Shown: in pieces, positions 1 to 64,000 of the stretch
Layout of the letters: each line of letters starts with the position of its first letter
Numbering within the stretch: position 1 is the first letter of the stretch
Assembly: GCF_022760925.1 (NCBI RefSeq)
Contig: NZ_JAKTNT010000012.1
Span: 21,948-85,947 of the forward strand
Source: Thermus hydrothermalis
GTDB taxonomy: Bacteria > Deinococcota > Deinococci > Deinococcales > Thermaceae
DNA: 64,000 nt
Direction: 5' to 3'
Position numbers and translations under genes: made by a program
Notes under the pieces: model-generated
Database searches by the model: none
Seen by the model: the letters and a program-made list of their open reading frames with translations, nothing else
Told to the model about the DNA's origin: nothing

Positions 1-370
1 GGACGGAAACGTCCGTGCCGTGGAGGGTATGCACCAGGGGGAAGCCCTTGCCGAAGGCCAGGTAGCTGGCGGCGGCGTGGGGGATGGCGTAGTGGGTGTG
101 GACCAGGTCCAGGCCGAGCCGCTTGGCCTCCCGCTCCAGGGTCCCGGCCAGGGAAAGGGTGTAAAGGGGTCCGGGGAAGACGGGGTAGAAGGGGAGGTCC
201 ACGGGGACGAAGGTGGCGGGGCTATCCTTGGGCAGGCGGAAGGGGCGCTCCGTGGCGAAGAGGAAGACCCGGTGGCCCATCCGGGCCAGGCGGTCGGCGA
301 GCTCCGTGGCCACGATGCCGCTTCCCCCAAGGCCCGGGTAGGCCACGAGGCCAAGCCTTAGGGGCTTCAC
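1..370 (-). CDS. bshA: BshA-type glycosyltransferase, N-terminal part (runs off the window)
   Basis: Only the first 123 codons are inside the window; the gene continues past base 1. Translation from the GTG at 370 gives the GT4 N-terminal Rossmann half with the signature YPGLGGSGIVATEL, then THYAIPHAAASYLA and TLHGTDVSV, which I recognise as N-acetyl-alpha-D-glucosaminyl L-malate synthase. BshA joins UDP-GlcNAc and L-malate in the first step of bacillithiol synthesis, the low-molecular-weight thiol of Thermus and Bacillus relatives. A purine-rich GGGAGG stretch lies 9 bases before the GTG. The family call rests on motifs; another GT4 enzyme is possible but less likely. Confidence 0.85.
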   Translation of the reverse strand, partial: MKPLRLGLVAYPGLGGSGIVATELADRLARMGHRVFLFATERPFRLPKDSPATFVPVDLPFYPVFPGPLYTLSLAGTLEREAKRLGLDLVHTHYAIPHAAASYLAFGKGFPLVHTLHGTDVSV

Positions 371-426
371 TCCTGGCGCCCTCCCTCTTTTTCCCCTACA
401 GGTCTAGAGAAAGCCATGCCCCAAGT

Positions 427-1533
427 CTAGCGCAGGGCCCGCGCCCCCAGGGCGAGGAAGAGGAGGTTGGCCCCCCAGGCCCCAAGCTCCGGGGGCAAAG
501 CCCCGATGCCGGCTAAGGAGCGCCCCAAGAAGAAGGCCCCGTAGTAGGCCAGGGCCAGGACCACGCTCATCCCCAAGGCGAGCCCCGTGCTCCGCCCGTA
601 GCGGAGGGCCATGGCCGCCGCCAGGAGGACCAGGACCAGGTTGGCGAGGGGCAGGGCCAGCTTGGAGTGGAACTCCAACCGGGCCCGCCAGCGCTCCAGG
701 GGGGCCAGGAAGGGGTCTTTGGCCTTCCGCCAGGCCTCGGAGAGGCTATCCTGGCCGAAGCTAAAGGTGTCGGCGTAGTCGGCGATGGCCCGGGCCCGGG
801 AGAGGTCGGACTCCACCTCCAAGAGGGACCCTTGGCTCACCACCTTGAAGACGCGGCGCACCTGGCCGAGGAGGTCCTTGGCCCCCTCGAGGCCCGGCAC
901 CTCCTTGAAGTCCACCCGGTAGTAGCGGTAGTGCTCCAAGGTGATGACCTTCCCCTCCCACCGGCCCCGCTCGGCGAAGAGGAAGGTGCCCTCCTCCCCT
1001 TGGAAGGCGGAGATCCTTACCCCCAGCATCTCCTTCCTCTCCCAGTCAAACCCGGAGAAGTAGAGGCTTTTCCCCTGGCCGATGGGGATCTGGAGCCCCA
1101 CGAGCCGGTGGAGCCCGGCCCCCTGGGTGTGGATCTCGTCCCACCAGGCCACCCGCACCCGCTCGTTGTAGTGGGGCACCACGGCCTCCTGGAGGTAAAG
1201 GGCTATCCCTGAGAGCACCGCTCCCACAGCCAGGAGGGGAAGGGCTGCCCGGTAAAGGGGGATCCCCCCCGAGAGGAGGGCGAACTGGGCCCCTTCCGCC
1301 GAAAGCCGCCCAAAGACCAGCACCGTGGTCACCACGGTGGCGATGGGGAAGACCTGCACCAAGACCCCGGGCACGTGGTAGGAAAGCCAGCGGAGGACCT
1401 TGACAAGGGGCACCCCCTCCAGCCACCGCGCCCCGGCGTAGAAGAAGCCGAAGAGGTAGACGGCGGTGAGGAAGGCCAGGGCCAGGAGGAGGACGGGTAG
1501 GCTTTCCCTTAGGACGTAGCGGTAAAGGGTCAT
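427..1533 (-). CDS. LptF/LptG-family permease (YjgP/YjgQ)
   Basis: This 368-residue membrane protein has the LptF/G plan: two N-terminal transmembrane segments in the first 65 residues, another near 95-115, a long soluble periplasmic domain (about 120-285) and three C-terminal transmembrane segments. In Gram-negatives, LptF and LptG form the inner-membrane permease that, with LptB, lifts lipopolysaccharide onto LptC. Thermus is not known to make classical LPS, so the cargo here is probably another outer-membrane lipid or glycolipid (inference). It overlaps the upstream LptA/C-like gene by 4 bases and the two must be co-transcribed. Only one LptF/G paralogue and no LptB-like ATPase are present in the window. 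Confidence 0.85.
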   Translation of the reverse strand: MTLYRYVLRESLPVLLLALAFLTAVYLFGFFYAGARWLEGVPLVKVLRWLSYHVPGVLVQVFPIATVVTTVLVFGRLSAEGAQFALLSGGIPLYRAALPLLAVGAVLSGIALYLQEAVVPHYNERVRVAWWDEIHTQGAGLHRLVGLQIPIGQGKSLYFSGFDWERKEMLGVRISAFQGEEGTFLFAERGRWEGKVITLEHYRYYRVDFKEVPGLEGAKDLLGQVRRVFKVVSQGSLLEVESDLSRARAIADYADTFSFGQDSLSEAWRKAKDPFLAPLERWRARLEFHSKLALPLANLVLVLLAAAMALRYGRSTGLALGMSVVLALAYYGAFFLGRSLAGIGALPPELGAWGANLLFLALGARALR

Positions 1534-2150
1534 GGGAGGCGGCTAGCGTAGGTGACGAGGCGCATGGCGCTCTCGGGTACCTTGGTGGAGGCCAAGACTT
1601 TCCCCCCTTGGAAGCGGAGGTGGAGCCGGGCGGAGGCCCCTTGCCCCTTGAGGGTGGCCTTGCCTTCCTGGTAGGTGAAGCTTCCCAAGGCCAAGGCTTC
1701 CCTCCCCTTCAGGTCCACCACCAGGGCTTCCGCCTGGAGCTTAGGGCTATCCGCCTGGACCTTGCCCTTGAGCACCACCACCTCCTCGGCGAAGAGGGCA
1801 AGGGCCCTTTCCGCCTTAAGCCCCTTGAAATCGGCGTTGCTAAAGGTGAGGCTTTGGAAGCGGGCTTCCTGCTTGGGGATGTCGTGCTCCAGGCTTTGGG
1901 CGAGGAAGGTTTCCTTGCTGGAGAGGAGCTCCACCCCCCTTGCCCGGACGAAGGCGCCCTCTTTGTACTCAATGTAGCTTCCCTTCAAGCGGAGTCCGTT
2001 TTCGTTGTCCACCAGGATCCCCCCCTGGGGAAGGGTGGTGACCCCGGTGTCCAGGTTGACCCGTTGGGGGCCGAAGGGCTCCACGCTGAAGGTGGCGAAG
2101 CGGGCAGCCAGGGCTACCCCGAGGAAAAGCAGGGGCCAAAGCCTTCTCAT
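1530..2150 (-). CDS. LptA/LptC-like periplasmic protein (OstA-fold)
   Basis: About 206 residues: a hydrophobic N-terminal signal or anchor, then repeated short beta strands of the kind seen in LptA/LptC/OstA_N jellyroll proteins (stretches such as DNENGLRLKGSYIEYKEGAF and QAEALVVDLKGREALALGSF). In the Lpt pathway such proteins form the periplasmic bridge. I chose the ATG at 2150 rather than the GTG at 2159 because a TAAAGT -10 box (complement of 2158-2163) ends exactly 7 bases before the ATG, the leaderless spacing seen throughout this window. The gene overlaps the LptF/G gene by 4 bases. The sequence is divergent, so whether it plays the LptA or LptC role is open. Confidence 0.72.
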   Translation of the reverse strand: MRRLWPLLFLGVALAARFATFSVEPFGPQRVNLDTGVTTLPQGGILVDNENGLRLKGSYIEYKEGAFVRARGVELLSSKETFLAQSLEHDIPKQEARFQSLTFSNADFKGLKAERALALFAEEVVVLKGKVQADSPKLQAEALVVDLKGREALALGSFTYQEGKATLKGQGASARLHLRFQGGKVLASTKVPESAMRLVTYASRLP

Positions 2151-2157
2151 GGAGGGC

Positions 2158-2163
2158 ACTTTA
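2158..2163 (-). promoter_or_regulatory. -10 box (TAAAGT) of the Lpt-like operon
   Basis: TAAAGT on the minus strand ends 7 bases before the ATG at 2150, so the transcript would start at or next to the start codon. A matching TAAAGT serves the divergent gene at 2215. No convincing -35 box was found. Confidence 0.5.
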
Positions 2164-2201
2164 CCCCATTTCCCTTAGGGTTGCGTTAGCTCCCTTTTTG
2201 G

Positions 2202-2207
2202 TAAAGT
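2202..2207 (+). promoter_or_regulatory. -10 box (TAAAGT) for the O-antigen-ligase-like gene
   Basis: TAAAGT lies 7 bases before the GTG at 2215, with a possible -35 TTGCGT at 2181-2186 (15-base spacer). The message would be leaderless. Confidence 0.5.
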
Positions 2208-2214
2208 TTAGCCC

Positions 2215-3648
2215 GTGCGCCTCCTTTCCCTAGGCCTCGCCCTTGCGCCCCTCTTCCCCTTCTTGGGCTGGCTTGCTCCCTTCTTCTTACCCGGCCTTCG
2301 CGGGCTTCCCCGTCCCATCTTGGGCCTGCTGGGGTTCTACGCCCTTTCCCTTCTCCTCCCAGCCCTTTTTGCTCCCGAGCCCTTGGCCTTTCCCATGGCC
2401 CTTTTCCGGGTGCTCTACGTCCTCGGCTTGGTGGGGGCGGGGGTAGTCTTGGCCAAGCGCTTCTCCTCGGAAGCCTTAGCCCCCCTGGGGTATGGCCTAG
2501 CCCTCCTTTACCTGACCGCTTTCGCCGCCACCTACCTCGTCTTTGGGGACAGGGCGGTGGGGGAGCGCCTGGCCCACCCCTTCCATAGCCCCGTGGGGCT
2601 CGGCCTCATGGGGGCGGTGGGCGTCCTCTTGGCCCTTTACCTGCGCTACCCTTGGCCCTTTCGCCTTCTCCTGGGCCTTCTTGGGGGGGCGGTCCTCCTC
2701 CTTTCCGGGAGCCGGGGGGGGATGCTGGGGCTTCTTTTGGGCGGGGCGGGGGGGCTTCTCTTCCGCCGGCGGGGGTTTTGGGCGTTGGGGCTTTCGGGGC
2801 TTCTCCTGGGGGTTGCCACTTTCCTGGACACCCCGGCCACGGAGCGGTTTTTCCAGGTCCAGCTTTCCGGGCGGGAAGCGCTTTGGCTTCGGGCGTACGA
2901 GGTTTACGCCGCCCACCCCTGGACCGGGGTGGGGCCCTACCTCCTAGGGGACTACCTTCGGGGAACCCTGTTTGGGGACTGCTTTCTCTTTTCCCTTTTG
3001 GAGGCGCGCGGCCTAATGTGCCCCGCCTGGCTTAAGCCTCTAGGGGGGTTCTGGCAGTTCGCCCATAACCACTTTTTGCAAGCCCTGGGGGAAAGTGGGC
3101 CCTTAGGGGCCTTGGGACTCCTTCTCCTCGTGGGGGGATTTTTGGCGGCGGCCTGGGGGGATGGGCTTCTTTTTTCCCTCCTCTTGGCCTACGCCGCCAT
3201 GGGCATGGTGGACAATCCCTTTAGCGTCCCAAGTCCCTTCCGCGGCGAGATTTTCTTCCTAGCGGGGGGGTTGGCCTTGGCCCAGGGACGCCTTGTCCTA
3301 AGCCGTACCTTGGGCCTTGCCGCAGGGGTGGCCCTCCTTTGGGCCCTTCCCTTTTGGCAACTTGCCCTCACGCCTTCCCCTTCGCCCCCCCGCCTGGCCT
3401 ACGCCGCCTTGGGACGGGAGGGGGGAGTGGTGCGCCTCGAGGGGGGCGAGGGCTACCGGGTCCAGGTCTGGCTTTGTGCCAAGGCCTGCCGCCGTGTGGG
3501 CTGGGAGTGGGATGGGGCTAAGCCCATCGCCTTTAGCCTTCCCAAGGACCTACCTCCCGGGTCCTACCGGCTACGGGTCCTGGTCTTTGCCCCCTCGCGC
3601 CTTGGGCAAAAGCCCCTTTATGCCCTGGAAAGGGAGGTGGTGCGGTGA
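2215..3648 (+). CDS. O-antigen ligase/polymerase-like membrane protein (Wzy_C family)
   Basis: A 477-residue polytopic protein with about ten hydrophobic segments. The region with SGSRGGMLG (near residue 164) and the later periplasmic loop HNHFLQALGESGPLG are the hallmarks of the Wzy/WaaL superfamily, which transfers or polymerises undecaprenyl-linked glycans on the outer face of the inner membrane. After the last membrane segment comes a soluble C-terminal domain of about 90 residues (from about 385) that is not part of the usual family core. The gene overlaps the next gene (CBM-like) by 4 bases (GTGA). It could be ligase or polymerase; sequence cannot decide. Confidence 0.8.
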   Translation: MRLLSLGLALAPLFPFLGWLAPFFLPGLRGLPRPILGLLGFYALSLLLPALFAPEPLAFPMALFRVLYVLGLVGAGVVLAKRFSSEALAPLGYGLALLYLTAFAATYLVFGDRAVGERLAHPFHSPVGLGLMGAVGVLLALYLRYPWPFRLLLGLLGGAVLLLSGSRGGMLGLLLGGAGGLLFRRRGFWALGLSGLLLGVATFLDTPATERFFQVQLSGREALWLRAYEVYAAHPWTGVGPYLLGDYLRGTLFGDCFLFSLLEARGLMCPAWLKPLGGFWQFAHNHFLQALGESGPLGALGLLLLVGGFLAAAWGDGLLFSLLLAYAAMGMVDNPFSVPSPFRGEIFFLAGGLALAQGRLVLSRTLGLAAGVALLWALPFWQLALTPSPSPPRLAYAALGREGGVVRLEGGEGYRVQVWLCAKACRRVGWEWDGAKPIAFSLPKDLPPGSYRLRVLVFAPSRLGQKPLYALEREVVR

Positions 3649-4052
3649 GGGGGGCTTGGTTCCTTGCCCTTTCCCTCCTTGGCGCTTTGGGGCTAGGGCT
3701 TTGGGGCCTACGGGAGGCTTTTGCCCTGCGTCCCTTGGCCCTTGGGCCCTGCCGGCCAGGCCCCTTGCCGGAGCGGGCGGAGCTTTGGACGAACGGGGTG
3801 GTGGAGATCCCCCTTTGCCGCAAGGCCACCTTGGTTCTCCGCCTCGAGGGCACCCCCGCCCAGGGTAAGGGGCCCCACGTCTTGGTGGCCGAGGGAGGCC
3901 GCCTCCTCTTTGAGGGGGAGGTTTTGGGCCTTGTGGAGCTCAGGTTCCGCACCTCGGGGGAAGGCATCGTGGCGGTGGCCTTCACCGATGACCTTTACCT
4001 TCCCCCGGAGGACCGGAACCTCTTCCTGCGGGGGCTCCTGGTGGAGCCTTAG
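3645..4052 (+). CDS. Small membrane-anchored protein with a carbohydrate-binding-module-like domain
   Basis: The product is 135 residues: an N-terminal hydrophobic segment (about 4-28) and a small beta-rich domain. The C-terminal end, FTDDLYLPPEDRNLFLRGLL, resembles the conserved F-N-D-x-Y-x-P-x-x-DRNLY-x-x-Y signature of the calcium-dependent xylan-binding module families (CBM36/60-like), with DxY and DRNL preserved. It starts inside the stop codon of the O-antigen-ligase-like gene, so translation is coupled. A role in holding the glycan substrate for the upstream enzyme is an inference. The domain call rests on one motif. Confidence 0.6.
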   Translation: MRGAWFLALSLLGALGLGLWGLREAFALRPLALGPCRPGPLPERAELWTNGVVEIPLCRKATLVLRLEGTPAQGKGPHVLVAEGGRLLFEGEVLGLVELRFRTSGEGIVAVAFTDDLYLPPEDRNLFLRGLLVEP

Positions 4053-4055
4053 GTC

Positions 4056-4631
4056 TTACCGGAGGAGGCTGATCAAGGTTAAGACTATGCCAATGGCGGT
4101 GAAGACCAGCATGGCCTTGTTGAAGGCCCCGTTGATCTCCGCTTTGACCTCTTGGCGCAGGGAGTAGATCGCCTCTTCCAGCCCTTGGATGCGCCCCTCC
4201 AGCTCGGTCCTAAGCTGTTGGATGCGTTCCTCCAGCTTGGTCTCTACCTGCTGGATGCGTTCCTCCAGCTTAATTTCTACCTGTTGGATACGCTCCTCCA
4301 GCCTGGTCTCTACCTGTTGGATACGCCCTTCCAGTTTGGTTTCTACCTGCTGGATGCGTTCTTCTAGTTCAGCCTTGACCTGCTGGATACGCCCTTCTAG
4401 TCTGGTCTCTACCTGCTGGATGCGTTCCTCCAGCTTGGTTTCTACCTGTTGGATACGCCCTTCCAAACGGGCTTCCGCGGTCCTCAGTTCCCCTTTGACC
4501 TCCTCGCGCAAGGTGTCAATGCGGCGGGAGAGATCGCTCACCAAGGGAGGGAGTACCTGGAGGGTAGCTTCCACGATGCCCTCCAGCTTCTCCAGGCGCT
4601 CGGCCAGGCGCTCAGGGTCCACTCCTGGCAT
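4056..4631 (-). CDS. Tail-anchored coiled-coil protein made of 11-residue repeats
   Basis: This 191-residue protein has three parts: a helical head (1-54), nine tandem 11-residue repeats (55-153) with consensus L-E-(E/G)-R-I-Q-Q-V-E-T-(K/R), and a C-terminal tail with one membrane segment (about 173-189, MLVFTAIGIVLTLISLL). An 11-residue period favours a right-handed or nearly straight coiled coil rather than a normal heptad coil. The C-terminal anchor would leave the rod on the cytoplasmic side, or on the periplasmic side if the topology is inverted. It resembles DUF1640/CCDC90-type proteins in layout. The start is supported by a TAGAAT box 6 bases upstream. Function unknown; its neighbours are envelope genes. 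Confidence 0.8.
   Translation of the reverse strand: MPGVDPERLAERLEKLEGIVEATLQVLPPLVSDLSRRIDTLREEVKGELRTAEARLEGRIQQVETKLEERIQQVETRLEGRIQQVKAELEERIQQVETKLEGRIQQVETRLEERIQQVEIKLEERIQQVETKLEERIQQLRTELEGRIQGLEEAIYSLRQEVKAEINGAFNKAMLVFTAIGIVLTLISLLR
4173..4469 (-). repeat. Nine tandem 33-bp coding repeats
   Basis: The repeat region of the coiled-coil gene is nine copies of a 33-base unit, each coding one 11-residue repeat. Copies differ mainly at third positions and at E/G and K/R sites. Such arrays can change copy number by slippage or recombination, so length polymorphism between strains is expected. Confidence 0.9.
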
Positions 4632-4637
4632 AAGGCC

Positions 4638-4643
4638 ATTCTA
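4638..4643 (-). promoter_or_regulatory. -10 box (TAGAAT) overlapping the lptD-like stop codon
   Basis: TAGAAT on the minus strand contains the TAG stop of the upstream LptD-like gene and ends 6 bases before the ATG at 4631, so the coiled-coil gene can have its own leaderless transcript. Confidence 0.5.
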
Positions 4644-6263
4644 GCGCAAGGAAAGGCCGAAGGTGAGGCTTAACCCCGGGGTTTCGTCGTACTGCCCCTG
4701 GAGGACGTTTTGCGCCCGAAGCTCGTAGGCGAAGCAGCCGTCGTAGAGGCGGAGGGTGAGGCCGTAGCGGGTAAGCCCTCCGCCCCCAAAACCCACCTCG
4801 GGGGCGAGCCAAAGGGCCTGGCAGCAATTGCGGTCCGGTAGGGGCATGGCGTAGGCGAAGCGGACCTCCTCCAGGCTTCCCCGCACGTAGGCCGCCCGGA
4901 GGCTTCCGAAGCGCTCGCTTTGGAAACGCCCTTCCAGGCGGTCTAGCCGGTTCCCCAGGGGGTTTTCCAGGGTGTAGCCGAGGCCCAGGGGGCCATAGGC
5001 CGCGTCCACGAAAAGCCTCTGGTATTCGTCCCGGTTCTCGTAGGTGAAGGGCGGGGTCTGGCCCAAAGGCTCAAGCCTCCCCCCGTACCCTGCCCGTAGG
5101 GTAAGTTCCCCGTCCCGGAAGCTCCCTTCCACGCTTCCTCCCAGGGCCAGGTAGGGGTCGTACCCGGCCCCGGGGTAGAGGGTGAAGAGCAGAGCGGGGG
5201 TGAGGGAGAGGCGAAAGGGGCCTTCCTGGAGGGTAGCCCGGTAGGAGGCTTCTAGCCCCAGGGTCCAGCCTTGGCTCCTTCCCGTTTCCGCATAGCGGAG
5301 GAAGGGGCTAAGGGTAAGGTCCTCCAGGCGGAAGGTGGGGCGGTAGCGGACCTCGAGGCGGGGGGTGTCGGCGTCGGGGGGCTTGGGGCTTGCGGCGAAG
5401 AAGAGGTCGCCGAAGAAGGCCCTGACCCCGGGGGCGTAGCCCAACTGGGCCTCCATGCCCCGGTCCCCCTCCCGGTAGCCCAGGAGGAGGGCTTTCTGCT
5501 CGGTTCCGAGGCCCGTGGCCAGGAGGGTAAAGCGCCTCTCCCACCGCCCAATCTCCTCCCCGGGCTTGGGGAGGGGGAAGCCCCTGACCCCCACGCTCCA
5601 ACCCCCGTCCGCTGTGCTCCCCAGGACCAGGGGGCTTTCCAGGGTCGGTTTGCGGTGGGCGTTGGCCCGGGCTTCCCCCAGAGGGATGTCCAGCGCCCAG
5701 AGGCCCAGGCGCGCTTCCCCCACGAGTTCGCCACTGGCCACGTCAAACCGGGCCTCCTCCATGGCGAGGCGCACGTCCTCCCCGCAGGGGCAGGGCGTGG
5801 CCAGAAACCCTTTGAGGATGGCTTCCTTTTGGTGGAAGCGGGCCTCTTCCGCCCTTACCCGGTAGGCGGGGGACTCGAGGAGGACCCTTTGGCCCAAGGG
5901 GGGGCTTTCCAGGAGGACGCTTTCCGCTTCTGCCCGAAGCCTTCCCTGGGCAAGGCGCACGCCCTTCAGGGTCTTGCCCTCCAGACGCTCCGCCTGGATA
6001 CGCCACCCCTCCGCCTCCCCGGTGAGGTTTTCGGCGAAAAACGCCTTGGCCTCCTCTCGGTAGCGGATGAGGGGGGTCTCGAGGAGAAGGCCTTCCCGTT
6101 CTAGGCAAGCGCGTCCCTCAAAAACGAGCTCCTCCCCATCGTAGGTGAGTTCTTCTCCGCCCAATAGTCCCTCTTCCGTTTCCAAGGTGTAGGGCCTTTG
6201 GGCGCAAGGGCCCGCCAAGGCCAAGCTTCCCCAAAGGGCTAAGAGGGGGAGTAGGCGCCTCAT
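4641..6263 (-). CDS. lptD: LptD-like outer-membrane assembly protein
   Basis: The protein has 540 residues. A signal peptide (1-17, ending LALAG) is followed by an OstA_N/LptA-like jellyroll region (about 25-170) and a long C-terminal region of alternating beta strands rich in Tyr, Leu and Arg (about 200-540), as expected of an outer-membrane barrel. LptD inserts LPS into the outer membrane in proteobacteria; here the cargo is unknown. It is shorter than E. coli LptD (about 780), carries CPCG and CC cysteine pairs that might form disulfides, and ends in Arg rather than the usual aromatic residue. A TATCGT box 7 bases before the ATG supports the start. Confidence 0.8.
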   Translation of the reverse strand: MRRLLPLLALWGSLALAGPCAQRPYTLETEEGLLGGEELTYDGEELVFEGRACLEREGLLLETPLIRYREEAKAFFAENLTGEAEGWRIQAERLEGKTLKGVRLAQGRLRAEAESVLLESPPLGQRVLLESPAYRVRAEEARFHQKEAILKGFLATPCPCGEDVRLAMEEARFDVASGELVGEARLGLWALDIPLGEARANAHRKPTLESPLVLGSTADGGWSVGVRGFPLPKPGEEIGRWERRFTLLATGLGTEQKALLLGYREGDRGMEAQLGYAPGVRAFFGDLFFAASPKPPDADTPRLEVRYRPTFRLEDLTLSPFLRYAETGRSQGWTLGLEASYRATLQEGPFRLSLTPALLFTLYPGAGYDPYLALGGSVEGSFRDGELTLRAGYGGRLEPLGQTPPFTYENRDEYQRLFVDAAYGPLGLGYTLENPLGNRLDRLEGRFQSERFGSLRAAYVRGSLEEVRFAYAMPLPDRNCCQALWLAPEVGFGGGGLTRYGLTLRLYDGCFAYELRAQNVLQGQYDETPGLSLTFGLSLR

Positions 6264-6270
6264 GGCTAAG

Positions 6271-6276
6271 ACGATA
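6271..6276 (-). promoter_or_regulatory. -10 box (TATCGT) of the lptD-like gene
   Basis: TATCGT on the minus strand ends 7 bases before the ATG at 6263; the transcript would be leaderless. It lies in the 18-base gap after the upstream gene. Confidence 0.45.
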
Positions 6277-6281
6277 CCAGA

Positions 6282-6770
6282 CTAGAGGGCCCAGCCCGAG
6301 GGCCTTGCCGGGTAGGGTGGGGCCTGGCCCCGCTTGACCTCTACCCGGAAAAACCCCGAGAGGGTGAGGGTGCCCCCCGTGGCCCGGGCTTGGGCCAGGG
6401 CCTGGTCCAGGAGGGTGCTTAGCTCTAGGAGGAAGCGGTCTTGTACCGCCTTCTCCACGGGCAAGGCGCCGAAGGTGAGGCAGGCGGGGTTTACCTTTGG
6501 GCAGTGGGGTTCTAGCCTGAGCCTCCCCCCAAGGAAGTAGAGCCGCCAGCTTCCCAGGTCCACCCGGTACCCGGCCCGCAGGTGGTCCTGGTACTGGAGG
6601 GCGAGCCTTTGCCAGAGCTCCCTGGCTTCTTTGCCCACGGGGCTTAGGGTGTACCGCCAGGCTGTGGCGCCCTCCTGGGTGAGGCTTTGGCTCCGGGTGA
6701 GCCGCCACTCTTGGGCGTGGGCCAAGGGGAGGAGGAGGAGTATGAGGAAGCTTGGCCCACCCCTTCGCAT
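6282..6770 (-). CDS. Secreted protein of unknown function
   Basis: The product is 162 residues with a clear signal peptide (FLILLLLPLAHAQ, cleavage after about residue 19). The mature part has no motif I recognise; it is about 140 residues, with two cysteines (PHC and PAC) that might pair. It precedes the LptD-like gene by 18 bases in the same direction, so a periplasmic role in outer-membrane assembly is plausible but only inferred. A GAAAGGG sequence directly before the ATG serves as ribosome-binding site. The longer overlapping reading frame on the same strand (6118-6780) has no signal peptide and unnatural composition and was discarded. Confidence 0.65.
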   Translation of the reverse strand: MRRGGPSFLILLLLPLAHAQEWRLTRSQSLTQEGATAWRYTLSPVGKEARELWQRLALQYQDHLRAGYRVDLGSWRLYFLGGRLRLEPHCPKVNPACLTFGALPVEKAVQDRFLLELSTLLDQALAQARATGGTLTLSGFFRVEVKRGQAPPYPARPSGWAL

Positions 6771-6819
6771 ACCCTTTCATTCTCCCTCCGTCGGCCTTGG
6801 TTCTCTGCCTCCCGAGGGT

Positions 6820-6850
6820 TTGTGGGGGAGGTCCTGTAAGGTGTTATAGT
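6820..6850 (+). promoter_or_regulatory. Possible promoter of the polysaccharide locus
   Basis: TTGTGG (6820-6825) and TATAGT (6845-6850) are 19 bases apart, in the 366-base gap between the divergent envelope genes and the flippase. A tiny frame of eight codons (6860-6886) follows, then the dehydrogenase remnant at 6921. I see no other structure in the gap. Confidence 0.35.
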
Positions 6851-6920
6851 TTGGTGGGGATGGCGCCTGTGTGGACATGTGTGTAAGGCGAGCGTGGATG
6901 CTTTTGGAGCGAGGTGGAGT

Positions 6921-7031
6921 GTGAAGAGGGTGGTGATAGTGGATGCTGGTTACGTGGGTCTTGCCACGAGGGTGGTCTTGGCCTACGTGGAGCACAGGTT
7001 AAGGCCCTTGGGGTCGTTTGGGGGGTGGTAA
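6921..7031 (+). pseudogene. Remnant of a UDP-glucose/GDP-mannose dehydrogenase-family gene
   Basis: A GTG-started frame of 36 codons reads KRVVIVDAGYVGLATRVVLA, very close to the NAD-binding N-terminus of nucleotide-sugar dehydrogenases (normally V-x-G-x-GYVGL-x-x-x-x-x-LA). It then loses similarity and stops at TAA 7029-7031. The normal length of the family is above 400 residues, so nearly the whole gene is gone. The first Gly of the GxGYVG nucleotide loop is replaced by Asp. It sits just upstream of the flippase in the same frame, which points to a deletion or recombination joint. The identification rests on about 22 residues. Confidence 0.65.
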
Positions 7032-7136
7032 CTCCTGCGTAGGCTAGGGCGAGAGCATCATCTTTTCGGAACGCTGGTTCGTTCAAAGACGGTTAAAAGT
7101 CTCTTTTACCTGTACCTGGTTCAGGTTGCGAATTAC

Positions 7137-8315
7137 TTGTTTCCCCTCCTTACTCTTCCATACTTGGCGCGGGTGTTGGGCCCAGATGGCTTTGGTGTGA
7201 TGACCTTAGGCCAGACTCTGGCGCTATACCTTCAACTCCTTGTGGAGTACGGCTTTTCTCTTTCCGGAACCCGGGAGGTGGCACGGCATCGGGAGGACCG
7301 GGAGGCAGTAGCTTGTATTGTTTCTGGGGTGATGGGGGCCAGGGTCTTCCTCCTGTTACCTGCGACCTTACTAGCTTTTCTGGCCCTTTATCTGCCGCCC
7401 TTTAAGGGAAGGGAGGACATAGTGGGAGCGGCGTTCTTTTGGGCGGTGGCCTGGGGGTTTAGCCCAGCATGGGTTTTTCAAGGTTTGGAGCACATGCGGG
7501 AGGTGGCCTTTTTAGAGGTGCTGACTCGAGGGCTAGCGGCCCTAGGTGTTTTCTTCCTGGTGCGCTCACCTGAACACGCTTATCTTCCCCTGATGCTGAA
7601 TGGGGTAGGGGCCGCGGTCGCTACGGCGATAGGGGTCGTGTGGTTGGGTAGGACCCTGCCCTTGCGTCCACCTTCTCTAAGAGGGGCTCTTAACTTTCTG
7701 GTTTTGGGCGGACGTTTCTTTTTTCCACGGTTGGTAGTTAGTTTTTATGCAGCTGCGAATCCTATAATTCTTAGTTTCTTTGCTTCTCCCTTACAAGTAG
7801 GCCTTTACGCAGGGGCGGAGCGGGTTGCAAAGGCAATGCTGGGTCTGATAGAGCCTTTTAATCGGCTTTTCTTCCCTCGGCTTTCTCATTTAGTTAGATA
7901 TGATCCGAGGATAGCCGGGCTTCTAGCTGTGCGGGTTCTAGTCGTTATGGGGTGTCTCGCTGGAGTGGGCGCATTGTTCTTGTGGGTTTTTTCTCCTTGG
8001 TTAGTGCGGTTTCTTCTAGGGACAAGCTATGAGGAATCGGTCCCAATCGTGAAAGTCCTTGTGCTACTCCTACCGCTTATTGCGATGTCTAACCTTTTAG
8101 GAATACAGATGCTGTCTTGGGGGATGGATCGCTCCTTCAATACTGTTATCCTTTCAGCGGGGTTGCTGAACATCGTTTTAACGACAGCGTTAAGCGCTTT
8201 GGGAGGGCCTTTGGGCTTAGCTTGGGCAGCGGTTTTGGTAGAAGCTTGGGTGGTGGGTGGGATGGTTTGGTACCTCCATAGGCATAGGCGGCTTCCCTGG
8301 GAGGTTGCCCAATGA
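7137..8315 (+). CDS. Polysaccharide flippase (Wzx/MATE-like, polysaccharide_synt family)
   Basis: A membrane protein of 392 residues from the TTG at 7137, with about 12 hydrophobic segments and the typical flippase opening TLPYLARVLGPDGFGVMTLG. Wzx proteins move undecaprenyl-linked glycan repeats across the inner membrane. Family similarity extends upstream of the TTG: codons 7083-7136 read SKTVKSLFYLYLVQVANY, which matches the usual first helix. No ATG, GTG or TTG exists between the in-frame TAA at 7029 and 7137; CTG codons at 7035, 7074, 7110 and 7116 are the only near-starts. Either CTG 7074 is the start, or the N-terminus was damaged. The gene is AT-richer than its neighbours. Confidence 0.8.
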   Translation: MFPLLTLPYLARVLGPDGFGVMTLGQTLALYLQLLVEYGFSLSGTREVARHREDREAVACIVSGVMGARVFLLLPATLLAFLALYLPPFKGREDIVGAAFFWAVAWGFSPAWVFQGLEHMREVAFLEVLTRGLAALGVFFLVRSPEHAYLPLMLNGVGAAVATAIGVVWLGRTLPLRPPSLRGALNFLVLGGRFFFPRLVVSFYAAANPIILSFFASPLQVGLYAGAERVAKAMLGLIEPFNRLFFPRLSHLVRYDPRIAGLLAVRVLVVMGCLAGVGALFLWVFSPWLVRFLLGTSYEESVPIVKVLVLLLPLIAMSNLLGIQMLSWGMDRSFNTVILSAGLLNIVLTTALSALGGPLGLAWAAVLVEAWVVGGMVWYLHRHRRLPWEVAQ

Positions 8316-9433
8316 AAGTAGACTACGCTATCGTGGGTGCTGGTTTTACTGGGGCCACCTTGGCGGAGCGGATCGCCTCGGAGCTGGGGAAGCGGGTCCT
8401 GGTGGTGGAGAGGCGGGACCACATCGGGGGGAACGCCTACGATGAGATGGACGAGCGGGGGGTTCTGGTCCACCGCTACGGTCCCCATATCTTCCACACG
8501 GAGAGCCGGAAGGTGTTTGAATACCTCTCCCGCTTCACCGAGTGGCGCCCCTACTTCCACCGGGTGCGGGCGGTGGTGGAGGGGAAGGAGATTCCCCTGC
8601 CCTTCAGCCTGGCCTCCTTGCGAGCCCTCTTCTCCAATCGGGTAGCGGACCGCCTGGAGGAGAAGCTCATAGGGCGCTTTGGCTACGGGGCCCGGGTGCC
8701 CATCCTTCGGCTCAAACAGGAGGACGACCCTGACCTTCGCTTCCTGGCGGACTACGTGTACAAAAACGTCTTTGAGGGGTACACCCTGAAGCAGTGGGGA
8801 ATGCGCCCCGAGGAGCTTTCCCCTTCCGTGACGGCGCGGGTGCCCGTTCTCGTCACCTACGATACCCGCTATTTCCAGGACACCTACCAAGCCATGCCTA
8901 AGGAGGGGTACACGGCCCTTTTCCGGCGGATGCTCCGGCACCCCAACATCAAGGTGCTCCTGGGGGCGGACTGGCGGGAGGTGGAGGGAGAGGTGCGGTA
9001 CCGGTACCTCATCTACACGGGGCCTATAGACGAGTTCTTCGGGTACGCGCATGGGCCCTTGCCCTACCGCTCCCTGCGCTTCCAGCTGGAGGGAAAGCCA
9101 GTGCCTTGGGCCCAGGAGGTGGGGACGGTAAACTACCCCAACGAGTACGCCTACACCCGGGTCACGGAGTTCAAGCACCTCACGGGGCAGGACTACCTAC
9201 CCCACACCGCCTTGTGCTACGAGTACCCGGAGGCCTACGAGCCGGGGCGGAACGAGCCCTACTACCCGGTGCCCAAGGAGGAGAACGAGGAGCGGTACCG
9301 GCTCTATTTGGAGGAGGCCAAGAGGCTCAAGGGGGTGTACTTCGCCGGGCGGCTTGGGGATTACCGGTACTACAACATGGACCAGGCGGTGGCACGGGCG
9401 CTGAAGCTTTTTGAGGAGGTGGCGCGTGGATAG
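8312..9433 (+). CDS. glf: UDP-galactopyranose mutase
   Basis: 373 residues, the usual length for bacterial Glf. The FAD-binding GAGFTGATLAERIA opens the protein, followed by ERRDHIGGNAYDEMDERG and YGPHIFHTES, all conserved in the mutase family. The C-terminal half keeps VNYPNEYAYTR and DYRYYNMDQAV. The flavoenzyme converts UDP-galactopyranose to UDP-galactofuranose in the cytoplasm, the donor for galactofuranose-containing glycans. ATGA overlap couples it to the flippase gene, and its stop overlaps the next glycosyltransferase start. Base composition is ordinary GC-rich Thermus, unlike the flippase in front and the sequences behind. Confidence 0.95.
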   Translation: MKVDYAIVGAGFTGATLAERIASELGKRVLVVERRDHIGGNAYDEMDERGVLVHRYGPHIFHTESRKVFEYLSRFTEWRPYFHRVRAVVEGKEIPLPFSLASLRALFSNRVADRLEEKLIGRFGYGARVPILRLKQEDDPDLRFLADYVYKNVFEGYTLKQWGMRPEELSPSVTARVPVLVTYDTRYFQDTYQAMPKEGYTALFRRMLRHPNIKVLLGADWREVEGEVRYRYLIYTGPIDEFFGYAHGPLPYRSLRFQLEGKPVPWAQEVGTVNYPNEYAYTRVTEFKHLTGQDYLPHTALCYEYPEAYEPGRNEPYYPVPKEENEERYRLYLEEAKRLKGVYFAGRLGDYRYYNMDQAVARALKLFEEVARG

Positions 9434-10340
9434 GGTGTGTGCTGTGATCGTGACGTATAACCGGAAGGCCCTACTCAGGGAGTGCTTGCAGGCGGTACTC
9501 GCCCAGACCCGTCCTCCTGACCACGTCCTGGTGGTGGACAACGCTTCCACGGACGGGACGGCGGAGATGCTTCGGGAGGAGTTCCCCCGGGTGGAGGTCC
9601 TGAGGCTTCCCGAAAACCAGGGGGGGGCTGGGGGGTTTCACGAGGGGATGAAGTGGGCCTACAAGGCGGGGTACGACTGGTTTTGGCTGATGGATGACGA
9701 TACAGTTCCAGAAAAGTCCACATTAGAGGGACTGTTTCAAGGAGCTTTGGAATATGAGCTGGATGTGGTAGGACCGCTTCCTCTTTCCATTGAAGATCCG
9801 AGGGAGCTCGCCTATCCTCTGCCAGTAGGGTTTTTGCTTACGTTTAACCGAAACTTGGTGGACGAAAGTAGTATACGTTGGGGTGAGAGTCAACTCTTTC
9901 TAGGCGTCTTGGTGAGCAAGAGGGTTGTGGAATGTGTGGGACTTCCTGATTCTCGCTTATTTATCCGGGGAGATGAAGTTGAGTATGGCTTGCGCGTTTC
10001 CCGAGCGGGAATGCGGGTGGCTACGTTGCCTTGGGTGAGGGTGGTTCATCCGAGTTTTCGCCGGGAGCTCTTTATTCTCTTGGGAAGACGCTTTGTGGTG
10101 GGGTATTCAGGAAACCCTCGTAAAGACTTCTACAACTTTCGCAACCGAATCTATATCTTTCGCAAATACTACTCGCTCTGGCCAGTGAAGGTATTTCTAG
10201 ACTTGGTACGCCACATCTGGTTCTTTTTAGGGGTGCGCCGAGGTGACTGGAAGGGTTTGGCCCTGTGGTTCAGGGCTGCATGGTTTGGGTTTAGGGGAGC
10301 CCTAGTGCCATATGAGAAAGTTTTTGGTGAGCATAGATGA
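9426..10340 (+). CDS. GT2 glycosyltransferase, galactofuranosyltransferase-like
   Basis: 304 residues from GTG 9426, chosen because AGGAGG sits 6 bases upstream and it overlaps the glf stop. The GT2 fold is clear: VIVTYNRKALLRECLQAVLA, VVDNASTDGTAEML, then GGAGGFHEGM and WLMDDDT, where DDD is the metal/nucleotide site. The GGAGG and WxMDDD pattern is typical of the GlfT/rhamnosyltransferase branch, which fits the adjacent mutase: it probably adds galactofuranose to a lipid-linked acceptor (inference). The C-terminal 110 residues are basic and amphipathic, as in membrane-associated GT2 enzymes. The first third is GC-rich and the rest AT-rich, with a sharp change near base 9700. Confidence 0.85.
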   Translation: MDRVCAVIVTYNRKALLRECLQAVLAQTRPPDHVLVVDNASTDGTAEMLREEFPRVEVLRLPENQGGAGGFHEGMKWAYKAGYDWFWLMDDDTVPEKSTLEGLFQGALEYELDVVGPLPLSIEDPRELAYPLPVGFLLTFNRNLVDESSIRWGESQLFLGVLVSKRVVECVGLPDSRLFIRGDEVEYGLRVSRAGMRVATLPWVRVVHPSFRRELFILLGRRFVVGYSGNPRKDFYNFRNRIYIFRKYYSLWPVKVFLDLVRHIWFFLGVRRGDWKGLALWFRAAWFGFRGALVPYEKVFGEHR

Positions 10341-10512
10341 ATACGAGCGTTCGTTGCAGTTTGCTGCAATATTTGAGGGATTGAGCGGAAGGACATATTT
10401 TGCGCTTCAGCTTGAAGTTGGCTCACGTGGGGAGTCAAGCTTTTGGGAGAAGACAGTACTGCTTTGCTTCCGTGCCTTGAGGGGGCTTCGTGGGTTATGG
10501 ATAAGCCTCTAG
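10312..10512 (+). CDS. Small open frame of uncertain reality between two glycosyltransferases
   Basis: An ATG-started frame of 66 codons bridges the 156-base gap between the two GT2 genes, overlapping 29 bases of the first and 16 of the second. It has no motif I recognise, no good ribosome-binding site and an ordinary, non-repetitive composition. It may be a remnant of a gene lost during rearrangement of the locus, or chance. Confidence 0.2.
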   Translation: MRKFLVSIDEYERSLQFAAIFEGLSGRTYFALQLEVGSRGESSFWEKTVLLCFRALRGLRGLWISL

Positions 10513-11381
10513 TAACCATTGGGATTCCTTTCCGCAATCCGGGTCCTTTTATTGACCTCGCCGTGCGCTCCATTTTCGCACAGACTTATGAGAACTGGGA
10601 GCTGATCCTAGTGGATGATGGTTCTGACGATGGAACGTATGAGCGTGTGGTAGCAATACGGGACTCGAGAGTAAAAGTCGTGAGAGATGGTGAAAACAAG
10701 GGCCTTCCTGCCCGATTGAATCAGATTGTTACCCTGGCCCAGGGAAAGTATGTCGCGCGGATGGATGCCGATGACATTATCCATCCTGAGCGCATTGAAA
10801 GCCAGGTGCGTTACCTGGCGGATCACCCAGAGGTGGATGGAGTTACAACGGCGGCCTATTTAATAGATGAAGAGGGGCACCTAATTGCCTCGCTTCCGGG
10901 TGTTCAGCCCTCGGTTTGTGAGGTCCTTTCAAGGGGTGGTTATCTACATGCGTCCTTGATGGCGCGGCGAGATTGGTTTGTGGCCCATCCTTACTCCCTG
11001 GAGTACCCCAGAGCAGAAGATCGGGAATTGTTCGTGCGTACCTATGATGCATCAAAGCTGCAGGTGCTGGACGAGCCCCTGTACTTCTATCGTTGGTTTG
11101 GGTTGCCACGGAGCAGGATTCTGCGAATAGGCTACCGCAGTGAAAGAAAAATTATGCTCAAATACGGACCACGTCTTGTGGGGTGGGGAGCTACGTTTTG
11201 GCTGATGGCTAGGTCCTGGGCGAAGGAAACCGTGGTCGTGCTCGCTGAGCGTCTGGGCCTGGAACGGGCCTTGGAATGGCGGGTGTCTTTCACCAAGGTC
11301 ACGCCTAGAGATGAGGCCCGTTTTGCTGATGCCATGGCGAAGGTTATGGCCACTGCTGTTCCGGGCTGGGACAGTAGGTAG
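10497..11381 (+). CDS. GT2 glycosyltransferase (family A)
   Basis: 294 residues from ATG 10497, where the family similarity begins (KPLVTIGIPFRNPG); the frame is open another 18 codons upstream but that part is not conserved. Motifs in order: VRSIFAQTYENWELILVDDG, then DGTYERV, NKGLPARLNQIV and ARMDADDI, the last being the DxD metal site. These mark a classical SpsA-like GT2 enzyme that would add one sugar to the growing repeat unit on the cytoplasmic face. The acceptor and donor are not predictable. The gene is AT-rich for this genome and no strong ribosome-binding site is visible. A 121-base gap without features follows. Confidence 0.85.
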   Translation: MDKPLVTIGIPFRNPGPFIDLAVRSIFAQTYENWELILVDDGSDDGTYERVVAIRDSRVKVVRDGENKGLPARLNQIVTLAQGKYVARMDADDIIHPERIESQVRYLADHPEVDGVTTAAYLIDEEGHLIASLPGVQPSVCEVLSRGGYLHASLMARRDWFVAHPYSLEYPRAEDRELFVRTYDASKLQVLDEPLYFYRWFGLPRSRILRIGYRSERKIMLKYGPRLVGWGATFWLMARSWAKETVVVLAERLGLERALEWRVSFTKVTPRDEARFADAMAKVMATAVPGWDSR

Positions 11382-11502
11382 CTAGATGAGGCTTGCTTGA
11401 GTTGTAGGTAACATGTTTCTTTGTCGGTGTTGAGATGTGGGGGTGTGTGGGTGTTTGCTGTGCGTTGTCTTAGGATCGCCAAAGGTGCAGAAGGGGTGGT
11501 AG

Positions 11503-12711
11503 GTGACAGCACTTGGGAGTAAGAAAACTAGCGTAAAGGGAAGAATGCCCTTTGTGTTTTTCATTCTAGGGCTTTCCTTATCCGTCGTTCGCTGGGAACC
11601 TGCATTTTTTGATGTGGCGCTGCCCTTGGTAGCGCTGTTGGGGTATAGATGTTTTGCTTGGAGGTTTAGACATGCTCTAGCCTTTCTTTTAGTTGGCCTT
11701 TTTATATTCAGCCATTTGCCTTCATTGTTGATTGCTCTATGGGGTGTCCATGACCCGGTGGTTCCATGGGGACGAGCAGTGTTTTATGCGCTTGTTACCT
11801 TTTACTTAGCTTTGGTTTCACTTTTATTTATGGGAATAAAACAAAACTTTTCCATTCATTTTTTTGGGGGGTATCTTGGAGGCGCCTTGTTGTCCTCCCT
11901 TTTTGGCGTTTTCGCCTTCTTAGGTATGCCGGGTCTCGAGTCATTACTTTGGGGTGGGTCAAGGTTGGTGGGTTTGTTTAAGGACCCTAACGTTTTTGGG
12001 GCTTTTTTAGTGCCAGCATTGCTTTTTTTGCTTGCCCAAAGCTTCAGGCGCAAGCCTCTTTGGTTGCTTACTTTTTTGCTTTGCATGGCCGCTTTGCTGT
12101 TATCTCTCTCAAGGGGGGCTTGGGTTAACTTCCTCGTTGCGCTGGTGGTATGGACATTTTTGCGTCCAAAGGCCAGATGGCCTTTGATTCTGCTGATGTT
12201 TTCGTTGTTTATAGCAACTTTTCTTTATGCAACACTCTTGCTAGGCGATACTTTTTCCTCACGCTTGGGTTTCCAGCCTTATGACCGCGATAGGTTCAGC
12301 AAGCAGGCGGAGGCCCTAGTTGCGTCCTGGGAGGACCCTATAGGGAAGGGGCCGGGATCGGCCGAGTACCTTTTGGAGTATGCCACCCACAACTCCTATG
12401 TGCGCTTGGCCTTTGAAACCGGTTGGGTCAGCCTTTGCTTCTGGCTTGCCTTTGTAGGCCTTAGCATGGCTTATGCGCTGAGGTGTGGACTCAAGCAGGG
12501 CAGTTTATTGCACGAGATCGTATTCGCGAGCCTCGCCGGTATTCTCGCAGAAAGCTTCGTCATCGATACGCTCCATTGGCGGCATATGTGGATTATGCTT
12601 GGCTTAGCATGGTCGGGGTATGCGTGTGCTTTATCTGATCACCCGAGCCGAGCCAGGGGGGGCCCAGATGCATCTTCTGGAGCTCCTGAGGGCCTTCCGG
12701 GACAGGGCTGA
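11503..12711 (+). CDS. O-antigen polymerase/ligase-like membrane protein (Wzy family)
   Basis: 402 residues with about ten or eleven hydrophobic segments and the Wzy_C-type motif LSLSRGAWVNFL near residue 200, followed by the periplasmic loop with ATHNSYVRLAFETGWVSL. Such proteins polymerise lipid-linked repeats in the periplasm. This is the most AT-rich gene in the window (hand count: 18 of 60 G/C at 11821-11880). Its last 30 codons overlap the next gene by 92 bases and read as a low-complexity tail (GGPDASSG...), so the natural stop has probably been lost at a recombination joint. A start at ATG 11545 is an alternative to GTG 11503. Confidence 0.8.
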   Translation: MTALGSKKTSVKGRMPFVFFILGLSLSVVRWEPAFFDVALPLVALLGYRCFAWRFRHALAFLLVGLFIFSHLPSLLIALWGVHDPVVPWGRAVFYALVTFYLALVSLLFMGIKQNFSIHFFGGYLGGALLSSLFGVFAFLGMPGLESLLWGGSRLVGLFKDPNVFGAFLVPALLFLLAQSFRRKPLWLLTFLLCMAALLLSLSRGAWVNFLVALVVWTFLRPKARWPLILLMFSLFIATFLYATLLLGDTFSSRLGFQPYDRDRFSKQAEALVASWEDPIGKGPGSAEYLLEYATHNSYVRLAFETGWVSLCFWLAFVGLSMAYALRCGLKQGSLLHEIVFASLAGILAESFVIDTLHWRHMWIMLGLAWSGYACALSDHPSRARGGPDASSGAPEGLPGQG

Positions 12712-13744
12712 GCTACACCTGGCCGTGGGGCAGGACCAAGAGGATTTCTTGGTGGAGGCTGCCCGGGAGCTGGGGGTGGAAACCCACCTGCTTGCTCACC
12801 TGGTCCAACCGTTAAGGCCCGTATCGGACTGGCGGGGACTTGGGGAAGTAAGGGAGTTAATCCGGAGGGTTCGCCCCCATCTAGTCCATGCCCACTCCTC
12901 CAAGGCGGGTTTCCTAGGCCGGCTTGCGGCGAAGAGTCTGGGAATAAAGAGTATCTTTACAGCCCATGGTTGGGCTTTTACTGACGGGGTGAGCCCCGCA
13001 CGAAGGGCTTTAGCCCTCACCTTGGAGCGCCTGGCGGGCCGGGCTGGAGACCTCGTCCTCGCTGTGTCCGAAAGGGACCGGGAGCTTGCTCTACGTTACC
13101 GAGTGGTGCCTCCCGAAAGGATTCGCCTGGTATGGAACGGGGTTCCGGACACCCCTTTGCGGGCGAATCCAAGCCACAATCCCCCCAGGATCGTCATGGT
13201 GGGGCGCTTCGCGCCGCAAAAAGACCACGCCCTCTTGCTTAGGGCGCTTGCGGAGCTAAGGGATCTTCCATGGCGCTTAGACCTGGTGGGCCAAGGGCCT
13301 CTTTTGCCCGAAGTACAGGCCCTGGCGGAACGCTTAGGCCTGGAGCAGCGGGTCCGTTTTCTTGGGAAGCGGTTGGATGTGGACCGTATCCTGGCCGACG
13401 CGCAGGTTTTTGTCCTGGCTTCCAATTGGGAGGGCTTGCCCCTTTCCGTGTTGGAGGCCATGCGGGCAGGGCTTCCCGTGGTGGCGAGCGATGTGGGGGG
13501 GGTGCGGGAGGCTGTGCTGGAGGGCAGAACAGGTTTCCTGGTGCCCCGGGGAGATGTGACGCTTTTGCGGGAGCGCCTTGCCCTTTTGCTCCAGGACCCG
13601 AGTCTGAGGGTAGCTCTGGGGAGGGAAGGGCGAAAGAGGTATGAAGCCCACTTTACCCTGGAGAGGATGCTTCGCCAGGTTTGGGCCGCCTACGAGGAGC
13701 TTTTGGCCGCCCCTTCATCCCCTTTTCAGGGAGTTGTAGGGTAG
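12620..13744 (+). CDS. GT4 glycosyltransferase
   Basis: 374 residues. The N-terminal half opens with VLYLITRAEPGGAQMHLLEL and HAHSSKAGFLGRLAAK, and the C-terminal GT4 half has VMVGRFAPQKDHALLLRALA and the catalytic EGLPLSVLEAMRAGLPVVAS (E-x7-E). It belongs to the WcaA/WbpH-like group of retaining GT4 enzymes that commonly precede an initiating sugar transferase. It starts within the polymerase gene (92-base overlap) and ends one base before the initiating transferase. Composition returns to GC-rich here (41 of 60 at 12721-12780). Substrate unknown. Confidence 0.88.
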   Translation: MRVLYLITRAEPGGAQMHLLELLRAFRDRAELHLAVGQDQEDFLVEAARELGVETHLLAHLVQPLRPVSDWRGLGEVRELIRRVRPHLVHAHSSKAGFLGRLAAKSLGIKSIFTAHGWAFTDGVSPARRALALTLERLAGRAGDLVLAVSERDRELALRYRVVPPERIRLVWNGVPDTPLRANPSHNPPRIVMVGRFAPQKDHALLLRALAELRDLPWRLDLVGQGPLLPEVQALAERLGLEQRVRFLGKRLDVDRILADAQVFVLASNWEGLPLSVLEAMRAGLPVVASDVGGVREAVLEGRTGFLVPRGDVTLLRERLALLLQDPSLRVALGREGRKRYEAHFTLERMLRQVWAAYEELLAAPSSPFQGVVG

Positions 13745-13745
13745 C

Positions 13746-14987
13746 ATGGAGGGCATGGGCGTGTTGGAGCTAAAGCTGCCCTATCGGCTTATCAAACCAA
13801 GGAGTTGGCCCAGTCCCTGGCTTGCCCTGGGTCTGCTCCCTGCGCTCTTAGGGGCCCTTGTCTTCTTTGGTCTGCCCCCTTGGAGGGGGGAGGTGGGCAC
13901 GCTCGTGTTCCTTACTGTCCTCGCCCATCTCTTGGCTTTTCTCTCCACCGACCGGATGGCCCGCTATCCGGGGAAGGAGGCCTGGGGGCTTGCGGCCTTT
14001 AACCTCTTGCTTTTTACCCTCCTTTTGGTGGCGGTTTTGGCTTTGGGGAGGCTTTACTACTCTAGGGGTTATCTCCTGATGGCTACCCTCTTTGCCTTCC
14101 CCCTTTTGGTGTTCTACCTGACCCGTATGCCCCCTGTGCGGCTTGCCCTCGTTCCCGGTGAGGTGGCGGATTGGCTTAAGGCGCACTTCAGGGGGGAACT
14201 TCCCGTGGTCCGTCTTGATGAGGTGGAGGGGGTGGTGGCGGACCTCCATCACCTGGACCCAAAGGCTTTGCCCTTTCTGGCGGAGGCTTCCCTGAGGGGG
14301 ATACCCATCCTCCATGCGGCGAGCGTGTACGAAGGGTATACGGGTAGGGTACCCCTAGGCCCCGATTTCAACGAGGGCCTCATGGCCTTGGCGGAGACGG
14401 ACCGGGGGCTATATCCGTGGTTCAAGCGGGTGTGGGAGGTGGGGCTGGTCCTTGTCCTTTCGCCCTTTCTCCTTGTCTTGGGGCTTCTCGTAGCGCTTTT
14501 GGTCTACCTGGACTTAGGCCGGCCTGTGCTTTTTGCTCAGGAGCGTGTGGGCCTGGGTGGGCGCCCTTTTAGGGCCTACAAGTTCCGCACCATGCGGGGC
14601 GCTCCGCGGGAAGGGGTGTATGCGGGTGAAGAAGAGGCCAGGATAACCCGCCTTGGCCGCTTCTTGCGGCGCTACCGGTTGGACGAGTTGCCGCAGTTCT
14701 GGAATATTTTGAAGGGGGATATGAGCCTTGTAGGCCCGAGACCGGAGCAACGGATCTTGGCGGAGGCTTACGCGAAAGAAATTCCCCTTTATCCCTTGCG
14801 CCACAGCGTCCGTCCAGGGCTTACGGGCTGGGCCCAGGTGCAGCAGGGATATGCGGAAGGGGTGGAGGGAACCCTGGTTAAGCTCAGCTACGACCTATAC
14901 TACATCAAGCATCTCTCCTTTTGGCTTGACCTTCGGATTCTGGTAAAGACCCTTTGGGTTATCGGTACGGGTTTTGGGGCACGTTGA
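13746..14987 (+). CDS. Initiating sugar-phosphate transferase (polyprenyl glycosylphosphotransferase)
   Basis: 413 residues. Four N-terminal membrane segments (about 20-130) precede a small CoA-binding-like region and the bacterial sugar transferase domain (about 225-413), which has one more membrane helix and the conserved FAQERVGLGGRPFRAYKFRT, YRLDELPQFWNILKGDMSLV and GPRPEQ. These enzymes (WbaP/WcaJ type) transfer hexose-1-phosphate from UDP-sugar to undecaprenyl phosphate, starting each repeat unit. DE in RLDELPQ is the usual catalytic region. Its presence indicates a Wzx/Wzy-dependent pathway, matching the flippase, polymerase and Wzz-like genes beside it. Glucose versus galactose as the first sugar is not decidable. 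Confidence 0.92.
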   Translation: MEGMGVLELKLPYRLIKPRSWPSPWLALGLLPALLGALVFFGLPPWRGEVGTLVFLTVLAHLLAFLSTDRMARYPGKEAWGLAAFNLLLFTLLLVAVLALGRLYYSRGYLLMATLFAFPLLVFYLTRMPPVRLALVPGEVADWLKAHFRGELPVVRLDEVEGVVADLHHLDPKALPFLAEASLRGIPILHAASVYEGYTGRVPLGPDFNEGLMALAETDRGLYPWFKRVWEVGLVLVLSPFLLVLGLLVALLVYLDLGRPVLFAQERVGLGGRPFRAYKFRTMRGAPREGVYAGEEEARITRLGRFLRRYRLDELPQFWNILKGDMSLVGPRPEQRILAEAYAKEIPLYPLRHSVRPGLTGWAQVQQGYAEGVEGTLVKLSYDLYYIKHLSFWLDLRILVKTLWVIGTGFGAR

Positions 14988-14996
14988 ACTTTGGGT

Positions 14997-15809
14997 ATGA
15001 ACGCAGAAGCAGAGGTGACCTTTTTAGATCTCCTCAAGGCATTGCGACGGAGTTGGTACTGGCTCTTGGGGGGCGGTTTGCTTCTTGGGGTGCTCGTGGG
15101 GTGGGGTAGTGTTCTATTGCCACCGCGTTATGTGAGCGAGATGGCGGTGCAAGTAGCCACAAAAAAGCCTCAAGAGGGGGTTTCCTTTTTAGTAGAACCC
15201 ATGCCTTTGGCGACGGAAGGGGTTTCCTTAGCTCTCCCGCGTCCGAGCCAGCTACCCTGGGGCGATTGGATTGGTGATACTTTAACTGAGGTTTTAAGCG
15301 AAAACCAAACGAAAGGGAAGTTTGATGCGGTGTATAGGAGTGGCGTACTGAGCCTGAGGGGTTTTGGTAGTACCCCCGAGGAGGCACAAAGAGAAGCCCA
15401 CGAGGTCTACGAAGTTATTGAGGGGGAACTGAGGAAACGGGTAGAGGCTTTTTGGCGAAGCTATCTTCGTGGAGAGGAGATGGTGCTTCGTCAGGGGTTA
15501 GGGGAGCTAAGGGAAGCGCTTCAAGCGCTTGCGCAGAAAAATCCCGATTCTTCCATCCCCCAGCACTTCCAAGCTACAGCGACCCTTATGGAGGTGCGCA
15601 TCCGCCAACTTGAAGCCTACCAGGAGGAAACGGCGTTGCATGGGTTGGTGGAGGAAACCTTGGCCTCGAGCCTAAGCCTTCTCCAGGCAGCGCAAATCCC
15701 AGAACACCCGCAAGAGCGGTATCCCTGGCGATATGGGGTGCTAGCCACCTTAACCTTTTGGTTATTTGGAAGTCTCTTGGTCTTTACCAGAGAGCTTTTG
15801 CGGGCCTGA
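14997..15809 (+). CDS. Wzz/YveK-like chain-length determinant protein
   Basis: 270 residues from ATG 14997 (a TTG at 14991 is in frame but less likely). An N-terminal membrane segment (about 20-40) with LLKALRRSWYWLLGGGLLLG and a C-terminal one (about 243-262) flank a periplasmic helical domain with coiled-coil character, the classic Wzz arrangement. These proteins set polysaccharide chain length. No attached or adjacent tyrosine kinase (Wzc/YwqD) and no Walker motifs are visible, so it is the kinase-free type. Composition is intermediate. It is the last gene of the locus; 154 bases without a convincing terminator separate it from the tRNA. Confidence 0.82.
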   Translation: MNAEAEVTFLDLLKALRRSWYWLLGGGLLLGVLVGWGSVLLPPRYVSEMAVQVATKKPQEGVSFLVEPMPLATEGVSLALPRPSQLPWGDWIGDTLTEVLSENQTKGKFDAVYRSGVLSLRGFGSTPEEAQREAHEVYEVIEGELRKRVEAFWRSYLRGEEMVLRQGLGELREALQALAQKNPDSSIPQHFQATATLMEVRIRQLEAYQEETALHGLVEETLASSLSLLQAAQIPEHPQERYPWRYGVLATLTFWLFGSLLVFTRELLRA

Positions 15810-15921
15810 GGTAGAGGAGGGTGAGATATCCGGGGGGGCTTATTTCTGCCTGGAAGGCTTTTTGGTGCGACACACATGGCCTTGTTTATGGGCAGGATGG
15901 GTCGCTTCCGGAAGAGGGGGT

Positions 15922-15950
15922 TTGACGGCAGGAGGGTTTTGCCCTACAAT
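15922..15950 (+). promoter_or_regulatory. Promoter of tRNA-Gln
   Basis: TTGACG (15922-15927) and TACAAT (15945-15950) are separated by exactly 17 bases and lie 13 bases before the tRNA. This is the best consensus sigma-A promoter in the window. Confidence 0.85.
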
Positions 15951-15963
15951 CCCCCTTGGACGC

Positions 15964-16037
15964 TGGGGCGTCGTCTAATGGCAGGACAGCGGACTTTGGA
16001 TCCGCCGGTCGTGGTTCGAGTCCACGCGCCCCAGCCA
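15964..16037 (+). tRNA. tRNA-Gln (anticodon TTG)
   Basis: The cloverleaf is complete: acceptor stem TGGGGCG/CGCCCCA, anticodon stem GCGGA/TCCGC with loop CTTTGGA (anticodon TTG at 15996-15998), and T stem CGTGG/CCACG with loop TTCGAGT. The CCA end is encoded (16035-16037). A run of seven T begins 3 bases after the CCA and probably ends transcription. The polysaccharide locus ends just upstream, but I found no second copy of the tRNA 3' end that would mark an integrated element. Confidence 0.97.
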
Positions 16038-16070
16038 AATTTTTTTCATAGATTTTTCGCACCTCTCCGG

Positions 16071-16076
16071 TAAACT
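16071..16076 (+). promoter_or_regulatory. -10 box (TAAACT) of the receiver-like gene
   Basis: TAAACT ends 6 bases before the GTG at 16083; a leaderless transcript is likely. The same hexamer recurs at 16461-16466, 7 bases before the PBP start. Confidence 0.5.
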
Positions 16077-16082
16077 GGCCCC

Positions 16083-16463
16083 GTGGCCACGGAGTACCCG
16101 GGACTGCTCCTATTAAGCCGCAACGAGGCGCTGCGCGCCTACGTGGAGCTTGTCCTCTCGGAATCAGGGCTCCCCCTACGTTACTTTGATTCGGCTAAGG
16201 AAGGGCTTTTTTGGCTTTTAGACCATACTCCCAAGGCCATCCTTTTAGATGAGGACTTGGACGTGGACCCCTTTGCTGTGGCGGCCCGTATCCGCCACGT
16301 TAGACGCCTTAAGGGCGTGCCCTTGGCTGTGCTCATTTCTCCGTCGGATAGGCTTCGTACCACGGCGGAAGTGGTTCGCGTGGCGCCTCTGGAGAAGCCC
16401 CTGAGCCGCGAGAAGCTTTTCCAGCTTGTGGGCGGTTCTCCCCAAGAAGGGGAGGTTGGGTAA
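16083..16463 (+). CDS. Stand-alone receiver-like (CheY-fold) protein
   Basis: 126 residues that follow the response-regulator receiver pattern: a beta strand LLLLSRNEALRAYVELVL, the phospho-acceptor region AILLDEDLDVDPFAVAARIR and the conserved C-terminal lysine in VAPLEKPLSREKLF. The acidic pair usually found after the first strand is missing (SRNE instead of DD), so phosphorylation may be impaired or absent. There is no output domain. The gene precedes the PBP gene, whose -10 box overlaps its stop, which suggests linked expression and possibly a role in cell-wall or division control (inference). The orphan histidine kinase at 19320 is the nearest possible partner. Confidence 0.7.
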   Translation: MATEYPGLLLLSRNEALRAYVELVLSESGLPLRYFDSAKEGLFWLLDHTPKAILLDEDLDVDPFAVAARIRHVRRLKGVPLAVLISPSDRLRTTAEVVRVAPLEKPLSREKLFQLVGGSPQEGEVG

Positions 16464-16473
16464 ACTGGTGGGC

Positions 16474-18600
16474 GTGCGGGTGTTCCGACTTCTTGCCGTG
16501 ACGTTCTTGGGGCTCTTGGTCGGGGCTGCCCTGGCCTTGGGCTATCTCGCCTATGGGTACACCCGCCATCTGCCCGACCTGTCCCAGTTTGAGCGCCTAC
16601 GCCTCACCGCCACCTCGGTCCTTTACGCCCGGGATGGCACGCCCATCGCCCAGATCGCCAGCGTGGAGGAGGGACGGGCCATCCACCGGAGCCTGGTGCG
16701 CCTCGAGGAAGTTTCCCCGGCGGCGGTGGCGGCCGTCGTTTTTTCCGAGGACCGCCGCTTTTTCCAGCACTACGGGGTGGACTTCGTACGCATGGTGGGC
16801 GCCCTTTGGGCCATCCTCCAAGGGGACCTGCAAGGGGGAAGCACCATCACCACCCAGGTCATCAAGAACACCCTCCTCAAGGAGCTGGCCCAGGCCCGTT
16901 CCCTGGAGCGCAAGTTCAAGGAGTGGGCCTTGGCCTTGGAGCTGGAGCGGCGCTACACCAAGGAAGAAATCTTGGAAATGTACCTGAACGTGATCCCCTG
17001 GGGCGGCAACGCCGTGGGGATCAAGGGGGCGGCGGAGGCCTACTTTGGCAAGGACCCGGCCGCCTTGACCCTGGCGGAGGGGCTTTACCTGGCCTCGCTC
17101 ATCCCCGCCCCTAACGCCCGCTATGCTGACCTTTCCGGGGTGCGCCAGCGCATGCGCCTTCTCCTGGACCAGATGGTGGCCGAGGGGTGGGTGAGCCCGG
17201 AGGTGGCCGAGGCCGCCTGGCGGGAACCCCTGGTGCCCAAGGGGTGGCGGGCCCGGTACGATGGCGAGGGGAACCTGCTGGAGGCCGAGCTCGTGGACCC
17301 CGAGGCCCGGCTCGTGCGCCAACTGGACTTCCGCATGGCCCCCCACTTCGTCTTGGAGGTGCGGCGCTTCCTCGAGGCCCGCTTCGGCCGGGAGAAGGTC
17401 TATGGGGAAGGGGGGCTTAAGGTCTACACCACCCTGGACCCCGCCATGCAGCGGGCGGCGGAACGGGCGGCTGCGGAGGCCCGCCTGCCCGAGGGGGCGG
17501 ACCTCGCCATCGTGGGCTTGGACCCGGAAACAGGGGAGGTCCTGGCCCTGGTGGGGGGGGTTAGGCGGGAGGGGGACGAGTACAACCGGGCCACCCGGGC
17601 CCTGCGGAACCCGGGAAGCGCCGTCAAGCCCTTCGTCTACGCCACCGCCTTTGAGGAGGGCTTTACCCAGGCCAGCTTGGTGCCCGACCGTCCCCTGGAG
17701 TTTCCCGACCCCAGCCAGCCTGGGGGGGTGTGGCGGCCCAAGAACTTCTCGGGGACCTTCCTCAACCGGGAGATCACCGTGCGCTACGCCCTGGACCTCT
17801 CCCTCAACCTCCCCGCCATCTACACCGCCAACGCCATCGGCGTGGAGAAGGTGGCGCGGAAGCTTTCCGAGGCGGGGTTTGCCGTGCGCTACCCCACCTT
17901 GGCCATCGCCATCGGCGGGGCCTCCATCACCCCCGTGGACCTGGCCGCCGCCTACGCCGCCTTCGCCAACGGGGGCTACCGGGTCACGCCCCTTTACGTC
18001 CTGAGGGTGGAGGACGCCCAGGGAAGGCTCCTCTACCAGGCTACCCCTGAGCGCCGGAGGCTCTTTAGCCCTGAGGCCGCCTACCAAGGGTGGGACCTCC
18101 TGAAGGGCTACGTGTACGACCTGGGGGAGAAGGGCCTGGCCAAGGGGGCCCGCATCCCGGGCCGGGTGGTGGGGGGTAAGACGGGCACCACCAACGAGGC
18201 CCGCGACCTCTGGTTCGCAGGGGTGACCCGGGGGCTTTCCGCCGTGGTCTGGGTGGGCCGGGACGACAACAAGCCCCTGCGCATGGGGGGGCGGGAGCCC
18301 TCTAGCTCCGTGGTCAACCCGCCCATCTGGCGGGCCTTCGTGGCGGAGGCCCTAAGGGGCCGCCCGGGGGGCGACTTTCCCCCGCCTTCCGGGCTCGTGG
18401 AGGCCCGGGTGGACCTGGTTTCGGGCCTGCCCTCGCCGGAGGGGGTAGCCATGTGGTTTCCCCAGGGCAAGGTGCCCCTTCCCCCGGCAGAACCCCCTTC
18501 CGAGACCGCCCCCGTGCTCCCCTCTGAACCCCAGGGCCAGACGCCACCGGAGGCCCCGCCCACCCCACCCTTGGAGGAGTCCCATGGAACCTCGCCCTGA
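16474..18600 (+). CDS. Class A penicillin-binding protein (PBP1A type)
   Basis: About 708 residues. One N-terminal membrane anchor (about 4-25), a GT51 glycosyltransferase domain with FSEDRRFFQHYGVD (Glu92) and GGSTITTQVIKN, then a transpeptidase domain with SxxK in NPGSAVKPF (Ser382), SLN in DLSLNLPA and KTGTT. The C-terminal 50 residues are a proline-rich tail. The enzyme polymerises and cross-links peptidoglycan in the periplasm. I prefer GTG 16474 because TAAACT (overlapping the upstream stop) lies 7 bases before it; GTG 16468, with GGGAGG upstream, is an alternative. It overlaps the methyltransferase gene by 17 bases. Confidence 0.95.
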   Translation: MRVFRLLAVTFLGLLVGAALALGYLAYGYTRHLPDLSQFERLRLTATSVLYARDGTPIAQIASVEEGRAIHRSLVRLEEVSPAAVAAVVFSEDRRFFQHYGVDFVRMVGALWAILQGDLQGGSTITTQVIKNTLLKELAQARSLERKFKEWALALELERRYTKEEILEMYLNVIPWGGNAVGIKGAAEAYFGKDPAALTLAEGLYLASLIPAPNARYADLSGVRQRMRLLLDQMVAEGWVSPEVAEAAWREPLVPKGWRARYDGEGNLLEAELVDPEARLVRQLDFRMAPHFVLEVRRFLEARFGREKVYGEGGLKVYTTLDPAMQRAAERAAAEARLPEGADLAIVGLDPETGEVLALVGGVRREGDEYNRATRALRNPGSAVKPFVYATAFEEGFTQASLVPDRPLEFPDPSQPGGVWRPKNFSGTFLNREITVRYALDLSLNLPAIYTANAIGVEKVARKLSEAGFAVRYPTLAIAIGGASITPVDLAAAYAAFANGGYRVTPLYVLRVEDAQGRLLYQATPERRRLFSPEAAYQGWDLLKGYVYDLGEKGLAKGARIPGRVVGGKTGTTNEARDLWFAGVTRGLSAVVWVGRDDNKPLRMGGREPSSSVVNPPIWRAFVAEALRGRPGGDFPPPSGLVEARVDLVSGLPSPEGVAMWFPQGKVPLPPAEPPSETAPVLPSEPQGQTPPEAPPTPPLEESHGTSP

Positions 18601-19327
18601 CCTGAGCCATATCCGCATCGTCTTGGTGGAGCCGCAGGAGCCCATGAACGTGGGGGCTGTAGCCCGGGCCATGCGCAACTTCGGCCTTTCCCGGCTTTAC
18701 GTGGTGAACCCCCATCCCCGGGTGGGGCCGCCCTGGGCCCGGGAGGCCTACTGGCTTGCGGTGCACGCCGAGGGGATTTTGGACGGGGCCGTGGTGACGG
18801 AAAACCTTTTGGAGGCCCTCGAGGGCACCCACTTCGTGGTGGCCACCACGGGCCGGCCCAGGGAGCTATACCCCGCCCCCGTGGTGCCCGCCTGGGAGGT
18901 GCCGCGCCACGCCCTCGCCGTGGAGGGGGAGGTGGCCTTGGTCTTCGGCCGGGAAACCTTCGGCCTCACCAACGAGGAGTTGGACCTGGCCCACCTGATC
19001 GGCACCATCCCCACCGCCCCCGAGCAACCCTCCTTGAACCTGGCCCAGGCGGTGGTGGTCTTCGCCTATGAGCTCTACAAGGGGGCGATAGGGTGGGAAG
19101 CGGGCGAAAAGGAAACGCTCGCCCCCACGGAGGCCCTGGAGGCCCTCTTCGCCGATCTCGGGCGGTACATCCTGGAGATCGGCTTCACCGACCCCCACCG
19201 CCACCCCTACGCCATGCGCCGCCTGCGCCGCATCCTGCATAAGGCCCGGCTTTCCCCGGGGGAGGTGCAGCTCTTAAGGGGGCTACTCCACCAAAGCCGT
19301 TACGCCATGGGGAAGAAGGATGGCTAG
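18584..19327 (+). CDS. SpoU-family RNA 2'-O-methyltransferase (TrmJ-like)
   Basis: 247 residues with the SPOUT knot motifs: IRIVLVEPQEPMNVGAVARA (motif 1), LVFGRETFGLTNEEL (motif 2) and PSLNLAQAVVVFAYEL (motif 3). These match the TrmJ/LasT group, which methylates the 2'-OH of tRNA position 32 using S-adenosylmethionine. The C-terminal helical extension (about 165-247) is typical of TrmJ. The start codon overlaps the PBP gene by 17 bases and the stop overlaps the kinase gene by 8, so the three are one transcript. The exact target nucleotide cannot be read from sequence. Confidence 0.88.
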   Translation: MEPRPDLSHIRIVLVEPQEPMNVGAVARAMRNFGLSRLYVVNPHPRVGPPWAREAYWLAVHAEGILDGAVVTENLLEALEGTHFVVATTGRPRELYPAPVVPAWEVPRHALAVEGEVALVFGRETFGLTNEELDLAHLIGTIPTAPEQPSLNLAQAVVVFAYELYKGAIGWEAGEKETLAPTEALEALFADLGRYILEIGFTDPHRHPYAMRRLRRILHKARLSPGEVQLLRGLLHQSRYAMGKKDG

Positions 19328-20867
19328 CCAAAGCCTCTACCGCCTCGTCCGCTTAGCCCAACGCCTCTTGCCGCCCCTCATCGCCTTGGTGGTGGTGGTC
19401 TTTGAGCTGGCCCTTTTCCCCTACCGGCACGTGGATGCCCTCCTTTGGCTCCGCCTGGGCTTTTACGGCCTGGTGGGGCCTTTGGTCACCTACGCCGTCT
19501 TGGAGTGGATCGCCCAGGAGGTCTTGGAGAAGCTCCGGGCGGAAAGGGCTTTGGAGGAGGCCAACCGCAGGCTTTTGGCGGCGGGGCGGGTCTTCCGGGA
19601 GGCCCTGGAGAGCGAGAACCTGGAGGAGGCTGTCCACCGCGTGGCCCGGGCCCTCCAGGAAACCCTGGGCTACCCCCTGGCCCTGGAGGTGGAGGGCGTG
19701 CGGGCGGGGGAGGAGTGTGGGGGGGTGAGGGTGGAGCTTCCCGGCCTCAGGGGGTACCTGGAGGCCTGTCCCCCCACCCCGGAGCGGGCCTTCCTGGAGG
19801 TGTTGGCCCACGAGGTGGGCGGGGCCTTGCAGGCGGTGGTGGCGCGAAGCCGTGACCTCCTCACCCTCTTTGAGGTGGACCAGGCCCTGAAGGCGGAGGC
19901 CAACCTGGACCGGCTTCTGGAGAACCTCTTGGAGCGCATCCAGGACTGGGCGGAGGCGGAGGGGGGCGGGGTGCTTCTTCTGGACGAGGAGGGGTTCTTG
20001 CTCCCCCGGGTGGTGCGCAACCTAGCCCTCCCCGCCCATCCCTTCCTCCCCGAGGGGGCTTGGAAGGGGGCCTTGGAGGGTCCGGTGTTCGTGGCCCCCG
20101 AGACCCTGGCCCTACCCCTGAAGGCCAGGGAGCCCGTGGGGGTCTTGGTGCTCAAGGGGAAAGGCCTTTCCCGGCGCATCCCCTTCCTTTCCTTCCTGGC
20201 CTCCCAGGTGGCCCTGGCGGTGCGGAACGCCCAGGCCTACCTGAGGGCCGAGGAGCTCGCCATCAACGAGGAGCGCACCCGGATCGCCCGGGAGATCCAC
20301 GACGGCCTGGCGCAAAGCCTGGCCTTCATGGCCCTGAAGCTGGACCTGGCGGAAAGGCTTTTGGACAAGGACCGGGAGGCCGCCCTAAAGGCGCTTTCCG
20401 AGGTGAAGGACACCTTGCGGAGCCAGATCCGGGAGGTGCGCCGGAGCATCTTCGCCCTCAGGCCCATTGACCTGGAGCGCTACGGCTTCCTGGAGTCCGT
20501 GCGCCGCTACGCCCAGGCCTTCGCCGAGCAGGCGGGGTTCCGGGTAAACCTTTCCTTGCCCGAGGCCGTGGGGCTATCCCAGGCGAGCGAGCTTGTGCTC
20601 TTCCGCGTCCTCCAGGAGGCCCTCACCAACGCCGCCAAGCACGCCAGGCCCACCCGGGTGGAGGTGGTCTTGGAGCCCTTGGGGGAAAGGGGGGCGAGGC
20701 TTGTCGTGCGGGACAACGGCCAAGGTTTCCAAAACCCCGAGGCCCAGGGCTTGGGAGGCTTTGGCCTCACCCAGATGCGGGAGCGGGTGGAGGCCCGGGG
20801 AGGGCGTTTCTGGGTGGCCTCGGCCCCGGGGAAGGGCACGGAGGTGGGGGCGGAGGTGCCCTACTAG
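19320..20867 (+). CDS. Orphan sensor histidine kinase (NarL-type HisKA_3)
   Basis: 515 residues. Two membrane segments (about 17-62), a short coiled coil, a GAF-like region (about 190-305) and the HisKA_3 domain with ERTRIAREIHDGLAQSLAFM, where His327 is the phosphorylation site. The HATPase_c domain follows with EALTNAAKHARP (N box), VVRDNGQGF and GLGGFGLTQMRERV (G boxes). No LuxR-type response regulator lies in the window, so the partner is elsewhere; the single-domain receiver at 16083 is an unlikely one because it lacks DNA-binding output. The signal is unknown. It overlaps the TrmJ-like gene by 8 bases. Confidence 0.9.
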   Translation: MASQSLYRLVRLAQRLLPPLIALVVVVFELALFPYRHVDALLWLRLGFYGLVGPLVTYAVLEWIAQEVLEKLRAERALEEANRRLLAAGRVFREALESENLEEAVHRVARALQETLGYPLALEVEGVRAGEECGGVRVELPGLRGYLEACPPTPERAFLEVLAHEVGGALQAVVARSRDLLTLFEVDQALKAEANLDRLLENLLERIQDWAEAEGGGVLLLDEEGFLLPRVVRNLALPAHPFLPEGAWKGALEGPVFVAPETLALPLKAREPVGVLVLKGKGLSRRIPFLSFLASQVALAVRNAQAYLRAEELAINEERTRIAREIHDGLAQSLAFMALKLDLAERLLDKDREAALKALSEVKDTLRSQIREVRRSIFALRPIDLERYGFLESVRRYAQAFAEQAGFRVNLSLPEAVGLSQASELVLFRVLQEALTNAAKHARPTRVEVVLEPLGERGARLVVRDNGQGFQNPEAQGLGGFGLTQMRERVEARGGRFWVASAPGKGTEVGAEVPY

Positions 20868-20874
20868 GGGCCCT

Positions 20875-21372
20875 ATGATGGAGGGTATGGAGCGCCCCAC
20901 GCGCGTGCTCTTTGTCTGCTTGGGCAACATCTGCCGAAGCCCATTGGCGGAAGGGGCTTTCCGCAAGCTCCTAAGGGAGCGGGGCCTCGAGGCCCACTTT
21001 GAGGTGGACTCCGCCGGCACCGGGGCTTGGCACGCGGGAGAGCCCATGGACCCCAGGGCCCGGCGGGTCTTGGAGGCGGAAGGGGCCTACTTCCCCCACG
21101 TGGCCCGGGCCATGACCCGGGAGGACGCCCTCTACTACGACCACATCCTGGTCATGGACCGAGAGAACCTGGCCGAGGTCCTAAGGCGCTTCCCCGAGGC
21201 CCGGGGCAAGGTGCGGCTCCTCCTGGACTACCTGGGCGGGGGCGAGGTGAAAGACCCCTACCACGGGGACTACCAGGACTGCCTCGAGGTCTACTGGACG
21301 GTGGAGGCCGCCTGTAGGGCCTTCCTGGAGGTCCATGGACCCAAGGGCGCTTCTCCGGCGGGCGGGGCTTGA
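20875..21372 (+). CDS. Low-molecular-weight protein-tyrosine-phosphatase family protein
   Basis: 165 residues from ATG 20875. The catalytic P-loop CLGNICRSPLAEG (Cys15, Arg21) is complete and the general-acid Asp sits in VKDPYHGDYQDC, as in the LMW-PTP family. It is followed with a 38-base overlap by a fructosamine-kinase-like gene. In several bacteria this pair is linked: some LMW-PTP homologues dephosphorylate ribulosamine 5-phosphates or phosphosugar adducts, feeding the kinase that repairs glycated proteins. That role is more likely here than control of exopolysaccharide tyrosine kinases, because no such kinase is present. In-frame ATGs at 20878 and 20887 are alternative starts. Confidence 0.92.
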   Translation: MMEGMERPTRVLFVCLGNICRSPLAEGAFRKLLRERGLEAHFEVDSAGTGAWHAGEPMDPRARRVLEAEGAYFPHVARAMTREDALYYDHILVMDRENLAEVLRRFPEARGKVRLLLDYLGGGEVKDPYHGDYQDCLEVYWTVEAACRAFLEVHGPKGASPAGGA

Positions 21373-22123
21373 GGCGGAAGGCCCCCTCCTTCCCCTCCAC
21401 GGGGGGGATATGGCCCGGGTGTGGCGGGTGGGGCCCTACGTGGTGAAGGTGGCGGAAGACCCCCCGCCGGGCCTTTTCCCCGCCGAGGCCAAAGGACTGG
21501 CCGAGCTCGGGAAAAGGGGGGTGAGGGTGCCCCGGGTGCTCCACGTGGCGGAGGAGGGCCTGGTGCTGGCGTACCTGGCCCCGGGGAAGGAGGACTGGGA
21601 GGGGCTTGCCGCCATGCTCGCCCGCTTGCACCGGCAGAAGGAGGCGGTGTACTGGGCCGAGCCCGGCTTTCTCGGCACCTTTCCCCTTCCCGGGCGCCGA
21701 GGGGGGGAGTGGATGGAGTTCTTCTTCCTGCGGTGCGTGGAGCCCCTTCTAAAGGCCACCTGGGAGCGCCTAGAGGGGCTTGGGCCCAAGGTGGAGGCCC
21801 TTTTCCGGGAACCCCTCCCCACGGAGGGCCCGGCTCCCCTCCACGGGGACCTCTGGCACGGGAACGTCCACTTCGCCCAAGGGGGGCCGGCCCTCCTGGA
21901 CCCCTCCTTCTTCGTGGGGGAGAGGGGGGTGGACCTGGCCATGATGCGGCTTTTCGGGGGCTTCCCTCCCGCCTTCTGGCGGGCCTATGAGGCCCTTTAC
22001 CCGGTACCCGAGGCGGTGGCCAGAGCCCTGCCCCGGTACCAGGTGTACTACCTCCTCGCCCACGTGCACTTCTTTGGCCGGGGCTACCTGGGGGCACTAT
22101 GGAAGGCGATTTCCGCCTCTTAG
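21335..22123 (+). CDS. Fructosamine/ribulosamine 3-kinase family protein
   Basis: 262 residues with the FN3K/aminoglycoside-phosphotransferase fold. Lys in YVVKVAE binds ATP, LHGDLWHGNVHF is the catalytic loop (Asp base, Asn metal ligand) and LLDPSFFVGERGVDLAMM carries the second metal-binding Asp. Bacterial members phosphorylate ribulosamines or erythrulosamines on proteins so that the sugar detaches spontaneously (deglycation). That is useful in a hot cytoplasm where glycation is fast (inference). It overlaps the phosphatase gene by 38 bases and the DUF4388 gene by 25, so translation is coupled. Confidence 0.9.
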   Translation: MDPRALLRRAGLEAEGPLLPLHGGDMARVWRVGPYVVKVAEDPPPGLFPAEAKGLAELGKRGVRVPRVLHVAEEGLVLAYLAPGKEDWEGLAAMLARLHRQKEAVYWAEPGFLGTFPLPGRRGGEWMEFFFLRCVEPLLKATWERLEGLGPKVEALFREPLPTEGPAPLHGDLWHGNVHFAQGGPALLDPSFFVGERGVDLAMMRLFGGFPPAFWRAYEALYPVPEAVARALPRYQVYYLLAHVHFFGRGYLGALWKAISAS

Positions 22124-22857
22124 GCCCCATTGACCTCCTGCAACTCCTGGCCCAGGGGGGCAGGACGGGGCTTTTCCAGGTGGAAACCCCGGGCGGGGTG
22201 GGGGAGGTCTACCTGGAGCGGGGCCGCCCCGTGCACGCCGCCTTCCTGGGCCGGGTGGGCCGGGAGGCCCTTTTGGAGGTCCTCGCCCTAAAGGAAGGGC
22301 GTTTCCGCTTCCACCTGGGGGGCAGGGCCCCCCTCACCACCCTTTCGGGGCCCTTGGAGGCCTACCTCCTCAAGGCCATCCGCACCCTGGACGAAAGGGT
22401 GGAGGTGGGTCCCTTTGACCTGGTCCGCCCCTCCACTCGGCTCGGGGCGGTGGGGGCCACCTTGGACCCGGTGGAGCTCGCCCTCCTCGAGGACCTGGGC
22501 CAGGGCAAGAGCCCCTTGGACCTCGTGGGGCCCTCTAGGCCCCTGGAGGAGGTGCTGAAGCGCCTCGGCCACCTGGCCCGGCTGCGCCTGGTGGAGGTTT
22601 CGCCCCGGGTACCCCGCACCGCCCGGCTCCAGGTAACCCTGGGAAAGCGGGGCGCCCAGGTGGATGCCCTCCTCCTCAAGGCCTGGCGGGCCCACTACGG
22701 GGGCTTTACCCGCGTGCGGGTCAAGGGGGCGAAGGAGGCGGTTTTGCCCGTGGAGGGAGCGGAAGGGCTTGGGGTGGAGCTAAGGCTTGCTCCCGAACTC
22801 CTCCTCTTCCACGGGCTCAAGGTGGGGGAAGAGGTCCTGGTCTGGCCCGAGGTATAG
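22099..22857 (+). CDS. DUF4388 (PatA-N-like) domain protein
   Basis: 252 residues. The first 90 residues, with LLGPIDLLQLLAQGGRTGLF, GEVYLERGRPVHA and ALLEVLALKEGRFRFH, match DUF4388, a domain often joined to receivers or found alone in gliding and signalling systems. The remainder has winged-helix-like segments (about 120-165) and a C-terminal domain of unknown type. It overlaps the kinase gene by 25 bases. Its last codons contain the -10 box (TATAGT) of psuG. A signalling or scaffold role is likely but not shown. Confidence 0.75.
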   Translation: MEGDFRLLGPIDLLQLLAQGGRTGLFQVETPGGVGEVYLERGRPVHAAFLGRVGREALLEVLALKEGRFRFHLGGRAPLTTLSGPLEAYLLKAIRTLDERVEVGPFDLVRPSTRLGAVGATLDPVELALLEDLGQGKSPLDLVGPSRPLEEVLKRLGHLARLRLVEVSPRVPRTARLQVTLGKRGAQVDALLLKAWRAHYGGFTRVRVKGAKEAVLPVEGAEGLGVELRLAPELLLFHGLKVGEEVLVWPEV

Positions 22858-22858
22858 T
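22853..22858 (+). promoter_or_regulatory. -10 box (TATAGT) of psuG, overlapping the preceding stop codon
   Basis: TATAGT includes the TAG stop of the DUF4388 gene and ends 6 bases before the ATG at 22865. This allows psuG and downstream genes to be transcribed without a leader, separately from the upstream operon. Confidence 0.55.
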
Positions 22859-22864
22859 GGCCCC

Positions 22865-23710
22865 ATGCGGGAAGCCTTGGTGGCCTTGGAATCTGCCGTT
22901 CTCACCCACGGCCTGCCCTATCCCTTGAACCTGGAGGTGGCCTTGGGATTGGAGGAGGCGGTGCGGGAAGAGGGGGCAAGCCCGCGCACCATCGCCCTGC
23001 TGGACGGGGCGGTGCGGGTGGGCCTAAGCAGGGATGAGATGGAGCGCCTCGCCCAAGGCGGGGCGGAGAAGGCGAGCCTTTGGAACCTGGCGGCCCTCCT
23101 CGCCAAGGGGAAGAGCGCCGGCACCACGGTGGCGGCCACGGTCCACCTGGCCCACCGCCACGGGATAGAGGTCTTCGCCACGGGGGGCATCGGCGGGGTG
23201 CACCCCGAGCCCCACGACGAGAGCGCCGACCTCGTGGCCCTGGCCCGCACCCCCATCCTGGTGGTGGCCTCCGGGCCCAAGGCCATCCTGGACCTGAGGG
23301 CCACCTTGGAGCGGCTGGAAACCCTGGGGGTGAGCGTGGTGGGCTACCGCACGGACCGCCTGCCCGCCTTCTTCTCGCCCGTTTCCCCCTACCCCGTGCC
23401 CGCCCGGGTGGAAAGCCCCCTGGAGGCGGCCCAGGTGTACCGAGAGGCTAAGGAGCTCGGCCTGGGGGCGGTTTTGCTGATGAACCCCGTTTCCGAGGGG
23501 ATCCCCTATGAGCGGGTGGCGGCGTGGGTGGAGGAGGCGAGCCACCAAGCGGCTAGGGAAGGGGTCTACGGCAAGGCCCTCACCCCCTACCTCCTCCGGC
23601 GGCTTTCCGAGCTTTCCCACGGGGAAACGGACCGGGTGAACCGGCGCCTCCTCTTGGAAAACGCCCGCTTGGCGGCCCAGGTGGCCCGGGCCCTTGCGGG
23701 GCTAGAATAG
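22865..23710 (+). CDS. psuG: Pseudouridine-5'-phosphate glycosidase
   Basis: 281 residues from ATG 22865, slightly shorter than the usual 300 or so. Conserved PsuG segments are ALESAVLTHGLPYP, GAVRVGLS, the catalytic KGKSAGTTVAATVHLAHRHG region and FATGGIGGVHPEPHDESADL, then NPVSEGIPYERV. The enzyme reversibly splits pseudouridine 5'-phosphate into uracil and ribose 5-phosphate, salvaging RNA breakdown products. Its usual partner, the kinase PsuK, is not next to it. The frame is open further upstream but the family match begins at this ATG, which also has a TATAGT box 6 bases before it. Confidence 0.95.
   Translation: MREALVALESAVLTHGLPYPLNLEVALGLEEAVREEGASPRTIALLDGAVRVGLSRDEMERLAQGGAEKASLWNLAALLAKGKSAGTTVAATVHLAHRHGIEVFATGGIGGVHPEPHDESADLVALARTPILVVASGPKAILDLRATLERLETLGVSVVGYRTDRLPAFFSPVSPYPVPARVESPLEAAQVYREAKELGLGAVLLMNPVSEGIPYERVAAWVEEASHQAAREGVYGKALTPYLLRRLSELSHGETDRVNRRLLLENARLAAQVARALAGLE
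23703..23708 (+). promoter_or_regulatory. -10 box (TAGAAT) of the rodZ-like gene
   Basis: TAGAAT overlaps the psuG stop codon (23708-23710) and ends 6 bases before GTG 23715. Leaderless initiation is likely. Confidence 0.55.
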
Positions 23711-23714
23711 GCTT

Positions 23715-24575
23715 GTGTGCGAGCTGGGGGAAAGGCTTAGGCGGGCGCGGGAGGAGAAGGGCCTAAGCCTAAAGGAGGCGGCCGAGAGGCTTTCCCTAAA
23801 GGTGGGGGTGTTGGAGGCCCTCGAGGCCTGCCGCTTTGAGGCGCTTCCCGAACCCGCCTTGGTCCGCGGCTACCTCAGGCGGTACGCCCGGCTTTTGGGC
23901 CTGGACCCCGAGCCCCTCCTGGCCCTTTACCCCGTGGTCCCCTCCCCCGAGCCCCCTCCTCCCCGGAAAAGGGGGCGGCCTTGGTCCCTTTGGCTCCTTC
24001 TCCTTTTGGTCCTTGGGGCATTGGGCTATGGAGCCTACCTCCTCCTGAGGCCCGCCCCCACCCAGGTGGTGGCCTTACCCGAACCCCCGAAGCCCCCTGA
24101 GCCCCTTCGCCACGCCCTCCGGGTGGCGAGCGAGCCCCCCGGGGCCCGGGTGTACCTGGACGGCTTTTACCTGGGCCAGACCCCCCTGGTGACCCCGCCC
24201 TTGGAGGAGGGAAGGCGGGTTTTGCGGGTGGAGCTTCCCGGCTACGTCCCGTGGGAGGAGGAGATCCTCCTGGACCGGGACCTTTCCCTGAACCTGCGGC
24301 TTTCGCCCCTTCCCCAGGCGCCCGCTCCCGCCCCGGCTCCTTCGGCGCAGGCGGGGAAGCTCGTGCTCAAGCTAGAGGGCAGGAGCTGGCTTCGGGTGAC
24401 CCAGGGGGAGAAGCGGCTTTACGAGGGCATCCCCGAGGTGGGCACGGAGCTTAGCTTTGACCTCCCCGTGGAGGTGCGGGCGGGGAACCCCGGGGGGGTG
24501 CGGGTCTTTTTGGACGGAAAGGACCTGGGGCTTTTGGGGGAGCCGGGAAAGCCCCTGACCCGGAGCTTCCCCTAG
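23715..24575 (+). CDS. RodZ-like cell-shape protein: HTH, one membrane segment, PEGA domain
   Basis: 286 residues in the RodZ order: a Xre-type helix-turn-helix (1-70, [20 protein letters not shown]), a basic linker, one membrane helix (about 94-114), then periplasmic domains. RodZ tethers MreB to the envelope in rod-shaped cells. The first periplasmic part is a PEGA domain ([20 protein letters not shown]), which is unusual; the C-terminal part (about 215-286, ending in a strand-rich [15 protein letters not shown]) looks like the RodZ DUF4115 domain. The gene begins 5 bases after psuG. A transcription-factor role for the HTH is unlikely. Confidence 0.82.
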
Positions 24576-24596
24576 GCGGGGGCCTCGGGTTTTCGC

Positions 24597-24628
24597 TATA
24601 CTGCAACCTTGTTGGGGCTTGGCCCCAA
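24597..24628 (+). promoter_or_regulatory. -10 box and 5'-leader hairpin of rimO
   Basis: TATACT (24597-24602) is followed by a perfect 7-bp hairpin, TTGGGGC (24612-24618), loop TTG, GCCCCAA (24622-24628). The two A bases that close the hairpin are the first bases of the AAGGAG ribosome-binding site, so the structure could control access to it. Confidence 0.5.
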
Positions 24629-24636
24629 GGAGCGCT

Positions 24637-25941
24637 ATGGCAAAGATCGGCTTCGTGAGCCTGGGTTGCCCCAAGGCTTTGGTGGATTCCGAGCAGATCC
24701 TCTCCCGGCTCAAAGCCTTAGGCTACGAGACGAGCCCAACCTACGAGGAGGCCGAGGTGGTCATCGTGAACACCTGCGGCTTCATCACCCCTGCGGTGGA
24801 GGAGAGCCTCGAGGCCATCGGGGAGGCGCTAAAGGAAAACGGTCGGGTCATCGTGACGGGGTGCCTGGGGGCGCGGCCGGAGGTGATCCGCGAGCGCCAC
24901 CCGGAAGTTTTAGCGGTCACGGGGCCAGGGGAGGTGGAGGAGGTTTTGGAGGCGGTGGAGAAGGTCCTGCCCCCTCCCCGGGACCCCTTCTTGGACCTGG
25001 TGCCGCCCCAGGTGAAGCTTACGCCCAAACACTACGCCTACCTGAAGCTTTCCGAGGGGTGCGACCACCGCTGTAGCTTCTGCATCATCCCCAAGCTCCG
25101 GGGGAGGCTCCGCTCCCGGGACGCCGCCGAGGTCCTGGCCGAGGCGGCGAGGCTCGTGGCCACGGGCACCAAGGAACTCCTCCTCGTCGCCCAGGACCTT
25201 TCCGCCTACGGGGTGGACCTGGGCCACCGGGCGAGCTTCTGGGGTGACCGCCTGGTGCGGGCGGAGCTTAAGGACCTCCTCGCCCACATGGCGGAGCTTG
25301 GGGCCTGGATAAGGCTCCACTACGTCTACCCTTACCCCCACGTAAAAGACCTCCTTCCCCTCATGGCCGAGGGAAAGGTCCTCCCTTACTTGGACGTGCC
25401 CTTGCAACACGCCTCCGAGCGCATCCTGCGCCGCATGCGCCGGCCAGGGGGGTACCAAAGCCACCTCAAGACCCTTAAGGCCTGGCGGGAGGTGGTGCCG
25501 GACCTCGCCCTCCGCTCCACCTTCATCGTGGGCTTTCCCGGGGAGACGGAGGAGGACTTCCAGGTCCTCCTGGACTTCCTGGAGGAGGCGGAGCTGGACC
25601 GGGTAGGGGTCTTCACCTACTCCCCGGTGGAGGGGGCGGAGGCCAACGCCCTGGACGGCCACGTGCCCGAGGAGGTAAAGGAGGAGCGGAAGGCGAGGCT
25701 TATGGACCTCCAGGCCAAGGTGAGCCTGCGGAAAAACCAGCGCTTCGTGGGGAAGACGCTTGAGGTCCTGGTGGACGAGCTTCCCGAGCCAGGCCTTGCC
25801 GTGGGCCGCACCTACCGCGACTCCCCCGGCATTGACGGGGTGATCTACGTGGAAACGGACGGTACGGCGCGGGTGGGGGAGTGGATCCAGGCCAGGGTGA
25901 CCCGGGCCGACACCTACGACCTTTACGGGGTCCAGGTTTAG
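24637..25941 (+). CDS. rimO: Ribosomal protein S12 methylthiotransferase
   Basis: 434 residues from ATG 24637, which has AAGGAG a few bases upstream; the frame is open six codons earlier but those are not conserved. The N-terminal UPF0004 domain has cysteines including Cys11 in [13 protein letters not shown], the radical-SAM core carries CX3CX2C at Cys142, Cys146 and Cys149 (GCDHRCSFC), and a C-terminal TRAM domain follows (about 365-434). KxLVDSE and the [16 protein letters not shown] signature distinguish RimO from MiaB. It adds a methylthio group to the conserved Asp of ribosomal protein S12, using two 4Fe-4S clusters. Confidence 0.96.
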
Positions 25942-25953
25942 CATAGGGGCGGT

Positions 25954-27291
25954 ATGTACATCGTCATCGCTGGGGGCGGGGAGGTGGGCGGGGAGCTTGC
26001 CCGTACCCTGGAGAAGGCCCACGAGGTGGTGGTCATTGACCGGAACCCCCAGGCCAAGGAGCGCCTGGCCCACCTGGACGTGAAGGTGGTGGTGGGCGGG
26101 GCCACGGACCCCGACACCCTCAGGGAGGCCGGGGTGGACCGGGCGGATCTCTTCATCGCCAGCACGGATTCCGACGAGGTGAACCTCCTCGCCTCCCTCC
26201 TAGCCAAGGGCCTTGGGGCCAAGGAAACCCTTTGCTTCGTGGGCAAAGGGGGGTACGTGGAGGTTTTGGCCGATCCCCGCACGGCGGAAATCCTTGGAAC
26301 CCGCATTGACAAGGTGCTTTGGCCGCAAAGGGCCATGGCCCGGGAGATCGTGGAGGTGATCCTGGTCCCCGGGGCGGTGGACACGGAGTTCCTGGCGGGG
26401 GGGAGGCTTCGCTTCGTGGAGTACCGGGTGAAGGAAGGTGGGCCTTACGTCCACCGCCTCCTGACCGAGGAAGCCTGGCCCGAAGGGGTCTTGGTGGTGG
26501 GGGTGGTGCGGGACGGGGCCTTCCTTAGCTTCGCTCATCCGGATTTTCCCGAGCTCGTGCTGGAGCCTGGGGACAAGCTCCTCTTCGTCACCACCCTGAG
26601 GGCCTTCCCTGAGCTGGAGGCCTGCTTCGCCACGGGCCGGGGCGTGCGTCGGGTCATGATCCTGGGCGGGGGGAACGTGGGGTTTATGGTGGCCCAGGAG
26701 CTTTTGCGCAGGCGGCTGGAGGTAGTTATCGTTGAGCCCAACCGGGAGCGGTGCGAGTGGCTTTCCCAAGAGCTTCCCGGGGCGCTCGTCATCCAGGGGG
26801 ACGGCACGGACCTGGAGCTTTTGGAGGCGGAGGGGATGCAGGAGGCGGACGCCGTGGTGGCGGTTACGGACAACGACGAGAAAAACCTCCTCGCCTCCCT
26901 CCTCGCCAAGCAACTAGGGGTGGGCAAGGTCATCACCCGGGTTTCCCGCTCGGAAACCCGCAGGCTCTTTGAACAGGTGGGGATTGACCTCCCCCTCACG
27001 CCCCGCCAGGCGGCGGTGCGGGGGGTATTGGACTTCCTGGGACCGGAGAACGTGGAGCATGTTTCCACCATGGACGAGAACATAGAGCTTCTGGAGGTGG
27101 AGCTTCCTGGAGACTTCCGCCCGAGACCCCTTAAGGCCCTGGCCGAGCCCCAGGTGGTTCCCGTGGCGTTGGAACGGGATCACCGGGTGATGCTTTACCG
27201 GGAGGACCTGTCGGCCCTCCCTGGGGATCGGCTCTTCTTGGTGGCGGCCCGGGAGGTGGCGGATGAAACCGTGGCTCGCATCGCCCGCTAG
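25954..27291 (+). CDS. trkA: Trk potassium-uptake regulatory subunit
   Basis: 445 residues made of two similar halves, each a RCK_N NAD-binding domain plus a RCK_C domain: GGGEVGGELARTLE at residue 5 and LGGGNVGFMVAQELL near 235, with VVGGATDPDTL and VIQGDGTDLELL at matching places. TrkA sits on the cytoplasmic face of TrkH and gates potassium and proton flow in response to nucleotides. The gene overlaps trkH by 29 bases, so both subunits are produced together. The start has no strong ribosome-binding site. Confidence 0.96.
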   Translation: MYIVIAGGGEVGGELARTLEKAHEVVVIDRNPQAKERLAHLDVKVVVGGATDPDTLREAGVDRADLFIASTDSDEVNLLASLLAKGLGAKETLCFVGKGGYVEVLADPRTAEILGTRIDKVLWPQRAMAREIVEVILVPGAVDTEFLAGGRLRFVEYRVKEGGPYVHRLLTEEAWPEGVLVVGVVRDGAFLSFAHPDFPELVLEPGDKLLFVTTLRAFPELEACFATGRGVRRVMILGGGNVGFMVAQELLRRRLEVVIVEPNRERCEWLSQELPGALVIQGDGTDLELLEAEGMQEADAVVAVTDNDEKNLLASLLAKQLGVGKVITRVSRSETRRLFEQVGIDLPLTPRQAAVRGVLDFLGPENVEHVSTMDENIELLEVELPGDFRPRPLKALAEPQVVPVALERDHRVMLYREDLSALPGDRLFLVAAREVADETVARIAR

Positions 27292-28735
27292 GCCGGGCTT
27301 CCGCTCAAGCCTTTACCTCCTCGGGCTCACCTACCAGGGGATGGGGGCCCTCCTTTTCCTGTTCGCCCTTCTGGCTTTGCTCTTGGAGGAGGATGCCCGG
27401 GGTTTCGCCCTTGGGGCGCTTCTGGGGATGCTTCTGGGTAGAGCCCTTCAGGCCATGGGCCATCCCCAGGCCCAGCCCCGCAGGGCCGAGGTCTTTGCCA
27501 GCGTGGCCCTCCTTTGGATCCTGGTGCCCGCCTTGGGGGCTGTGCCTTACTGGGTTTCCGGGGGGCTTGGCTACCTGGACGCCCTCTTTGAGTCGGTTTC
27601 CGGCTTCACCACCACCGGGGCCACGGTCCTCGCCGATTTCCGCCAGTTCGGGCAAAGCCTTTTCCTCTGGCGCGCCCTTACCCAGTGGATGGGGGGCATC
27701 GGTATCGTGGTGCTTTTCTTGGTGATCTTCCCCCAGCTCCAGGTGGCGGGGCGCCAGGCCTTTTTCGCCGAGAGCACGGGGGTAGAGAAGGACCGCCTGA
27801 CCCCGAGGCTTCGGCACACGGCCATGGCGGTGCTCAGGGTGTACCTGCTTCTCACGGGGTTTGCCTTCCTCGCCTACCTGGGGGCGGGTATTCCCCTTTA
27901 CGAGGCCTTGGCCAACGCCCTCACCACCATTCCCGCCGGGGGATTTAGCCCGAACCCCCAAAGCTTCGCCGCCTATACCCCTTTGGCCCAGTGGCTGGGT
28001 ACCCTTTTCATGTTTTTGGCGGGGGTCAACTTCCTTTTGCAGTACCGGCTTTTCTTTGGCCGGGAAGTGAAGCCTCTTCTTCGGGACGCCGAGTTCCGCG
28101 CCTATGTGGGTGTCGTGTTCCTCTTCGGGACCCTTCTCGCCCTATACCTCTACACCCACCACATGTACGGGCTGGAGGCGAGCCTCCGCCACGCTTTTTT
28201 CCAGGTGGTATCTATCCTCACCACCACGGGTTTCGCCAGCGTGGACTTCGCTCAGTGGGTGGTTCCCGCCCAGGCTCTCTTGGTCTTCTTGATGTTCATT
28301 GGCGGAAGCGCCGGCTCGGGAGCGGGGGGCATCAAGGTGGTGCGCTGGCTCCTCCTTTTTGGGCTTTTGCGCCGGGAGGTTACCCGTACCCTGCACCCAA
28401 AAGCGGTCTTGCCCCTCCGCTTGGGCGCGCGGGTAGTGCCGGAGGAGGCCCTTCGGCAGGTGGCCGTTTTCGTTTTCCTCTACACCGTGCTCTTCGGTCT
28501 GGGAACCTTGGCTTTGGCCCTTTTGGAAGGCGACTTCGTGGTGGCCTTCACCGCCAGCGCCCAAGCCATCGGCAACATCGGCCCAGGGCTTGGTCCCGTG
28601 GGGCCCATGGGTTCGTATGCGGAGCTTACCCCGCTGTCTAAACTGGTCCTGGTCTTCCAGATGTGGGCCGGACGCATAGAGATTCTGCCCGTGGTCCTCC
28701 TCTTTAGCCCGGAACTTTGGCAAAGGCTCCGTTAG
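27263..28735 (+). CDS. trkH: Trk potassium-uptake channel subunit
   Basis: 490 residues with four pore repeats. Selectivity-filter-like segments are visible in SVSGFTTTGATVLADF, TTIPAGGFSPNP, SILTTTGFASVDF and SAQAIGNIGPGLGPVG; the conserved WMGGIGIVVLFLVIFPQL follows the first pore. The first 18 residues, with ARPGFRSSL, precede the first membrane helix and could include a later start. TrkH forms the potassium-conducting pore in the inner membrane, paired with the upstream TrkA. It overlaps trkA by 29 bases. Confidence 0.95.
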   Translation: MKPWLASPARPGFRSSLYLLGLTYQGMGALLFLFALLALLLEEDARGFALGALLGMLLGRALQAMGHPQAQPRRAEVFASVALLWILVPALGAVPYWVSGGLGYLDALFESVSGFTTTGATVLADFRQFGQSLFLWRALTQWMGGIGIVVLFLVIFPQLQVAGRQAFFAESTGVEKDRLTPRLRHTAMAVLRVYLLLTGFAFLAYLGAGIPLYEALANALTTIPAGGFSPNPQSFAAYTPLAQWLGTLFMFLAGVNFLLQYRLFFGREVKPLLRDAEFRAYVGVVFLFGTLLALYLYTHHMYGLEASLRHAFFQVVSILTTTGFASVDFAQWVVPAQALLVFLMFIGGSAGSGAGGIKVVRWLLLFGLLRREVTRTLHPKAVLPLRLGARVVPEEALRQVAVFVFLYTVLFGLGTLALALLEGDFVVAFTASAQAIGNIGPGLGPVGPMGSYAELTPLSKLVLVFQMWAGRIEILPVVLLFSPELWQRLR

Positions 28736-28747
28736 TTTGGGTATAAT
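28717..28747 (+). promoter_or_regulatory. Promoter of the glucan phosphorylase gene
   Basis: TTGGCA (28717-28722) and a perfect TATAAT (28742-28747) are 19 bases apart. The GTG at 28756 follows the -10 box by 8 bases, so the message is probably leaderless. The -35 box lies inside the end of trkH. Confidence 0.65.
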
Positions 28748-28755
28748 CTCCCCCC

Positions 28756-31212
28756 GTGAGGACCCTAGGCCATATCACCGCCATGCCCGTGCTCCCGGGG
28801 CCCCTACAGGGCTTGCGGGAGCTTGCGTATAACCTTTGGTGGAGCTGGAATCCGGAGGCGGCGGAGCTATTCCAAGAAATAGATCCTTTGCTCTGGAAGC
28901 GCTTCCGGGGTAACCCGGTGAAGCTCCTCTTGGAGGTGGACCCGGCCCGCCTCGAGGCCCTCTCCGGCACCAGCTACCCCGCCCGGGTGGAGGCGGTGGT
29001 GGGCGCCCTGCGCCGCTACCTGGAGGAAAGGCGGGCCAAACGGGGCCCCAGCGTGGCCTATTTCTCCGCCGAGTACGGCTTCCATAGCTCCTTGCCCATC
29101 TACTCCGGGGGGCTTGGGGTCTTGGCCGGGGACCACATCAAGGCGGCCAGCGACCAGGGCCTGGACCTCTTGGGGGTGGGGATCTTCTACCACGAGGGGT
29201 ACTTTCACCAGCGCCTTTCCCCCGAAGGGGCCCAGGTGGAGGTGTACGAGCCCTTGCACCCCGAAGCCCTTCCCCTCCTTCCCGTGCAGGACCCCGAGGG
29301 GCGGCCCCTAAGGGTGGGCCTGGATCTGCCGGGAAGGAGGCTTCTCCTTGGGGCTTACCGGGTCCAGGTGGGGGCGGTGCCCGTCTACCTCCTCACCGCC
29401 AACCTGCCGGAAAACGCCCCCGAGGACCGGGCCATCACCGCCAGGCTCTATGCCCCGGGCTTGGAGATGCGCCTTTTGCAGGAGATGGTCCTGGGGATTG
29501 GGGGAGTGAGGCTATTGCGCGCCTTGGGCCTTTCGCCCCAGGTCTTCCACATGAACGAGGGCCACTCCGCTTTTCTGGGACTGGAAAGGCTTCGGGAGCT
29601 CCTTTCGGAGGGGCATCCTTTCCCCGTGGCCTTGGAGAGGGTCCGGGCCGGGGCCCTTTTCACCACCCATACCCCCGTGCCCGCCGGCCACGACGCCTTT
29701 CCCCTGGACCTGGTGGAGCGTTACCTGGGGGGCTTCTTTGCGGGGCTTGGGGTGGGGTGGGAGGCGCTTTTGGCCTTGGGCCTCGAGGAGAAGCCTTGGG
29801 GGAAGGTCTTCTCCATGTCCAAGCTGGCCCTTTCCACCAGCGCCCAGGCCAACGGGGTCTCCCGCCTCCATGGGGAGGTTTCCCGCCGGATGTTCCACCA
29901 CCTCTGGCCCGAGCTCCTGCCCGAGGAGGTGCCCATCGGCCATGTGACCAACGGCGTGCACACCTGGACCTTCCTCCACCCCCGCCTCCGCCGCCACTAC
30001 GCCGAGGTCTTCGGCCCCGAGTGGCTCAAGCGCCCGGAGGACCCCGCCACCTGGAAGGTGGAGGGGTTGGGGGAGGAGTTTTGGCGCATCCACCAAGAGC
30101 TCCGGGGCGACCTGGTGCGGGAGGTGCGTAGGCGGCTTTACGAGCAGCGCCGCCGCAACGGGGAAAGCCCAAGCCGCCTGCGCGAGGCGGAAAGGGCCTT
30201 GGACACGGAAGCCCTCACCATTGGCTTCGCCCGCCGCTTCGCCACCTACAAGCGGGCGGTCCTCCTCTTCAAGGACCCAGAAAGGCTTCTTAAGATCGTG
30301 CGGGGGCCCTACCCGGTCCAGTTTGTCTTCGCCGGCAAAGCCCACCCCAAGGACGAGCCGGGAAAGGCGTACCTGCAGGAGCTGGTGGCCAAGATCCGGG
30401 AGCTCGGCCTCGAGGACCGCATGGTGGTCCTGGAGGACTACGATATGTACCTGGCCCGCGTCCTGGTCCACGGCTCGGACGTCTGGCTCAACACCCCCCG
30501 GCGCCCCATGGAGGCCTCCGGGACGAGCGGCATGAAGGCCGCTTTGAACGGGGCCCTTAACCTGAGCGTGCTGGACGGCTGGTGGGCCGAGGCCTATAAC
30601 GGCAAGAACGGCTTCGCCATCGGGGACGAACGCACCTACGAGAACGAGGAGGCCCAGGACATGGCGGACGCCCAGGCCCTTTACGACGTCCTGGAGTCCG
30701 AGGTCCTCCCCCTCTTCTACGCCGTGGGGTCCGAAGGGTACTCCTCTGGCTGGCTTTCCATGGTCCACGAGAGCCTGCGCACCGTGGGACCCCGCTTCAG
30801 CGCCGCCCGCATGGTGGCGGAGTACGCAGCGCTTTACCAAACCGGGAAGGCTTGGTCCGAGCGCGCCGCCCTAGAGGCGGAAGCCCTTAAGGCCTTCCAC
30901 GAAGCCCTCCCCGCCTTCTTCGCCTTGGGCCTCGAGGTGGAGGTGCCGGGGGACCTCACCCTGAACGGCACCCCCATGCGGGTGCGGGCCTGGGTGAAGG
31001 GGGAGGTGCCCGAGGCCTTAAGGCCCTTTTTGGGGGTGGAGCTCGTGGTGCGCCGGGGGGATGGGGCCTTCTGGGTGGTGCCCTTGGCGCCGGAGGGGGA
31101 CGGCTACGGCCTGGCCTACCGTCCTCCCCGTCCCGGGAGCTACGCCTATGGGGTGCGCCTGGCCTTGAGGCACCCCGTCACCGGCCGGGTGGGGTGGGTG
31201 CGCTGGGCCTAG
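28756..31212 (+). CDS. glgP: Alpha-glucan (glycogen/maltodextrin) phosphorylase
   Basis: 818 residues, the length of the short bacterial GT35 branch found in Thermus. The N-terminus has ELAYNLWWSWNPEA, followed by YFSAEYGFHSSLPIYSGGLG and HMNEGHSAFLGLER. The PLP-binding region is GTSGMKAALNGALNLSVLDG, with Lys594 as the Schiff-base lysine. It phosphorolyses alpha-1,4-glucans to glucose 1-phosphate in the cytoplasm. It has its own TATAAT promoter and no glycogen-metabolism neighbours. GTG 28756 is the start because of the -10 spacing. Confidence 0.95.
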   Translation: MRTLGHITAMPVLPGPLQGLRELAYNLWWSWNPEAAELFQEIDPLLWKRFRGNPVKLLLEVDPARLEALSGTSYPARVEAVVGALRRYLEERRAKRGPSVAYFSAEYGFHSSLPIYSGGLGVLAGDHIKAASDQGLDLLGVGIFYHEGYFHQRLSPEGAQVEVYEPLHPEALPLLPVQDPEGRPLRVGLDLPGRRLLLGAYRVQVGAVPVYLLTANLPENAPEDRAITARLYAPGLEMRLLQEMVLGIGGVRLLRALGLSPQVFHMNEGHSAFLGLERLRELLSEGHPFPVALERVRAGALFTTHTPVPAGHDAFPLDLVERYLGGFFAGLGVGWEALLALGLEEKPWGKVFSMSKLALSTSAQANGVSRLHGEVSRRMFHHLWPELLPEEVPIGHVTNGVHTWTFLHPRLRRHYAEVFGPEWLKRPEDPATWKVEGLGEEFWRIHQELRGDLVREVRRRLYEQRRRNGESPSRLREAERALDTEALTIGFARRFATYKRAVLLFKDPERLLKIVRGPYPVQFVFAGKAHPKDEPGKAYLQELVAKIRELGLEDRMVVLEDYDMYLARVLVHGSDVWLNTPRRPMEASGTSGMKAALNGALNLSVLDGWWAEAYNGKNGFAIGDERTYENEEAQDMADAQALYDVLESEVLPLFYAVGSEGYSSGWLSMVHESLRTVGPRFSAARMVAEYAALYQTGKAWSERAALEAEALKAFHEALPAFFALGLEVEVPGDLTLNGTPMRVRAWVKGEVPEALRPFLGVELVVRRGDGAFWVVPLAPEGDGYGLAYRPPRPGSYAYGVRLALRHPVTGRVGWVRWA

Positions 31213-31218
31213 GCTTGC

Positions 31219-31224
31219 TATAAT
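31219..31224 (+). promoter_or_regulatory. -10 box (TATAAT) of the amino-acid transporter operon
   Basis: A perfect TATAAT lies 27 bases before ATG 31252; the short leader contains AAGGAGG (31239-31245). No clear -35 box was found. Confidence 0.6.
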
Positions 31225-31251
31225 CTTCCGGTGTACGCAAGGAGGTATGCG

Positions 31252-32016
31252 ATGAAGAAGCTTTTTGTGCTTATAGGCCTTTTGGCGCTTTCCCTGGGGT
31301 TTGCCCAGGTGCGGAGCTTGGACCAGATCCGGCGCTCGGGGGAGATCCGCATCGGCACGGAAGGGGCTTTCCCCCCGTTCAACTACTTTGACGAGAAGAA
31401 CCAGCTTACCGGCTTTGAGGTTGAGCTGGGCAACGCCATCGCCAAGAAGCTGGGCCTGAAGCCGGTCTGGATCACCCAGGCCTTTGACAGCCTCCTCATC
31501 CAGCTCAACCAGGGCCGCTTTGACTTCGTCATCGCCTCCCACGGCATCACCGAGGAGCGGGCCAAGGCGGTGGACTTCACCAACCCCCACTACTGCACGG
31601 GCGGGGTCATCGTGAGCCGGAAGGGAGGCCCTAAGACGGCCAAGGACCTCCAGGGCAAGGTGGTGGGGGTGCAGATCGGCACCACCTACATGGAGGCGGC
31701 GCAGAAGATCCCCGGAGTCAAGCAGGTGCGCACCTACCAGAAGGATCCGGACGCCCTCCAAGACCTCCTGGCAGGCCGCTTGGACGCCTGGATTACCGAC
31801 CGCTTCGTGGCCAAGGAGGCCATCAAGGAGAGGAAGCTGGAGAACACCCTGCAACTGGGGGAGCTGGTTTTCCAGGAGAGGGTGGCCATGGCGGTGGCCA
31901 AGGGCAACAAGAGCCTCCTGAACGCCCTCAACAACGCCCTGTCCGAGCTGATGAAGGACGGCACCTACGCGCAGATCTCCAAGAAGTGGTTTGGGGAGGA
32001 CGTGCGCTGCAAGTAG
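31252..32016 (+). CDS. Amino-acid ABC transporter substrate-binding protein
   Basis: 254 residues with a signal peptide (MKKLFVLIGLLALSLGFAQ) and the SBP_bac_3 fold: IRIGTEGAFPPFNYFDEKNQ, GFEVELGNAIAKKLGLKP and the DFVIASHGIT and RAKAVDFTNPHY segments. It captures a polar amino acid in the periplasm for the permease at 32065 and the ATPase at 35897. ATG 31252 is preceded by AAGGAGG at good spacing, better than the GTG at 31231. A terminator-like hairpin follows the gene, which would give more binding protein than permease. The specificity (Glu/Gln, Arg, other) is not readable. Confidence 0.93.
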   Translation: MKKLFVLIGLLALSLGFAQVRSLDQIRRSGEIRIGTEGAFPPFNYFDEKNQLTGFEVELGNAIAKKLGLKPVWITQAFDSLLIQLNQGRFDFVIASHGITEERAKAVDFTNPHYCTGGVIVSRKGGPKTAKDLQGKVVGVQIGTTYMEAAQKIPGVKQVRTYQKDPDALQDLLAGRLDAWITDRFVAKEAIKERKLENTLQLGELVFQERVAMAVAKGNKSLLNALNNALSELMKDGTYAQISKKWFGEDVRCK

Positions 32017-32028
32017 CCCGTATTTGAC

Positions 32029-32058
32029 CCAAGGGCCGAGCGCCCTTGGGGTTTTCTT
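32029..32058 (+). terminator. Terminator/attenuator after the substrate-binding protein gene
   Basis: Perfect 8-bp stem CCAAGGGC/GCCCTTGG with a 5-base loop, followed by GTTTTCTTCT. It lies between the binding-protein and permease genes, so partial readthrough is expected. Confidence 0.8.
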
Positions 32059-32064
32059 CTGCCT

Positions 32065-32853
32065 ATGCCCCTTTGGCTGCGCCTCGTTTTGCTGCTAGCC
32101 CTCCTCCTTGGAGGGTACGTCCTCTTCTTCGCCCTTTTGGGGGTAGCCCTGGAGCGCTACTTCCTCCTCACGGGCTTCGGCCCGGAGCGGGCGGCCTCCG
32201 CCAGCCAGGCCATGGCCCTGGGGGCGGAGATTACCTTGAAGCTCACCCTGATCTCGGGCCTGGCCGGCCTCGTCATCGGCGTCTTCGCCGGGATGTTCCG
32301 GCTTTCCTCCCGGGCTTGGGTGCGGCTTCCCGCCACCTTTTACATCTGGGTCACCCGGGGCACCCCCCTTTTGGTCCAGATCCTCTTCGCCTACAACGCC
32401 CTGCCCCTCTTGCTCCAGCCCCTCTGGCCCGAGGCCCAGCAGGCCCTCACCCCTTACTGGGCGGCCTTCATCGCCCTTTCCTTCAACGTGGGGGCCTACA
32501 ACGCCGAGGTGGTGCGGGCGGGGATCCAGGCCATTCCCAAGGGGCAGTGGGAGGCGGCGTGGTCCTTGGGCCTTTCCCCGGCGGACACCATGCGCTTTGT
32601 GGTCCTGCCCCAGGCCTTAAGGATCGTGGTGCCCCCCTTGGTGAACAACGTGGTGGCGCTCCTCAAGGACTCCTCCCTGGCCAGCGCCATCGCCCTAACG
32701 GAGCTCGCCCTTTCCGGGCAAAGGATCATCTCCGCCACCTTTCGCCCGGTGGAGGTCTACCTGGCGGTGGCCGCCATCTACCTCCTCCTCACCACGGTGC
32801 TCACCGCCTTTACCAACCAGCTGGAGGTGCGCCTAAAGGTGCGCACGCGTTAG
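32065..32853 (+). CDS. Amino-acid ABC transporter permease (HisM/GlnP type)
   Basis: 262 residues with about five or six membrane segments and the BPD_transp_1 signature: TFYIWVTRGTPLLVQILFAY, FNVGAYNAEVVRAGIQAIPK and the EAA loop region GQWEAAWSLGLSPADTMRFV. It forms the membrane channel for the substrate delivered by the binding protein at 31252. The start ATG follows the terminator hairpin by a few bases without a strong ribosome-binding site. The ATPase of the system is separated from it by a TAXI-TRAP pair. Confidence 0.93.
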   Translation: MPLWLRLVLLLALLLGGYVLFFALLGVALERYFLLTGFGPERAASASQAMALGAEITLKLTLISGLAGLVIGVFAGMFRLSSRAWVRLPATFYIWVTRGTPLLVQILFAYNALPLLLQPLWPEAQQALTPYWAAFIALSFNVGAYNAEVVRAGIQAIPKGQWEAAWSLGLSPADTMRFVVLPQALRIVVPPLVNNVVALLKDSSLASAIALTELALSGQRIISATFRPVEVYLAVAAIYLLLTTVLTAFTNQLEVRLKVRTR

Positions 32854-32856
32854 GGC

Positions 32857-32886
32857 TTGCTATGGGGTAGCTACCCCGGGTATACT
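32857..32886 (+). promoter_or_regulatory. Promoter with a palindromic operator before the TAXI-TRAP genes
   Basis: TTGCTA (32857-32862) and TATACT (32881-32886) are 18 bases apart. A perfect 14-bp palindrome, GGGGTAGCTACCCC (32864-32877), fills most of the spacer, an ideal place for a repressor or a MerR-type activator. Confidence 0.65.
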
Positions 32887-32914
32887 GCCCTCGGCGCAAA
32901 GGAGGTGCATGGAT

Positions 32915-33865
32915 ATGCGTATAACGCGTGGGTTGCTTGCGGGAATGGTCCTGCTGGGCCTCGGCCTAGCCCAGGAGTTTATCACCATCGGTTCGGGTTC
33001 CACCACGGGGGTTTACTTCCCGGTGGCCACCGGCATGGCCAAGCTGGTGAACGACGCCAACGTGGGGATTAGGGCCAACGCCCGCTCCACCGGGGGAAGC
33101 GTGGCCAACATCAACGCTATCGCCGCCGGGGAGTTTGAGATGGCCCTGGCCCAGAACGACATCGCCTACTACGCCTACCAGGGGTGCTGCATCCCTGCCT
33201 TTGAGGGCAAGCCGGTGAAGGGGATCCGGGCCCTGGCCGCCCTCTACCCCGAGGTCATCCACATCGTGGCCCGCGCCGATGCCGGGATCCGCACGGTGGC
33301 GGACCTCAAGGGCAAGCGGGTGGTGGTGGGGGACGTGGGCTCCGGCACGGAGCAGAACGCCCGGCAGGTCCTCGAGGCCTACGGCCTCCGCTTTGAGGAC
33401 CTGGGCCAGGCCATCCGGGTGAGCGCCACCCAGGGGATCCAGCTCATGCAGGACAAGCGGGCGGACGCCCTCTTCTACACCGTGGGCCTGGGGGCAAGCG
33501 CCATCCAGCAACTCGCCCTCACCACCCCCATCACCCTGGTGGCGGTGGACCTGGCCAAGGTGCAGGCCATCGCCAAGAAGTACCCCTTCTACGTGGGCTT
33601 CAACATCCCGGGGGGCACCTACAAGGGCGTGGACGTGACCACCCCCACGGTGGCGGTTCAGGCCATGCTCATCGCCTCGGAGAAGCTTTCCGCCGACACC
33701 GTGTACAAGTTCATGAAAGCCGTCTTCGGCAACCAGGAGGCCTTCAAGAAGATCCACCCCAACCTGGAGCGCTTCTTTAGCCTGCAGAAGGCGGTGAGGG
33801 GCCTGCCCATTCCCCTGCACCCTGGGGCGGAGCGCTTCTACAAGGAGCTAGGGGTCTTGAAGTAG
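32915..33865 (+). CDS. TRAP transporter TAXI-family solute-binding protein
   Basis: 316 residues with a signal peptide ending LGLGLAQ, then the TAXI family opening FITIGSGSTTGVYFPVATGM and KGKRVVVGDVGSGTEQNAR. A T. thermophilus member of this family binds glutamate or glutamine, and this protein reads much like it, so glutamate/glutamine is a reasonable guess. ATG 32915 is preferred over ATG 32909, because AAGGAGG is 8 bases upstream of it but only 2 from the earlier ATG. It pairs with the fused permease at 33930. A 9-bp hairpin follows the gene. Confidence 0.94.
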   Translation: MRITRGLLAGMVLLGLGLAQEFITIGSGSTTGVYFPVATGMAKLVNDANVGIRANARSTGGSVANINAIAAGEFEMALAQNDIAYYAYQGCCIPAFEGKPVKGIRALAALYPEVIHIVARADAGIRTVADLKGKRVVVGDVGSGTEQNARQVLEAYGLRFEDLGQAIRVSATQGIQLMQDKRADALFYTVGLGASAIQQLALTTPITLVAVDLAKVQAIAKKYPFYVGFNIPGGTYKGVDVTTPTVAVQAMLIASEKLSADTVYKFMKAVFGNQEAFKKIHPNLERFFSLQKAVRGLPIPLHPGAERFYKELGVLK

Positions 33866-33882
33866 GCTTAAGGCCGTACCCA

Positions 33883-33907
33883 GGGGGCCCCGCCCGGGGC
33901 CCCCTTT
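33883..33907 (+). terminator. Hairpin between TAXI binding protein and permease
   Basis: Perfect 9-bp stem GGGGGCCCC/GGGGCCCCC with a 4-base loop followed by only TTT. It is more likely an attenuator or 3'-end stabiliser than a strong terminator. Confidence 0.55.
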
Positions 33908-33929
33908 GCCTGGCGGCGAAGGAGGGAGG

Positions 33930-36640
<2,711 letters not shown>

Positions 36641-36643
36641 CCC

Positions 36644-37057
36644 GTGGAAGCGTGGCTTCGGGCCCTTAAGGCTTTGGCCGACCCCCGGGCCCCTTGGCCC
36701 GAGCGCCGGAAGGGGCTATGGCTTTACGCCCTTTCCCTTTTGGCCCTGCAGGGCGCTTTCCTCCTCCTTCTTTCGCCTTTTATGCCTCGGGCGGACCACC
36801 CCCTCCTTTGGGGCCTGGCCCTCTTGGGGGGCGGGTGGTTGCTTTGGCTTGGGGAAAGGGCTTGGAAGGACAAGACCCCCCTTTCCCCCCTGGTGGCGGC
36901 GGGGTTTGGGGCCTCCTTGGCCTTCTTCCTGGGGGTGATGGGGCTCCTTCTAAGGCCCTTTGGGCTTGGGCTTTGGCTCCTTGGAGGGGTGGGCTTTTAC
37001 CTCCTCCTTAGGCGGGCCGAGGCGGCCTTGGGGCGAGGAGGTGGGGGAGGTCTTTGA
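36644..37057 (+). CDS. Small membrane protein of unknown function
   Basis: 137 residues with four hydrophobic segments (about 24-45, 52-68, 80-102 and 105-122), a Gly-rich C-terminus and no recognised motif. It starts 3 bases after the ABC ATPase gene and is presumably co-transcribed with it. Its last 50 bases overlap the 3' end of the opposite patatin-like gene; the Gly-rich end may therefore be an accident of the overlap. It could equally be an unannotated membrane accessory of the transporter. Confidence 0.55.
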   Translation: MEAWLRALKALADPRAPWPERRKGLWLYALSLLALQGAFLLLLSPFMPRADHPLLWGLALLGGGWLLWLGERAWKDKTPLSPLVAAGFGASLAFFLGVMGLLLRPFGLGLWLLGGVGFYLLLRRAEAALGRGGGGGL

Positions 37058-37859
37058 GGCGGGGGCGGGCCAGGGCTTGGATCTCCCGAAGCCTTTCCTG
37101 GGCCCGCTGCTTTCCGAGGGTATAGACCAAGGGGAGCTTCTCGTGGTCAAAGGTGTCTATGGGGAAGGGGGGGTCTAGGGAGAGGACGAGGTCCGCCTCC
37201 TGGAGGGCCAGCGCCTTAAGCCGCCTGCGGCTCGCTTCCCCGGCCAGGAGGGCGGCCTCGAGGGCCGTCCGGGGGGGCGTTTGGGGCGGCGGGTTGGACA
37301 CGTCCACCGCCACCACCTTCGGGAAGAGGGCCTTGGCCGCCCGCACGGGCACCTTCTCCGCCACGTCCCCGTCCACGAGGAGCTTTCCCTTCCACTCCAC
37401 CGGGGGAAAGAGCCCGGGGATGGCGGCGCTGGCCAGGACCGCCTTCCACACCGGGCCTTCCCGCAGGACCACCGCCTCCCCCGTGAGGAGGTCCGCCGTT
37501 TGGATGGCGAGGGGGATGGGGCTGTCCTCGAGGCGGGCGTCCCCGAAGAGGCGCTTTAGGCCCTCCGCTACCCGGGAGGTGTCCGTGAGGGCTTGCCGCC
37601 TTAGGGCGGAGAAGAGGCGGGCCAGGAGGCGGAGGTTTCCCGCACGCCGCAAATCCGCTATGTTCTCGTCAAAGACCGCCTGGTGCACCTTCCAGGGGTC
37701 CTTGTGGCCAAAGGCCCAGGCGCAAGCGGCCAAGGCGCCGGCGGAGCTTCCCGCCAGGCCCCGGATGGGGATGCCCGCCTCCTCCAAGACCGCAAGCACC
37801 CCCAGGTGGGCGTACCCCCGCACGCCCCCACCGCCCAAGGCCAAGGCCACGCCCTTCAT
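37008..37859 (-). CDS. Patatin-like phospholipase family protein (RssA/NTE type)
   Basis: 283 residues with the patatin hydrolase motifs: oxyanion hole ALGGGGVRGYAHLG, nucleophile elbow GSSAG (Ser39) and DGD in LLVDGDVAEKVPVRAAK (catalytic Asp). These proteins hydrolyse acyl esters of phospholipids, usually at the inner membrane or in the cytoplasm; substrates of bacterial members are mostly unknown. It follows the HTH gene with a 4-base overlap, so it may be controlled by the toxin-antitoxin-like promoter. No signal peptide. Confidence 0.9.
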   Translation of the reverse strand: MKGVALALGGGGVRGYAHLGVLAVLEEAGIPIRGLAGSSAGALAACAWAFGHKDPWKVHQAVFDENIADLRRAGNLRLLARLFSALRRQALTDTSRVAEGLKRLFGDARLEDSPIPLAIQTADLLTGEAVVLREGPVWKAVLASAAIPGLFPPVEWKGKLLVDGDVAEKVPVRAAKALFPKVVAVDVSNPPPQTPPRTALEAALLAGEASRRRLKALALQEADLVLSLDPPFPIDTFDHEKLPLVYTLGKQRAQERLREIQALARPRLKDLPHLLAPRPPRPA

Positions 37860-38275
37860 TCTGTATAGCCAAGGCCCAGTTCCTGCCCCTCGCGGATGAG
37901 CTCGTTTAGCAGCTCTTGGCCTTTCTTCCTGGACGCCTCCAGGTAGGCCAAGAGATCCTTGGCCAGGACCCGCCGATGGGTCCCCACCTTGCGGTAGGGG
38001 ATTTCCCCTTCTTCTAGAAGGCGAACGAGATAGGGCCGGGAAACCCCAAGGAGTTCCGCCGCCTGGCTGGTGGTGAGCTCGGCCTCCAAGGGAACGATCC
38101 GCACGGGTTCATTTCGGAGGAGGGCCTCTAAGAGGTCTTTCAGAAGCTGGGCGAGCTCGGGGGTAAGGACCAGGGAAACCTCTTCCAAGTGCAAGACCTT
38201 TCCGGGGGTTAACCGCTCCCGGAACCGGCGAAGGTCTTCGTGGGAAGTTTGGGTTGCAAAGAGCACACCGCTCAT
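37856..38275 (-). CDS. Excisionase-type HTH protein, probable antitoxin
   Basis: 139 residues from ATG 38275; the frame continues 20 codons upstream through AT-rich promoter-like sequence and a palindrome, so the internal ATG is preferred. The C-terminal half has a MerR/excisionase helix-turn-helix, ELTTSQAAELLGVSRPYLVR followed by the wing IPYRKVGTHRRVLAKDLLAY. This is the usual partner of PIN-domain toxins. The perfect palindrome GTACGCAGCGTAC lies 3 bases upstream of the ATG and is the likely operator. The PIN gene comes before it instead of after it, and a patatin-like gene overlaps its 3' end by 4 bases. Confidence 0.8.
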   Translation of the reverse strand: MSGVLFATQTSHEDLRRFRERLTPGKVLHLEEVSLVLTPELAQLLKDLLEALLRNEPVRIVPLEAELTTSQAAELLGVSRPYLVRLLEEGEIPYRKVGTHRRVLAKDLLAYLEASRKKGQELLNELIREGQELGLGYTE

Positions 38276-38278
38276 GGT

Positions 38279-38291
38279 GTACGCAGCGTAC
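38279..38291. promoter_or_regulatory. Palindromic operator GTACGC-A-GCGTAC
   Basis: Two perfect 6-base arms around a single A, directly before the HTH gene. An AT-rich segment with a repeated CGTTTAT (minus strand, within 38292-38315) lies beside it. Autoregulation by the HTH protein is likely. Confidence 0.55.
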
Positions 38292-38318
38292 CATATAAAC
38301 GAAATAAACGCAATAGCG

Positions 38319-38921
38319 CTAAAGCTCGGAAGCAAACGCGCGCAGGAGCCCAGCGAACTCCGTCAATCCCGCCTTTCTCAGGCTTTCCAGGAACGCAGGC
38401 GCATCTAACGGAGGGTTCCGCAGTTGACCTCTCTGATTGCGTAGAATTTTGAGGATTGCCCCTGGTATGGCGTTTTCCCGAATCAAAGCTTCGGCCAGTT
38501 CTACCAAGAATGCGTCAGGGTGGAGGGCTACGAGGTCAAAGCGGGCTAAATCTTCTTCTGGAAAGTCATGGAGATTAAAGGTGAGGATGGCTTCTGCCCC
38601 TCCCCAATGGGCGGCGGCCACCACGTGGCGGTCGTTCTCGTCGGGAAGGCGCACTTGGGGCACCAGGTGTTCATAGCCCTCCACGAGGGGTTCATAGGGT
38701 TTCAATAGCGACTCCATTATGGTCGGTGTGGCCTTAACCCGCTCCACCTGTCCGGGTCCTAAACCGGGCCGCTTTTGTAGGAAGTTTCGGATCCACTCCT
38801 CGTGTACCCGTCGGCTCCACTTGAGCCGCACCAGGCCTTCTAGGGCTAGCCCCATGAAGAGATCCCGCGTTTGGGTGGGGTATAGGACGCAAGCGTCTAG
38901 GAAAACGATGCGGGGTAGCAT
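38319..38921 (-). CDS. PIN-domain ribonuclease, probable toxin (VapC-like)
   Basis: 200 residues. The PIN active-site acidic residues are present: Asp9 in [10 protein letters not shown], the Asp cluster in [20 protein letters not shown] and [13 protein letters not shown] proteins are metal-dependent RNases, commonly toxins that cut tRNA, rRNA or mRNA. A TAGAAT box ends 6 bases before the ATG, so the gene has its own leaderless promoter, divergent from trpC. The HTH antitoxin-like gene lies 43 bases downstream with a separate regulatory site. At 200 residues it is longer than typical VapC (130-150), matching the group that pairs with excisionase-type partners. Confidence 0.82.
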
Positions 38922-38927
38922 GGCCCA

Positions 38928-38933
38928 ATTCTA
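38928..38933 (-). promoter_or_regulatory. -10 box (TAGAAT) of the PIN gene
   Basis: TAGAAT on the minus strand ends 6 bases before ATG 38921. The divergent trpC -10 box (38943-38948) begins 9 bases away, so the two promoters must interfere. Confidence 0.5.
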
Positions 38934-38942
38934 AAGCTGCTG

Positions 38943-38948
38943 TACACT
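38943..38948 (+). promoter_or_regulatory. -10 box (TACACT) of trpC
   Basis: TACACT ends 6 bases before ATG 38955. No trp leader peptide or attenuator is possible, since there is no leader. Confidence 0.5.
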
Positions 38949-38954
38949 ATTCCC

Positions 38955-39719
38955 ATGCGGCCTGACCTTTCCCGGGTGCCGGGGGTGCTGGGGGAGATTG
39001 CCCGGAAGCGGGCTAAGGAGGTGGCCCCGTACCCCCTGCCCGTTCCTCCGCCCGCACCCTCCTTTAGGGAGGCCCTCCTCCTTCCTGGCCTTTCCCTCAT
39101 CGCCGAGGTGAAGAAGGAAAGCCCCTCCGAAGGGGCCATCCGGCAGGTGGACCCCGTGGAGGCGGCTAGGGCCTACGCCCGAGGGGGTGCCCGGGCCATC
39201 AGCGTCCTCACCGAGCCCCACCATTTTGGGGGGAGCCTTTTGGACCTGGAGCGGGTGCGCCAGGGGGTGGCCCTTCCCCTCCTGCGCAAGGACTTCGTGG
39301 TGGACCCCTTCATGCTGGAGGAGGCCCGGGCCTTTGGGGCGAGCGCCGTCCTCCTCATCGTGGCGGTGCTGGGGGAGCTCACGGGGGCTTACCTGGAGCG
39401 GGCGAGGGCCTTGGGGCTGGACGCTCTGGTGGAGGTGCACACGGAAAGGGAGCTGGAGGTGGCCCTCGAGGCCGGGGCGGAGATCCTCGGCATCAACAAC
39501 CGCGACCTCGCCACCTTGCGCATAGACCTGGCCACCGCCCCCCGTCTGGGCCGGCTGGCCCGGGAGCGGGGGTTTGGGGGTGTCCTGGTGGCGGAGTCGG
39601 GCTATGGCCGGCGGGAGGAGCTCAAGGCCTTGGAAGGGCTTTTTGATGCGGTCCTCATCGGCACGAGCCTCATGCGCAAACCCGACCTGGAGGGGGCGGT
39701 GCGGGAGCTTGTAGGATAG
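38955..39719 (+). CDS. trpC: Indole-3-glycerol phosphate synthase
   Basis: 254 residues forming one TIM barrel. Family segments: [15 protein letters not shown] (catalytic Lys), [54 protein letters not shown] and [12 protein letters not shown]. It converts carboxyphenylaminodeoxyribulose phosphate to indole-3-glycerol phosphate in tryptophan synthesis. Other trp genes are not nearby; hisA follows 4 bases later, a histidine-pathway enzyme of the same fold. Its last codons, GTA GGA TAG, carry the hisA -10 box. Confidence 0.97.
39712..39717 (+). promoter_or_regulatory. -10 box (TAGGAT) of hisA inside the end of trpC
   Basis: TAGGAT ends 6 bases before ATG 39724 and shares its last base with the trpC stop codon. 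hisA may be transcribed separately from trpC. Confidence 0.5.
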
Positions 39720-39723
39720 CCCC

Positions 39724-40428
39724 ATGCTGGTCATCCCCGCGGTGGACCTCAAGGGGGGCCGGGCGGTGCGGCTTTACGAGGGCCGCCCGGAGGCGGAAAC
39801 CGCCTACGGCGACCCGGTGGCGGCGGCCCTTCGTTGGCAGGAAGAGGGGGCGAGGCTTTTGCACCTCGTAGACCTGGACCGGGCCTTGGGCACGGGGGAT
39901 AACCGCGAGGCCCTTTCCCAAATCGCCCAGGCCCTTGCCGTGCCCTTCCAGGTGGGCGGAGGGATCCGCTCCTTAGAGGCCTTGGAGGAGGTGCTCTCCT
40001 TGGGAGCAAGCCGGGCGGTGGTGGGTACCGTGGCGGTGAAAAACCCCCCCCTCCTGGAAAGGATGCTTTCCCTAGCGGGCCCGGAGCGGCTGGCCCTGGC
40101 CTTGGATGCCCGGGGGCTTGAGGTGGTGGTTTCGGGCTGGCAGGAGGCCACGCTCCTTTCCGCCCTAGACCTCCTCAGGGACTGGGCGGCCATGGGGGTG
40201 CGGACCGTCATCTACACGGACGTGCGCCGGGACGGGACGCTTAGGGGCCTGGACCTCGAGGTGGTGGCCCGGGTGCGGGAGGCCTGGCCCCATGCCCTCA
40301 TCGCCGGGGGCGGGATTGCGGGGCCCGAGGACCTTTGGGGCCTAAAGCGCCTAGGGGTAGAAGGGGCCTTGGTGGGGAAGGCGCTTTACGAGGGGAGGGT
40401 CCGGCTCAGGGACTTCGCCGTATCCTGA
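39724..40428 (+). CDS. hisA: Phosphoribosylformimino-5-aminoimidazole carboxamide ribotide isomerase
   Basis: 234 residues, an alpha/beta barrel with the two catalytic aspartates in IPAVDLKGGRAVRL (Asp8) and VIYTDVRRDGTLRG, and phosphate-binding loops FQVGGGIRS and LIAGGGIAGPEDL. It catalyses the fourth step of histidine synthesis, an Amadori rearrangement of ProFAR. It lies 4 bases after trpC; in actinomycetes a single HisA-related enzyme serves both pathways, but here both genes are present. No other his genes are adjacent. Confidence 0.97.
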   Translation: MLVIPAVDLKGGRAVRLYEGRPEAETAYGDPVAAALRWQEEGARLLHLVDLDRALGTGDNREALSQIAQALAVPFQVGGGIRSLEALEEVLSLGASRAVVGTVAVKNPPLLERMLSLAGPERLALALDARGLEVVVSGWQEATLLSALDLLRDWAAMGVRTVIYTDVRRDGTLRGLDLEVVARVREAWPHALIAGGGIAGPEDLWGLKRLGVEGALVGKALYEGRVRLRDFAVS

Positions 40429-40435
40429 GGGGAGT

Positions 40436-40750
40436 ATGAAGCTCGTCCACTGGACCTTTCTCCTGGTAAGCCTCGGCGTGGCCGGGGCGGGGCTTTACCT
40501 GTACCTCACCTACCCCTTCCTGGTAGTGCCCACCCCGTGGGGGCCTAGGCCCCTTTACCTCGTCCTCCCCACCGCCTACGCCCTGGGCTTCGTGGTGGGG
40601 GGGCTCTACGCCCTGGCCCTCTGGCTTTCCGGCCTGGGGGCCCGGCGGGTCCTCCTGCGGGAGGTGCGGCGGCTCCAGGGGGAGGTGAACGCCCTAAAGC
40701 GGGAGCGGATTGAGGAGATCCCCCGCATCCCCGACCGGGAAGAGCCATGA
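40436..40750 (+). CDS. Small membrane protein with LapA-like (DUF1049) layout
   Basis: 104 residues: two membrane helices (about 8-27 and 42-66) and a basic cytoplasmic coiled coil (about 70-97). This is the layout of LapA/YciS proteins, which in E. coli help assemble LPS, but the sequence match is by pattern only. A GGGGAG ribosome-binding site precedes the ATG. It overlaps recJ by 4 bases (ATGA), so it is translated with RecJ, although no functional link is evident. Confidence 0.65.
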   Translation: MKLVHWTFLLVSLGVAGAGLYLYLTYPFLVVPTPWGPRPLYLVLPTAYALGFVVGGLYALALWLSGLGARRVLLREVRRLQGEVNALKRERIEEIPRIPDREEP

Positions 40751-42747
40751 GGGAAAGGGTCCGCTGGCGCCTCCTTCCCCTGCCCCCCGTCCCCGAGTGG
40801 CTTGGCCTCATGGAGGCCTTCGGGGTGGGGCCCGAGGCCGCCTTGGCCTACTGGCACCGGGGGGTGAGGCGGCGGGAGGACCTCGTGCCTCCCCTTACCC
40901 GGCTTCCCCTCAAGGGCCTCGAGGAGGCGGCCGAGCTTTTAGCGCAGGCGCTAAAGGAAGGCAAGCGCATCCGCATCCACGGGGACTACGACGCCGATGG
41001 CCTCACGGGAACGGCCATCCTGGTGCGGGGGCTTCGGGCCCTAGGGGCCAAGGTCCACCCCTTTATCCCCCACCGCCTGGAGGAGGGCTACGGCGTCCTC
41101 ATGGACCGCATCCCCGAGCACCTGGAGGCGGCGGACGTTTTCGTCACCGTGGATTGCGGCATCGCCAACCACGCCGAGCTCCGGGAGCTTGTGGAAAACG
41201 GGGTGGAGGTCCTGGTCACCGACCACCATACCCCCAAGGAAACCCCGCCCCCGGGCCTGGTGGTCCACCCCGCCTACACCCCGGGGCTAGGGGAGCACCC
41301 CACGGGGGCGGGGGTGGCCTTTTCCCTCCTCTGGGCGCTCCACGAGCGCCTGGGGCTACCGCCCCCTTTGGCCTACGCCGATTTGGCGGCGGTGGGCACC
41401 ATCGCCGACGTGGCCCCCCTCTGGGGGTGGAACCGGGCCCTGGTGCGGGAGGGATTAGCCCGGCTTTCCACCTCCAGGTGGGTGGGCTTACGCCTCCTCG
41501 CCCAGGCGGTGGGCTACACGGGGAAGGCGGTGGAGGTGGCCTTCCGCATCGGCCCCCGCATCAACGCCGCAAGCCGCCTGGGAGAGGCGGAGAAAGCGCT
41601 CAACCTCCTCCTTACGGATAGCGAGGCGGAGGCCCAGGCTTTGGTGGAGGAGCTCAACCGCCTCAACGCCCGCCGCCAGGCCATAGAGGAGGAGATGCTA
41701 AAGCGCCTTCTCCCCAAGGCCGACCCTGAGGCCAAGGCCATCGTCCTAAGGGACCCGGAAGGCCACCCCGGGGTGATGGGCATCGTGGCGAGCCGGATCC
41801 TCGAGGCCACCTGGCGCCCCGTCTTCTTGGTGGCGCAGGGCAAGGGCACGGTGCGAAGCCTCCCGCCCATCAGCGCCGTGGGGGCCCTTAAGGAGGCGGA
41901 AGACCTCCTCGTCCGTTTTGGCGGCCACAGGGAGGCGGCGGGCTTCGCCCTGGACGAGGCCCGCTTCCCCGAGTTCCAAAGGCGGATAGAAGCCTACGCC
42001 GCCCGCTTCCCCGACCCCGTGCAGGAGGTGCCCTTGCTTGGGCCTTTGCCCCCGCTTTCCCAGTTGCCCTCCCTTTACCGGGCCCTTTCCGCCCTGGAGC
42101 CCTTCGGGGCCGGGAACCCTGAGCCCCTTTTCCTGCTTGCGGGAAGCCCCGAGGAGGTGAGGACCATGGGGGAGGGCAAGCACCTTTCCTTCCGGCTCCA
42201 AGGGGTGCGGGTGGTGGCCTGGCGCATGGGGGAGAAGGGGGTGCCGAGCCCCGTGGAGGCGGCGGTGCTCCTCACGGAAAACCGCTTCAATGGCACCGTG
42301 AGCTACGAGGCCCAGGCCCAGGACTTCCGGGTGCCGGGGGAGCTTCTTGGCGAGGCCGAGCCCTTCGCCTTCCCCCTTTCCCTGGAGGAGGCCCTGGCCC
42401 GGGCCCGGATGGGGGAGGGGGTGTACGTGCCCGAGGAGAACCTGGAGGGGCTGGCCTACGCCAGGCGGCAGGGCTTCCGCCTTCTCCCTCCGGAGGAGGC
42501 CTCCCTTTGGCTCGGCCTTCCCCCTTACCCAGTGGCCCAGAAGCGGGTGGAGGTGGCCTTGGGGAGCGAAACCAAGAGGCGGCTGGAAAGGCCCCCCGTT
42601 TTGGAAACCCCCGGAGAGGCCCTTAGGGCGCACGTGGCCAAGAGGCTCCTCTTCGCCTACGAGAGGCGGCACCCGGGCCTTTTCAGCGAGGCCCTTTGGG
42701 CGTACTGGGAGGTGAGCCGTGTACAAGCAACCGCGGGAAGCCCATGA
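40747..42747 (+). CDS. recJ: Single-stranded-DNA-specific 5'-3' exonuclease
   Basis: 666 residues, exactly the length I remember for T. thermophilus RecJ. Catalytic motifs: HGDYDADGLTGTA (Asp80, Asp82), VTVDCGIANHAE, LVTDHHTP (Asp159-His160-His161), TIADVAPLWGWN and the DHHA1-region GHPGVMGIVASRI, plus the OB-fold FGAGNPEPLF. It degrades single-stranded DNA with a free 5' end in recombination and repair (RecFOR pathway). The C-terminal 130 residues form the extra domain of the Thermus/Deinococcus enzymes. It overlaps the next gene by 29 bases. Confidence 0.97.
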   Translation: MRERVRWRLLPLPPVPEWLGLMEAFGVGPEAALAYWHRGVRRREDLVPPLTRLPLKGLEEAAELLAQALKEGKRIRIHGDYDADGLTGTAILVRGLRALGAKVHPFIPHRLEEGYGVLMDRIPEHLEAADVFVTVDCGIANHAELRELVENGVEVLVTDHHTPKETPPPGLVVHPAYTPGLGEHPTGAGVAFSLLWALHERLGLPPPLAYADLAAVGTIADVAPLWGWNRALVREGLARLSTSRWVGLRLLAQAVGYTGKAVEVAFRIGPRINAASRLGEAEKALNLLLTDSEAEAQALVEELNRLNARRQAIEEEMLKRLLPKADPEAKAIVLRDPEGHPGVMGIVASRILEATWRPVFLVAQGKGTVRSLPPISAVGALKEAEDLLVRFGGHREAAGFALDEARFPEFQRRIEAYAARFPDPVQEVPLLGPLPPLSQLPSLYRALSALEPFGAGNPEPLFLLAGSPEEVRTMGEGKHLSFRLQGVRVVAWRMGEKGVPSPVEAAVLLTENRFNGTVSYEAQAQDFRVPGELLGEAEPFAFPLSLEEALARARMGEGVYVPEENLEGLAYARRQGFRLLPPEEASLWLGLPPYPVAQKRVEVALGSETKRRLERPPVLETPGEALRAHVAKRLLFAYERRHPGLFSEALWAYWEVSRVQATAGSP

Positions 42748-43282
42748 GGCCTGGATCTATACCCAGGCCTACCGGGTCTACGGGATGATCTACCTGGTGC
42801 CGGGCTCGGGCACCGCCGATCTCTTGAACCAGGAAAGGGTCTACCTGCCGGTGACGGGGGCCCTCATCTATACCCCGGGGTACCTCCACCCTCCCGAGGC
42901 CAAGGACCTGAAGGCCAGCACGGGCTTTTTGGCCTTGAGAAAGGAGCGGATCCAGTGGGCGGTGGGAGGAAGACTGGCGGAGCCCCGCACGAGCCCCGCC
43001 CTTTTGGAGAGGCGGTCTTTGGCCTTCCTTTTTGGGGACTACCTCTTGGCGGGGGAGCTTCTTGTGCCCCGGGGGGTTAGGCTTTCCGACCACCTTTCCC
43101 AGGCCAAGCCCTTTCAGACCCTCCTCGAGGCCCGCCTCTACCTCCTCCGCCCCGACCGTCCCATCGTGGACCTGGAGCCGGTGGAACGCTTCCCCTTCGT
43201 CACGCTAAACCTGCGCCTGGCCGAGGCGGTGGCCGAGGCGCCCGGGGAGGCCCACGACCCCCGCCTCACCCTATTTGGCTGA
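42719..43282 (+). CDS. Two-repeat protein of unknown function (DUF6812-like)
   Basis: 187 residues. Two similar segments of about 40 residues can be aligned by eye: YRVYGMIYLVPGSGTADLLN (from about residue 18) and a later YLLAGELLVPRGVRLSDHLS (from about 106), each followed by a strand ending in LIY or RLY. The pattern resembles the DUF6812 family of Deinococcus-Thermus, but I am not sure of that name. It starts within recJ (29-base overlap) and ends 17 bases inside the opposite valS gene. No signal peptide or catalytic motif. Confidence 0.65.
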   Translation: MYKQPREAHEAWIYTQAYRVYGMIYLVPGSGTADLLNQERVYLPVTGALIYTPGYLHPPEAKDLKASTGFLALRKERIQWAVGGRLAEPRTSPALLERRSLAFLFGDYLLAGELLVPRGVRLSDHLSQAKPFQTLLEARLYLLRPDRPIVDLEPVERFPFVTLNLRLAEAVAEAPGEAHDPRLTLFG

Positions 43283-45857
43283 GGGCTTCCCGGATCCTTT
43301 CCGCCTGCTCCAGGTTTTCCTTAAGCCTAGCCTCCTCCGCCGCCACCACCTCCTTGGGGGCTTTCTCCCGGAACCCGGGGGCGGAGAGCTTCTTTCGGCT
43401 CCTTTCCGCCAGCTCTAGGAGTTCTTTGAGCCGCTTCTCCTGCCGGCGCTTCCACTCCTCCACGTCCAGGAGGCCCTCCAGGGGCATCCGGGCCGTGACC
43501 TTGGGTAGGGCCTTGACCAAGGCCCTTTCCGGCTTCGCCGTAAGGAGCTCGGCCCGGGCCAGGAAGCGGAAGACCTCCAGGTTTTCCCCCACGGGCGCCG
43601 TTTCCCCTTCCAGGTAGACCCCCACCTCCTGCCCCGGGGGAAGCCCCGCCTCGGCCCTTAGGGCCCGCACCGCCGTCACCGCCTGCCTTAGGGCCTCAAA
43701 GGCGGTTTCGGCCTCCTTTTCTTCCTCCCCCTTGGCCTCGGGCCAGGCCTCGAGGGCGAGTTCCTCCTTGCCGGTGAGGGCCTGGAAAAGCTCGCTGGTG
43801 ATAAAGGGCATCATGGGGTGGAGGAGCTTGAGGAGGGTGGCGAGGGCTTCCTCCAGGGTCCTTAGGGTGTGGGCGTTTCCCGCCTTGAGGGCGGGCTTGG
43901 CCGCCTCCAGGTACCAGTCGCAGAACTCGCTCCAGACGAGCTCGTAGACCTCCCGGGCCGCCTGGGCCAGGTCCAGGGCCTCGTAGAGGGCGGTGATCTC
44001 CTCCACGCCCCGGCTTAGGCGGCTTCGCATGAAGCGGTCCGCCAGGGTGGGGGCGTCCTCCTTGGCCTGGAAGCCTTCCCGGGAGAGGAGGACAAAGCGG
44101 GCGGCGTTATAGAGCTTGTTGGCGAAGTTGCGGGCCATCTCCAGCCAGCGGGGGTCTAGCCTTATGTCCTGTCCCCCCGTGGCCAAATAGAGGAGGGCGA
44201 AGCGAAGGGCGTCGGCCCCGTAGCGCGCCACCAGCTCCAGGGGGTCTATCGTGTTCCCCTTGGACTTGGACATCTTCTGGCCCTTTTCGTCCAGGAAAAG
44301 GCCGTGGAGGAGCACGGTCTTGAAGGGCCTTTCCCCCATGAAGTGGTAGCCGGAGACCTCCATGCGGGAGACCCAGAGGAAGAGGATGTCGTACCCCGTG
44401 ACCAGGACGTCCCCGGGGTAGAAGGCCTTGAGGTCCTCCGTTTCCTCGGGCCAGCCCAGGGTGGAAAGGGGCCAAAGGGCCGAGGAGAACCAGGTGTCAA
44501 AGACGTCCTCGTCCCGCCTGAGCCTCGGGCTTCCGCAGGCCTCGCAGTGGGTGGGGTCTTCCAGGTAGCGCTCGGGGCGCGGGACGTTGATGGCGCCGCA
44601 GTCCTCGCAGTACCAGGCGGGGATCTGGTGGCCCCACCAAAGCTGGCGGGAGATGTTCCAGTCCTTGACGTTCCTGAGCCAGTCCAGGTTGACCTTCTTC
44701 CAGCGCTCGGGCACGAAGGCGATGTCCCCCCGCTCCAGGCCCCTTATGACCTTTTCCGCCAGGGGCTTCATGGAAAGCCACCACTGGGGGAAGATGGCGT
44801 ACTCAATGGGGGTGCCGCAGCGGGAGCAGGTGGCGAGGGCGATGGTGTAGTCCTCCTCCTTCACCAGGTGCCCCGCCTCCCGGAAAAGCTCCACCGCCTT
44901 CCTGCGGGCCTCAAAGCGGTCCAGGCCCCTGAGGGCCTCGGGTACCCGCTCGCCTTCCATCTTCCCTTCCAGGTTGATGACGGAAACGGGCTCTAGGCCG
45001 TGCCGCTCCCCGATCTCGTAGTCCAGGGGGTCGTGGGCCGGGGTGACCTTGAGGGCCCCGGTGCCGAACTCCTTCTCCACGGCGGGGTCGGCGAGGATGG
45101 GGATCCAGATCTCCGTGAGGGGGATCCGGGCCCTTTTGCCGATGAGGTGCCGGTAGCGCTCGTCCTCGGGGTGGACGGCGATGGCCTGGTCGGCGAAGAC
45201 GGTTTCGGGACGGACGGTGGCGATCTCAATGAAGCCACCCCCCTCCACCTCGTAGCGCAGGGTGTAGAGCCTGCCCGGGGTGGGCTCGGTTTCCACCTCC
45301 AGGTCCGAGAGGGTGGTTTCGCACCGGGGGCACCAGTTCACGAGCCTGGGGGCGCGGTAGGCGAGGCCCTCGTGGTAGTAGCGGGAAAAGGCGTAGCGCA
45401 CCGCTTTGGAGCGCTTTTCGTCCATGGTGAAGGCCTCCCGGCTCCAGTCGGCGCTGGCCCCAAGGCGCTTCAGTTGCTTCAGGATGGTTCCCCCCGACGC
45501 CTCCTTCCACTGCCAGACCCGCTCTAAAAACGCCTCCCGCCCTAGGTCGTGCCGGGTCTTGCCCTCCTTGAGGAGGAGGCGCTCCACCACCACCTGGGTG
45601 GCGATCCCGGCGTGGTCGGTGCCGGGAAGCCACACCGCCTCAAACCCCCGCATGCGCTTGTAACGGATGAGGGCGTCCTGGAGGGAGTTGTCCAGGGCGT
45701 GGCCCATGTGCAGGGAGCCCGTGACGTTGGGGGGCGGCATGAAGATGACGAAGGGGGGTTTGCCGCTTTTGGGGTTGGCCACGAAGGGGTTATTCGCCCA
45801 CTTCTCCGCCCACTTGGGTTCCACCGCTTTGGGATCGTAGGCCTTGGGTAGGTCCAT
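43266..45857 (-). CDS. valS: Valyl-tRNA synthetase
   Basis: 863 residues, one more than I remember for the T. thermophilus enzyme, which it matches over almost its whole length. HIGH-type motif PPPNVTGSLHMGHALD and KMSKS motif QKMSKSKGNTIDP are intact. Zinc-type cysteine pairs occur in WCPRCETTLSDLE, TCSRCGTPIEYA, WYCEDCGAINVP and HCEACGSPRL. The editing (CP1) domain includes ATVRPETVFADQAIAV. The C-terminal 70 residues form the tRNA-binding coiled coil. I start at ATG 45857 (MDLPKAYDP), four codons inside the open frame. It is the only aminoacyl-tRNA synthetase here and overlaps the opposite gene at its 3' end by 17 bases. Confidence 0.98.
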   Translation of the reverse strand: MDLPKAYDPKAVEPKWAEKWANNPFVANPKSGKPPFVIFMPPPNVTGSLHMGHALDNSLQDALIRYKRMRGFEAVWLPGTDHAGIATQVVVERLLLKEGKTRHDLGREAFLERVWQWKEASGGTILKQLKRLGASADWSREAFTMDEKRSKAVRYAFSRYYHEGLAYRAPRLVNWCPRCETTLSDLEVETEPTPGRLYTLRYEVEGGGFIEIATVRPETVFADQAIAVHPEDERYRHLIGKRARIPLTEIWIPILADPAVEKEFGTGALKVTPAHDPLDYEIGERHGLEPVSVINLEGKMEGERVPEALRGLDRFEARRKAVELFREAGHLVKEEDYTIALATCSRCGTPIEYAIFPQWWLSMKPLAEKVIRGLERGDIAFVPERWKKVNLDWLRNVKDWNISRQLWWGHQIPAWYCEDCGAINVPRPERYLEDPTHCEACGSPRLRRDEDVFDTWFSSALWPLSTLGWPEETEDLKAFYPGDVLVTGYDILFLWVSRMEVSGYHFMGERPFKTVLLHGLFLDEKGQKMSKSKGNTIDPLELVARYGADALRFALLYLATGGQDIRLDPRWLEMARNFANKLYNAARFVLLSREGFQAKEDAPTLADRFMRSRLSRGVEEITALYEALDLAQAAREVYELVWSEFCDWYLEAAKPALKAGNAHTLRTLEEALATLLKLLHPMMPFITSELFQALTGKEELALEAWPEAKGEEEKEAETAFEALRQAVTAVRALRAEAGLPPGQEVGVYLEGETAPVGENLEVFRFLARAELLTAKPERALVKALPKVTARMPLEGLLDVEEWKRRQEKRLKELLELAERSRKKLSAPGFREKAPKEVVAAEEARLKENLEQAERIREALSQIG

Positions 45858-45907
45858 GCTACCCATCACTTTACCCGGACGGGCTTGGGAAAGGCCACCC
45901 GAGGGGG

Positions 45908-46495
45908 TTAGGGGAGGGCGTAAAGGTAGTAGAGCCCATTTCCCAGGTGGAAAAAGGCCTCCTCAAAGGCCAAGCCCTCAATGGGGGTGTCCTTGGGGAT
46001 GGCAAGGGTGAACGCCCCCACCCGGATCCCCTCGGGGAGGAGTTCCAGGGTCCCCGTGGCGAGTTCCTGGCTTTCCGCCTCCGGGTCGTTTAGGGGCGTG
46101 TAGAGGAGGCGCACGGGTAGGCCCTTAAGGCTAAAGAGCACGTTGCTGGGGTCGTGGAAGGGGGCCCGGTGGAGGAGGCGCTCCTCCACCTCCACCACCT
46201 CGCCCAGGAGGGCGTAGCGGTCCAGGGGCAAAAGGGCCTTGCCGCTTTCTAGAAGTACCAGGAACCGGGTGCGGTCCTCCTCGGAGAGGAGCACGGGGGC
46301 CTTGTGGGGGCCCACCTTGGGGTCTTGGTCCAGGCGCCCCTTGAGGAGCTCTTTGGCGGCCTTTAGGGCCTCTTCCCGCGTGGGGTAGAGGCTATAGGGG
46401 TTCACCTTGAAGAGGAGCTCGTAGCCCTTGGGGCCCTGGATGAGCCAGGCCAGGTGGAGCTCAAAGAAAAGGCGCTTTTGCCAGGCGGGGTGCAT
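45908..46495 (-). CDS. Conserved-looking protein of unknown function
   Basis: 195 residues, soluble, with no signal peptide or motif I recognise. The first 60 residues (PAWQKRLFFELHLAWLIQGP, then a YPTREEALKAAKELL helix) look like a small alpha/beta fold, and the rest is beta-rich. It has a leaderless-type start: TATACT (complement of 46503-46508) ends 7 bases before the ATG. It is divergent from mrp and downstream of nothing; valS follows 50 bases later on the same strand. Confidence 0.7.
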   Translation of the reverse strand: MHPAWQKRLFFELHLAWLIQGPKGYELLFKVNPYSLYPTREEALKAAKELLKGRLDQDPKVGPHKAPVLLSEEDRTRFLVLLESGKALLPLDRYALLGEVVEVEERLLHRAPFHDPSNVLFSLKGLPVRLLYTPLNDPEAESQELATGTLELLPEGIRVGAFTLAIPKDTPIEGLAFEEAFFHLGNGLYYLYALP

Positions 46496-46502
46496 AGGGA
46501 GG

Positions 46503-46508
46503 AGTATA
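46503..46508 (-). promoter_or_regulatory. -10 box (TATACT), minus strand
   Basis: TATACT ends 7 bases before ATG 46495. Another TATACT on the plus strand (46549-46554) serves mrp; the two promoters are back to back within 70 bases. Confidence 0.5.
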
Positions 46509-46548
46509 CGCTTTGTGCCTTCACCCCTTGCCCAAAGCTATCGCCGGG

Positions 46549-46554
46549 TATACT
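46549..46554 (+). promoter_or_regulatory. -10 box (TATACT) of mrp
   Basis: TATACT lies 11 bases before ATG 46566, with a possible TTGCCC -35 at 46528-46533 (15-base spacer). The leader would be only a few bases long. Confidence 0.5.
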
Positions 46555-46565
46555 CTAGGCCCGGT

Positions 46566-47618
46566 ATGGCGCTATCGGAAGAGCGGGTCCTCGAGGCCCT
46601 GCGCACGGTGATGGACCCCGAGCTCGGGAAGGACCTGGTGTCCTTGGGCATGGTGGGGGAGGTGCGGCTGGAGGGCAAGCGGCTGGAAGTCCTCGTGAAC
46701 CTCACCACCCCCGCCTGTCCCCTGAAGGGGCAGATTGAGGCGGACATCCGGAAGGCCCTTCTCCCCCTGGGCCTGGAGGAGGTGCAGGTCCGCTTCGGCG
46801 GCGGGGTGAAGGCCCCGGAGCAGTACCCCATCCCCGGGGTGAAGCACGTGGTGGCGGTGGCCTCGGGTAAGGGCGGGGTGGGGAAGAGCACCGTGGCCGC
46901 CAACCTGGCCCTGGCCCTAAGCCGGGAAGGGGCGGCGGTGGGCCTGCTGGACGCTGACCTCTACGGGCCGAGCCAGGCCAAGATGTTCGGCCTGGAGGGG
47001 CAGAAGCTTAAAGTGGACCAAAACCGAAAAATCCTCCCCTTGGAGGCCTATGGCATCAAGGTCCTCTCCATGGCCAACCTCGTTCCTCCGGGCCAGGCCA
47101 TGATCTGGCGTGGGCCCATCCTCCACGGCACCCTGAAGCAGTTTTTGGAGGAGGTGAACTGGGGGGAGCTGGACTACCTGGTGGTGGACCTTCCCCCAGG
47201 CACCGGGGACGTGCAGCTAAGCCTGACCCAGCTCACCAAGGTTTCGGGGGGAGTAATCGTCACCACCCCTCAGGAGGTGGCCCTCATAGACGCCGAGCGG
47301 GCGGCGGACATGTTTAAAAAGGTGCAGGTCCCCATCCTGGGCGTGCTGGAGAACATGAGCGCCTTCCTCTGCCCCCACTGCGGCAAGCCCACCCCCATCT
47401 TCGGGGAGGGGGGCGGTAGGCGGCTTGCCGAGAAGCTCAAGGCCCGCTTCCTGGGCGAGATCCCCCTCACCCTTTCCCTGCGGGAAAGCGGGGACCAGGG
47501 GGTGCCCGTGGTGGCCAAGGACCCCGAGGGCCTCGAGGCCCAGGCCTTCCGCAAGGCGGCCCAGGAGCTCGCCGCCGCCTTGAGCGTCCAGACCTTCATC
47601 GCCCTGCCCATGGCCTGA
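46566..47618 (+). CDS. mrp: Mrp/ApbC iron-sulfur cluster carrier
   Basis: 350 residues from ATG 46566. An N-terminal MIP18/DUF59 domain (1-80, VMDPELGKDLVSLGMV) is fused to the ParA-like ATPase with deviant Walker A VASGKGGVGKSTVAANLA. LPPGTGDVQLSLTQL and the cluster-ligand CPHC (in AFLCPHCGKPTPIFGEGGG) follow. Mrp proteins carry 4Fe-4S clusters to apoproteins in the cytoplasm. A SufR-like regulator begins 1 base after the stop, in line with an iron-sulfur role. The open frame before the ATG is not conserved. Confidence 0.95.
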   Translation: MALSEERVLEALRTVMDPELGKDLVSLGMVGEVRLEGKRLEVLVNLTTPACPLKGQIEADIRKALLPLGLEEVQVRFGGGVKAPEQYPIPGVKHVVAVASGKGGVGKSTVAANLALALSREGAAVGLLDADLYGPSQAKMFGLEGQKLKVDQNRKILPLEAYGIKVLSMANLVPPGQAMIWRGPILHGTLKQFLEEVNWGELDYLVVDLPPGTGDVQLSLTQLTKVSGGVIVTTPQEVALIDAERAADMFKKVQVPILGVLENMSAFLCPHCGKPTPIFGEGGGRRLAEKLKARFLGEIPLTLSLRESGDQGVPVVAKDPEGLEAQAFRKAAQELAAALSVQTFIALPMA

Positions 47619-47619
47619 C

Positions 47620-48216
47620 ATGGCCCTTCTCCTGGAAGGCACCAAGGAACGGGTTTTGGACCTCCTAAGGGTCAGGCCCCGCACCGCCAAGGAGGTGGCG
47701 GAGGCTTTGGGCATCAGCCAGGTGGCGGCCCGGAAGCACCTGGAGGACCTGGAGGCCCGGGGCCTGGTGCGCTCGGAGGTGCGGCGTTGCCCTGGCCGGG
47801 GCCGGCCCTACCGGCTCTACCAAGCCCAGGACGAGGGGGCACCCTACGCCGCCCTTTGCGGGGACGTACTAAAGGGCCTCGAGGGGGCCCTGGGGAAAGA
47901 GGGGGTGGTGCGGCTCCTTTTGGAAAGGAACCGGAAGCTCTTCGCCCCCCTAAACCTCCAGGGGCTTCCCCTCAAGGAAAAGCTAGAGCGCCTCGCCGCC
48001 TTCCTCCGCACCCAGGGCTACGAGGCGGAGGTGGTGGAGGAGGAGGGGAGGCTCTACCTCTGCCAGCACCGATGTCCCAAGCTCGCCCTTTCCCGCGAGC
48101 ACGAGGCCCTTTGCCAAAGCGAGCTCCTCGCCTACCAGGAGCTTTTGGGCCTGCCCCTCTTGCGGGAAGAGCGCCTGGCCGAGGGGGGAAGCTGCTGCCG
48201 CTACCGCGTAGAATAG
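47620..48216 (+). CDS. SufR-like winged-helix regulator with cysteine cluster
   Basis: 198 residues. A winged helix at the N-terminus (LLRVRPRTAKEVAEALGISQ, then HLEDLEARGLVRSE) is followed by a domain with CQHRCPKLALSREHEALCQS and a C-terminal GGSCCRYR. That spacing recalls SufR, which binds an iron-sulfur cluster and represses suf genes. It lies directly after mrp, so it may sense cluster status or control cluster genes elsewhere (inference). Its last codons, GTA GAA TAG, carry the prmA -10 box. Confidence 0.8.
   Translation: MALLLEGTKERVLDLLRVRPRTAKEVAEALGISQVAARKHLEDLEARGLVRSEVRRCPGRGRPYRLYQAQDEGAPYAALCGDVLKGLEGALGKEGVVRLLLERNRKLFAPLNLQGLPLKEKLERLAAFLRTQGYEAEVVEEEGRLYLCQHRCPKLALSREHEALCQSELLAYQELLGLPLLREERLAEGGSCCRYRVE
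48209..48214 (+). promoter_or_regulatory. -10 box (TAGAAT) of prmA inside the preceding gene
   Basis: TAGAAT ends 6 bases before GTG 48221 and shares its last base with the TAG stop of the SufR-like gene. Confidence 0.5.
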
Positions 48217-48220
48217 CGGG

Positions 48221-48985
48221 GTGTGGGTATACCGCCTAAAGGGGACGCCTTGGGAACTGGACCCCATCCTCCCCGAGCTCTTTGACCGGGGGGCGAGGGG
48301 CTTGGAGGAACGGGAAGGGGAGGTCCTCGCCTACTTCCCTGCCCCCCTGGACCTGCCCTACGGGGGGGTCTGGGAGGAGGTGCCGGACGAGGACTGGCTT
48401 TCCGCCTGGCGGCGCGACCTAAAGCCCGCCTTGGCCCCGCCCTTCGTGGTCCTGGCCCCTTGGCACACCTGGGAGGGGCCGGAGATCCCCTTGGTCATTG
48501 AGCCCGGCATGGCCTTCGGCACCGGGCACCACGAGACCACCCGCCTGGCCCTCATGGCCCTCGCCCGCCACCTCCGCCCCCGCGAAAAGGTGCTGGACCT
48601 GGGCACGGGAAGCGGCATCCTGGCCATCGCCGCCGCCAAGCTCGGGGGAGAGGCCTTGGGGGTGGACATAGACCCTTCCGTCCTCCCCCAGGCGGAGGCC
48701 AACGCCCGGCAAAACCGCGTGGCGGTGCGCTTCCTGGAAGGGAGCCTCACGGAGGCCCTGCCCTTTGGGCCCTTTGACCTTGTGGTGGCGAACCTCTTCG
48801 CCGAGCTCCACCAGGCCTTTGCCCCCCAGTACCGGGCGGCCCTGGCCCCCGGGGGGCGGCTTCTCGCAACCGGCATCCTCAGGGAAAAGGCCCCCATGGT
48901 CCGGGAGGCCCTGGTGGGTGCAGGCTTCGCCCCGTTGGAGGAGGTGGGGGAGGGGGAGTGGGTCCTCCTCGCCTACCGGAGGTAG
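48221..48985 (+). CDS. prmA: Ribosomal protein L11 methyltransferase
   Basis: 254 residues, the same length as T. thermophilus PrmA. The N-terminal substrate-recognition domain (1-60) is joined to a class I methyltransferase domain with IEPGMAFGTGHHETTRLAL, KVLDLGTGSGILAIAAAKL (SAM-binding loop) and VVANLFAELHQ. It trimethylates several amino groups of L11. Initiation at GTG 48221 is favoured by the TAGAAT box. The gene is followed 3 bases later by rsmE, a common pairing. Confidence 0.97.
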   Translation: MWVYRLKGTPWELDPILPELFDRGARGLEEREGEVLAYFPAPLDLPYGGVWEEVPDEDWLSAWRRDLKPALAPPFVVLAPWHTWEGPEIPLVIEPGMAFGTGHHETTRLALMALARHLRPREKVLDLGTGSGILAIAAAKLGGEALGVDIDPSVLPQAEANARQNRVAVRFLEGSLTEALPFGPFDLVVANLFAELHQAFAPQYRAALAPGGRLLATGILREKAPMVREALVGAGFAPLEEVGEGEWVLLAYRR

Positions 48986-48988
48986 CCC

Positions 48989-49675
48989 ATGCGCCCCCAC
49001 CGCGCCTACAGCCCAGGCCTTACCGGGGTGCTTTCCCTAAGGGAAAGCCGCCACCTCCTGGAGGTGCTCAGGGCCCGGGTGGGGGACCGGTTCACCGTGT
49101 TTGACGCCGAGCGGGAGGCCTTAGCGGAGGTGGTGGACCTGGGGCCCCCGGTGCGCTACCGCATCCTCGAGGAGCGCCGCCCCGAGCGGGAGGTGGGGGT
49201 GGAGGTGGTCCTCTACGTGGCCCTCCTCAAAGGGGACAAGCTGAGCGAGGTGGTCCGGGGGGCCACGGAGCTCGGGGCCACCCGCATCCAGCCCCTCGTC
49301 ACGCAGCATAGCGTGCCCAAGGAGATGGGGGAGGGGAAGCTTAAGCGCCTCCAGGCCATCGCCGTGGAGGCGGCGAAGCAGTCGGGGAGGCTAAGGGTTC
49401 CCGAAATCCTTCCCCCCATTCCCCTCAAGGCGGTCCCCCAGGTGCCCCAGGGCCTCGTGGCCCACGTGGGGGCGGGCCGCCTGGTGCGGGAGGCCTTGGA
49501 CCCGGAGAAGCCCCTGGCGCTCGCCGTGGGGCCCGAAGGGGGCTTCGCCGAGGAGGAGGTGGAGCTTTTGCAGGAGAGGGGCTTCACCCCCGTCACCTTG
49601 GGGCGGAGGATCCTGAGGGCGGAAACCGCCGCCCTCGCCCTCCTCGCCCTTTGCACCAGCGGGGAGGGAAGGTGA
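48989..49675 (+). CDS. rsmE: 16S rRNA (uracil-1498-N3)-methyltransferase
   Basis: 228 residues: an N-terminal PUA-like domain (LSLRESRHLLEVLRARVGDR) and a SPOUT methyltransferase domain with LLKGDKLSEVVRGATELGAT, KQSGRLRVPEI, AVGPEGGFAEEEVELL and TLGRRILRAETAALALLAL. This enzyme methylates U1498 in helix 44 of 16S rRNA. It sits 3 bases after prmA. The last 4 bases overlap the next gene. Confidence 0.96.
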   Translation: MRPHRAYSPGLTGVLSLRESRHLLEVLRARVGDRFTVFDAEREALAEVVDLGPPVRYRILEERRPEREVGVEVVLYVALLKGDKLSEVVRGATELGATRIQPLVTQHSVPKEMGEGKLKRLQAIAVEAAKQSGRLRVPEILPPIPLKAVPQVPQGLVAHVGAGRLVREALDPEKPLALAVGPEGGFAEEEVELLQERGFTPVTLGRRILRAETAALALLALCTSGEGR

Positions 49676-50103
49676 GGGCGTTTTTCCTTTTGCTCCTCCT
49701 CCTTTCCGCTTGCCGCTACACCTTTTTGCCCCTGGACCCGGGCAAGCCCTCTCCTCCGGAAAGGCCTTTCCTGGTGGCCCGGCTCATCCCGGAGGCGCAG
49801 GAGGCGAGGCTTGTCCTAAGGGTGGAGCGCCTGCTCCGTCCCGGCTACCTCCACCTCCTTTGGTACCGGGAGGAAACCCTCCTCCTGGAGAAGGCGCTTT
49901 TCCTGGAGAGTCCTGGGGAGTACCAGGTCCGGTTTCCCCTACAAGAGGGGTACCACCGCTTGGTGGGGCTTTTTGAAGGGGTGGCGCTTTTCCAGTTGGA
50001 CCTGGGCACGCCGGGCCTACCGGACCCCGATGAACCAAAGGACCAGGGGGATGGTGAGGAAGGCCAAGAAGGTGGAAACCACCACGCTTCGCGCCACCCG
50101 TAG
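49672..50103 (+). CDS. Small lipoprotein of unknown function
   Basis: 143 residues from GTG 49672 (overlapping rsmE by 4 bases). The signal peptide ends in the lipobox LSAC with Cys14, so it is a lipid-anchored outer- or inner-membrane protein. The mature part to about residue 120 forms beta strands with no family I recognise. The final 30 residues are acidic, Gly/His-rich and lie in the 87-base overlap with the opposite AEC transporter gene, so they may be non-functional. Confidence 0.65.
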   Translation: MRAFFLLLLLLSACRYTFLPLDPGKPSPPERPFLVARLIPEAQEARLVLRVERLLRPGYLHLLWYREETLLLEKALFLESPGEYQVRFPLQEGYHRLVGLFEGVALFQLDLGTPGLPDPDEPKDQGDGEEGQEGGNHHASRHP

Positions 50104-50919
50104 GGCGTCCCCGCCAAACTCCCGCGTCATGAGGAAGGCGTTCACCGCCACGGGGGTGGCGGACTGGAGGACCAGGACCTGGTGTTCCAGCCTGGGAAGC
50201 CCCAGAAGAAGCCCCGCCCCGTAGGCGAGGAGGGGGGCTAGGAGGAGCCTCAAGGCGCTGGCCGTGGCCTCAAAGGGGCCCACCTGGAAGCGGGTCTGGC
50301 CCATCTGCATTCCCAGGGTTAGGAGGAGGACGGGGATGGCCGCCTGGCCCATGAGCCGCACCCCCTCGTCCAGGCGGAAGGGGAGGGAGACCCCTAAGGC
50401 CTTTAGGAGAAGGCCCAGGAGGAGGGCGTAGAAGAGGGGCAGGCGCAGGGTGAGGCGAAGCCCTTCCCATAGCCCCCCGCCCCGGATGAAGGCCGGCCCC
50501 AGGCCGAACATGACCACGCTGGAGAGGACGAAGTAGACCACGGCCCGCCGAAGCCCTTCCTCGCCCAAGGCGAAGTAGGTGAGGGAAAGGCCCATGTTGC
50601 CGGAGTTGGGGAAGAGGCTACAGACCACGAGGCCTTTAAGCCCTTCCGGGGAGAGCCCAAGAAGCCTCCCCGTCCCTTGGATGAGGAGGAAGAGGAGGGC
50701 GTAGGTGAGGGCGAAGCCAAAGAAGAGCCCCCAAAGCCCTTCCCGGGTGTACTCCGCCCGGTACATGGCGTCAAAGATCAGGGCGGGCACCAGGAGGTAG
50801 AGGGTGAGGCGGCTTAGGGTGGTGAGGTCCATGGGCATGCGCCGGCCCAGGAGGTAGCCGGAGAGGACCACCAGGGCCACGGGGACCACGGTGTTGAGGA
50901 GGGCCTGCATGTGGGGCAT
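50017..50919 (-). CDS. AEC-family carrier (auxin efflux carrier type)
   Basis: 300 residues from ATG 50919, with about ten membrane segments in the AEC/BASS-like arrangement. Conserved AEC features are VALVVLSGYLLGRR, LTLYLLVPALIFDAM and FPNSGNMGLSLTYFALG, with PVAVNAFLMTREFGGD near the C-terminus. Characterised bacterial members transport malate, malonate and similar small organic acids; the ligand here is unknown. Only 9 bases separate it from the divergent gene at 50929. Its 3' end overlaps the opposite lipoprotein gene by 87 bases. Confidence 0.85.
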   Translation of the reverse strand: MPHMQALLNTVVPVALVVLSGYLLGRRMPMDLTTLSRLTLYLLVPALIFDAMYRAEYTREGLWGLFFGFALTYALLFLLIQGTGRLLGLSPEGLKGLVVCSLFPNSGNMGLSLTYFALGEEGLRRAVVYFVLSSVVMFGLGPAFIRGGGLWEGLRLTLRLPLFYALLLGLLLKALGVSLPFRLDEGVRLMGQAAIPVLLLTLGMQMGQTRFQVGPFEATASALRLLLAPLLAYGAGLLLGLPRLEHQVLVLQSATPVAVNAFLMTREFGGDALRVARSVVVSTFLAFLTIPLVLWFIGVR

Positions 50920-50928
50920 TCTAGGGCT

Positions 50929-51750
50929 ATGCCGAGCTATCGGGAACTGGCGGAGGCCATCCGCAAGGTCCTCCTGGAGGGGGCCGTGGCCCCGAGGAGG
51001 CAGGTTTTGTCCCTTCCTTGGGGGCAGTTTTTGGCCATGCCGGCGGCGGACGGGGAGGTGGCGGTGTGCAAGCTGGTGACGGTGGCGCCGGGGAAGGCCC
51101 CCATGGTCCAGGCGGAGGTGTGGGCCAAGCGCCTGGCCACGGGGGAGGTCTTCCACCTTCCGGGGGAGGAGCTCACCCAAAGGCGCACCGCCGCCCTTTC
51201 CCTCCTTGCCGCCAGCCTCCTTGCGCCTAGGCGGGAAGGGGCCCTCCTGGTGGTGGGGCCGGGGGCCCAAGGGGAGGCCCACCTCGAGGCCTTCGCCGAG
51301 GGCTTCCCCCTCACCCGGGTCCTGGTGCGGGGGAGGGGGCGGGAAAGGGTGTTGGCCTTTTTAGCCAAGGCCCAAGAACTGGGGCTAGAGGCTTCCGAGT
51401 GGCGGGAGGAGGAGGTCCCCGAGGACGTGGCCTTTATCGTCACCGCCACCCCAAGTCCCACCCCCGTCCTGCCCCCCAGGGTGCCGGATGGGGTCTTCCT
51501 GGCGGCGGTGGGGAGCTATCGCCCGGAGATGCGGGAGGTGCCGGAGGCCTTGGTGGCCCAGGCCGCCCTCTACTGCGACACGGAGGACGCCCTTGTGGAG
51601 GCGGGGGAGCTTCAGGGGCTAGACCGCCCCGCAATCCCCTTGCGGGAGGCCCTTTTGGGCAGGCGCGCGGAGGGGCGGTTCGTCCTCTTCAAGAGCGTGG
51701 GCCACGCCCTCTTTGACCTGGCGGCGGTGCGGGCCTATTTGCGCCTATAG
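50929..51750 (+). CDS. Ornithine cyclodeaminase/mu-crystallin family protein
   Basis: 273 residues, shorter than typical ornithine cyclodeaminase (about 330). The NAD-binding GALLVVGPGAQGEAHLEAFAE and the family ending FKSVGHALFDLAAVRAYLRL are clear. In this family, short members often reduce delta-1-pyrroline-2-carboxylate or related cyclic imino acids, giving L-proline from hydroxyproline or lysine routes. The usual substrate-binding Lys is in the VAVCKLVTVAPGK segment. Which imino acid is used cannot be told. It starts 9 bases from the divergent AEC carrier gene. Confidence 0.82.
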   Translation: MPSYRELAEAIRKVLLEGAVAPRRQVLSLPWGQFLAMPAADGEVAVCKLVTVAPGKAPMVQAEVWAKRLATGEVFHLPGEELTQRRTAALSLLAASLLAPRREGALLVVGPGAQGEAHLEAFAEGFPLTRVLVRGRGRERVLAFLAKAQELGLEASEWREEEVPEDVAFIVTATPSPTPVLPPRVPDGVFLAAVGSYRPEMREVPEALVAQAALYCDTEDALVEAGELQGLDRPAIPLREALLGRRAEGRFVLFKSVGHALFDLAAVRAYLRL

Positions 51751-52653
51751 CCGGACCACGATTTTGCCCGTGTGCCCGCGGTCCAAGAGGGCCTGGAAGG
51801 CGGCTTCCGCTTCCGCAAAGGGGAAAACCCTGCCCACCACGGGTTTGAGCTCCTTCCCAAGCCGGGGGAGGAGAAAGCCCAAGGCCTCCTCCACGAGGGC
51901 CCTTTCCCCCATGAGGGGCGCAAGCCAAAAGCCCAGGACGGCGAGGTTTTTCCGCATGAGCCGCAAGGGGGGGATGGGCACCACCTCCCCCTCCGCCGCC
52001 CCGATGTAGACCAAGCGGCCTTGGGGCTTGAGGAGGGCGAGGCTTTCCTCTATGGCCTTGCCCCGCACTTCCAGGACGAGGTCCACCCCGCCCAAGGCCT
52101 TCACCCTTTCGGGTAGCTCCTCGTAGGTGGCGGCAAGGTCCGCCCCGAGGCGCTCAGGGAGGGCGAGCTTTTCCGGCCTCGAGGCCGCCGCTACCACCTT
52201 TAGGCCCAAGGCCCTTGCCACCTGCACCGCCGCCGTGCCCAAGGCCCCCGCCGCCGCCTGGACCAGGACGCTTTCCCCGGGCTCCACCCCCGCCCGCTTT
52301 AGGGCCAGGTAGGCGGTGAGGAAGGAGACGGGGTAGGCTGCGGCCTCCTCTGGGGAAAGCCCATCGGGCACGGGCAAAAGGGCCGCCTCCGGCACCGCCA
52401 CCCGCTCCGCCAGGCCCCCTTGGCCCACCAAGGCGGCGTAGCGCCCCTTCCCCACCCGCCCCACCACCTCCATCCCCGGGATGAAGGGTGGGTGGAGCCG
52501 GGTGAGGTAGGCTCCAAGCCGCAAGAGGTGGTCGGCGAAGTTCAGGCCCACCGCCTCCACCTGGAGGACCACCTCCCCGGGCCCCGGCTTGGGGTCTTCC
52601 ACCTCCTTAAGGACCAAAGGGGCCCCTAGTTTCTCCTGCACCCAGGCTTGCAT
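51745..52653 (-). CDS. NADPH:quinone-oxidoreductase-like zinc-free MDR protein
   Basis: 302 residues, the length of the T. thermophilus QOR-like protein of known structure. The GroES-like N-terminal domain is followed by the NADP-binding QAAAGALGTAAVQVARALGL (AxxGxxG). It lacks the zinc-binding Cys cluster of alcohol dehydrogenases. The enzyme transfers electrons from NADPH to quinones or reduces reactive enones; the natural substrate is unknown. TAAACT lies 6 bases before the ATG, and its 3' end overlaps the opposite gene by 6 bases. Confidence 0.93.
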   Translation of the reverse strand: MQAWVQEKLGAPLVLKEVEDPKPGPGEVVLQVEAVGLNFADHLLRLGAYLTRLHPPFIPGMEVVGRVGKGRYAALVGQGGLAERVAVPEAALLPVPDGLSPEEAAAYPVSFLTAYLALKRAGVEPGESVLVQAAAGALGTAAVQVARALGLKVVAAASRPEKLALPERLGADLAATYEELPERVKALGGVDLVLEVRGKAIEESLALLKPQGRLVYIGAAEGEVVPIPPLRLMRKNLAVLGFWLAPLMGERALVEEALGFLLPRLGKELKPVVGRVFPFAEAEAAFQALLDRGHTGKIVVRL

Positions 52654-52659
52654 GGGGGT

Positions 52660-52665
52660 AGTTTA
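52660..52665 (-). promoter_or_regulatory. -10 box (TAAACT) of the quinone-oxidoreductase gene
   Basis: TAAACT on the minus strand ends 6 bases before ATG 52653; leaderless spacing. It lies 37 bases from the divergent protoglobin gene. Confidence 0.45.
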
Positions 52666-52690
52666 ACCTGGCTTGGTATTCTTTAGCTGG

Positions 52691-53290
52691 ATGACGGAGA
52701 AGAACCTCGCCCGCTTTTACCAAATCGCCCAAGAGATCTGGAGCCAGCTCCCGCCCTCGGCCCGTTTCCGGCCCCTGGAGGACGGGAAGATCCTTTCCCG
52801 AAATGCCTCCCTCATGGAGGGCTGGACGGAGGACCTGGTCCAAGGCTTTTACGACACCCTCTTCGGCCACCCCGCCACCCGGAGGGTCTTCCGCGAAGGG
52901 GAGAGGCCCGCCCGGGAGAAGACCCTAAGGGACTGGTACCTGCGCACCCTCAGGGGTCCCTTTAATGGCCAGTACTTCGCCTGGCAGGCCTTGGTGGGGC
53001 TTGTTCACGTGCGCCGGGGTGTGACCAACGCCATGATGGCCGCCATGTGGAACTGGCTGGTGGAGGAAGTGGGGCGAAGGGCCCGGGAGCACCTCCCCCT
53101 GGAGGAGGCCCGGGCCTTGGAGGACGCCTGGCGCCGCTTGGCCTTCACCGTCATGGCCCTCATCGCCGAGGAGTACCTGGAGGCCTACCTCGAGGCCCTG
53201 GCCCTCGCCAAGGGCCAAGACCCCCGGGCCTTTATAGAAGAGGCCCAGGAGGCCGCGGCCCGGCTTTTGGAAAGGCTTAAGCCCGCCTAG
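52691..53290 (+). CDS. Stand-alone protoglobin
   Basis: 199 residues from ATG 52691. The globin-coupled-sensor/protoglobin fold is indicated by [31 protein letters not shown] and [20 protein letters not shown], in which His106 is the proximal haem ligand. There is no signalling domain, and the length is just that of protoglobin, with an N-terminal pre-helix. Protoglobins bind O2, CO and NO and may act in nitrosative or oxygen sensing or detoxification. It overlaps the opposite transporter gene by 4 bases at the 3' end; a weak TATTCT lies 8 bases before the start. Confidence 0.85.
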
Positions 53291-54093
53291 CCCTTCACCG
53301 ACCCGGCCAAAAGCCCCCGCAGGAAGTACCGGCCCAGGAAGATGTAGACGAGCAGCGTGGGCAAGGCGGCCAGGATGGCCCCGGCCATGGGCAGGTTCCA
53401 CTTCACCGCCTCCCCCCCGGCGAGCTGCGCCAGGGCCACGGTGATGGGTTGGCTTTCCGGCCGGGTCAGGGTCACGGCGAAGAGGAACTCGTTCCAGATC
53501 TGGGTGAACTGCCAGATGGCCACCACCACGAAGGCAGGGGCGGAAAGGGGCAGGATCACGTGGCGGAACACGCCGAAGAAGCCCGCCCCGTCTATCCGGG
53601 CGGCCTCCACCAGCTCATCGGGGATTTCGCTGTAGTAGTTTTTGAAAATCAGGGTGACGATGGGGATGCCGTAAATCACGTGCACCAGGATGAGGCCGAG
53701 GAGGGAGCCGTAGAGCCCAATGGCCTTCACGAACTGGAAAAGGGGGATGAGGATGCTCTGGTAGGGGATGAACATGCCGAAGAGCATGAGGGCGAAGAGG
53801 AGGTTGGAACCGGGAAAGGGCCACTTGGCGAGCACGTAGCCGTTCAGGGCCCCTACCATGGCGGAAAGCAGGGTGGCGGAGAGGGCCAGGACCAGGGAGT
53901 TTTGGAACTTGGGCCGGAAGGCTTCCCAAGCGATGCGGAAGCTCTCCCAGTACACGGGGTCAGGCCACTGCCAGACCGTGTCCAGGGTGATTTTGGCGGG
54001 CTCCTTGAGGGCCGTGAGAACCACCAGGTAGACGGGAAGGAGGAAAAACCCCGCCATGAGGAGGAGAAAGGCGTAGAGGAAGATCCGGCCCAT
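53287..54093 (-). CDS. Sugar ABC transporter permease 2 (MalG type)
   Basis: 268 residues with six membrane segments. The BPD_transp_1 EAA loop is [20 protein letters not shown], followed by [20 protein letters not shown]. It forms half of the channel of a glucose-type importer together with the permease at 54093. The genes share one base (TGATG), so translation is coupled. No ATPase gene is present in this cluster; a shared MsiK-like ATPase elsewhere probably powers it. Confidence 0.94.
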
Positions 54094-55202
54094 CAGCGCC
54101 GCACCTCCTTTCTGAGTTGGCTTGCCAGGTAGGGGATGACCACCACGGCCACGAGAAGGAGGAGGAGGATGCCGATGGCCGCCCCTTTGGCGAACTGGTT
54201 GCCCCGGAAGGCCAAGAGGTACATGTAGATGGCGGGCACGTCCGTGGGGGCGTAGTCCAGGCCGGCCATGGCGAAGATGAGGTCAAAGATCTTCAAGGCG
54301 ATGTGGCCCAGGACGATCATGGCGGAAAGGGTGATGGGGGCAAGCAGGGGGAGGATCACGTACCGGTAGGTCTGCCAGGGGCTAGCCCCGTCCACCTTGG
54401 CGGCCTCGAGGATCTCCACCGGGATGCCCCGAAGCCCCGCCAGGTAAAGGGCCATGGTGTACCCCGACATCTGCCACACCGCCGCCAAAATCACCCCCAC
54501 CAAGGCCAGGCTAAAGCCGTGGGGTTCGGGGTAGGGGAGGAGGTGCACCCCCCGTCCCAAGGTGAAGGCCCAAAGGAGGAGCACCCCGCCCGAAAGGAGG
54601 GCAAAAAAGCGCCGCTTCCTCTCCCCTTCCCGGTGGGCCCGGTAGGCCACGTAGAGGAGCATGAGCCCCACCGCAAGGGCGGTGTAGAAGGGGAGTTGGT
54701 TCCAGTCAAAGACCAGGACCTGCTCCCGGGTGGTGAGCCAGGGGAAGGACAAAGGGGGTAGGCCAAAGAGGGTGGGCAGGACGTTCACCCCGCCTTGGGG
54801 TTGGAGGAGCCAGCGCCAGATGGTCCCCGTGACCACGAAGGAGAGGGCCATGGGGAAAAGAAAGACCGTGCGGAAAAAGCCTTCCCCCTTGGGGCTTTGG
54901 TCCAGCGCCACCGCCAGGAGAAACCCGAGGCCCAGGCTGCCCGCCATGAAGAAGAGGGTGAAGAAGATGAGGTTCACCACGCTTTGGCGGAAGCGCACGT
55001 CCACAAAGCCGGTGAAGAGCTCCTGGTAGTTGGCGAGGCCCACGAAGTGAAGCTCGGGCCTTTGGGCCAAGGCCTGGGCGGGGTTCTTGCCCCAATCGCT
55101 CAGGGAGACGTAGAGGTTTTGCCCGATGAAGCCGTAGACGAAGATGCCCACCGCCACCAAGGAGGGAAGGAGGACCAGGAAAGCCGTGATGCGGTCGCGC
55201 AT
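54093..55202 (-). CDS. Sugar ABC transporter permease 1 (MalF type)
   Basis: 369 residues, larger than the usual 290-310. Between the second and third conserved membrane regions there is an extra block of about 70 residues with two more hydrophobic segments and a charged stretch ([15 protein letters not shown]). The EAA loop is [19 protein letters not shown]. It pairs with the MalG-type permease. The start ATG lies just after a strong hairpin (55215-55246) that separates it from the binding-protein gene. Substrate is probably glucose or a related hexose (from the binding protein). Confidence 0.93.
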
Positions 55203-55214
55203 GTTTCCTCGGGG

Positions 55215-55246
55215 AAAACCCCGTGGGGGACCAAGCCCCCACGGGG
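55215..55246 (-). terminator. Terminator/attenuator hairpin after the sugar-binding-protein gene
   Basis: On the minus strand, an 11-bp perfect stem CCCCGTGGGGG/CCCCCACGGGG with a 6-base loop is followed by TTTT. It lies between the binding-protein gene and the first permease gene, like the hairpin at 32029 in the amino-acid system. Confidence 0.75.
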
Positions 55247-55256
55247 AGAAGGGCCC

Positions 55257-56492
55257 TTAGCGGCCCAGGCCCACCTGGTCGGCGATGGCCTGGGCGGCGT
55301 TGGCCGCCGCCTGCGGGCTCTTGGTCTGGAGGAAGATCTCCATCACCGTGCCGAACTGGCTCATGAAGCTCTCGGGCGCCACGGCCCCGTGGACCAAGGA
55401 GCCCACGATGCGGTTGGACTTCCAGTCCCGCATGGCCGCCTGGCCGTAGGCGTTGTACTTGGCGGGGTCGGAGTCCAGGCGGGCGGCGATGGAGCCCTTG
55501 AGGGGGTTGAAGGTGTCCTGCCCCTCCTTGGAGCCCACGAGCCTAAGCCAGTTGAGGGCGTTTTGGCGGTTCTTGGCCCCCTTGGGCAGGCCGAAGGAGT
55601 CGGAGAGCATCATGAAGACCCCCTGGGTGCCAGGGGAGGGCGCCCAGGCGAAGTCGGTGCCGGGGCGGAGCTTCAGGGTGGTGGCCATGTAGCCCGCCGC
55701 CCAGTCGCCCATGATGTTGAAGGCGGCCTGGCCCTGGACCACCCGGTCCACCGCCTGTTGCCAGGAGAGGCCAGCGGCGTCCTTGTTGGCGCAGTCCAGC
55801 ACCTTGCCGAAGGTTTCCCAGACCGCCACCGCCTTGGGGTCGGTGAACTTCAGCTTGCCGTTCCAGAGGCTATTCCAGCCGTCCGCCCCCAGCATGGCCA
55901 GGGCCACGCTTTCCCACAGGTGCTGCTGCGTCCAGTTCTCGCCCAGGGCCAAGGGGGCTTGGAGGCCTTTGCGCTTAAGGGTTTCGCAGGTGGCGAGGAA
56001 CTCGGCCCAGGTCCTGGGCGGGTTCACCCCCCACTCCCTTAGCTTCGCCGGGATGTACCACATGACGTTGGAGCGGTGGATGTTCACCGGCACGCTCCAG
56101 ATGCCCCCCTTGTAGGAGATGAGGTCAATGAGCCCCTTGGGGAAGGCCTGGAGCCAGCCCTCCTGGCGGAAGAGGGAGGTGAGGTCCTCCATGCGGTTCG
56201 CCACCACCCAGGTGCCGATGAGCTCCATGCCGGCGTGGACCTGGAAGGTGTCCGGAGGGTCGCCCCCCAGCATCCGGGTCTTCAGAACCGCCTTGGCGTT
56301 GACCCCGGCCCCCCCGGTGACCGTGGCGTTGATGACCTCCACGCCCGGGTACTTCTGCTTGTAGAGCCGGATGAGGGCCTCGAGGGCCGGCCCCTCGTCC
56401 CCCGCCCACCAAGAGAAGATCTCCAGCTTGCCCGTCTGGGCCAGGGCGCTAAGCCCCAAAGCCATGCCGAGTACCCAAAGCCACTTCCTCAT
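55257..56492 (-). CDS. Glucose-type ABC transporter substrate-binding protein
   Basis: 411 residues from ATG 56492, which follows GGAGGTAGGT; the longer open frame begins in non-conserved sequence. The signal peptide is [19 protein letters not shown]. The mature protein reads [40 protein letters not shown] and [11 protein letters not shown], nearly as in the T. thermophilus glucose/galactose-binding protein. Trp residues in IFSWW and [11 protein letters not shown] line the sugar site. It delivers hexose to the two permeases downstream. Its first 44 bases overlap the end of the ROK gene. Confidence 0.95.
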
Positions 56493-57648
56493 ACCTACCT
56501 CCATTGCGACGTGGGCTTTCCGCCCACAGGCCGCCCAACTCAAAGAAGCGCGCCAAGAAGAGGCTCGCCCCGCCCACCGCTGCCGCCAGGTGCCCGTAGG
56601 AGGAGGGTTGGACGGAAAGGGCGCGGTGGGTTTCCAAGAAGGCGTGTTCCGCCAGCGCGCGGCGCATGGGGGCTTCCAGGAAGGGGAATAGCTCCGCTGC
56701 CTTCCCCCCCACCACCACCCGGGAGGGGTCGTAGGCCACGGCCAGGTTGGCGAGGAAGCGCCCCAAAGCCTCTCCCAGGTGGGCTAGGGAACGGAGGGCT
56801 AGGGTTTCGCCCCTCTTGGCCTCCGCCAAGAGGGCCTCGAGATCCTCCGCCTCCCCACCCAAGGCCTGGTAATGCCTCAAGAGGGCCCCAAGGCCGAGCT
56901 CGGTTTCCAGGCACCCCTTGCGCCCGCAGGCGCAGGGGGCCTCCCCAGGGCCAAGCCAGTGGCCCACCTCCCCCGCAGCCCCGTTGGCCCCTCGGAGGAG
57001 GCGGCCTTCCGAAACCACCCCTACCCCGAGGCCGGTGCTAAGGACGAGGTAGGCCAGGTTGGCTTCCCCGTGGAAGAAGACCTCGGAGAGGGCAGAAGCC
57101 TTGGCGTCGTTCTCCGCTAGGGCGGGAAGGGGAAAGGAGGCCAGGTAAGGGGTTAGGTCCAGGTCCCGCCAGCCTAGGTTTGGGGCGTAGAGGAGCCTGT
57201 TCCCCACCACCACCCCGGGCAGGGTGAAGCCGAGGCCCAAGGCCCCTTCGGCTCGGGGGAAGACCTCTTCCCGAAGCCGGCGGAAGCGTTCCTCGGGCCC
57301 CGCCTCCTTGGGCTGGGCCCACTCCTTCGCCCAAAGCACCTCGCCCCGCCAGTCCAAAGCGAGGAGGACCGTGCCCTCCACCCCGATTTCGGCGCCCAGG
57401 GCGAAACGCGCCCCCGGGCGGAGGTGCAGGAGGGTGCCCGGGCGGCCCAAGGGGGGGGAGGTGAACGCCCCTTCTTGCAAAAGCCCTTCCTTGAGGAGCT
57501 CGTCCACGAGCCGGCTCACGGCGCTTTTGGCCAAACCCGTGAGCCGGGAAAGGTCAGCCCGGGTGAGGGGGCCCCGCCGCAGGTGGCCCAGGATGGCGCG
57601 GCGGTTGAGCCTGCGGATTTCCTGCGTGTCCCCTTTGCGCACCCTCAC
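56449..57648 (-). CDS. ROK-family transcriptional regulator
   Basis: About 399 residues from GTG 57648 (GTG 57642 is possible). An N-terminal winged helix ([20 protein letters not shown], then [17 protein letters not shown]) precedes the ROK sugar-kinase-like domain with [16 protein letters not shown] and the zinc/ROK signature [20 protein letters not shown]. It probably represses the glucose-transport genes that follow until glucose binds. The last 44 bases overlap the binding-protein gene, so the C-terminus ([17 protein letters not shown]) may be an addition. The promoter and an inverted repeat lie just upstream. Confidence 0.92.
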
Positions 57649-57653
57649 CCCCT

Positions 57654-57702
57654 TTAGTTCGTTCTCAGGACTAAGTAAACCACCCTCCCCGTTCTTCGTC
57701 AA
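57654..57702 (-). promoter_or_regulatory. Promoter and inverted repeat before the ROK gene
   Basis: On the minus strand, TTGACG (57702-57697) and TTTACT (57679-57674) are 17 bases apart. An inverted repeat TTAGT-N11-ACTAA (57654-57674) overlaps the end of the -10 box, a plausible autoregulatory site for the ROK protein. Confidence 0.6.
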
Positions 57703-57749
57703 GCCCTTGTCAGCAGGGGCAAAGCGCCATAGCCTAAGGGCATGGCCCG

Positions 57750-57910
57750 CTAGGGCCTCAAAGCCAGGTCCGTTGCCCTGGTGCCTGGGCGCGTAGTCCA
57801 GGCTTAAAGTGGGGAAGTCCGGTGCAAGTCCGGCGCTGTCCCGCAACGGTAACCGGCCAAGCTACGGGGCTTTCTTCGCAGGCCGGAAGCCCGAATACCT
57901 GCCAGGGCCG
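57750..57910 (+). ncRNA. Cobalamin riboswitch
   Basis: The conserved core is unmistakable: GGGGAAGTCCGGTGCAAGTC (57811-57830), the B12 box GCTGTCCCGCAACGGTAA (57835-57852) and GGAAGCCCGAATACCTGCC closing the aptamer (57885-57903). The outer stem boundaries are approximate. It lies upstream of btuF and would repress the operon when cobalamin is bound. A strong hairpin (57976-57999) in the expression platform follows it. This stretch is 411 bases without a gene. Confidence 0.93.
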
Positions 57911-57975
57911 TCCGCCTTTCCCCATGGCGGGCACCTCACGCGGATGGGGGGTTGGGGGCTTCCTGAGCTTTTCCC

Positions 57976-57999
57976 GCCCCTGCCGCTTTCGGCAGGGGC
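57976..57999 (+). terminator. Expression-platform hairpin of the cobalamin riboswitch
   Basis: Perfect 10-bp stem GCCCCTGCCG/CGGCAGGGGC with loop CTTT. The following sequence (GTTGCCC) has no T run, so control might be at translation or by Rho rather than by intrinsic termination. Confidence 0.6.
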
Positions 58000-58059
58000 G
58001 TTGCCCTACCTCCCCCGGGCCCGGTGCGCCTGGCCCTAGCGGTCTAAAGGGAGGTGGGT

Positions 58060-58914
58060 ATGAGGAAGCTTGTGGCGTTCTTCTCGGTCCTATTGGCCTT
58101 GGCCTTCGCCTTTCCCGTCACCCTCACGGACGACCTGGGCCGCCAGGTCACGCTCAAAGCCCCACCCAAGCGCATCGTTTCCATGTTGCCCTCGGTGACG
58201 GAAACGGTGTGCGCCCTCGGGGCTTGCGACCGCCTGGTGGCCACGGACGACTACTCCGACTGGCCGGAGAGCGTGAAGCGCCTGCCCAAGGCTGGGGGGC
58301 TTTACAACCCAAACCCCGAGCTCATCGTTTCCCTTAAGCCGGACCTGGTCCTGGTTTCCCGCTACGGGAGGCTTTACGAAACCTTAGAGCGGGCGGGGCT
58401 TACCGTGTTCGTGGTGCGGACGGAAACCTACGAGGACATCTTCAAGACCGTGCGCACCCTGGCCCAGCTCTTGGGGCTTCCCTCCCAGGGGGAGAGGCTG
58501 GTGGCCCAGATCCAGCGGGAGGTTTATGGGGAGGAGGTCCGGGCGGCCAAGGCCAAGGCCAGGCCCCGGGTTTACTACGAGATTGACCCCACCCCCTACA
58601 CCGTGGGACCCGAGAGCTTCATCGGGGTCCTCATCCAGAAGGCCCGGGGGGTGAACATCGTCCCCAAGGAGCTTGGGCTTTTCCCCAAGATCGCCCCCGA
58701 ATTCGTGGTGGAGAAGAACCCCGAGGTCATCGTGGCCACCTACCCGGGTGCCCGGGAAACCATCCAGAGCCGGCCCGGCTGGAACCGGGTGAGGGCGGTC
58801 CAGACGGGGAGGATCTGCGTCTTTACCGGGGGCGAGGATAGCCTCCTTTCCCGCCCTGGTCCCCGGGTGGCCCAGGGCCTGAAGCTACTCGTGGACTGCT
58901 TCCACGGGCGTTAG
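58060..58914 (+). CDS. btuF: Cobalamin ABC transporter substrate-binding protein
   Basis: 284 residues from ATG 58060, with GGGAGGT upstream; a GTG at 58054 is in frame but poorly placed. A signal peptide (LVAFFSVLLALAFAFP) precedes the BtuF/FhuD-type fold: KRIVSMLPSVTETVCALGAC, DRLVATDDYSDWP, NPELIVSLKPDLVLV and VVEKNPEVIVATYPGARETI. It binds corrinoid in the periplasm. The riboswitch just upstream and the permease and ATPase just downstream make B12 the substrate with good confidence. Confidence 0.95.
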   Translation: MRKLVAFFSVLLALAFAFPVTLTDDLGRQVTLKAPPKRIVSMLPSVTETVCALGACDRLVATDDYSDWPESVKRLPKAGGLYNPNPELIVSLKPDLVLVSRYGRLYETLERAGLTVFVVRTETYEDIFKTVRTLAQLLGLPSQGERLVAQIQREVYGEEVRAAKAKARPRVYYEIDPTPYTVGPESFIGVLIQKARGVNIVPKELGLFPKIAPEFVVEKNPEVIVATYPGARETIQSRPGWNRVRAVQTGRICVFTGGEDSLLSRPGPRVAQGLKLLVDCFHGR

Positions 58915-58917
58915 GCC

Positions 58918-59946
58918 ATGACCCTCTCCTTGCCCCTTGCCCTCCGGCGAAGCCTCGTCTTCGCCTGGCTCCTCGCCCTTTTGGCCTTGGCCTTGGTCCT
59001 GGGGCTCGCCTTGGGGGCGGTGGCGGTGCCCCCAGGGGAGGTGGTGCGGGCCCTTTTGGGCCTCGAGGCCAACCCCATCGTCACCGAGCTCCGCCTTCCC
59101 CGGGTCCTCGGGGGGATGCTGGTGGGGGCGGCCTTGGGGGTGGCGGGGGCTGCCTTCCAGGGGCTTTTCCGCAACCCTTTGGCCGACCCCTACCTCATGG
59201 GGGCCGCCTCGGGGGCGGCCTTTGGCGTGACCCTCTTGGCCGTCCTCCTTGGGGGGCTTTCCCCCGCCTTCGCCCAGCACGTCGTCTTCCAGGGCCTCCC
59301 CCTTTCCGCCACCCTCTTTGGCTTCCTCGGGGCCCTCTTCGCCACCCTCCTCACCCTGGTCCTCGCCGGCGGGGTGGCGAGGACAGGGGAGTTGGTCCTG
59401 GCGGGGGTGGTGGTGGGGAGCGTGCTCACGGGGCTTACCACCTACCTCATGCTCCAGGACGCCGACCGGGTGCGGGCAGTCTTCGCCTATACCCTGGGGA
59501 ACCTGGCCTTCCTGGGGTGGCCCTCGGTGAAGGCGCTGGCCCTTTTCCTCCTCCTTGCCCTGCCCCCCCTTCTCCTCCTGGGCCGGGTGCTGAATGCCTT
59601 GCAACTGGGGGAGGAGGTGGCGCAAAGCCTGGGGCTTCCCCTAAGCACCCTAAAGCTCCTCCTCCTCGCCGCAGCGAGCCTCCTCACCGCCGCCAGCGTG
59701 GCCCAGGCGGGGATCATCGGCTTCGTGGGGCTTGTCACCCCGCACGCCCTGAGGCGCCTTTTGGGGGAGGACTACCGGGTCCTCCTCCCGGCGAGCGCCC
59801 TGGGCGGAGCTGCCCTTCTGGCCCTGGCCGACCTCCTCGCCCGCACCCTCACGCGGCCCGCCGAGCTACCCGTGGGCGTGGTCACCACCCTTTTAGGAGG
59901 GCCCTTCTTCCTCTACCTCCTTTGGAGGCGCCGTGGACGGGCTTGA
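58918..59946 (+). CDS. btuC: Cobalamin ABC transporter permease
   Basis: 342 residues with about ten membrane segments. FecCD/BtuC family segments: LRLPRVLGGMLVGAALGVAG (early), FQGLFRNPLADPYLMGAASG and VGLVTPHALRRLLGEDYRVL (cytoplasmic coupling loop with VTPH). Corrinoids and iron-siderophores share this family; the riboswitch decides for B12. It starts 3 bases after btuF and ends 14 bases inside btuD. Confidence 0.95.
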   Translation: MTLSLPLALRRSLVFAWLLALLALALVLGLALGAVAVPPGEVVRALLGLEANPIVTELRLPRVLGGMLVGAALGVAGAAFQGLFRNPLADPYLMGAASGAAFGVTLLAVLLGGLSPAFAQHVVFQGLPLSATLFGFLGALFATLLTLVLAGGVARTGELVLAGVVVGSVLTGLTTYLMLQDADRVRAVFAYTLGNLAFLGWPSVKALALFLLLALPPLLLLGRVLNALQLGEEVAQSLGLPLSTLKLLLLAAASLLTAASVAQAGIIGFVGLVTPHALRRLLGEDYRVLLPASALGGAALLALADLLARTLTRPAELPVGVVTTLLGGPFFLYLLWRRRGRA

Positions 59947-60685
59947 GGCTAGGGGCATCGTGGGGCCTTTTGCCCTGAAGGGGGTGGACCTCCTTTTGCG
60001 CCCGGGGGAGTGGGTGGCCCTCCTCGGGCCCAACGGCTCCGGCAAGAGCACCCTGCTTAGGGTAATGGCGGGGCTTCTTAGGCCCAAGCGGGGAGCGGTG
60101 TACCTGGAGGGAAAGCCCCTTAGGGCCTACGGGAGCTACGCCCGGGGCCAACGCCTCGCCTACCTGCCCCAAGGGGGGCCATACCCGGAGGGGCTCTTGG
60201 TGGAGGAAGTGGTGCGCCTCGGGAGGCTTCCCCACCTTGGATTATGGGGTAGGGAAGGAGAGGAGGACCGGGAGGCGGTGGCCTGGGCCCTGGAGGTGGC
60301 GGGGGCGGCCCACCTAAAGGGGCGGCTTCTCGGGACCCTTTCCGGGGGCGAGCGGCAGCGGGTCCTCCTGGCCCGCGCCCTGGCGGCGAGGCCCCGGTAC
60401 CTCCTCCTGGACGAGCCCACCACCTACCTGGACCTGGCCCACCAGGCCGAGGTGGTGGCCCTCCTTAGGGGCCTGGCGGAGCGGGGGGTGGGGGTGCTCT
60501 CGGTCCTACACGACCCCAACCAGGCGGCCTTGGCCCACCGGGTGGCGGTCTTGCGGGATGGGCGCCTCCTTGCGGAGGGGCCGCCCGGGGCCGTGTTGGC
60601 AGAACCCCTTCTCCGGGGGCTTTACGGGCCCCGGGTGCGGGTGGCCCTTTTGGAGGGAAGGCCCCATGTCTATCTGGACGGATAG
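59933..60685 (+). CDS. btuD: Cobalamin ABC transporter ATP-binding protein
   Basis: 250 residues from GTG 59933 (14-base overlap with btuC). Walker A LGPNGSGKSTLLRVM, signature LSGGERQRVLLARALAA, Walker B YLLLDEPTTYLDLAHQ and switch VLHDPNQAALA are complete; the YLDLAHQ motif after Walker B is typical of the FecE/BtuD family. It powers import through BtuC. The last 20 bases overlap the small gene at 60666. Confidence 0.95.
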   Translation: MDGLEARGIVGPFALKGVDLLLRPGEWVALLGPNGSGKSTLLRVMAGLLRPKRGAVYLEGKPLRAYGSYARGQRLAYLPQGGPYPEGLLVEEVVRLGRLPHLGLWGREGEEDREAVAWALEVAGAAHLKGRLLGTLSGGERQRVLLARALAARPRYLLLDEPTTYLDLAHQAEVVALLRGLAERGVGVLSVLHDPNQAALAHRVAVLRDGRLLAEGPPGAVLAEPLLRGLYGPRVRVALLEGRPHVYLDG

Positions 60686-60998
60686 GGCCAGGCTGTACGT
60701 GCGGGGCGGGGTCCTCCTCCTAGACCTGGGAAGGGAAGCCCTTTTCTACACGGAAAGCGGCCCCCGATGGGCCCGCTACCTCCTGGTGGGGCGGCTTTAC
60801 CCGCGGGATTGGCTTCGGCTTTCCCTTCCCCGGCAGGGGGTGCTCCACTACCCCCTTCCCGTGGATCCCTTGGCCTTTGAGTGGGAGGGCGATACCCTCG
60901 TCCTGCCGGGCCTCCGGGTCTACCTGGGAGGACCGCCCCCCTTCGTGGAAACCCCCTACTACGCCTGGTGCTTGACGGAGGGGGCGGAAAAGGGGTAG
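60666..60998 (+). CDS. Small protein of unknown function in the cobalamin operon
   Basis: 110 residues from ATG 60666, with 20 bases inside btuD. No motif is recognised: a beta-rich protein with several aromatic residues (YLLVGRLYPRDWLRL, YYAWCLTEG), no signal peptide and no membrane segment. Its place at the end of btuFCD suggests it is cobalamin-regulated, but a function cannot be assigned. The final TAG forms part of the -10 box (TAGGGT) of the next gene. Confidence 0.6.
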   Translation: MSIWTDRARLYVRGGVLLLDLGREALFYTESGPRWARYLLVGRLYPRDWLRLSLPRQGVLHYPLPVDPLAFEWEGDTLVLPGLRVYLGGPPPFVETPYYAWCLTEGAEKG

Positions 60999-61001
60999 GG
61001 T
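60972..61001 (+). promoter_or_regulatory. Promoter of the SDR gene
   Basis: TTGACG (60972-60977) and TAGGGT (60996-61001) are 18 bases apart; the -10 box overlaps the stop codon of the previous gene. The palindrome at 61007 would cover the transcription start. Confidence 0.65.
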
Positions 61002-61006
61002 GGCCT

Positions 61007-61023
61007 TACCGACCGTTCGGTCG
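61007..61023. promoter_or_regulatory. TetR-type palindromic operator
   Basis: TACCGACCGTTCGGTC fits what I remember as the binding consensus of PfmR, a TetR-family regulator of fatty-acid-related genes in T. thermophilus (TACCGACCGNTNGGTN). The core CGACCG-TT-CGGTCG (61010-61023) is a perfect palindrome around TT, 8 bases downstream of the -10 box, as expected for repression. The consensus is recalled, not looked up. Confidence 0.65.
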
Positions 61024-61037
61024 TGGGGAGGTGTGCC

Positions 61038-61775
61038 GTGCGGCTCAAGGACAAGGTGGTTCTCATCACCGGGGCGGCCCACGGGATCGGCCGGGCTACC
61101 CTGGAGCTCTTCGCCCGGGAAGGGGCGAGGCTGGTGGCGGCGGACATAGAGGAAGGCCCCCTGGAGGAGGCGGCCTCCGCCACGGGGGCCATGCCCCTCG
61201 TCATGGACGTGGCCGACCCCGCCTCCGTGGAGCGGGGCTTCGGGGAGGCCCTGGCCCGGTTTGGCCGCCTGGACGGGGTGGTGCACTACGCCGGCATCAC
61301 CCGGGACAACTTCCACTGGAAGATGCCCCTGGAGGACTGGGAGCTGGTGCTTAGGGTGAACCTCACGGGGAGCTTCCTGGTGGCCAAAGCGGCCTCGGAG
61401 GCCATGCGGGAGCGGAACCCGGGGAGCATCGTGCTCACGGCGAGCCGGGTGTACCTGGGGAACCTGGGGCAGGCGAACTATGCGGCCTCCAAGGCGGGGG
61501 TGGTGGGGCTCACGCGCACCTTGGCCCTGGAGCTTGGCCGGTACGGGATCCGGGTGAACGCCTTGGCCCCGGGGTTTATCGAAACGCGGATGACGGCCAA
61601 GGTGCCGGAGAAGGTGCGGGAGAAGGCCATCCAGGCCACGCCCTTGGGGCGGGCGGGGAGCCCCATGGAGGTGGCCTATGCGGCGCTTTTCCTGGTTTCC
61701 GACGAGTCTAGCTTCATCACCGGCCAGGTGCTCTTCGTGGACGGGGGAAGGACCATCGGGGCGGCGCCCGCCTAG
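61038..61775 (+). CDS. Short-chain dehydrogenase/reductase (FabG-like)
   Basis: 245 residues from GTG 61038, preceded by GGGAGGTG; the family match starts with RLKDKVVLITGAAHGIGRAT (NADP-binding TGxxxGxG). Asn in YAGITRDN, the catalytic Ser in IVLTASRVY, and the YxxxK of NYAASKAGVVGLTR follow. The C-terminus ITGQVLFVDGGRTIG is typical of 3-oxoacyl-ACP reductases. It probably reduces a 3-ketoacyl substrate in fatty-acid metabolism, which fits the PfmR-like operator upstream. It is not next to other fab genes. Confidence 0.92.
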   Translation: MRLKDKVVLITGAAHGIGRATLELFAREGARLVAADIEEGPLEEAASATGAMPLVMDVADPASVERGFGEALARFGRLDGVVHYAGITRDNFHWKMPLEDWELVLRVNLTGSFLVAKAASEAMRERNPGSIVLTASRVYLGNLGQANYAASKAGVVGLTRTLALELGRYGIRVNALAPGFIETRMTAKVPEKVREKAIQATPLGRAGSPMEVAYAALFLVSDESSFITGQVLFVDGGRTIGAAPA

Positions 61776-61783
61776 CCTAGGGG

Positions 61784-61789
61784 TAAGCT
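61784..61789 (+). promoter_or_regulatory. -10 box (TAAGCT) of the small membrane-protein gene
   Basis: TAAGCT ends 6 bases before ATG 61796, the leaderless spacing seen elsewhere in the window. Confidence 0.4.
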
Positions 61790-61795
61790 TGGGGC

Positions 61796-62071
61796 ATGCG
61801 GGCTTTGGGTTGGCTTTTGCTCCTGGTGGGCTTGGTGTTGGCTTGGCTTTTCCTTGGCCCCTTGGTGGCCTTCCTCCTTGCCTTCTTGTTCGTTCCCTTA
61901 GCGCTTTTGCTTGTCGCCTTGGCCTTGCCCTTGGCCCTTTTGGCCTTGGGGTTGGGGGTGGCGCTAAGCCTTATGGGGGTTTTCTTCAAGTGGCTTCTGC
62001 CCGTGGGCTTTCTCCTCCTAGGCCTTTGGCTGCTTCTAAGTCCCAAAAGGCCCATTCCCGAGGGGTGGTGA
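61796..62071 (+). CDS. Small hydrophobic membrane protein
   Basis: 91 residues, almost entirely hydrophobic: two or three membrane segments in the first 60 residues, another at about 66-82, and a short polar tail (SPKRPIPEGW). Leu, Ala, Val and Gly make up most of it. No motif was recognised and the sequence may be low-complexity, but the start has a TAAGCT box 6 bases upstream and the gene is 3 bases before the next one. It is probably expressed with the hydrolase downstream. Confidence 0.5.
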   Translation: MRALGWLLLLVGLVLAWLFLGPLVAFLLAFLFVPLALLLVALALPLALLALGLGVALSLMGVFFKWLLPVGFLLLGLWLLLSPKRPIPEGW

Positions 62072-62074
62072 GGC

Positions 62075-63235
62075 ATGGATTTTAGCGGACTGGATGGGCT
62101 TTTCCGCCGTATGACGGAGGAGGGCTTCCTGCCCGGGGCGGTGGTCCTGGTGGCCCGGGAGGGGGAGGTGGTCTTCCAGGGGACCTACGGCTTTCTGGAC
62201 CCGGAGAGGGGCCTGCCCATGCGGGAAGACGCCCTTTTCAGGGTCTACTCCATGACCAAGCCCTGGGTTTCCGCCCTGGCCCTCTCCCTGGTGGAGGAGG
62301 GCGCTCTAAGCCTTCTGGACCCCGTGGAGAAGTACCTGCCTGGGTTTGGGGCCTTGCGGGTGGGGCGGGAGGTGGGCGGCGAGGTGCGGGAGGAGCCCCT
62401 GCGGGCCCCCGTCACCGTCTACGAGCTTTTGCGCCATACCGCCGGCTTCACCTACGGGGTCTTCTTCGCCTCCCCCGTGAAAAGGCTTTACCTCGAGGCC
62501 GGCGTGGACCGGTTTGACCTAAGCCGGGAGGCCTTTTTGGAGCGGCTTGCCGCTTTGCCCCTCCGCTTCCAACCGGGGGAGGCTTTTGAGTACGGGCTTT
62601 CCACGGACGTGCTGGGCCACCTCCTCGAGGCCGCCACGGGGAAAAGCCTGGCGGACCTGCTTGAGGAGAGGGTCTTTGCGCCTTTGGGCATGCGGGATTC
62701 GGGCTTCCAGGCCAAGGACCCCGTTCGCCTCGCCAAGCCCTTCCCCAAGGACCCGGAGACGGGCCGGCGCATCGCCCTCATCCCCGTGGAGGCCCCGCCC
62801 CCCCGCTACGCCGGGGGGATGGGCGGGGTGAGCACCGCTTCCGATTACCTGCGCTTCCTGGAGGCCTTGCGCACGGGGAAAGGCCTCCTCCACCCGCGCC
62901 TGGCCCGGCTCATGGCCGAGGACCACCTGGGCCCCCTCTACCCCGAGGGCCTGAAGCGGGGCCCCGAGTACCTCCCGGGCCCCGGGTACGGGTTTGGGCT
63001 GGGGGTGGCGGTCCGCCTGGGGGCGGGCCTTTCCCCGGGAAGCCCGGGGGAGTTCAACTGGGCGGGGTTTGGCGGCACCTACTTCTTCGTGGACCCCTCC
63101 TTGGGCCTAAGCGCCCTCTACATGAGCCAGGCCCCCAACCTGCTTTCCGTTTTGGAGCCCTCGAGGGCCCTCCATTCCCGCCTGGGGGCCAGGCTCCAGC
63201 ACGCCTTCCGCACCCAGGTCTACCGGGCCCTTTAG
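62075..63235 (+). CDS. Serine beta-lactamase-like hydrolase (class C family)
   Basis: 386 residues, cytoplasmic (no signal peptide). The catalytic SxxK is SMTK (Ser59, Lys62) in VYSMTKPWVSALAL; the Tyr motif is in FEYGLSTDVLGHLLE, where the usual YxN reads YGLS; and YAGGMGGVSTASDYLRFLEA follows. Family members are esterases, carboxylesterases or D-aminopeptidases, rarely true beta-lactamases. The substrate is unknown. A group of small hydrophobic residues near the end (WAGFGGTYFFVDPSLGLSAL) is the HTG/K-T-G-equivalent region, here GFGGTYF. Confidence 0.9.
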   Translation: MDFSGLDGLFRRMTEEGFLPGAVVLVAREGEVVFQGTYGFLDPERGLPMREDALFRVYSMTKPWVSALALSLVEEGALSLLDPVEKYLPGFGALRVGREVGGEVREEPLRAPVTVYELLRHTAGFTYGVFFASPVKRLYLEAGVDRFDLSREAFLERLAALPLRFQPGEAFEYGLSTDVLGHLLEAATGKSLADLLEERVFAPLGMRDSGFQAKDPVRLAKPFPKDPETGRRIALIPVEAPPPRYAGGMGGVSTASDYLRFLEALRTGKGLLHPRLARLMAEDHLGPLYPEGLKRGPEYLPGPGYGFGLGVAVRLGAGLSPGSPGEFNWAGFGGTYFFVDPSLGLSALYMSQAPNLLSVLEPSRALHSRLGARLQHAFRTQVYRAL

Positions 63236-63251
63236 GGTGTTGCTCCGCAGG

Positions 63252-63917
63252 TCAATCATCCCCGCCCGCCTCCACCCCCACGGCGGCGGCGAGGTCGGGG
63301 GGTAGGAGAAAGACCTTGTTCCCCAGGGCCACCCGCACGCCGTTTTGGCGCTCCAGGACCCGGAGGCGGGCCCCGGGGGTAAGCCCGAGCCGGGCCAGGA
63401 GGTGGAGCGTCCCCGGGTCTTGGACCAGGGCCCGCACCACCCGCGCCTCCCCGAGCGGGGCCTCGGTCAAGGGTGTGGCGGGCGCTTCCGGCAAGGCGAG
63501 GTCCTGGGTGGGGATGGGGTCCCCGTGGGGGTCAAAGGGGGGGTGGCCCAAGAGCTCGGCGATGCGGGCCTCAAAGGCCTCGCTGATCACGTGCTCTAGC
63601 CGCTCCGCTTCCTCGTGAACCTCCTCCCAGCCGTAGCCCAGGGCCTGGTGGAGGTAGGCCTCGAGGAGCCGGTGGTGGCGCAGGACCTCGAGGGCTACTC
63701 TCCGCCCAGCAAGGGTCAGGCTTGCTCCTTGGTAAGGCTGGTGTTCTACCAGACCTAGAAGGGCGAGCTTCTTGAGCATTTCGGTAGCCGATGGGGGGCG
63801 AACCCCCATCCGGCTTGCCAAGGCTTGGGTGGAAACCGGGGCTTGGCCTTCGAGCTCCAAGAGAAGGAGGTTCTTTAGGTAATCTTCCTGGGCTTCGGTA
63901 AGGGGGGGGCGCTGCAT
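63252..63917 (-). CDS. DtxR/MntR-family metal-dependent regulator
   Basis: 221 residues. The winged helix (LLLLELEGQAPVSTQALASR, then PPSATEMLKKLALLGLVEHQ) is followed by the dimerisation and metal-binding domain, with HHRLLEAYLHQALGYGWEEV, HEEAERLEHVISEAFEARI and HPPFDPHGDPIP, and by a C-terminal FeoA/SH3-like domain (about 150-221). The His/Glu/Asp ligands of primary and ancillary metal sites are in place. It represses metal-uptake genes in response to Mn(II) or Fe(II). A TATACT box lies on the minus strand at 63945-63950. No metal transporter is inside the window. Confidence 0.93.
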   Translation of the reverse strand: MQRPPLTEAQEDYLKNLLLLELEGQAPVSTQALASRMGVRPPSATEMLKKLALLGLVEHQPYQGASLTLAGRRVALEVLRHHRLLEAYLHQALGYGWEEVHEEAERLEHVISEAFEARIAELLGHPPFDPHGDPIPTQDLALPEAPATPLTEAPLGEARVVRALVQDPGTLHLLARLGLTPGARLRVLERQNGVRVALGNKVFLLPPDLAAAVGVEAGGDD

Positions 63918-63944
63918 AGGAACCGGGATCGCTTAGCCAGGCCT

Positions 63945-63981
63945 AGTATAACCCAAGTTGCTACCCAGCCATCTTCTGGGT
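63945..63981. promoter_or_regulatory. Promoter and inverted repeat upstream of the DtxR-family gene
   Basis: TATACT on the minus strand (63945-63950) is the likely -10 box of the regulator gene. A perfect inverted repeat, ACCCAG-N7-CTGGGT (63963-63981), lies in the divergent direction and may be an operator or hairpin. Confidence 0.4.
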
Positions 63982-63991
63982 CAGGAGACTG

Positions 63992-64000
63992 ATGTTATGG
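63992..64000 (+). CDS. Possible start of a divergent gene (runs off the window)
   Basis: ATG at 63992 follows AGGAG (63983-63987) by 4 bases. Only three codons are visible, so no product can be named. Divergent partners of DtxR-family regulators are often metal transporters. Confidence 0.25.

What the first reader, a model, noticed from the sequence alone, without database searches (positions are those of the whole stretch)
1..64000. Palindromic octamer CCTCGAGG occurs about 40 times, far more than expected
Scanning by eye I counted about 49 CTCGAG hexamers, about 41 of them extended to CCTCGAGG. With two-thirds GC and independent bases about 2-3 octamers are expected in 64 kb. They fall in genes on both strands and in different families, mostly reading Leu-Glu (CTC GAG). 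Other Leu codons before GAG are also frequent, so codon bias alone does not explain the flanking C and G. This resembles HIP1 in cyanobacteria: a widely spread palindrome of unknown role, perhaps linked to methylation, repair or recombination.
Basis: partly seen in the sequence, partly recalled or inferred. Interest (0 to 1): 0.72.

Follow-up and report, generated by a model that had tools for sequence, protein, structure and literature searches.

The report
Thermus's highly repeated CCTCGAGG palindrome
All 27 Thermus genomes searched carry 1,231 to 2,158 copies of the DNA palindrome CCTCGAGG, at sites better conserved than matched codons and, in most chromosome stretches tested, spaced more evenly than chance while other TCGA sites are depleted, and it likely serves as a genome-wide landmark that a core enzyme is predicted to methylate, much like the HIP1 repeats of cyanobacteria.

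Summary
The count is right: 42 CCTCGAGG in the window, 2-5 expected from models of order 0 to 3, 1,647 in the genome. All 27 Thermus genomes have 1,231-2,158. In genes of a 164-kb sample of this genome, non-octamer TCGA is 18 against about 518 expected from synonymous shuffling; the octamer is 123 against 71. The codon pair CTC-GAG is at 1.64x with C..G flanks and 0.06x with others. The octamer's CTC is conserved better than other CTC before G (0.61 against 0.21), though not better than CTC before non-G codons (0.63). Spacing is more even than chance in 6 of 8 stretches. Outside Thermus the hexamer CTCGAG is iterated in much of the phylum, up to 28,178 copies. A TaqI nuclease gene is found in 8 of 27 Thermus genomes, its methyltransferase family in all 27, at one conserved locus in the 24 compared. 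Best reading: a HIP-type element, maintained by selection or drive, likely methylated. Reader protein and function are unproven; no methyltransferase family searched follows CTCGAG through the phylum.

The parts
885..892 (.). CCTCGAGG
   Evidence: in gene 427-1533(-), Leu-Glu
3435..3442 (.). CCTCGAGG
   Evidence: in frame Leu-Glu
3842..3849 (.). CCTCGAGG
   Evidence: in frame Leu-Glu
5351..5358 (.). CCTCGAGG
   Evidence: in frame Leu-Glu, last before the gap
5359..16700 (.). octamer-free stretch (foreign-looking island), contrast to the rest
   Evidence: 0 octamers in 11.3 kb, GC 58.0%, GC3 0.75 (5 called genes) against 0.87 downstream
16701..16708 (.). CCTCGAGG
   Evidence: in frame Leu-Glu
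17370..17377 (.). CCTCGAGG
   Evidence: in frame Leu-Glu
18817..18824 (.). CCTCGAGG
   Evidence: in frame Leu-Glu
20985..20992 (.). CCTCGAGG
   Evidence: outside my gene calls
21282..21289 (.). CCTCGAGG
   Evidence: outside my gene calls
22485..22492 (.). CCTCGAGG
   Evidence: in frame Leu-Glu
23819..23826 (.). CCTCGAGG
   Evidence: in frame Leu-Glu
24807..24814 (.). CCTCGAGG
   Evidence: in frame Leu-Glu
28950..28957 (.). CCTCGAGG
   Evidence: in frame Leu-Glu
29781..29788 (.). CCTCGAGG
   Evidence: in frame Leu-Glu
30408..30415 (.). CCTCGAGG
   Evidence: in frame Leu-Glu
30930..30937 (.). CCTCGAGG
   Evidence: in frame Leu-Glu
33370..33377 (.). CCTCGAGG
   Evidence: in frame Leu-Glu
34922..34929 (.). 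CCTCGAGG
   Evidence: in frame Leu-Glu
35195..35202 (.). CCTCGAGG
   Evidence: in frame Leu-Glu
37256..37263 (.). CCTCGAGG
   Evidence: in frame Leu-Glu, gene on -
37526..37533 (.). CCTCGAGG
   Evidence: in frame Leu-Glu, gene on -
39464..39471 (.). CCTCGAGG
   Evidence: in frame Leu-Glu
40254..40261 (.). CCTCGAGG
   Evidence: in frame Leu-Glu
40917..40924 (.). CCTCGAGG
   Evidence: in frame Leu-Glu (gene with RecJ domains)
41799..41806 (.). CCTCGAGG
   Evidence: in frame Leu-Glu (gene with RecJ domains)
43123..43130 (.). CCTCGAGG
   Evidence: in frame Leu-Glu
43748..43755 (.). CCTCGAGG
   Evidence: in frame Leu-Glu (gene with valyl-tRNA synthetase domains)
46589..46596 (.). CCTCGAGG
   Evidence: in frame Leu-Glu
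47531..47538 (.). CCTCGAGG
   Evidence: in frame Leu-Glu
47877..47884 (.). CCTCGAGG
   Evidence: in frame Leu-Glu
49165..49172 (.). CCTCGAGG
   Evidence: in frame Leu-Glu
51282..51289 (.). CCTCGAGG
   Evidence: outside my gene calls
52177..52184 (.). CCTCGAGG
   Evidence: in a gene, other phase
53188..53195 (.). CCTCGAGG
   Evidence: in frame Leu-Glu
54404..54411 (.). CCTCGAGG
   Evidence: in frame Leu-Glu, gene on -
56378..56385 (.). CCTCGAGG
   Evidence: in frame Leu-Glu, gene on -
59061..59068 (.). CCTCGAGG
   Evidence: in frame Leu-Glu
62491..62498 (.). CCTCGAGG
   Evidence: in frame Leu-Glu
62623..62630 (.). CCTCGAGG
   Evidence: in frame Leu-Glu
63159..63166 (.). CCTCGAGG
   Evidence: in a gene, other phase
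63659..63666 (.). CCTCGAGG
   Evidence: in frame Leu-Glu, gene on -
63686..63693 (.). CCTCGAGG
   Evidence: in frame Leu-Glu, gene on -

Best explanation
CCTCGAGG is the Thermus form of a CTCGAG palindrome that is iterated through much of its phylum, and it likely works as a landmark, one per one to two kilobases, that a core M.TaqI-like methyltransferase is predicted to methylate and that an unidentified host factor would read. Shown: the octamer is retained better than matched codons and at even spacing although its core TCGA is removed from most other places, and a TaqI-type nuclease gene is present or absent at one chromosomal locus where the M.TaqI-like methyltransferase was found in every Thermus compared. 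Inferred: restriction of TCGA (present or past TaqI systems) makes each TCGA a liability, so the octamers persist because losing them costs more, or because some process keeps restoring them. Inferred: where few other TCGA remain, adenine methylation of TCGA would fall mostly on octamers and so form a regularly spaced mark. What reads the mark (strand choice in repair, chromosome organisation or replication control) is not determined; my guess is a dimeric DNA-binding protein, because the site is a perfect palindrome of fixed length.
For: Genus-wide presence at similar density over very different TCGA backgrounds: octamer 535-938 per Mb in 27 of 27 genomes, while non-octamer TCGA ranges from 0.00 to 0.79 of expectation in 24 sampled genomes and is lower where the TaqI nuclease gene is found (mean 0.087, n=6, against 0.333, n=18, P=0.006). 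Flank dependence at a fixed codon pair in 7 of 7 genomes (six Thermus and G071): observed/expected 1.06-3.56 with C..G flanks, 0.04-0.35 without. Retention of the CTC codon against the matched control in two separate regions: 0.606 [0.566-0.650] against 0.213 [0.190-0.235], and 0.561 against 0.301. Even spacing: P below 0.05 in 6 of 8 chromosome stretches (0.087 and 0.093 in the other two) and in none for four control words. Core methyltransferase: PF12950 match in 27 of 27, 57.8-80.5% identical to the window genome's copy in the 23 other Thermus loci compared, at least one shared neighbour gene in 24 of 24 Thermus loci and in the sister genus G071. The window genome's copy matches M.TaqI structures at E=3e-208. 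In the extreme genome G033 CTCGAG lies in all three phases and also outside my gene calls (6.6 per kb outside, 5.95 inside).
Against: 67 of 111 genomes of the phylum have no PF12950 match, yet most such genomes still have CTCGAG above its reversed control, so this methyltransferase is not the origin of the pattern. By presence and absence, read by eye, none of five families searched follows CTCGAG in the phylum (PF12950 44 of 111, PF01555 78, PF00145 29, PF02086 49, PF07669 81). The specificity of the orphan M.TaqI-like clade was not tested. The octamer's CTC is not kept better than CTC before codons that do not start with G (0.606 against 0.626; 0.561 against 0.687): what is shown is that the loss seen at other CTC-G junctions is absent here. 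CCTGGAGG is also 1.5-2.2x over synonymous shuffling, so the octamer's own 1.5-2x (3.6x in G008) is weak evidence alone. In G025, which has the lowest octamer density and the highest TCGA, the octamer is not significantly above shuffling (36 against 29.9). Spacing is not even on pTT27 (CV 0.94, 0.95), over the whole window with its gap (CV 1.18), or for CTCGAG in three of four non-Thermus stretches. In 4 of 20 pairwise comparisons (G007, G016, G025, G026) retention was no better than in the matched control.
Confidence: 0.4

Rival explanations
1. Drive without benefit: a host process such as biased uptake and recombination of DNA (as for the uptake sequences of Haemophilus and Neisseria) or sequence-biased repair keeps creating the palindrome, and the copies do nothing else.
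For: Density near 0.7 per kb and even spacing recall uptake sequences (recalled, not tested). Resident replicons have it: pTT27 megaplasmids 37-55 per 50 kb (150 against 112 over shuffling), a conjugative Oceanithermus plasmid (CTCGAG 133 against 34.8), a Meiothermus phage annotated with Mu-like prophage genes (86 against 11.0), while phage P23-45 has 0 in 50 kb and four Thermus phages pooled show no excess over synonymous shuffling (20 against 19.4). In some genomes CTCGAG reaches 6-7.7 per kb, more than an ordinary binding site would seem to need.
Against: Thermus DNA uptake is reported as not sequence-specific (recalled). One-base neighbours of CTCGAG are not consistently depleted, as conversion towards the motif would predict. 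Drive must also overcome the removal of TCGA.
Confidence: 0.25
2. A host DNA-binding protein (nucleoid or segregation factor) uses the unmethylated palindrome; methylation is irrelevant.
For: CTCGAG is iterated in genera with quite different methyltransferase sets; even spacing and retention in Thermus fit architecture as well as methylation.
Against: No candidate protein identified. The flank preference differs between genera (mixed flanks in the Meiothermus-like genera, CC..GG in Thermus), which one conserved protein would not obviously do.
Confidence: 0.2
3. Leftover: Thermus codon usage makes Leu-Glu as CTC-GAG, TCGA avoidance removes most TCGA, and CCTCGAGG is merely a context that escapes restriction.
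For: 37 of 42 window copies are Leu-Glu in frame; synonymous shuffling reduces the excess from about 13x to 1.7x; the octamer's CTC is kept only as well as an ordinary CTC before non-G codons.
Against: A leftover should sit at or below codon expectation, but the octamer is above it significantly in 6 of 7 genomes, and 2.8-14x above the CTC-before-G baseline. Ten of eleven non-Thermus genomes tested have CTCGAG at 1.5-11.5x over shuffling, G030 (0.61x) being the exception. Even spacing is unexplained.
Confidence: 0.1

Closest known systems
HIP1 and alternate HIPs of cyanobacteria (Elhai 2015, PMC4390886; abstract and outline, section 3.3, the first of two parts of section 3.4, and passages seen)
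   Same: GC-rich palindrome iterated over the whole genome, hundreds to thousands per Mb, lineage-specific sequences, suspected tie to methyltransferases that recognise the site or an inner part of it.
   Different: Core is CTCGAG/TCGA, not CGATCG/GATC; another phylum; here the core is otherwise purged from the genome; the conserved methyltransferase does not explain the relatives. The paper's main text holds neither the word Thermus nor Deinococcus.
TaqI restriction-modification (TCGA) of Thermus (PMC5587805, passages seen)
   Same: The window's genome carries a TaqI nuclease match (PF09573) beside its methyltransferase; TCGA is avoided.
   Different: Avoidance cannot make an excess; 19 of 27 genomes have the methyltransferase family without a detected nuclease.
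Orphan CTCGAG methyltransferase of Nocardia (Blow 2016, PMC4752239, passages seen)
   Same: A conserved methyltransferase without nuclease that targets CTCGAG; shows that CTCGAG can be an epigenetic mark.
   Different: There motif clusters near dnaA are reported; here the motif is spread genome-wide. Homology to Deinococcota enzymes was not tested.
DNA uptake sequences of Haemophilus and Neisseria (recalled)
   Same: Similar density and even spacing.
   Different: Those direct uptake; Thermus uptake is reported as non-specific (recalled). Uptake was not tested.

Membership tests
HIP-type highly iterated palindrome | A palindrome in large excess over the whole genome and in genes of both strands | tested here: met
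   1,647 in the genome, 27 of 27 Thermus genomes; window copies in genes of both strands
HIP-type highly iterated palindrome | Excess not explained by codons | tested here: met
   Flank dependence at a fixed codon pair in 7 of 7 genomes; octamer over shuffling significant in 6 of 7
HIP-type highly iterated palindrome | A methyltransferase for the site or its core in the same genome | tested here: inconclusive
   PF12950 match in 27 of 27 Thermus; orphan clade's specificity unknown; no family searched follows CTCGAG in the phylum
HIP1 itself | Sequence GCGATCGC | tested here: not met
   Sequence is CCTCGAGG
TaqI restriction avoidance | TCGA depleted, more so with the nuclease gene | tested here: met
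   0.087 against 0.333 of expectation, P=0.006; explains the purge, not the octamer
DNA uptake sequence | DNA with the motif is taken up preferentially | not testable with these tools
   needs uptake assays
DNA uptake sequence | Even spacing, and absence from phages that do not reside in the chromosome | tested here: inconclusive
   Even on the chromosome in 6 of 8 stretches, not on pTT27; P23-45 0, phiFa 3, TSP4 6, Riverbug 16 copies in the parts fetched; the phages' life styles were not established (P23-45 and phiFa each have a XerD-like integrase annotated)

The most novel reading that the evidence does not exclude
CTCGAG is an ancient genome-wide mark of the Deinococcota, perhaps the most heavily iterated palindrome of any bacterium, up to 28,178 copies (nearly 4% of the genome) in one family while its letters read backwards occur only 4-15 times, and Thermus has narrowed it to CCTCGAGG because TaqI-type restriction made every other TCGA a liability, so that its adenine methylation has become one regularly spaced mark every one to two kilobases used by the cell to organise or repair its chromosome.
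Probability: 0.3. Interest if true: 0.88.

Novelty: new variant of a known kind. Interest (0 to 1): 0.72.

Why it matters
The role of HIP1 is still open (PMC4390886 says that the relationship of HIPs to their methyltransferases remains a mystery). Thermus offers a second, independent case with workable genetics, natural transformation and small genomes (recalled), and with closely related strains with and without the TaqI nuclease at the same locus. The opposition between TCGA removal and octamer retention gives a natural measure of how strongly each copy is maintained, and the extreme CTCGAG genomes elsewhere in the phylum give a dose series. If the mark model holds, it would join restriction, orphan methylation and chromosome maintenance in one system.

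Tried and rejected
Methyltransferase families as the common cause across the phylum: PF12950, PF01555, PF00145, PF02086 and PF07669 were each searched in 111 genomes; by eye none follows CTCGAG density (I made no formal correlation, the answers cut their lists, and PF02384 was not searched in genomes). Two further candidates remain open. One is a DPPF-type methyltransferase with a strong match (E below 1e-60) in 21 of 22 genomes of the genera g2-g4 (G066 is weak) and in one Thermus, G003. The other is a roughly 550-residue Eco57I-like methyltransferase read in three Meiothermus-like and two f5 genomes (its distribution was not mapped). Of six plasmid regions read with relatives of it, five have a protein of 296-343 residues behind it, none of these five with a Pfam or NCBIfam match; in the sixth a second N-6 methylase follows. 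Its specificity stays unknown.

Very-short-patch or conversion-type bias: one-off neighbours of CTCGAG are not consistently depleted. Longer consensus: in 1,526 flanks (both strands) G is at -2 in 58% and at -1 in 46%; I did not separate this from codon effects. Preference for a part of the gene: none (24, 22, 28, 25, 24 over fifths). Periodicity in the f3 genomes: only a codon period of three (172, 93, 95). Solved structure for the 550-residue enzyme: no match at E 0.001.

Literature: ten searches of the held open library listed no paper that I recognised, from titles and abstract starts, as describing an iterated CTCGAG or CCTCGAGG in Thermus or its relatives; subscription papers are not covered. 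Of 1,472 papers holding the letters CCTCGAGG 20 were listed; their subjects suggest cloning primers, and I opened none of them. PMC3303625 on the Thermus genome signature has no TCGA, CTCGAG or palindrome in its main text.

Weak points: genes were called by my own simple caller (81-90% coding), so 'outside genes' includes missed genes. Relatedness is not removed; the bootstrap is over sites only, each genome serving as reference in turn. Genome sizes other than G000's are rounded. TCGA ratios come from samples of 20 kb in most genomes. Three Thermus genomes (G005, G006, G012) had first contigs too short, and three (G010, G020, G024) were not in the locus comparison. Of the 80 loci I counted 38.

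Full report
WHAT IS THERE. The window holds 42 CCTCGAGG, 49 CTCGAG and only 53 TCGA. Independent bases predict 2.3 octamers, Markov models of order 1 to 3 predict 3.4 to 4.9; higher orders absorb the word (15.7 at order 4, 38.8 at order 5). The palindromic octamer next in number, CCCCGGGG, is at 21 against 14.5 (order 3). The window is part of a 2.36-Mb genome; the best named relatives of its valyl-tRNA synthetase are Thermus records (94% for Thermus sp. 2.9). The whole genome has 1,647 copies; the same letters read backwards give 317. All 27 genomes of the genus have 1,231 to 2,158 copies against 200 to 587 for the control.

THE CORE IS PURGED, THE OCTAMER IS NOT. In 164 kb of this genome, 138 of 167 TCGA are in CCTCGAGG. 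A dinucleotide model expects 331 TCGA; 29 lie outside the octamer. In genes, synonymous shuffling (protein and codon usage kept, 60 shuffles) expects 588 TCGA and 71 octamers; observed are 141 and 123, so non-octamer TCGA is 18 against about 518. The matched test holds the codon pair fixed. CTC-GAG preceded by C and followed by G is at 1.64, 1.80, 1.79, 3.56, 1.48, 1.75 and 1.06 of expectation in G000, G013, G005, G008, G018, G071 and G025. CTC-GAG with any other flank is at 0.06, 0.04, 0.05, 0.21, 0.05, 0.35 and 0.07. CTC before other G-starting codons, the baseline for a CpG at the codon boundary, is at 0.58, 0.56, 0.21, 0.25, 0.31, 0.39 and 0.37. Against my reading: CCTGGAGG is also 1.5 to 2.2 times its shuffled expectation, so a moderate excess alone would mean little, and in G025 the octamer's excess is not significant. 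Not every Thermus is purged: non-octamer TCGA is 0.00 to 0.79 of expectation in the 24 genomes sampled.

RETENTION. I aligned orthologous genes of two regions, using every genome in turn as reference and dropping gene pairs above 93% nucleotide identity. Where Leu and the next residue are kept, the CTC codon of an octamer stays CTC in 0.606 [0.566-0.650] of comparisons (221 site-references). CTC before other G-starting codons stays in 0.213 [0.190-0.235] (433), CTC before codons not starting with G in 0.626 (3,620), and CTC in other TCGA in 0.360 (10 sites). The second region gives 0.561 [0.494-0.627] (85) against 0.301 [0.257-0.348] (190), 0.687 (1,616) and 0.200 (3). So the octamer escapes the loss seen at other CTC-G junctions, but is not kept better than an ordinary CTC. 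A first pass with the window alone as reference gave 0.71 against 0.30; per genome the octamer was no better than the G control in 4 of 20 (G007, G016, G025, G026).

SPACING IS EVEN ON THE CHROMOSOME. In contiguous stretches the coefficient of variation of gaps is 0.77 (G000), 0.72 (G013), 0.83 (G005), 0.67 (G008), 0.78 (G018), 0.86 (G071), 0.65 (G025) and 0.74 (window from 16.7 kb), against 0.96-0.99 for random placement; P is below 0.05 in six of the eight, 0.087 and 0.093 in G005 and G071. Four control words (CCTGGAGG, CCCCGAGG, GAGCTC, CCATGG, the first two with their reverse complements) in the same stretches never reached P 0.05. Exceptions: the whole window with its 11-kb gap (CV 1.18), 100 kb each of the two pTT27 megaplasmids (CV 0.94 and 0.95), and CTCGAG outside Thermus, which is not even in G035, G033 and G065 but is in G032.

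WHO HAS IT. In 111 genomes of the phylum the octamer exceeds its reversed control in 109; the exceptions are G030 and G073. Outside Thermus the flanks are mixed and the hexamer itself is iterated: CTCGAG exceeds GAGCTC in 81 of 84 non-Thermus genomes (exceptions G030, G045, G047) and in 14 of 27 Thermus genomes. Counts reach 28,178 in the 4.5-Mb genome G033 (control 9), 27,159 in G032 (control 15) and 14,690 in the 1.9-Mb incomplete G028 (control 2). Against synonymous shuffling CTCGAG is at 1.5 to 11.5 in ten of eleven non-Thermus genomes tested and 0.61 in G030. The three f3 genomes are at 7.6 to 11.5, in all three phases, and in G033 and G032 as dense outside my gene calls as inside. Part of the low control in f3 is a general avoidance of palindromes (GGCC 0 against 93 in 20 kb of G031). 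A 50-kb piece of Deinococcus radiodurans plasmid MP1 shows no excess (CTCGAG 8 against 18.8). Among 16 loci from other phyla, CTCGAG is below expectation in 14; Selenomonas FOBRC6 (20 against 12.4) and a Sumerlaeota (5 against 4.6) are the exceptions (which took 38 of the 80 loci). Cyanobacterial HIP1 is given as 300-2,700 per million (PMC4390886, passage); hexamer and octamer densities are not directly comparable.

MOBILE DNA. The two pTT27 megaplasmids have 37-55 octamers per 50 kb (150 against 112 expected from shuffling, pooled); a conjugative Oceanithermus plasmid has CTCGAG at 133 against 34.8. A Meiothermus phage annotated with Mu-like prophage genes has 86 against 11.0. Thermus phage parts: P23-45 0 octamers in 50 kb, phiFa 3 in 40 kb, TSP4 6 in 40 kb, Riverbug (annotated excisionase) 16 in 30 kb; pooled they do not exceed synonymous expectation (20 against 19.4) while TCGA is depleted (193 against 566), though not in phiFa (175 against 143 by dinucleotides). 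The window itself has an octamer-free stretch, 5,359-16,700, of 58% GC and GC3 0.75, which looks like acquired DNA.

RESTRICTION AND METHYLATION. The TaqI nuclease family PF09573 is found in 8 of 27 Thermus genomes, G000 included; in G006 as two pieces on different contigs. The methyltransferase family PF12950 is found in 27 of 27. I compared 26 loci: 24 Thermus, G071 and G035. Each of the 24 Thermus loci shares at least one neighbouring gene family with the others, as does G071; in G025 only the upstream neighbours are shared, G006 and G016 show one each on short loci, and G035 shares none. The nuclease gene lies directly behind the methyltransferase in the loci held. In the tree, G000 groups with five other nuclease carriers and G021 (96/90), and 17 copies without nuclease form another clade (100/100), with G071 next to it. 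G000 has the nuclease and G011 of the same species does not. The window genome's enzyme matches M.TaqI in solved structures over nearly its whole length. Non-octamer TCGA averages 0.087 of expectation with the nuclease gene (n=6) and 0.333 without (n=18), P=0.006; octamer density is slightly higher with it, 802 against 714 per Mb (P=0.045). So restriction explains much of the purge but not the octamer.

WHAT TRACKS CTCGAG. None of the five families searched follows it through the phylum by eye, and the specificity of two further candidates is unknown. A conserved orphan methyltransferase for CTCGAG is known in Nocardia (PMC4752239, passages). The trans-acting factor in Deinococcota therefore remains unidentified.

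INTERPRETATION. Shown: iteration beyond codon bias, retention above the matched control, even spacing on the chromosome, purge of the same core elsewhere in most Thermus, and a core methyltransferase family at a fixed locus. Inferred: the octamer is methylated and read. The leftover model fails on excess and spacing. Drive by uptake or repair remains the strongest rival, because prophage-like DNA and plasmids carry the motif and the extreme genomes carry more of it than a binding function should need.

Noticed in passing
window 5359-16700: 11.3-kb stretch without any octamer, GC 58%, GC3 0.75; CTCGAG occurs six times there, never as CCTCGAGG. Looks like recently acquired DNA.
   Followed up: partly
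G031 (L073) and G029 (L072): Genomes of f3 and f2 avoid several other palindromes (GGCC 0 against 93 in L073; CCGG 1 against 46 in L072) and have 6 and 5 matches to the cytosine-5 methyltransferase family.
   Followed up: partly
L080, L083, L085 (genera g2-g4): A DPPF-type adenine methyltransferase is a strong match in 21 of 22 genomes of g2-g4; in L080 and L085 it stands behind what reads like trpA (recalled, not searched). Target unknown.
   Followed up: partly
G000:C14 and G011:C3 (L245, L226): Two genomes of one species differ at the same locus: one has TaqI nuclease and methyltransferase, the other only a methyltransferase of the orphan clade.
   Followed up: yes
whole G000 sample: Other word biases in 164 kb: CGCG at 0.29 of expectation and CCTTAAGG 17 copies at 4.2x, TGCGCA 60 against 20.8.
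   Followed up: no
L223 26062-27388: Meiothermus phage MMP17 is annotated with a very-short-patch-repair endonuclease next to a D12-class adenine methyltransferase.
   Followed up: no
G030, G105, G110: Low-CTCGAG genomes inside the phylum (683, 509 and 606 copies); useful contrasts for finding the factor behind the motif.
   Followed up: no
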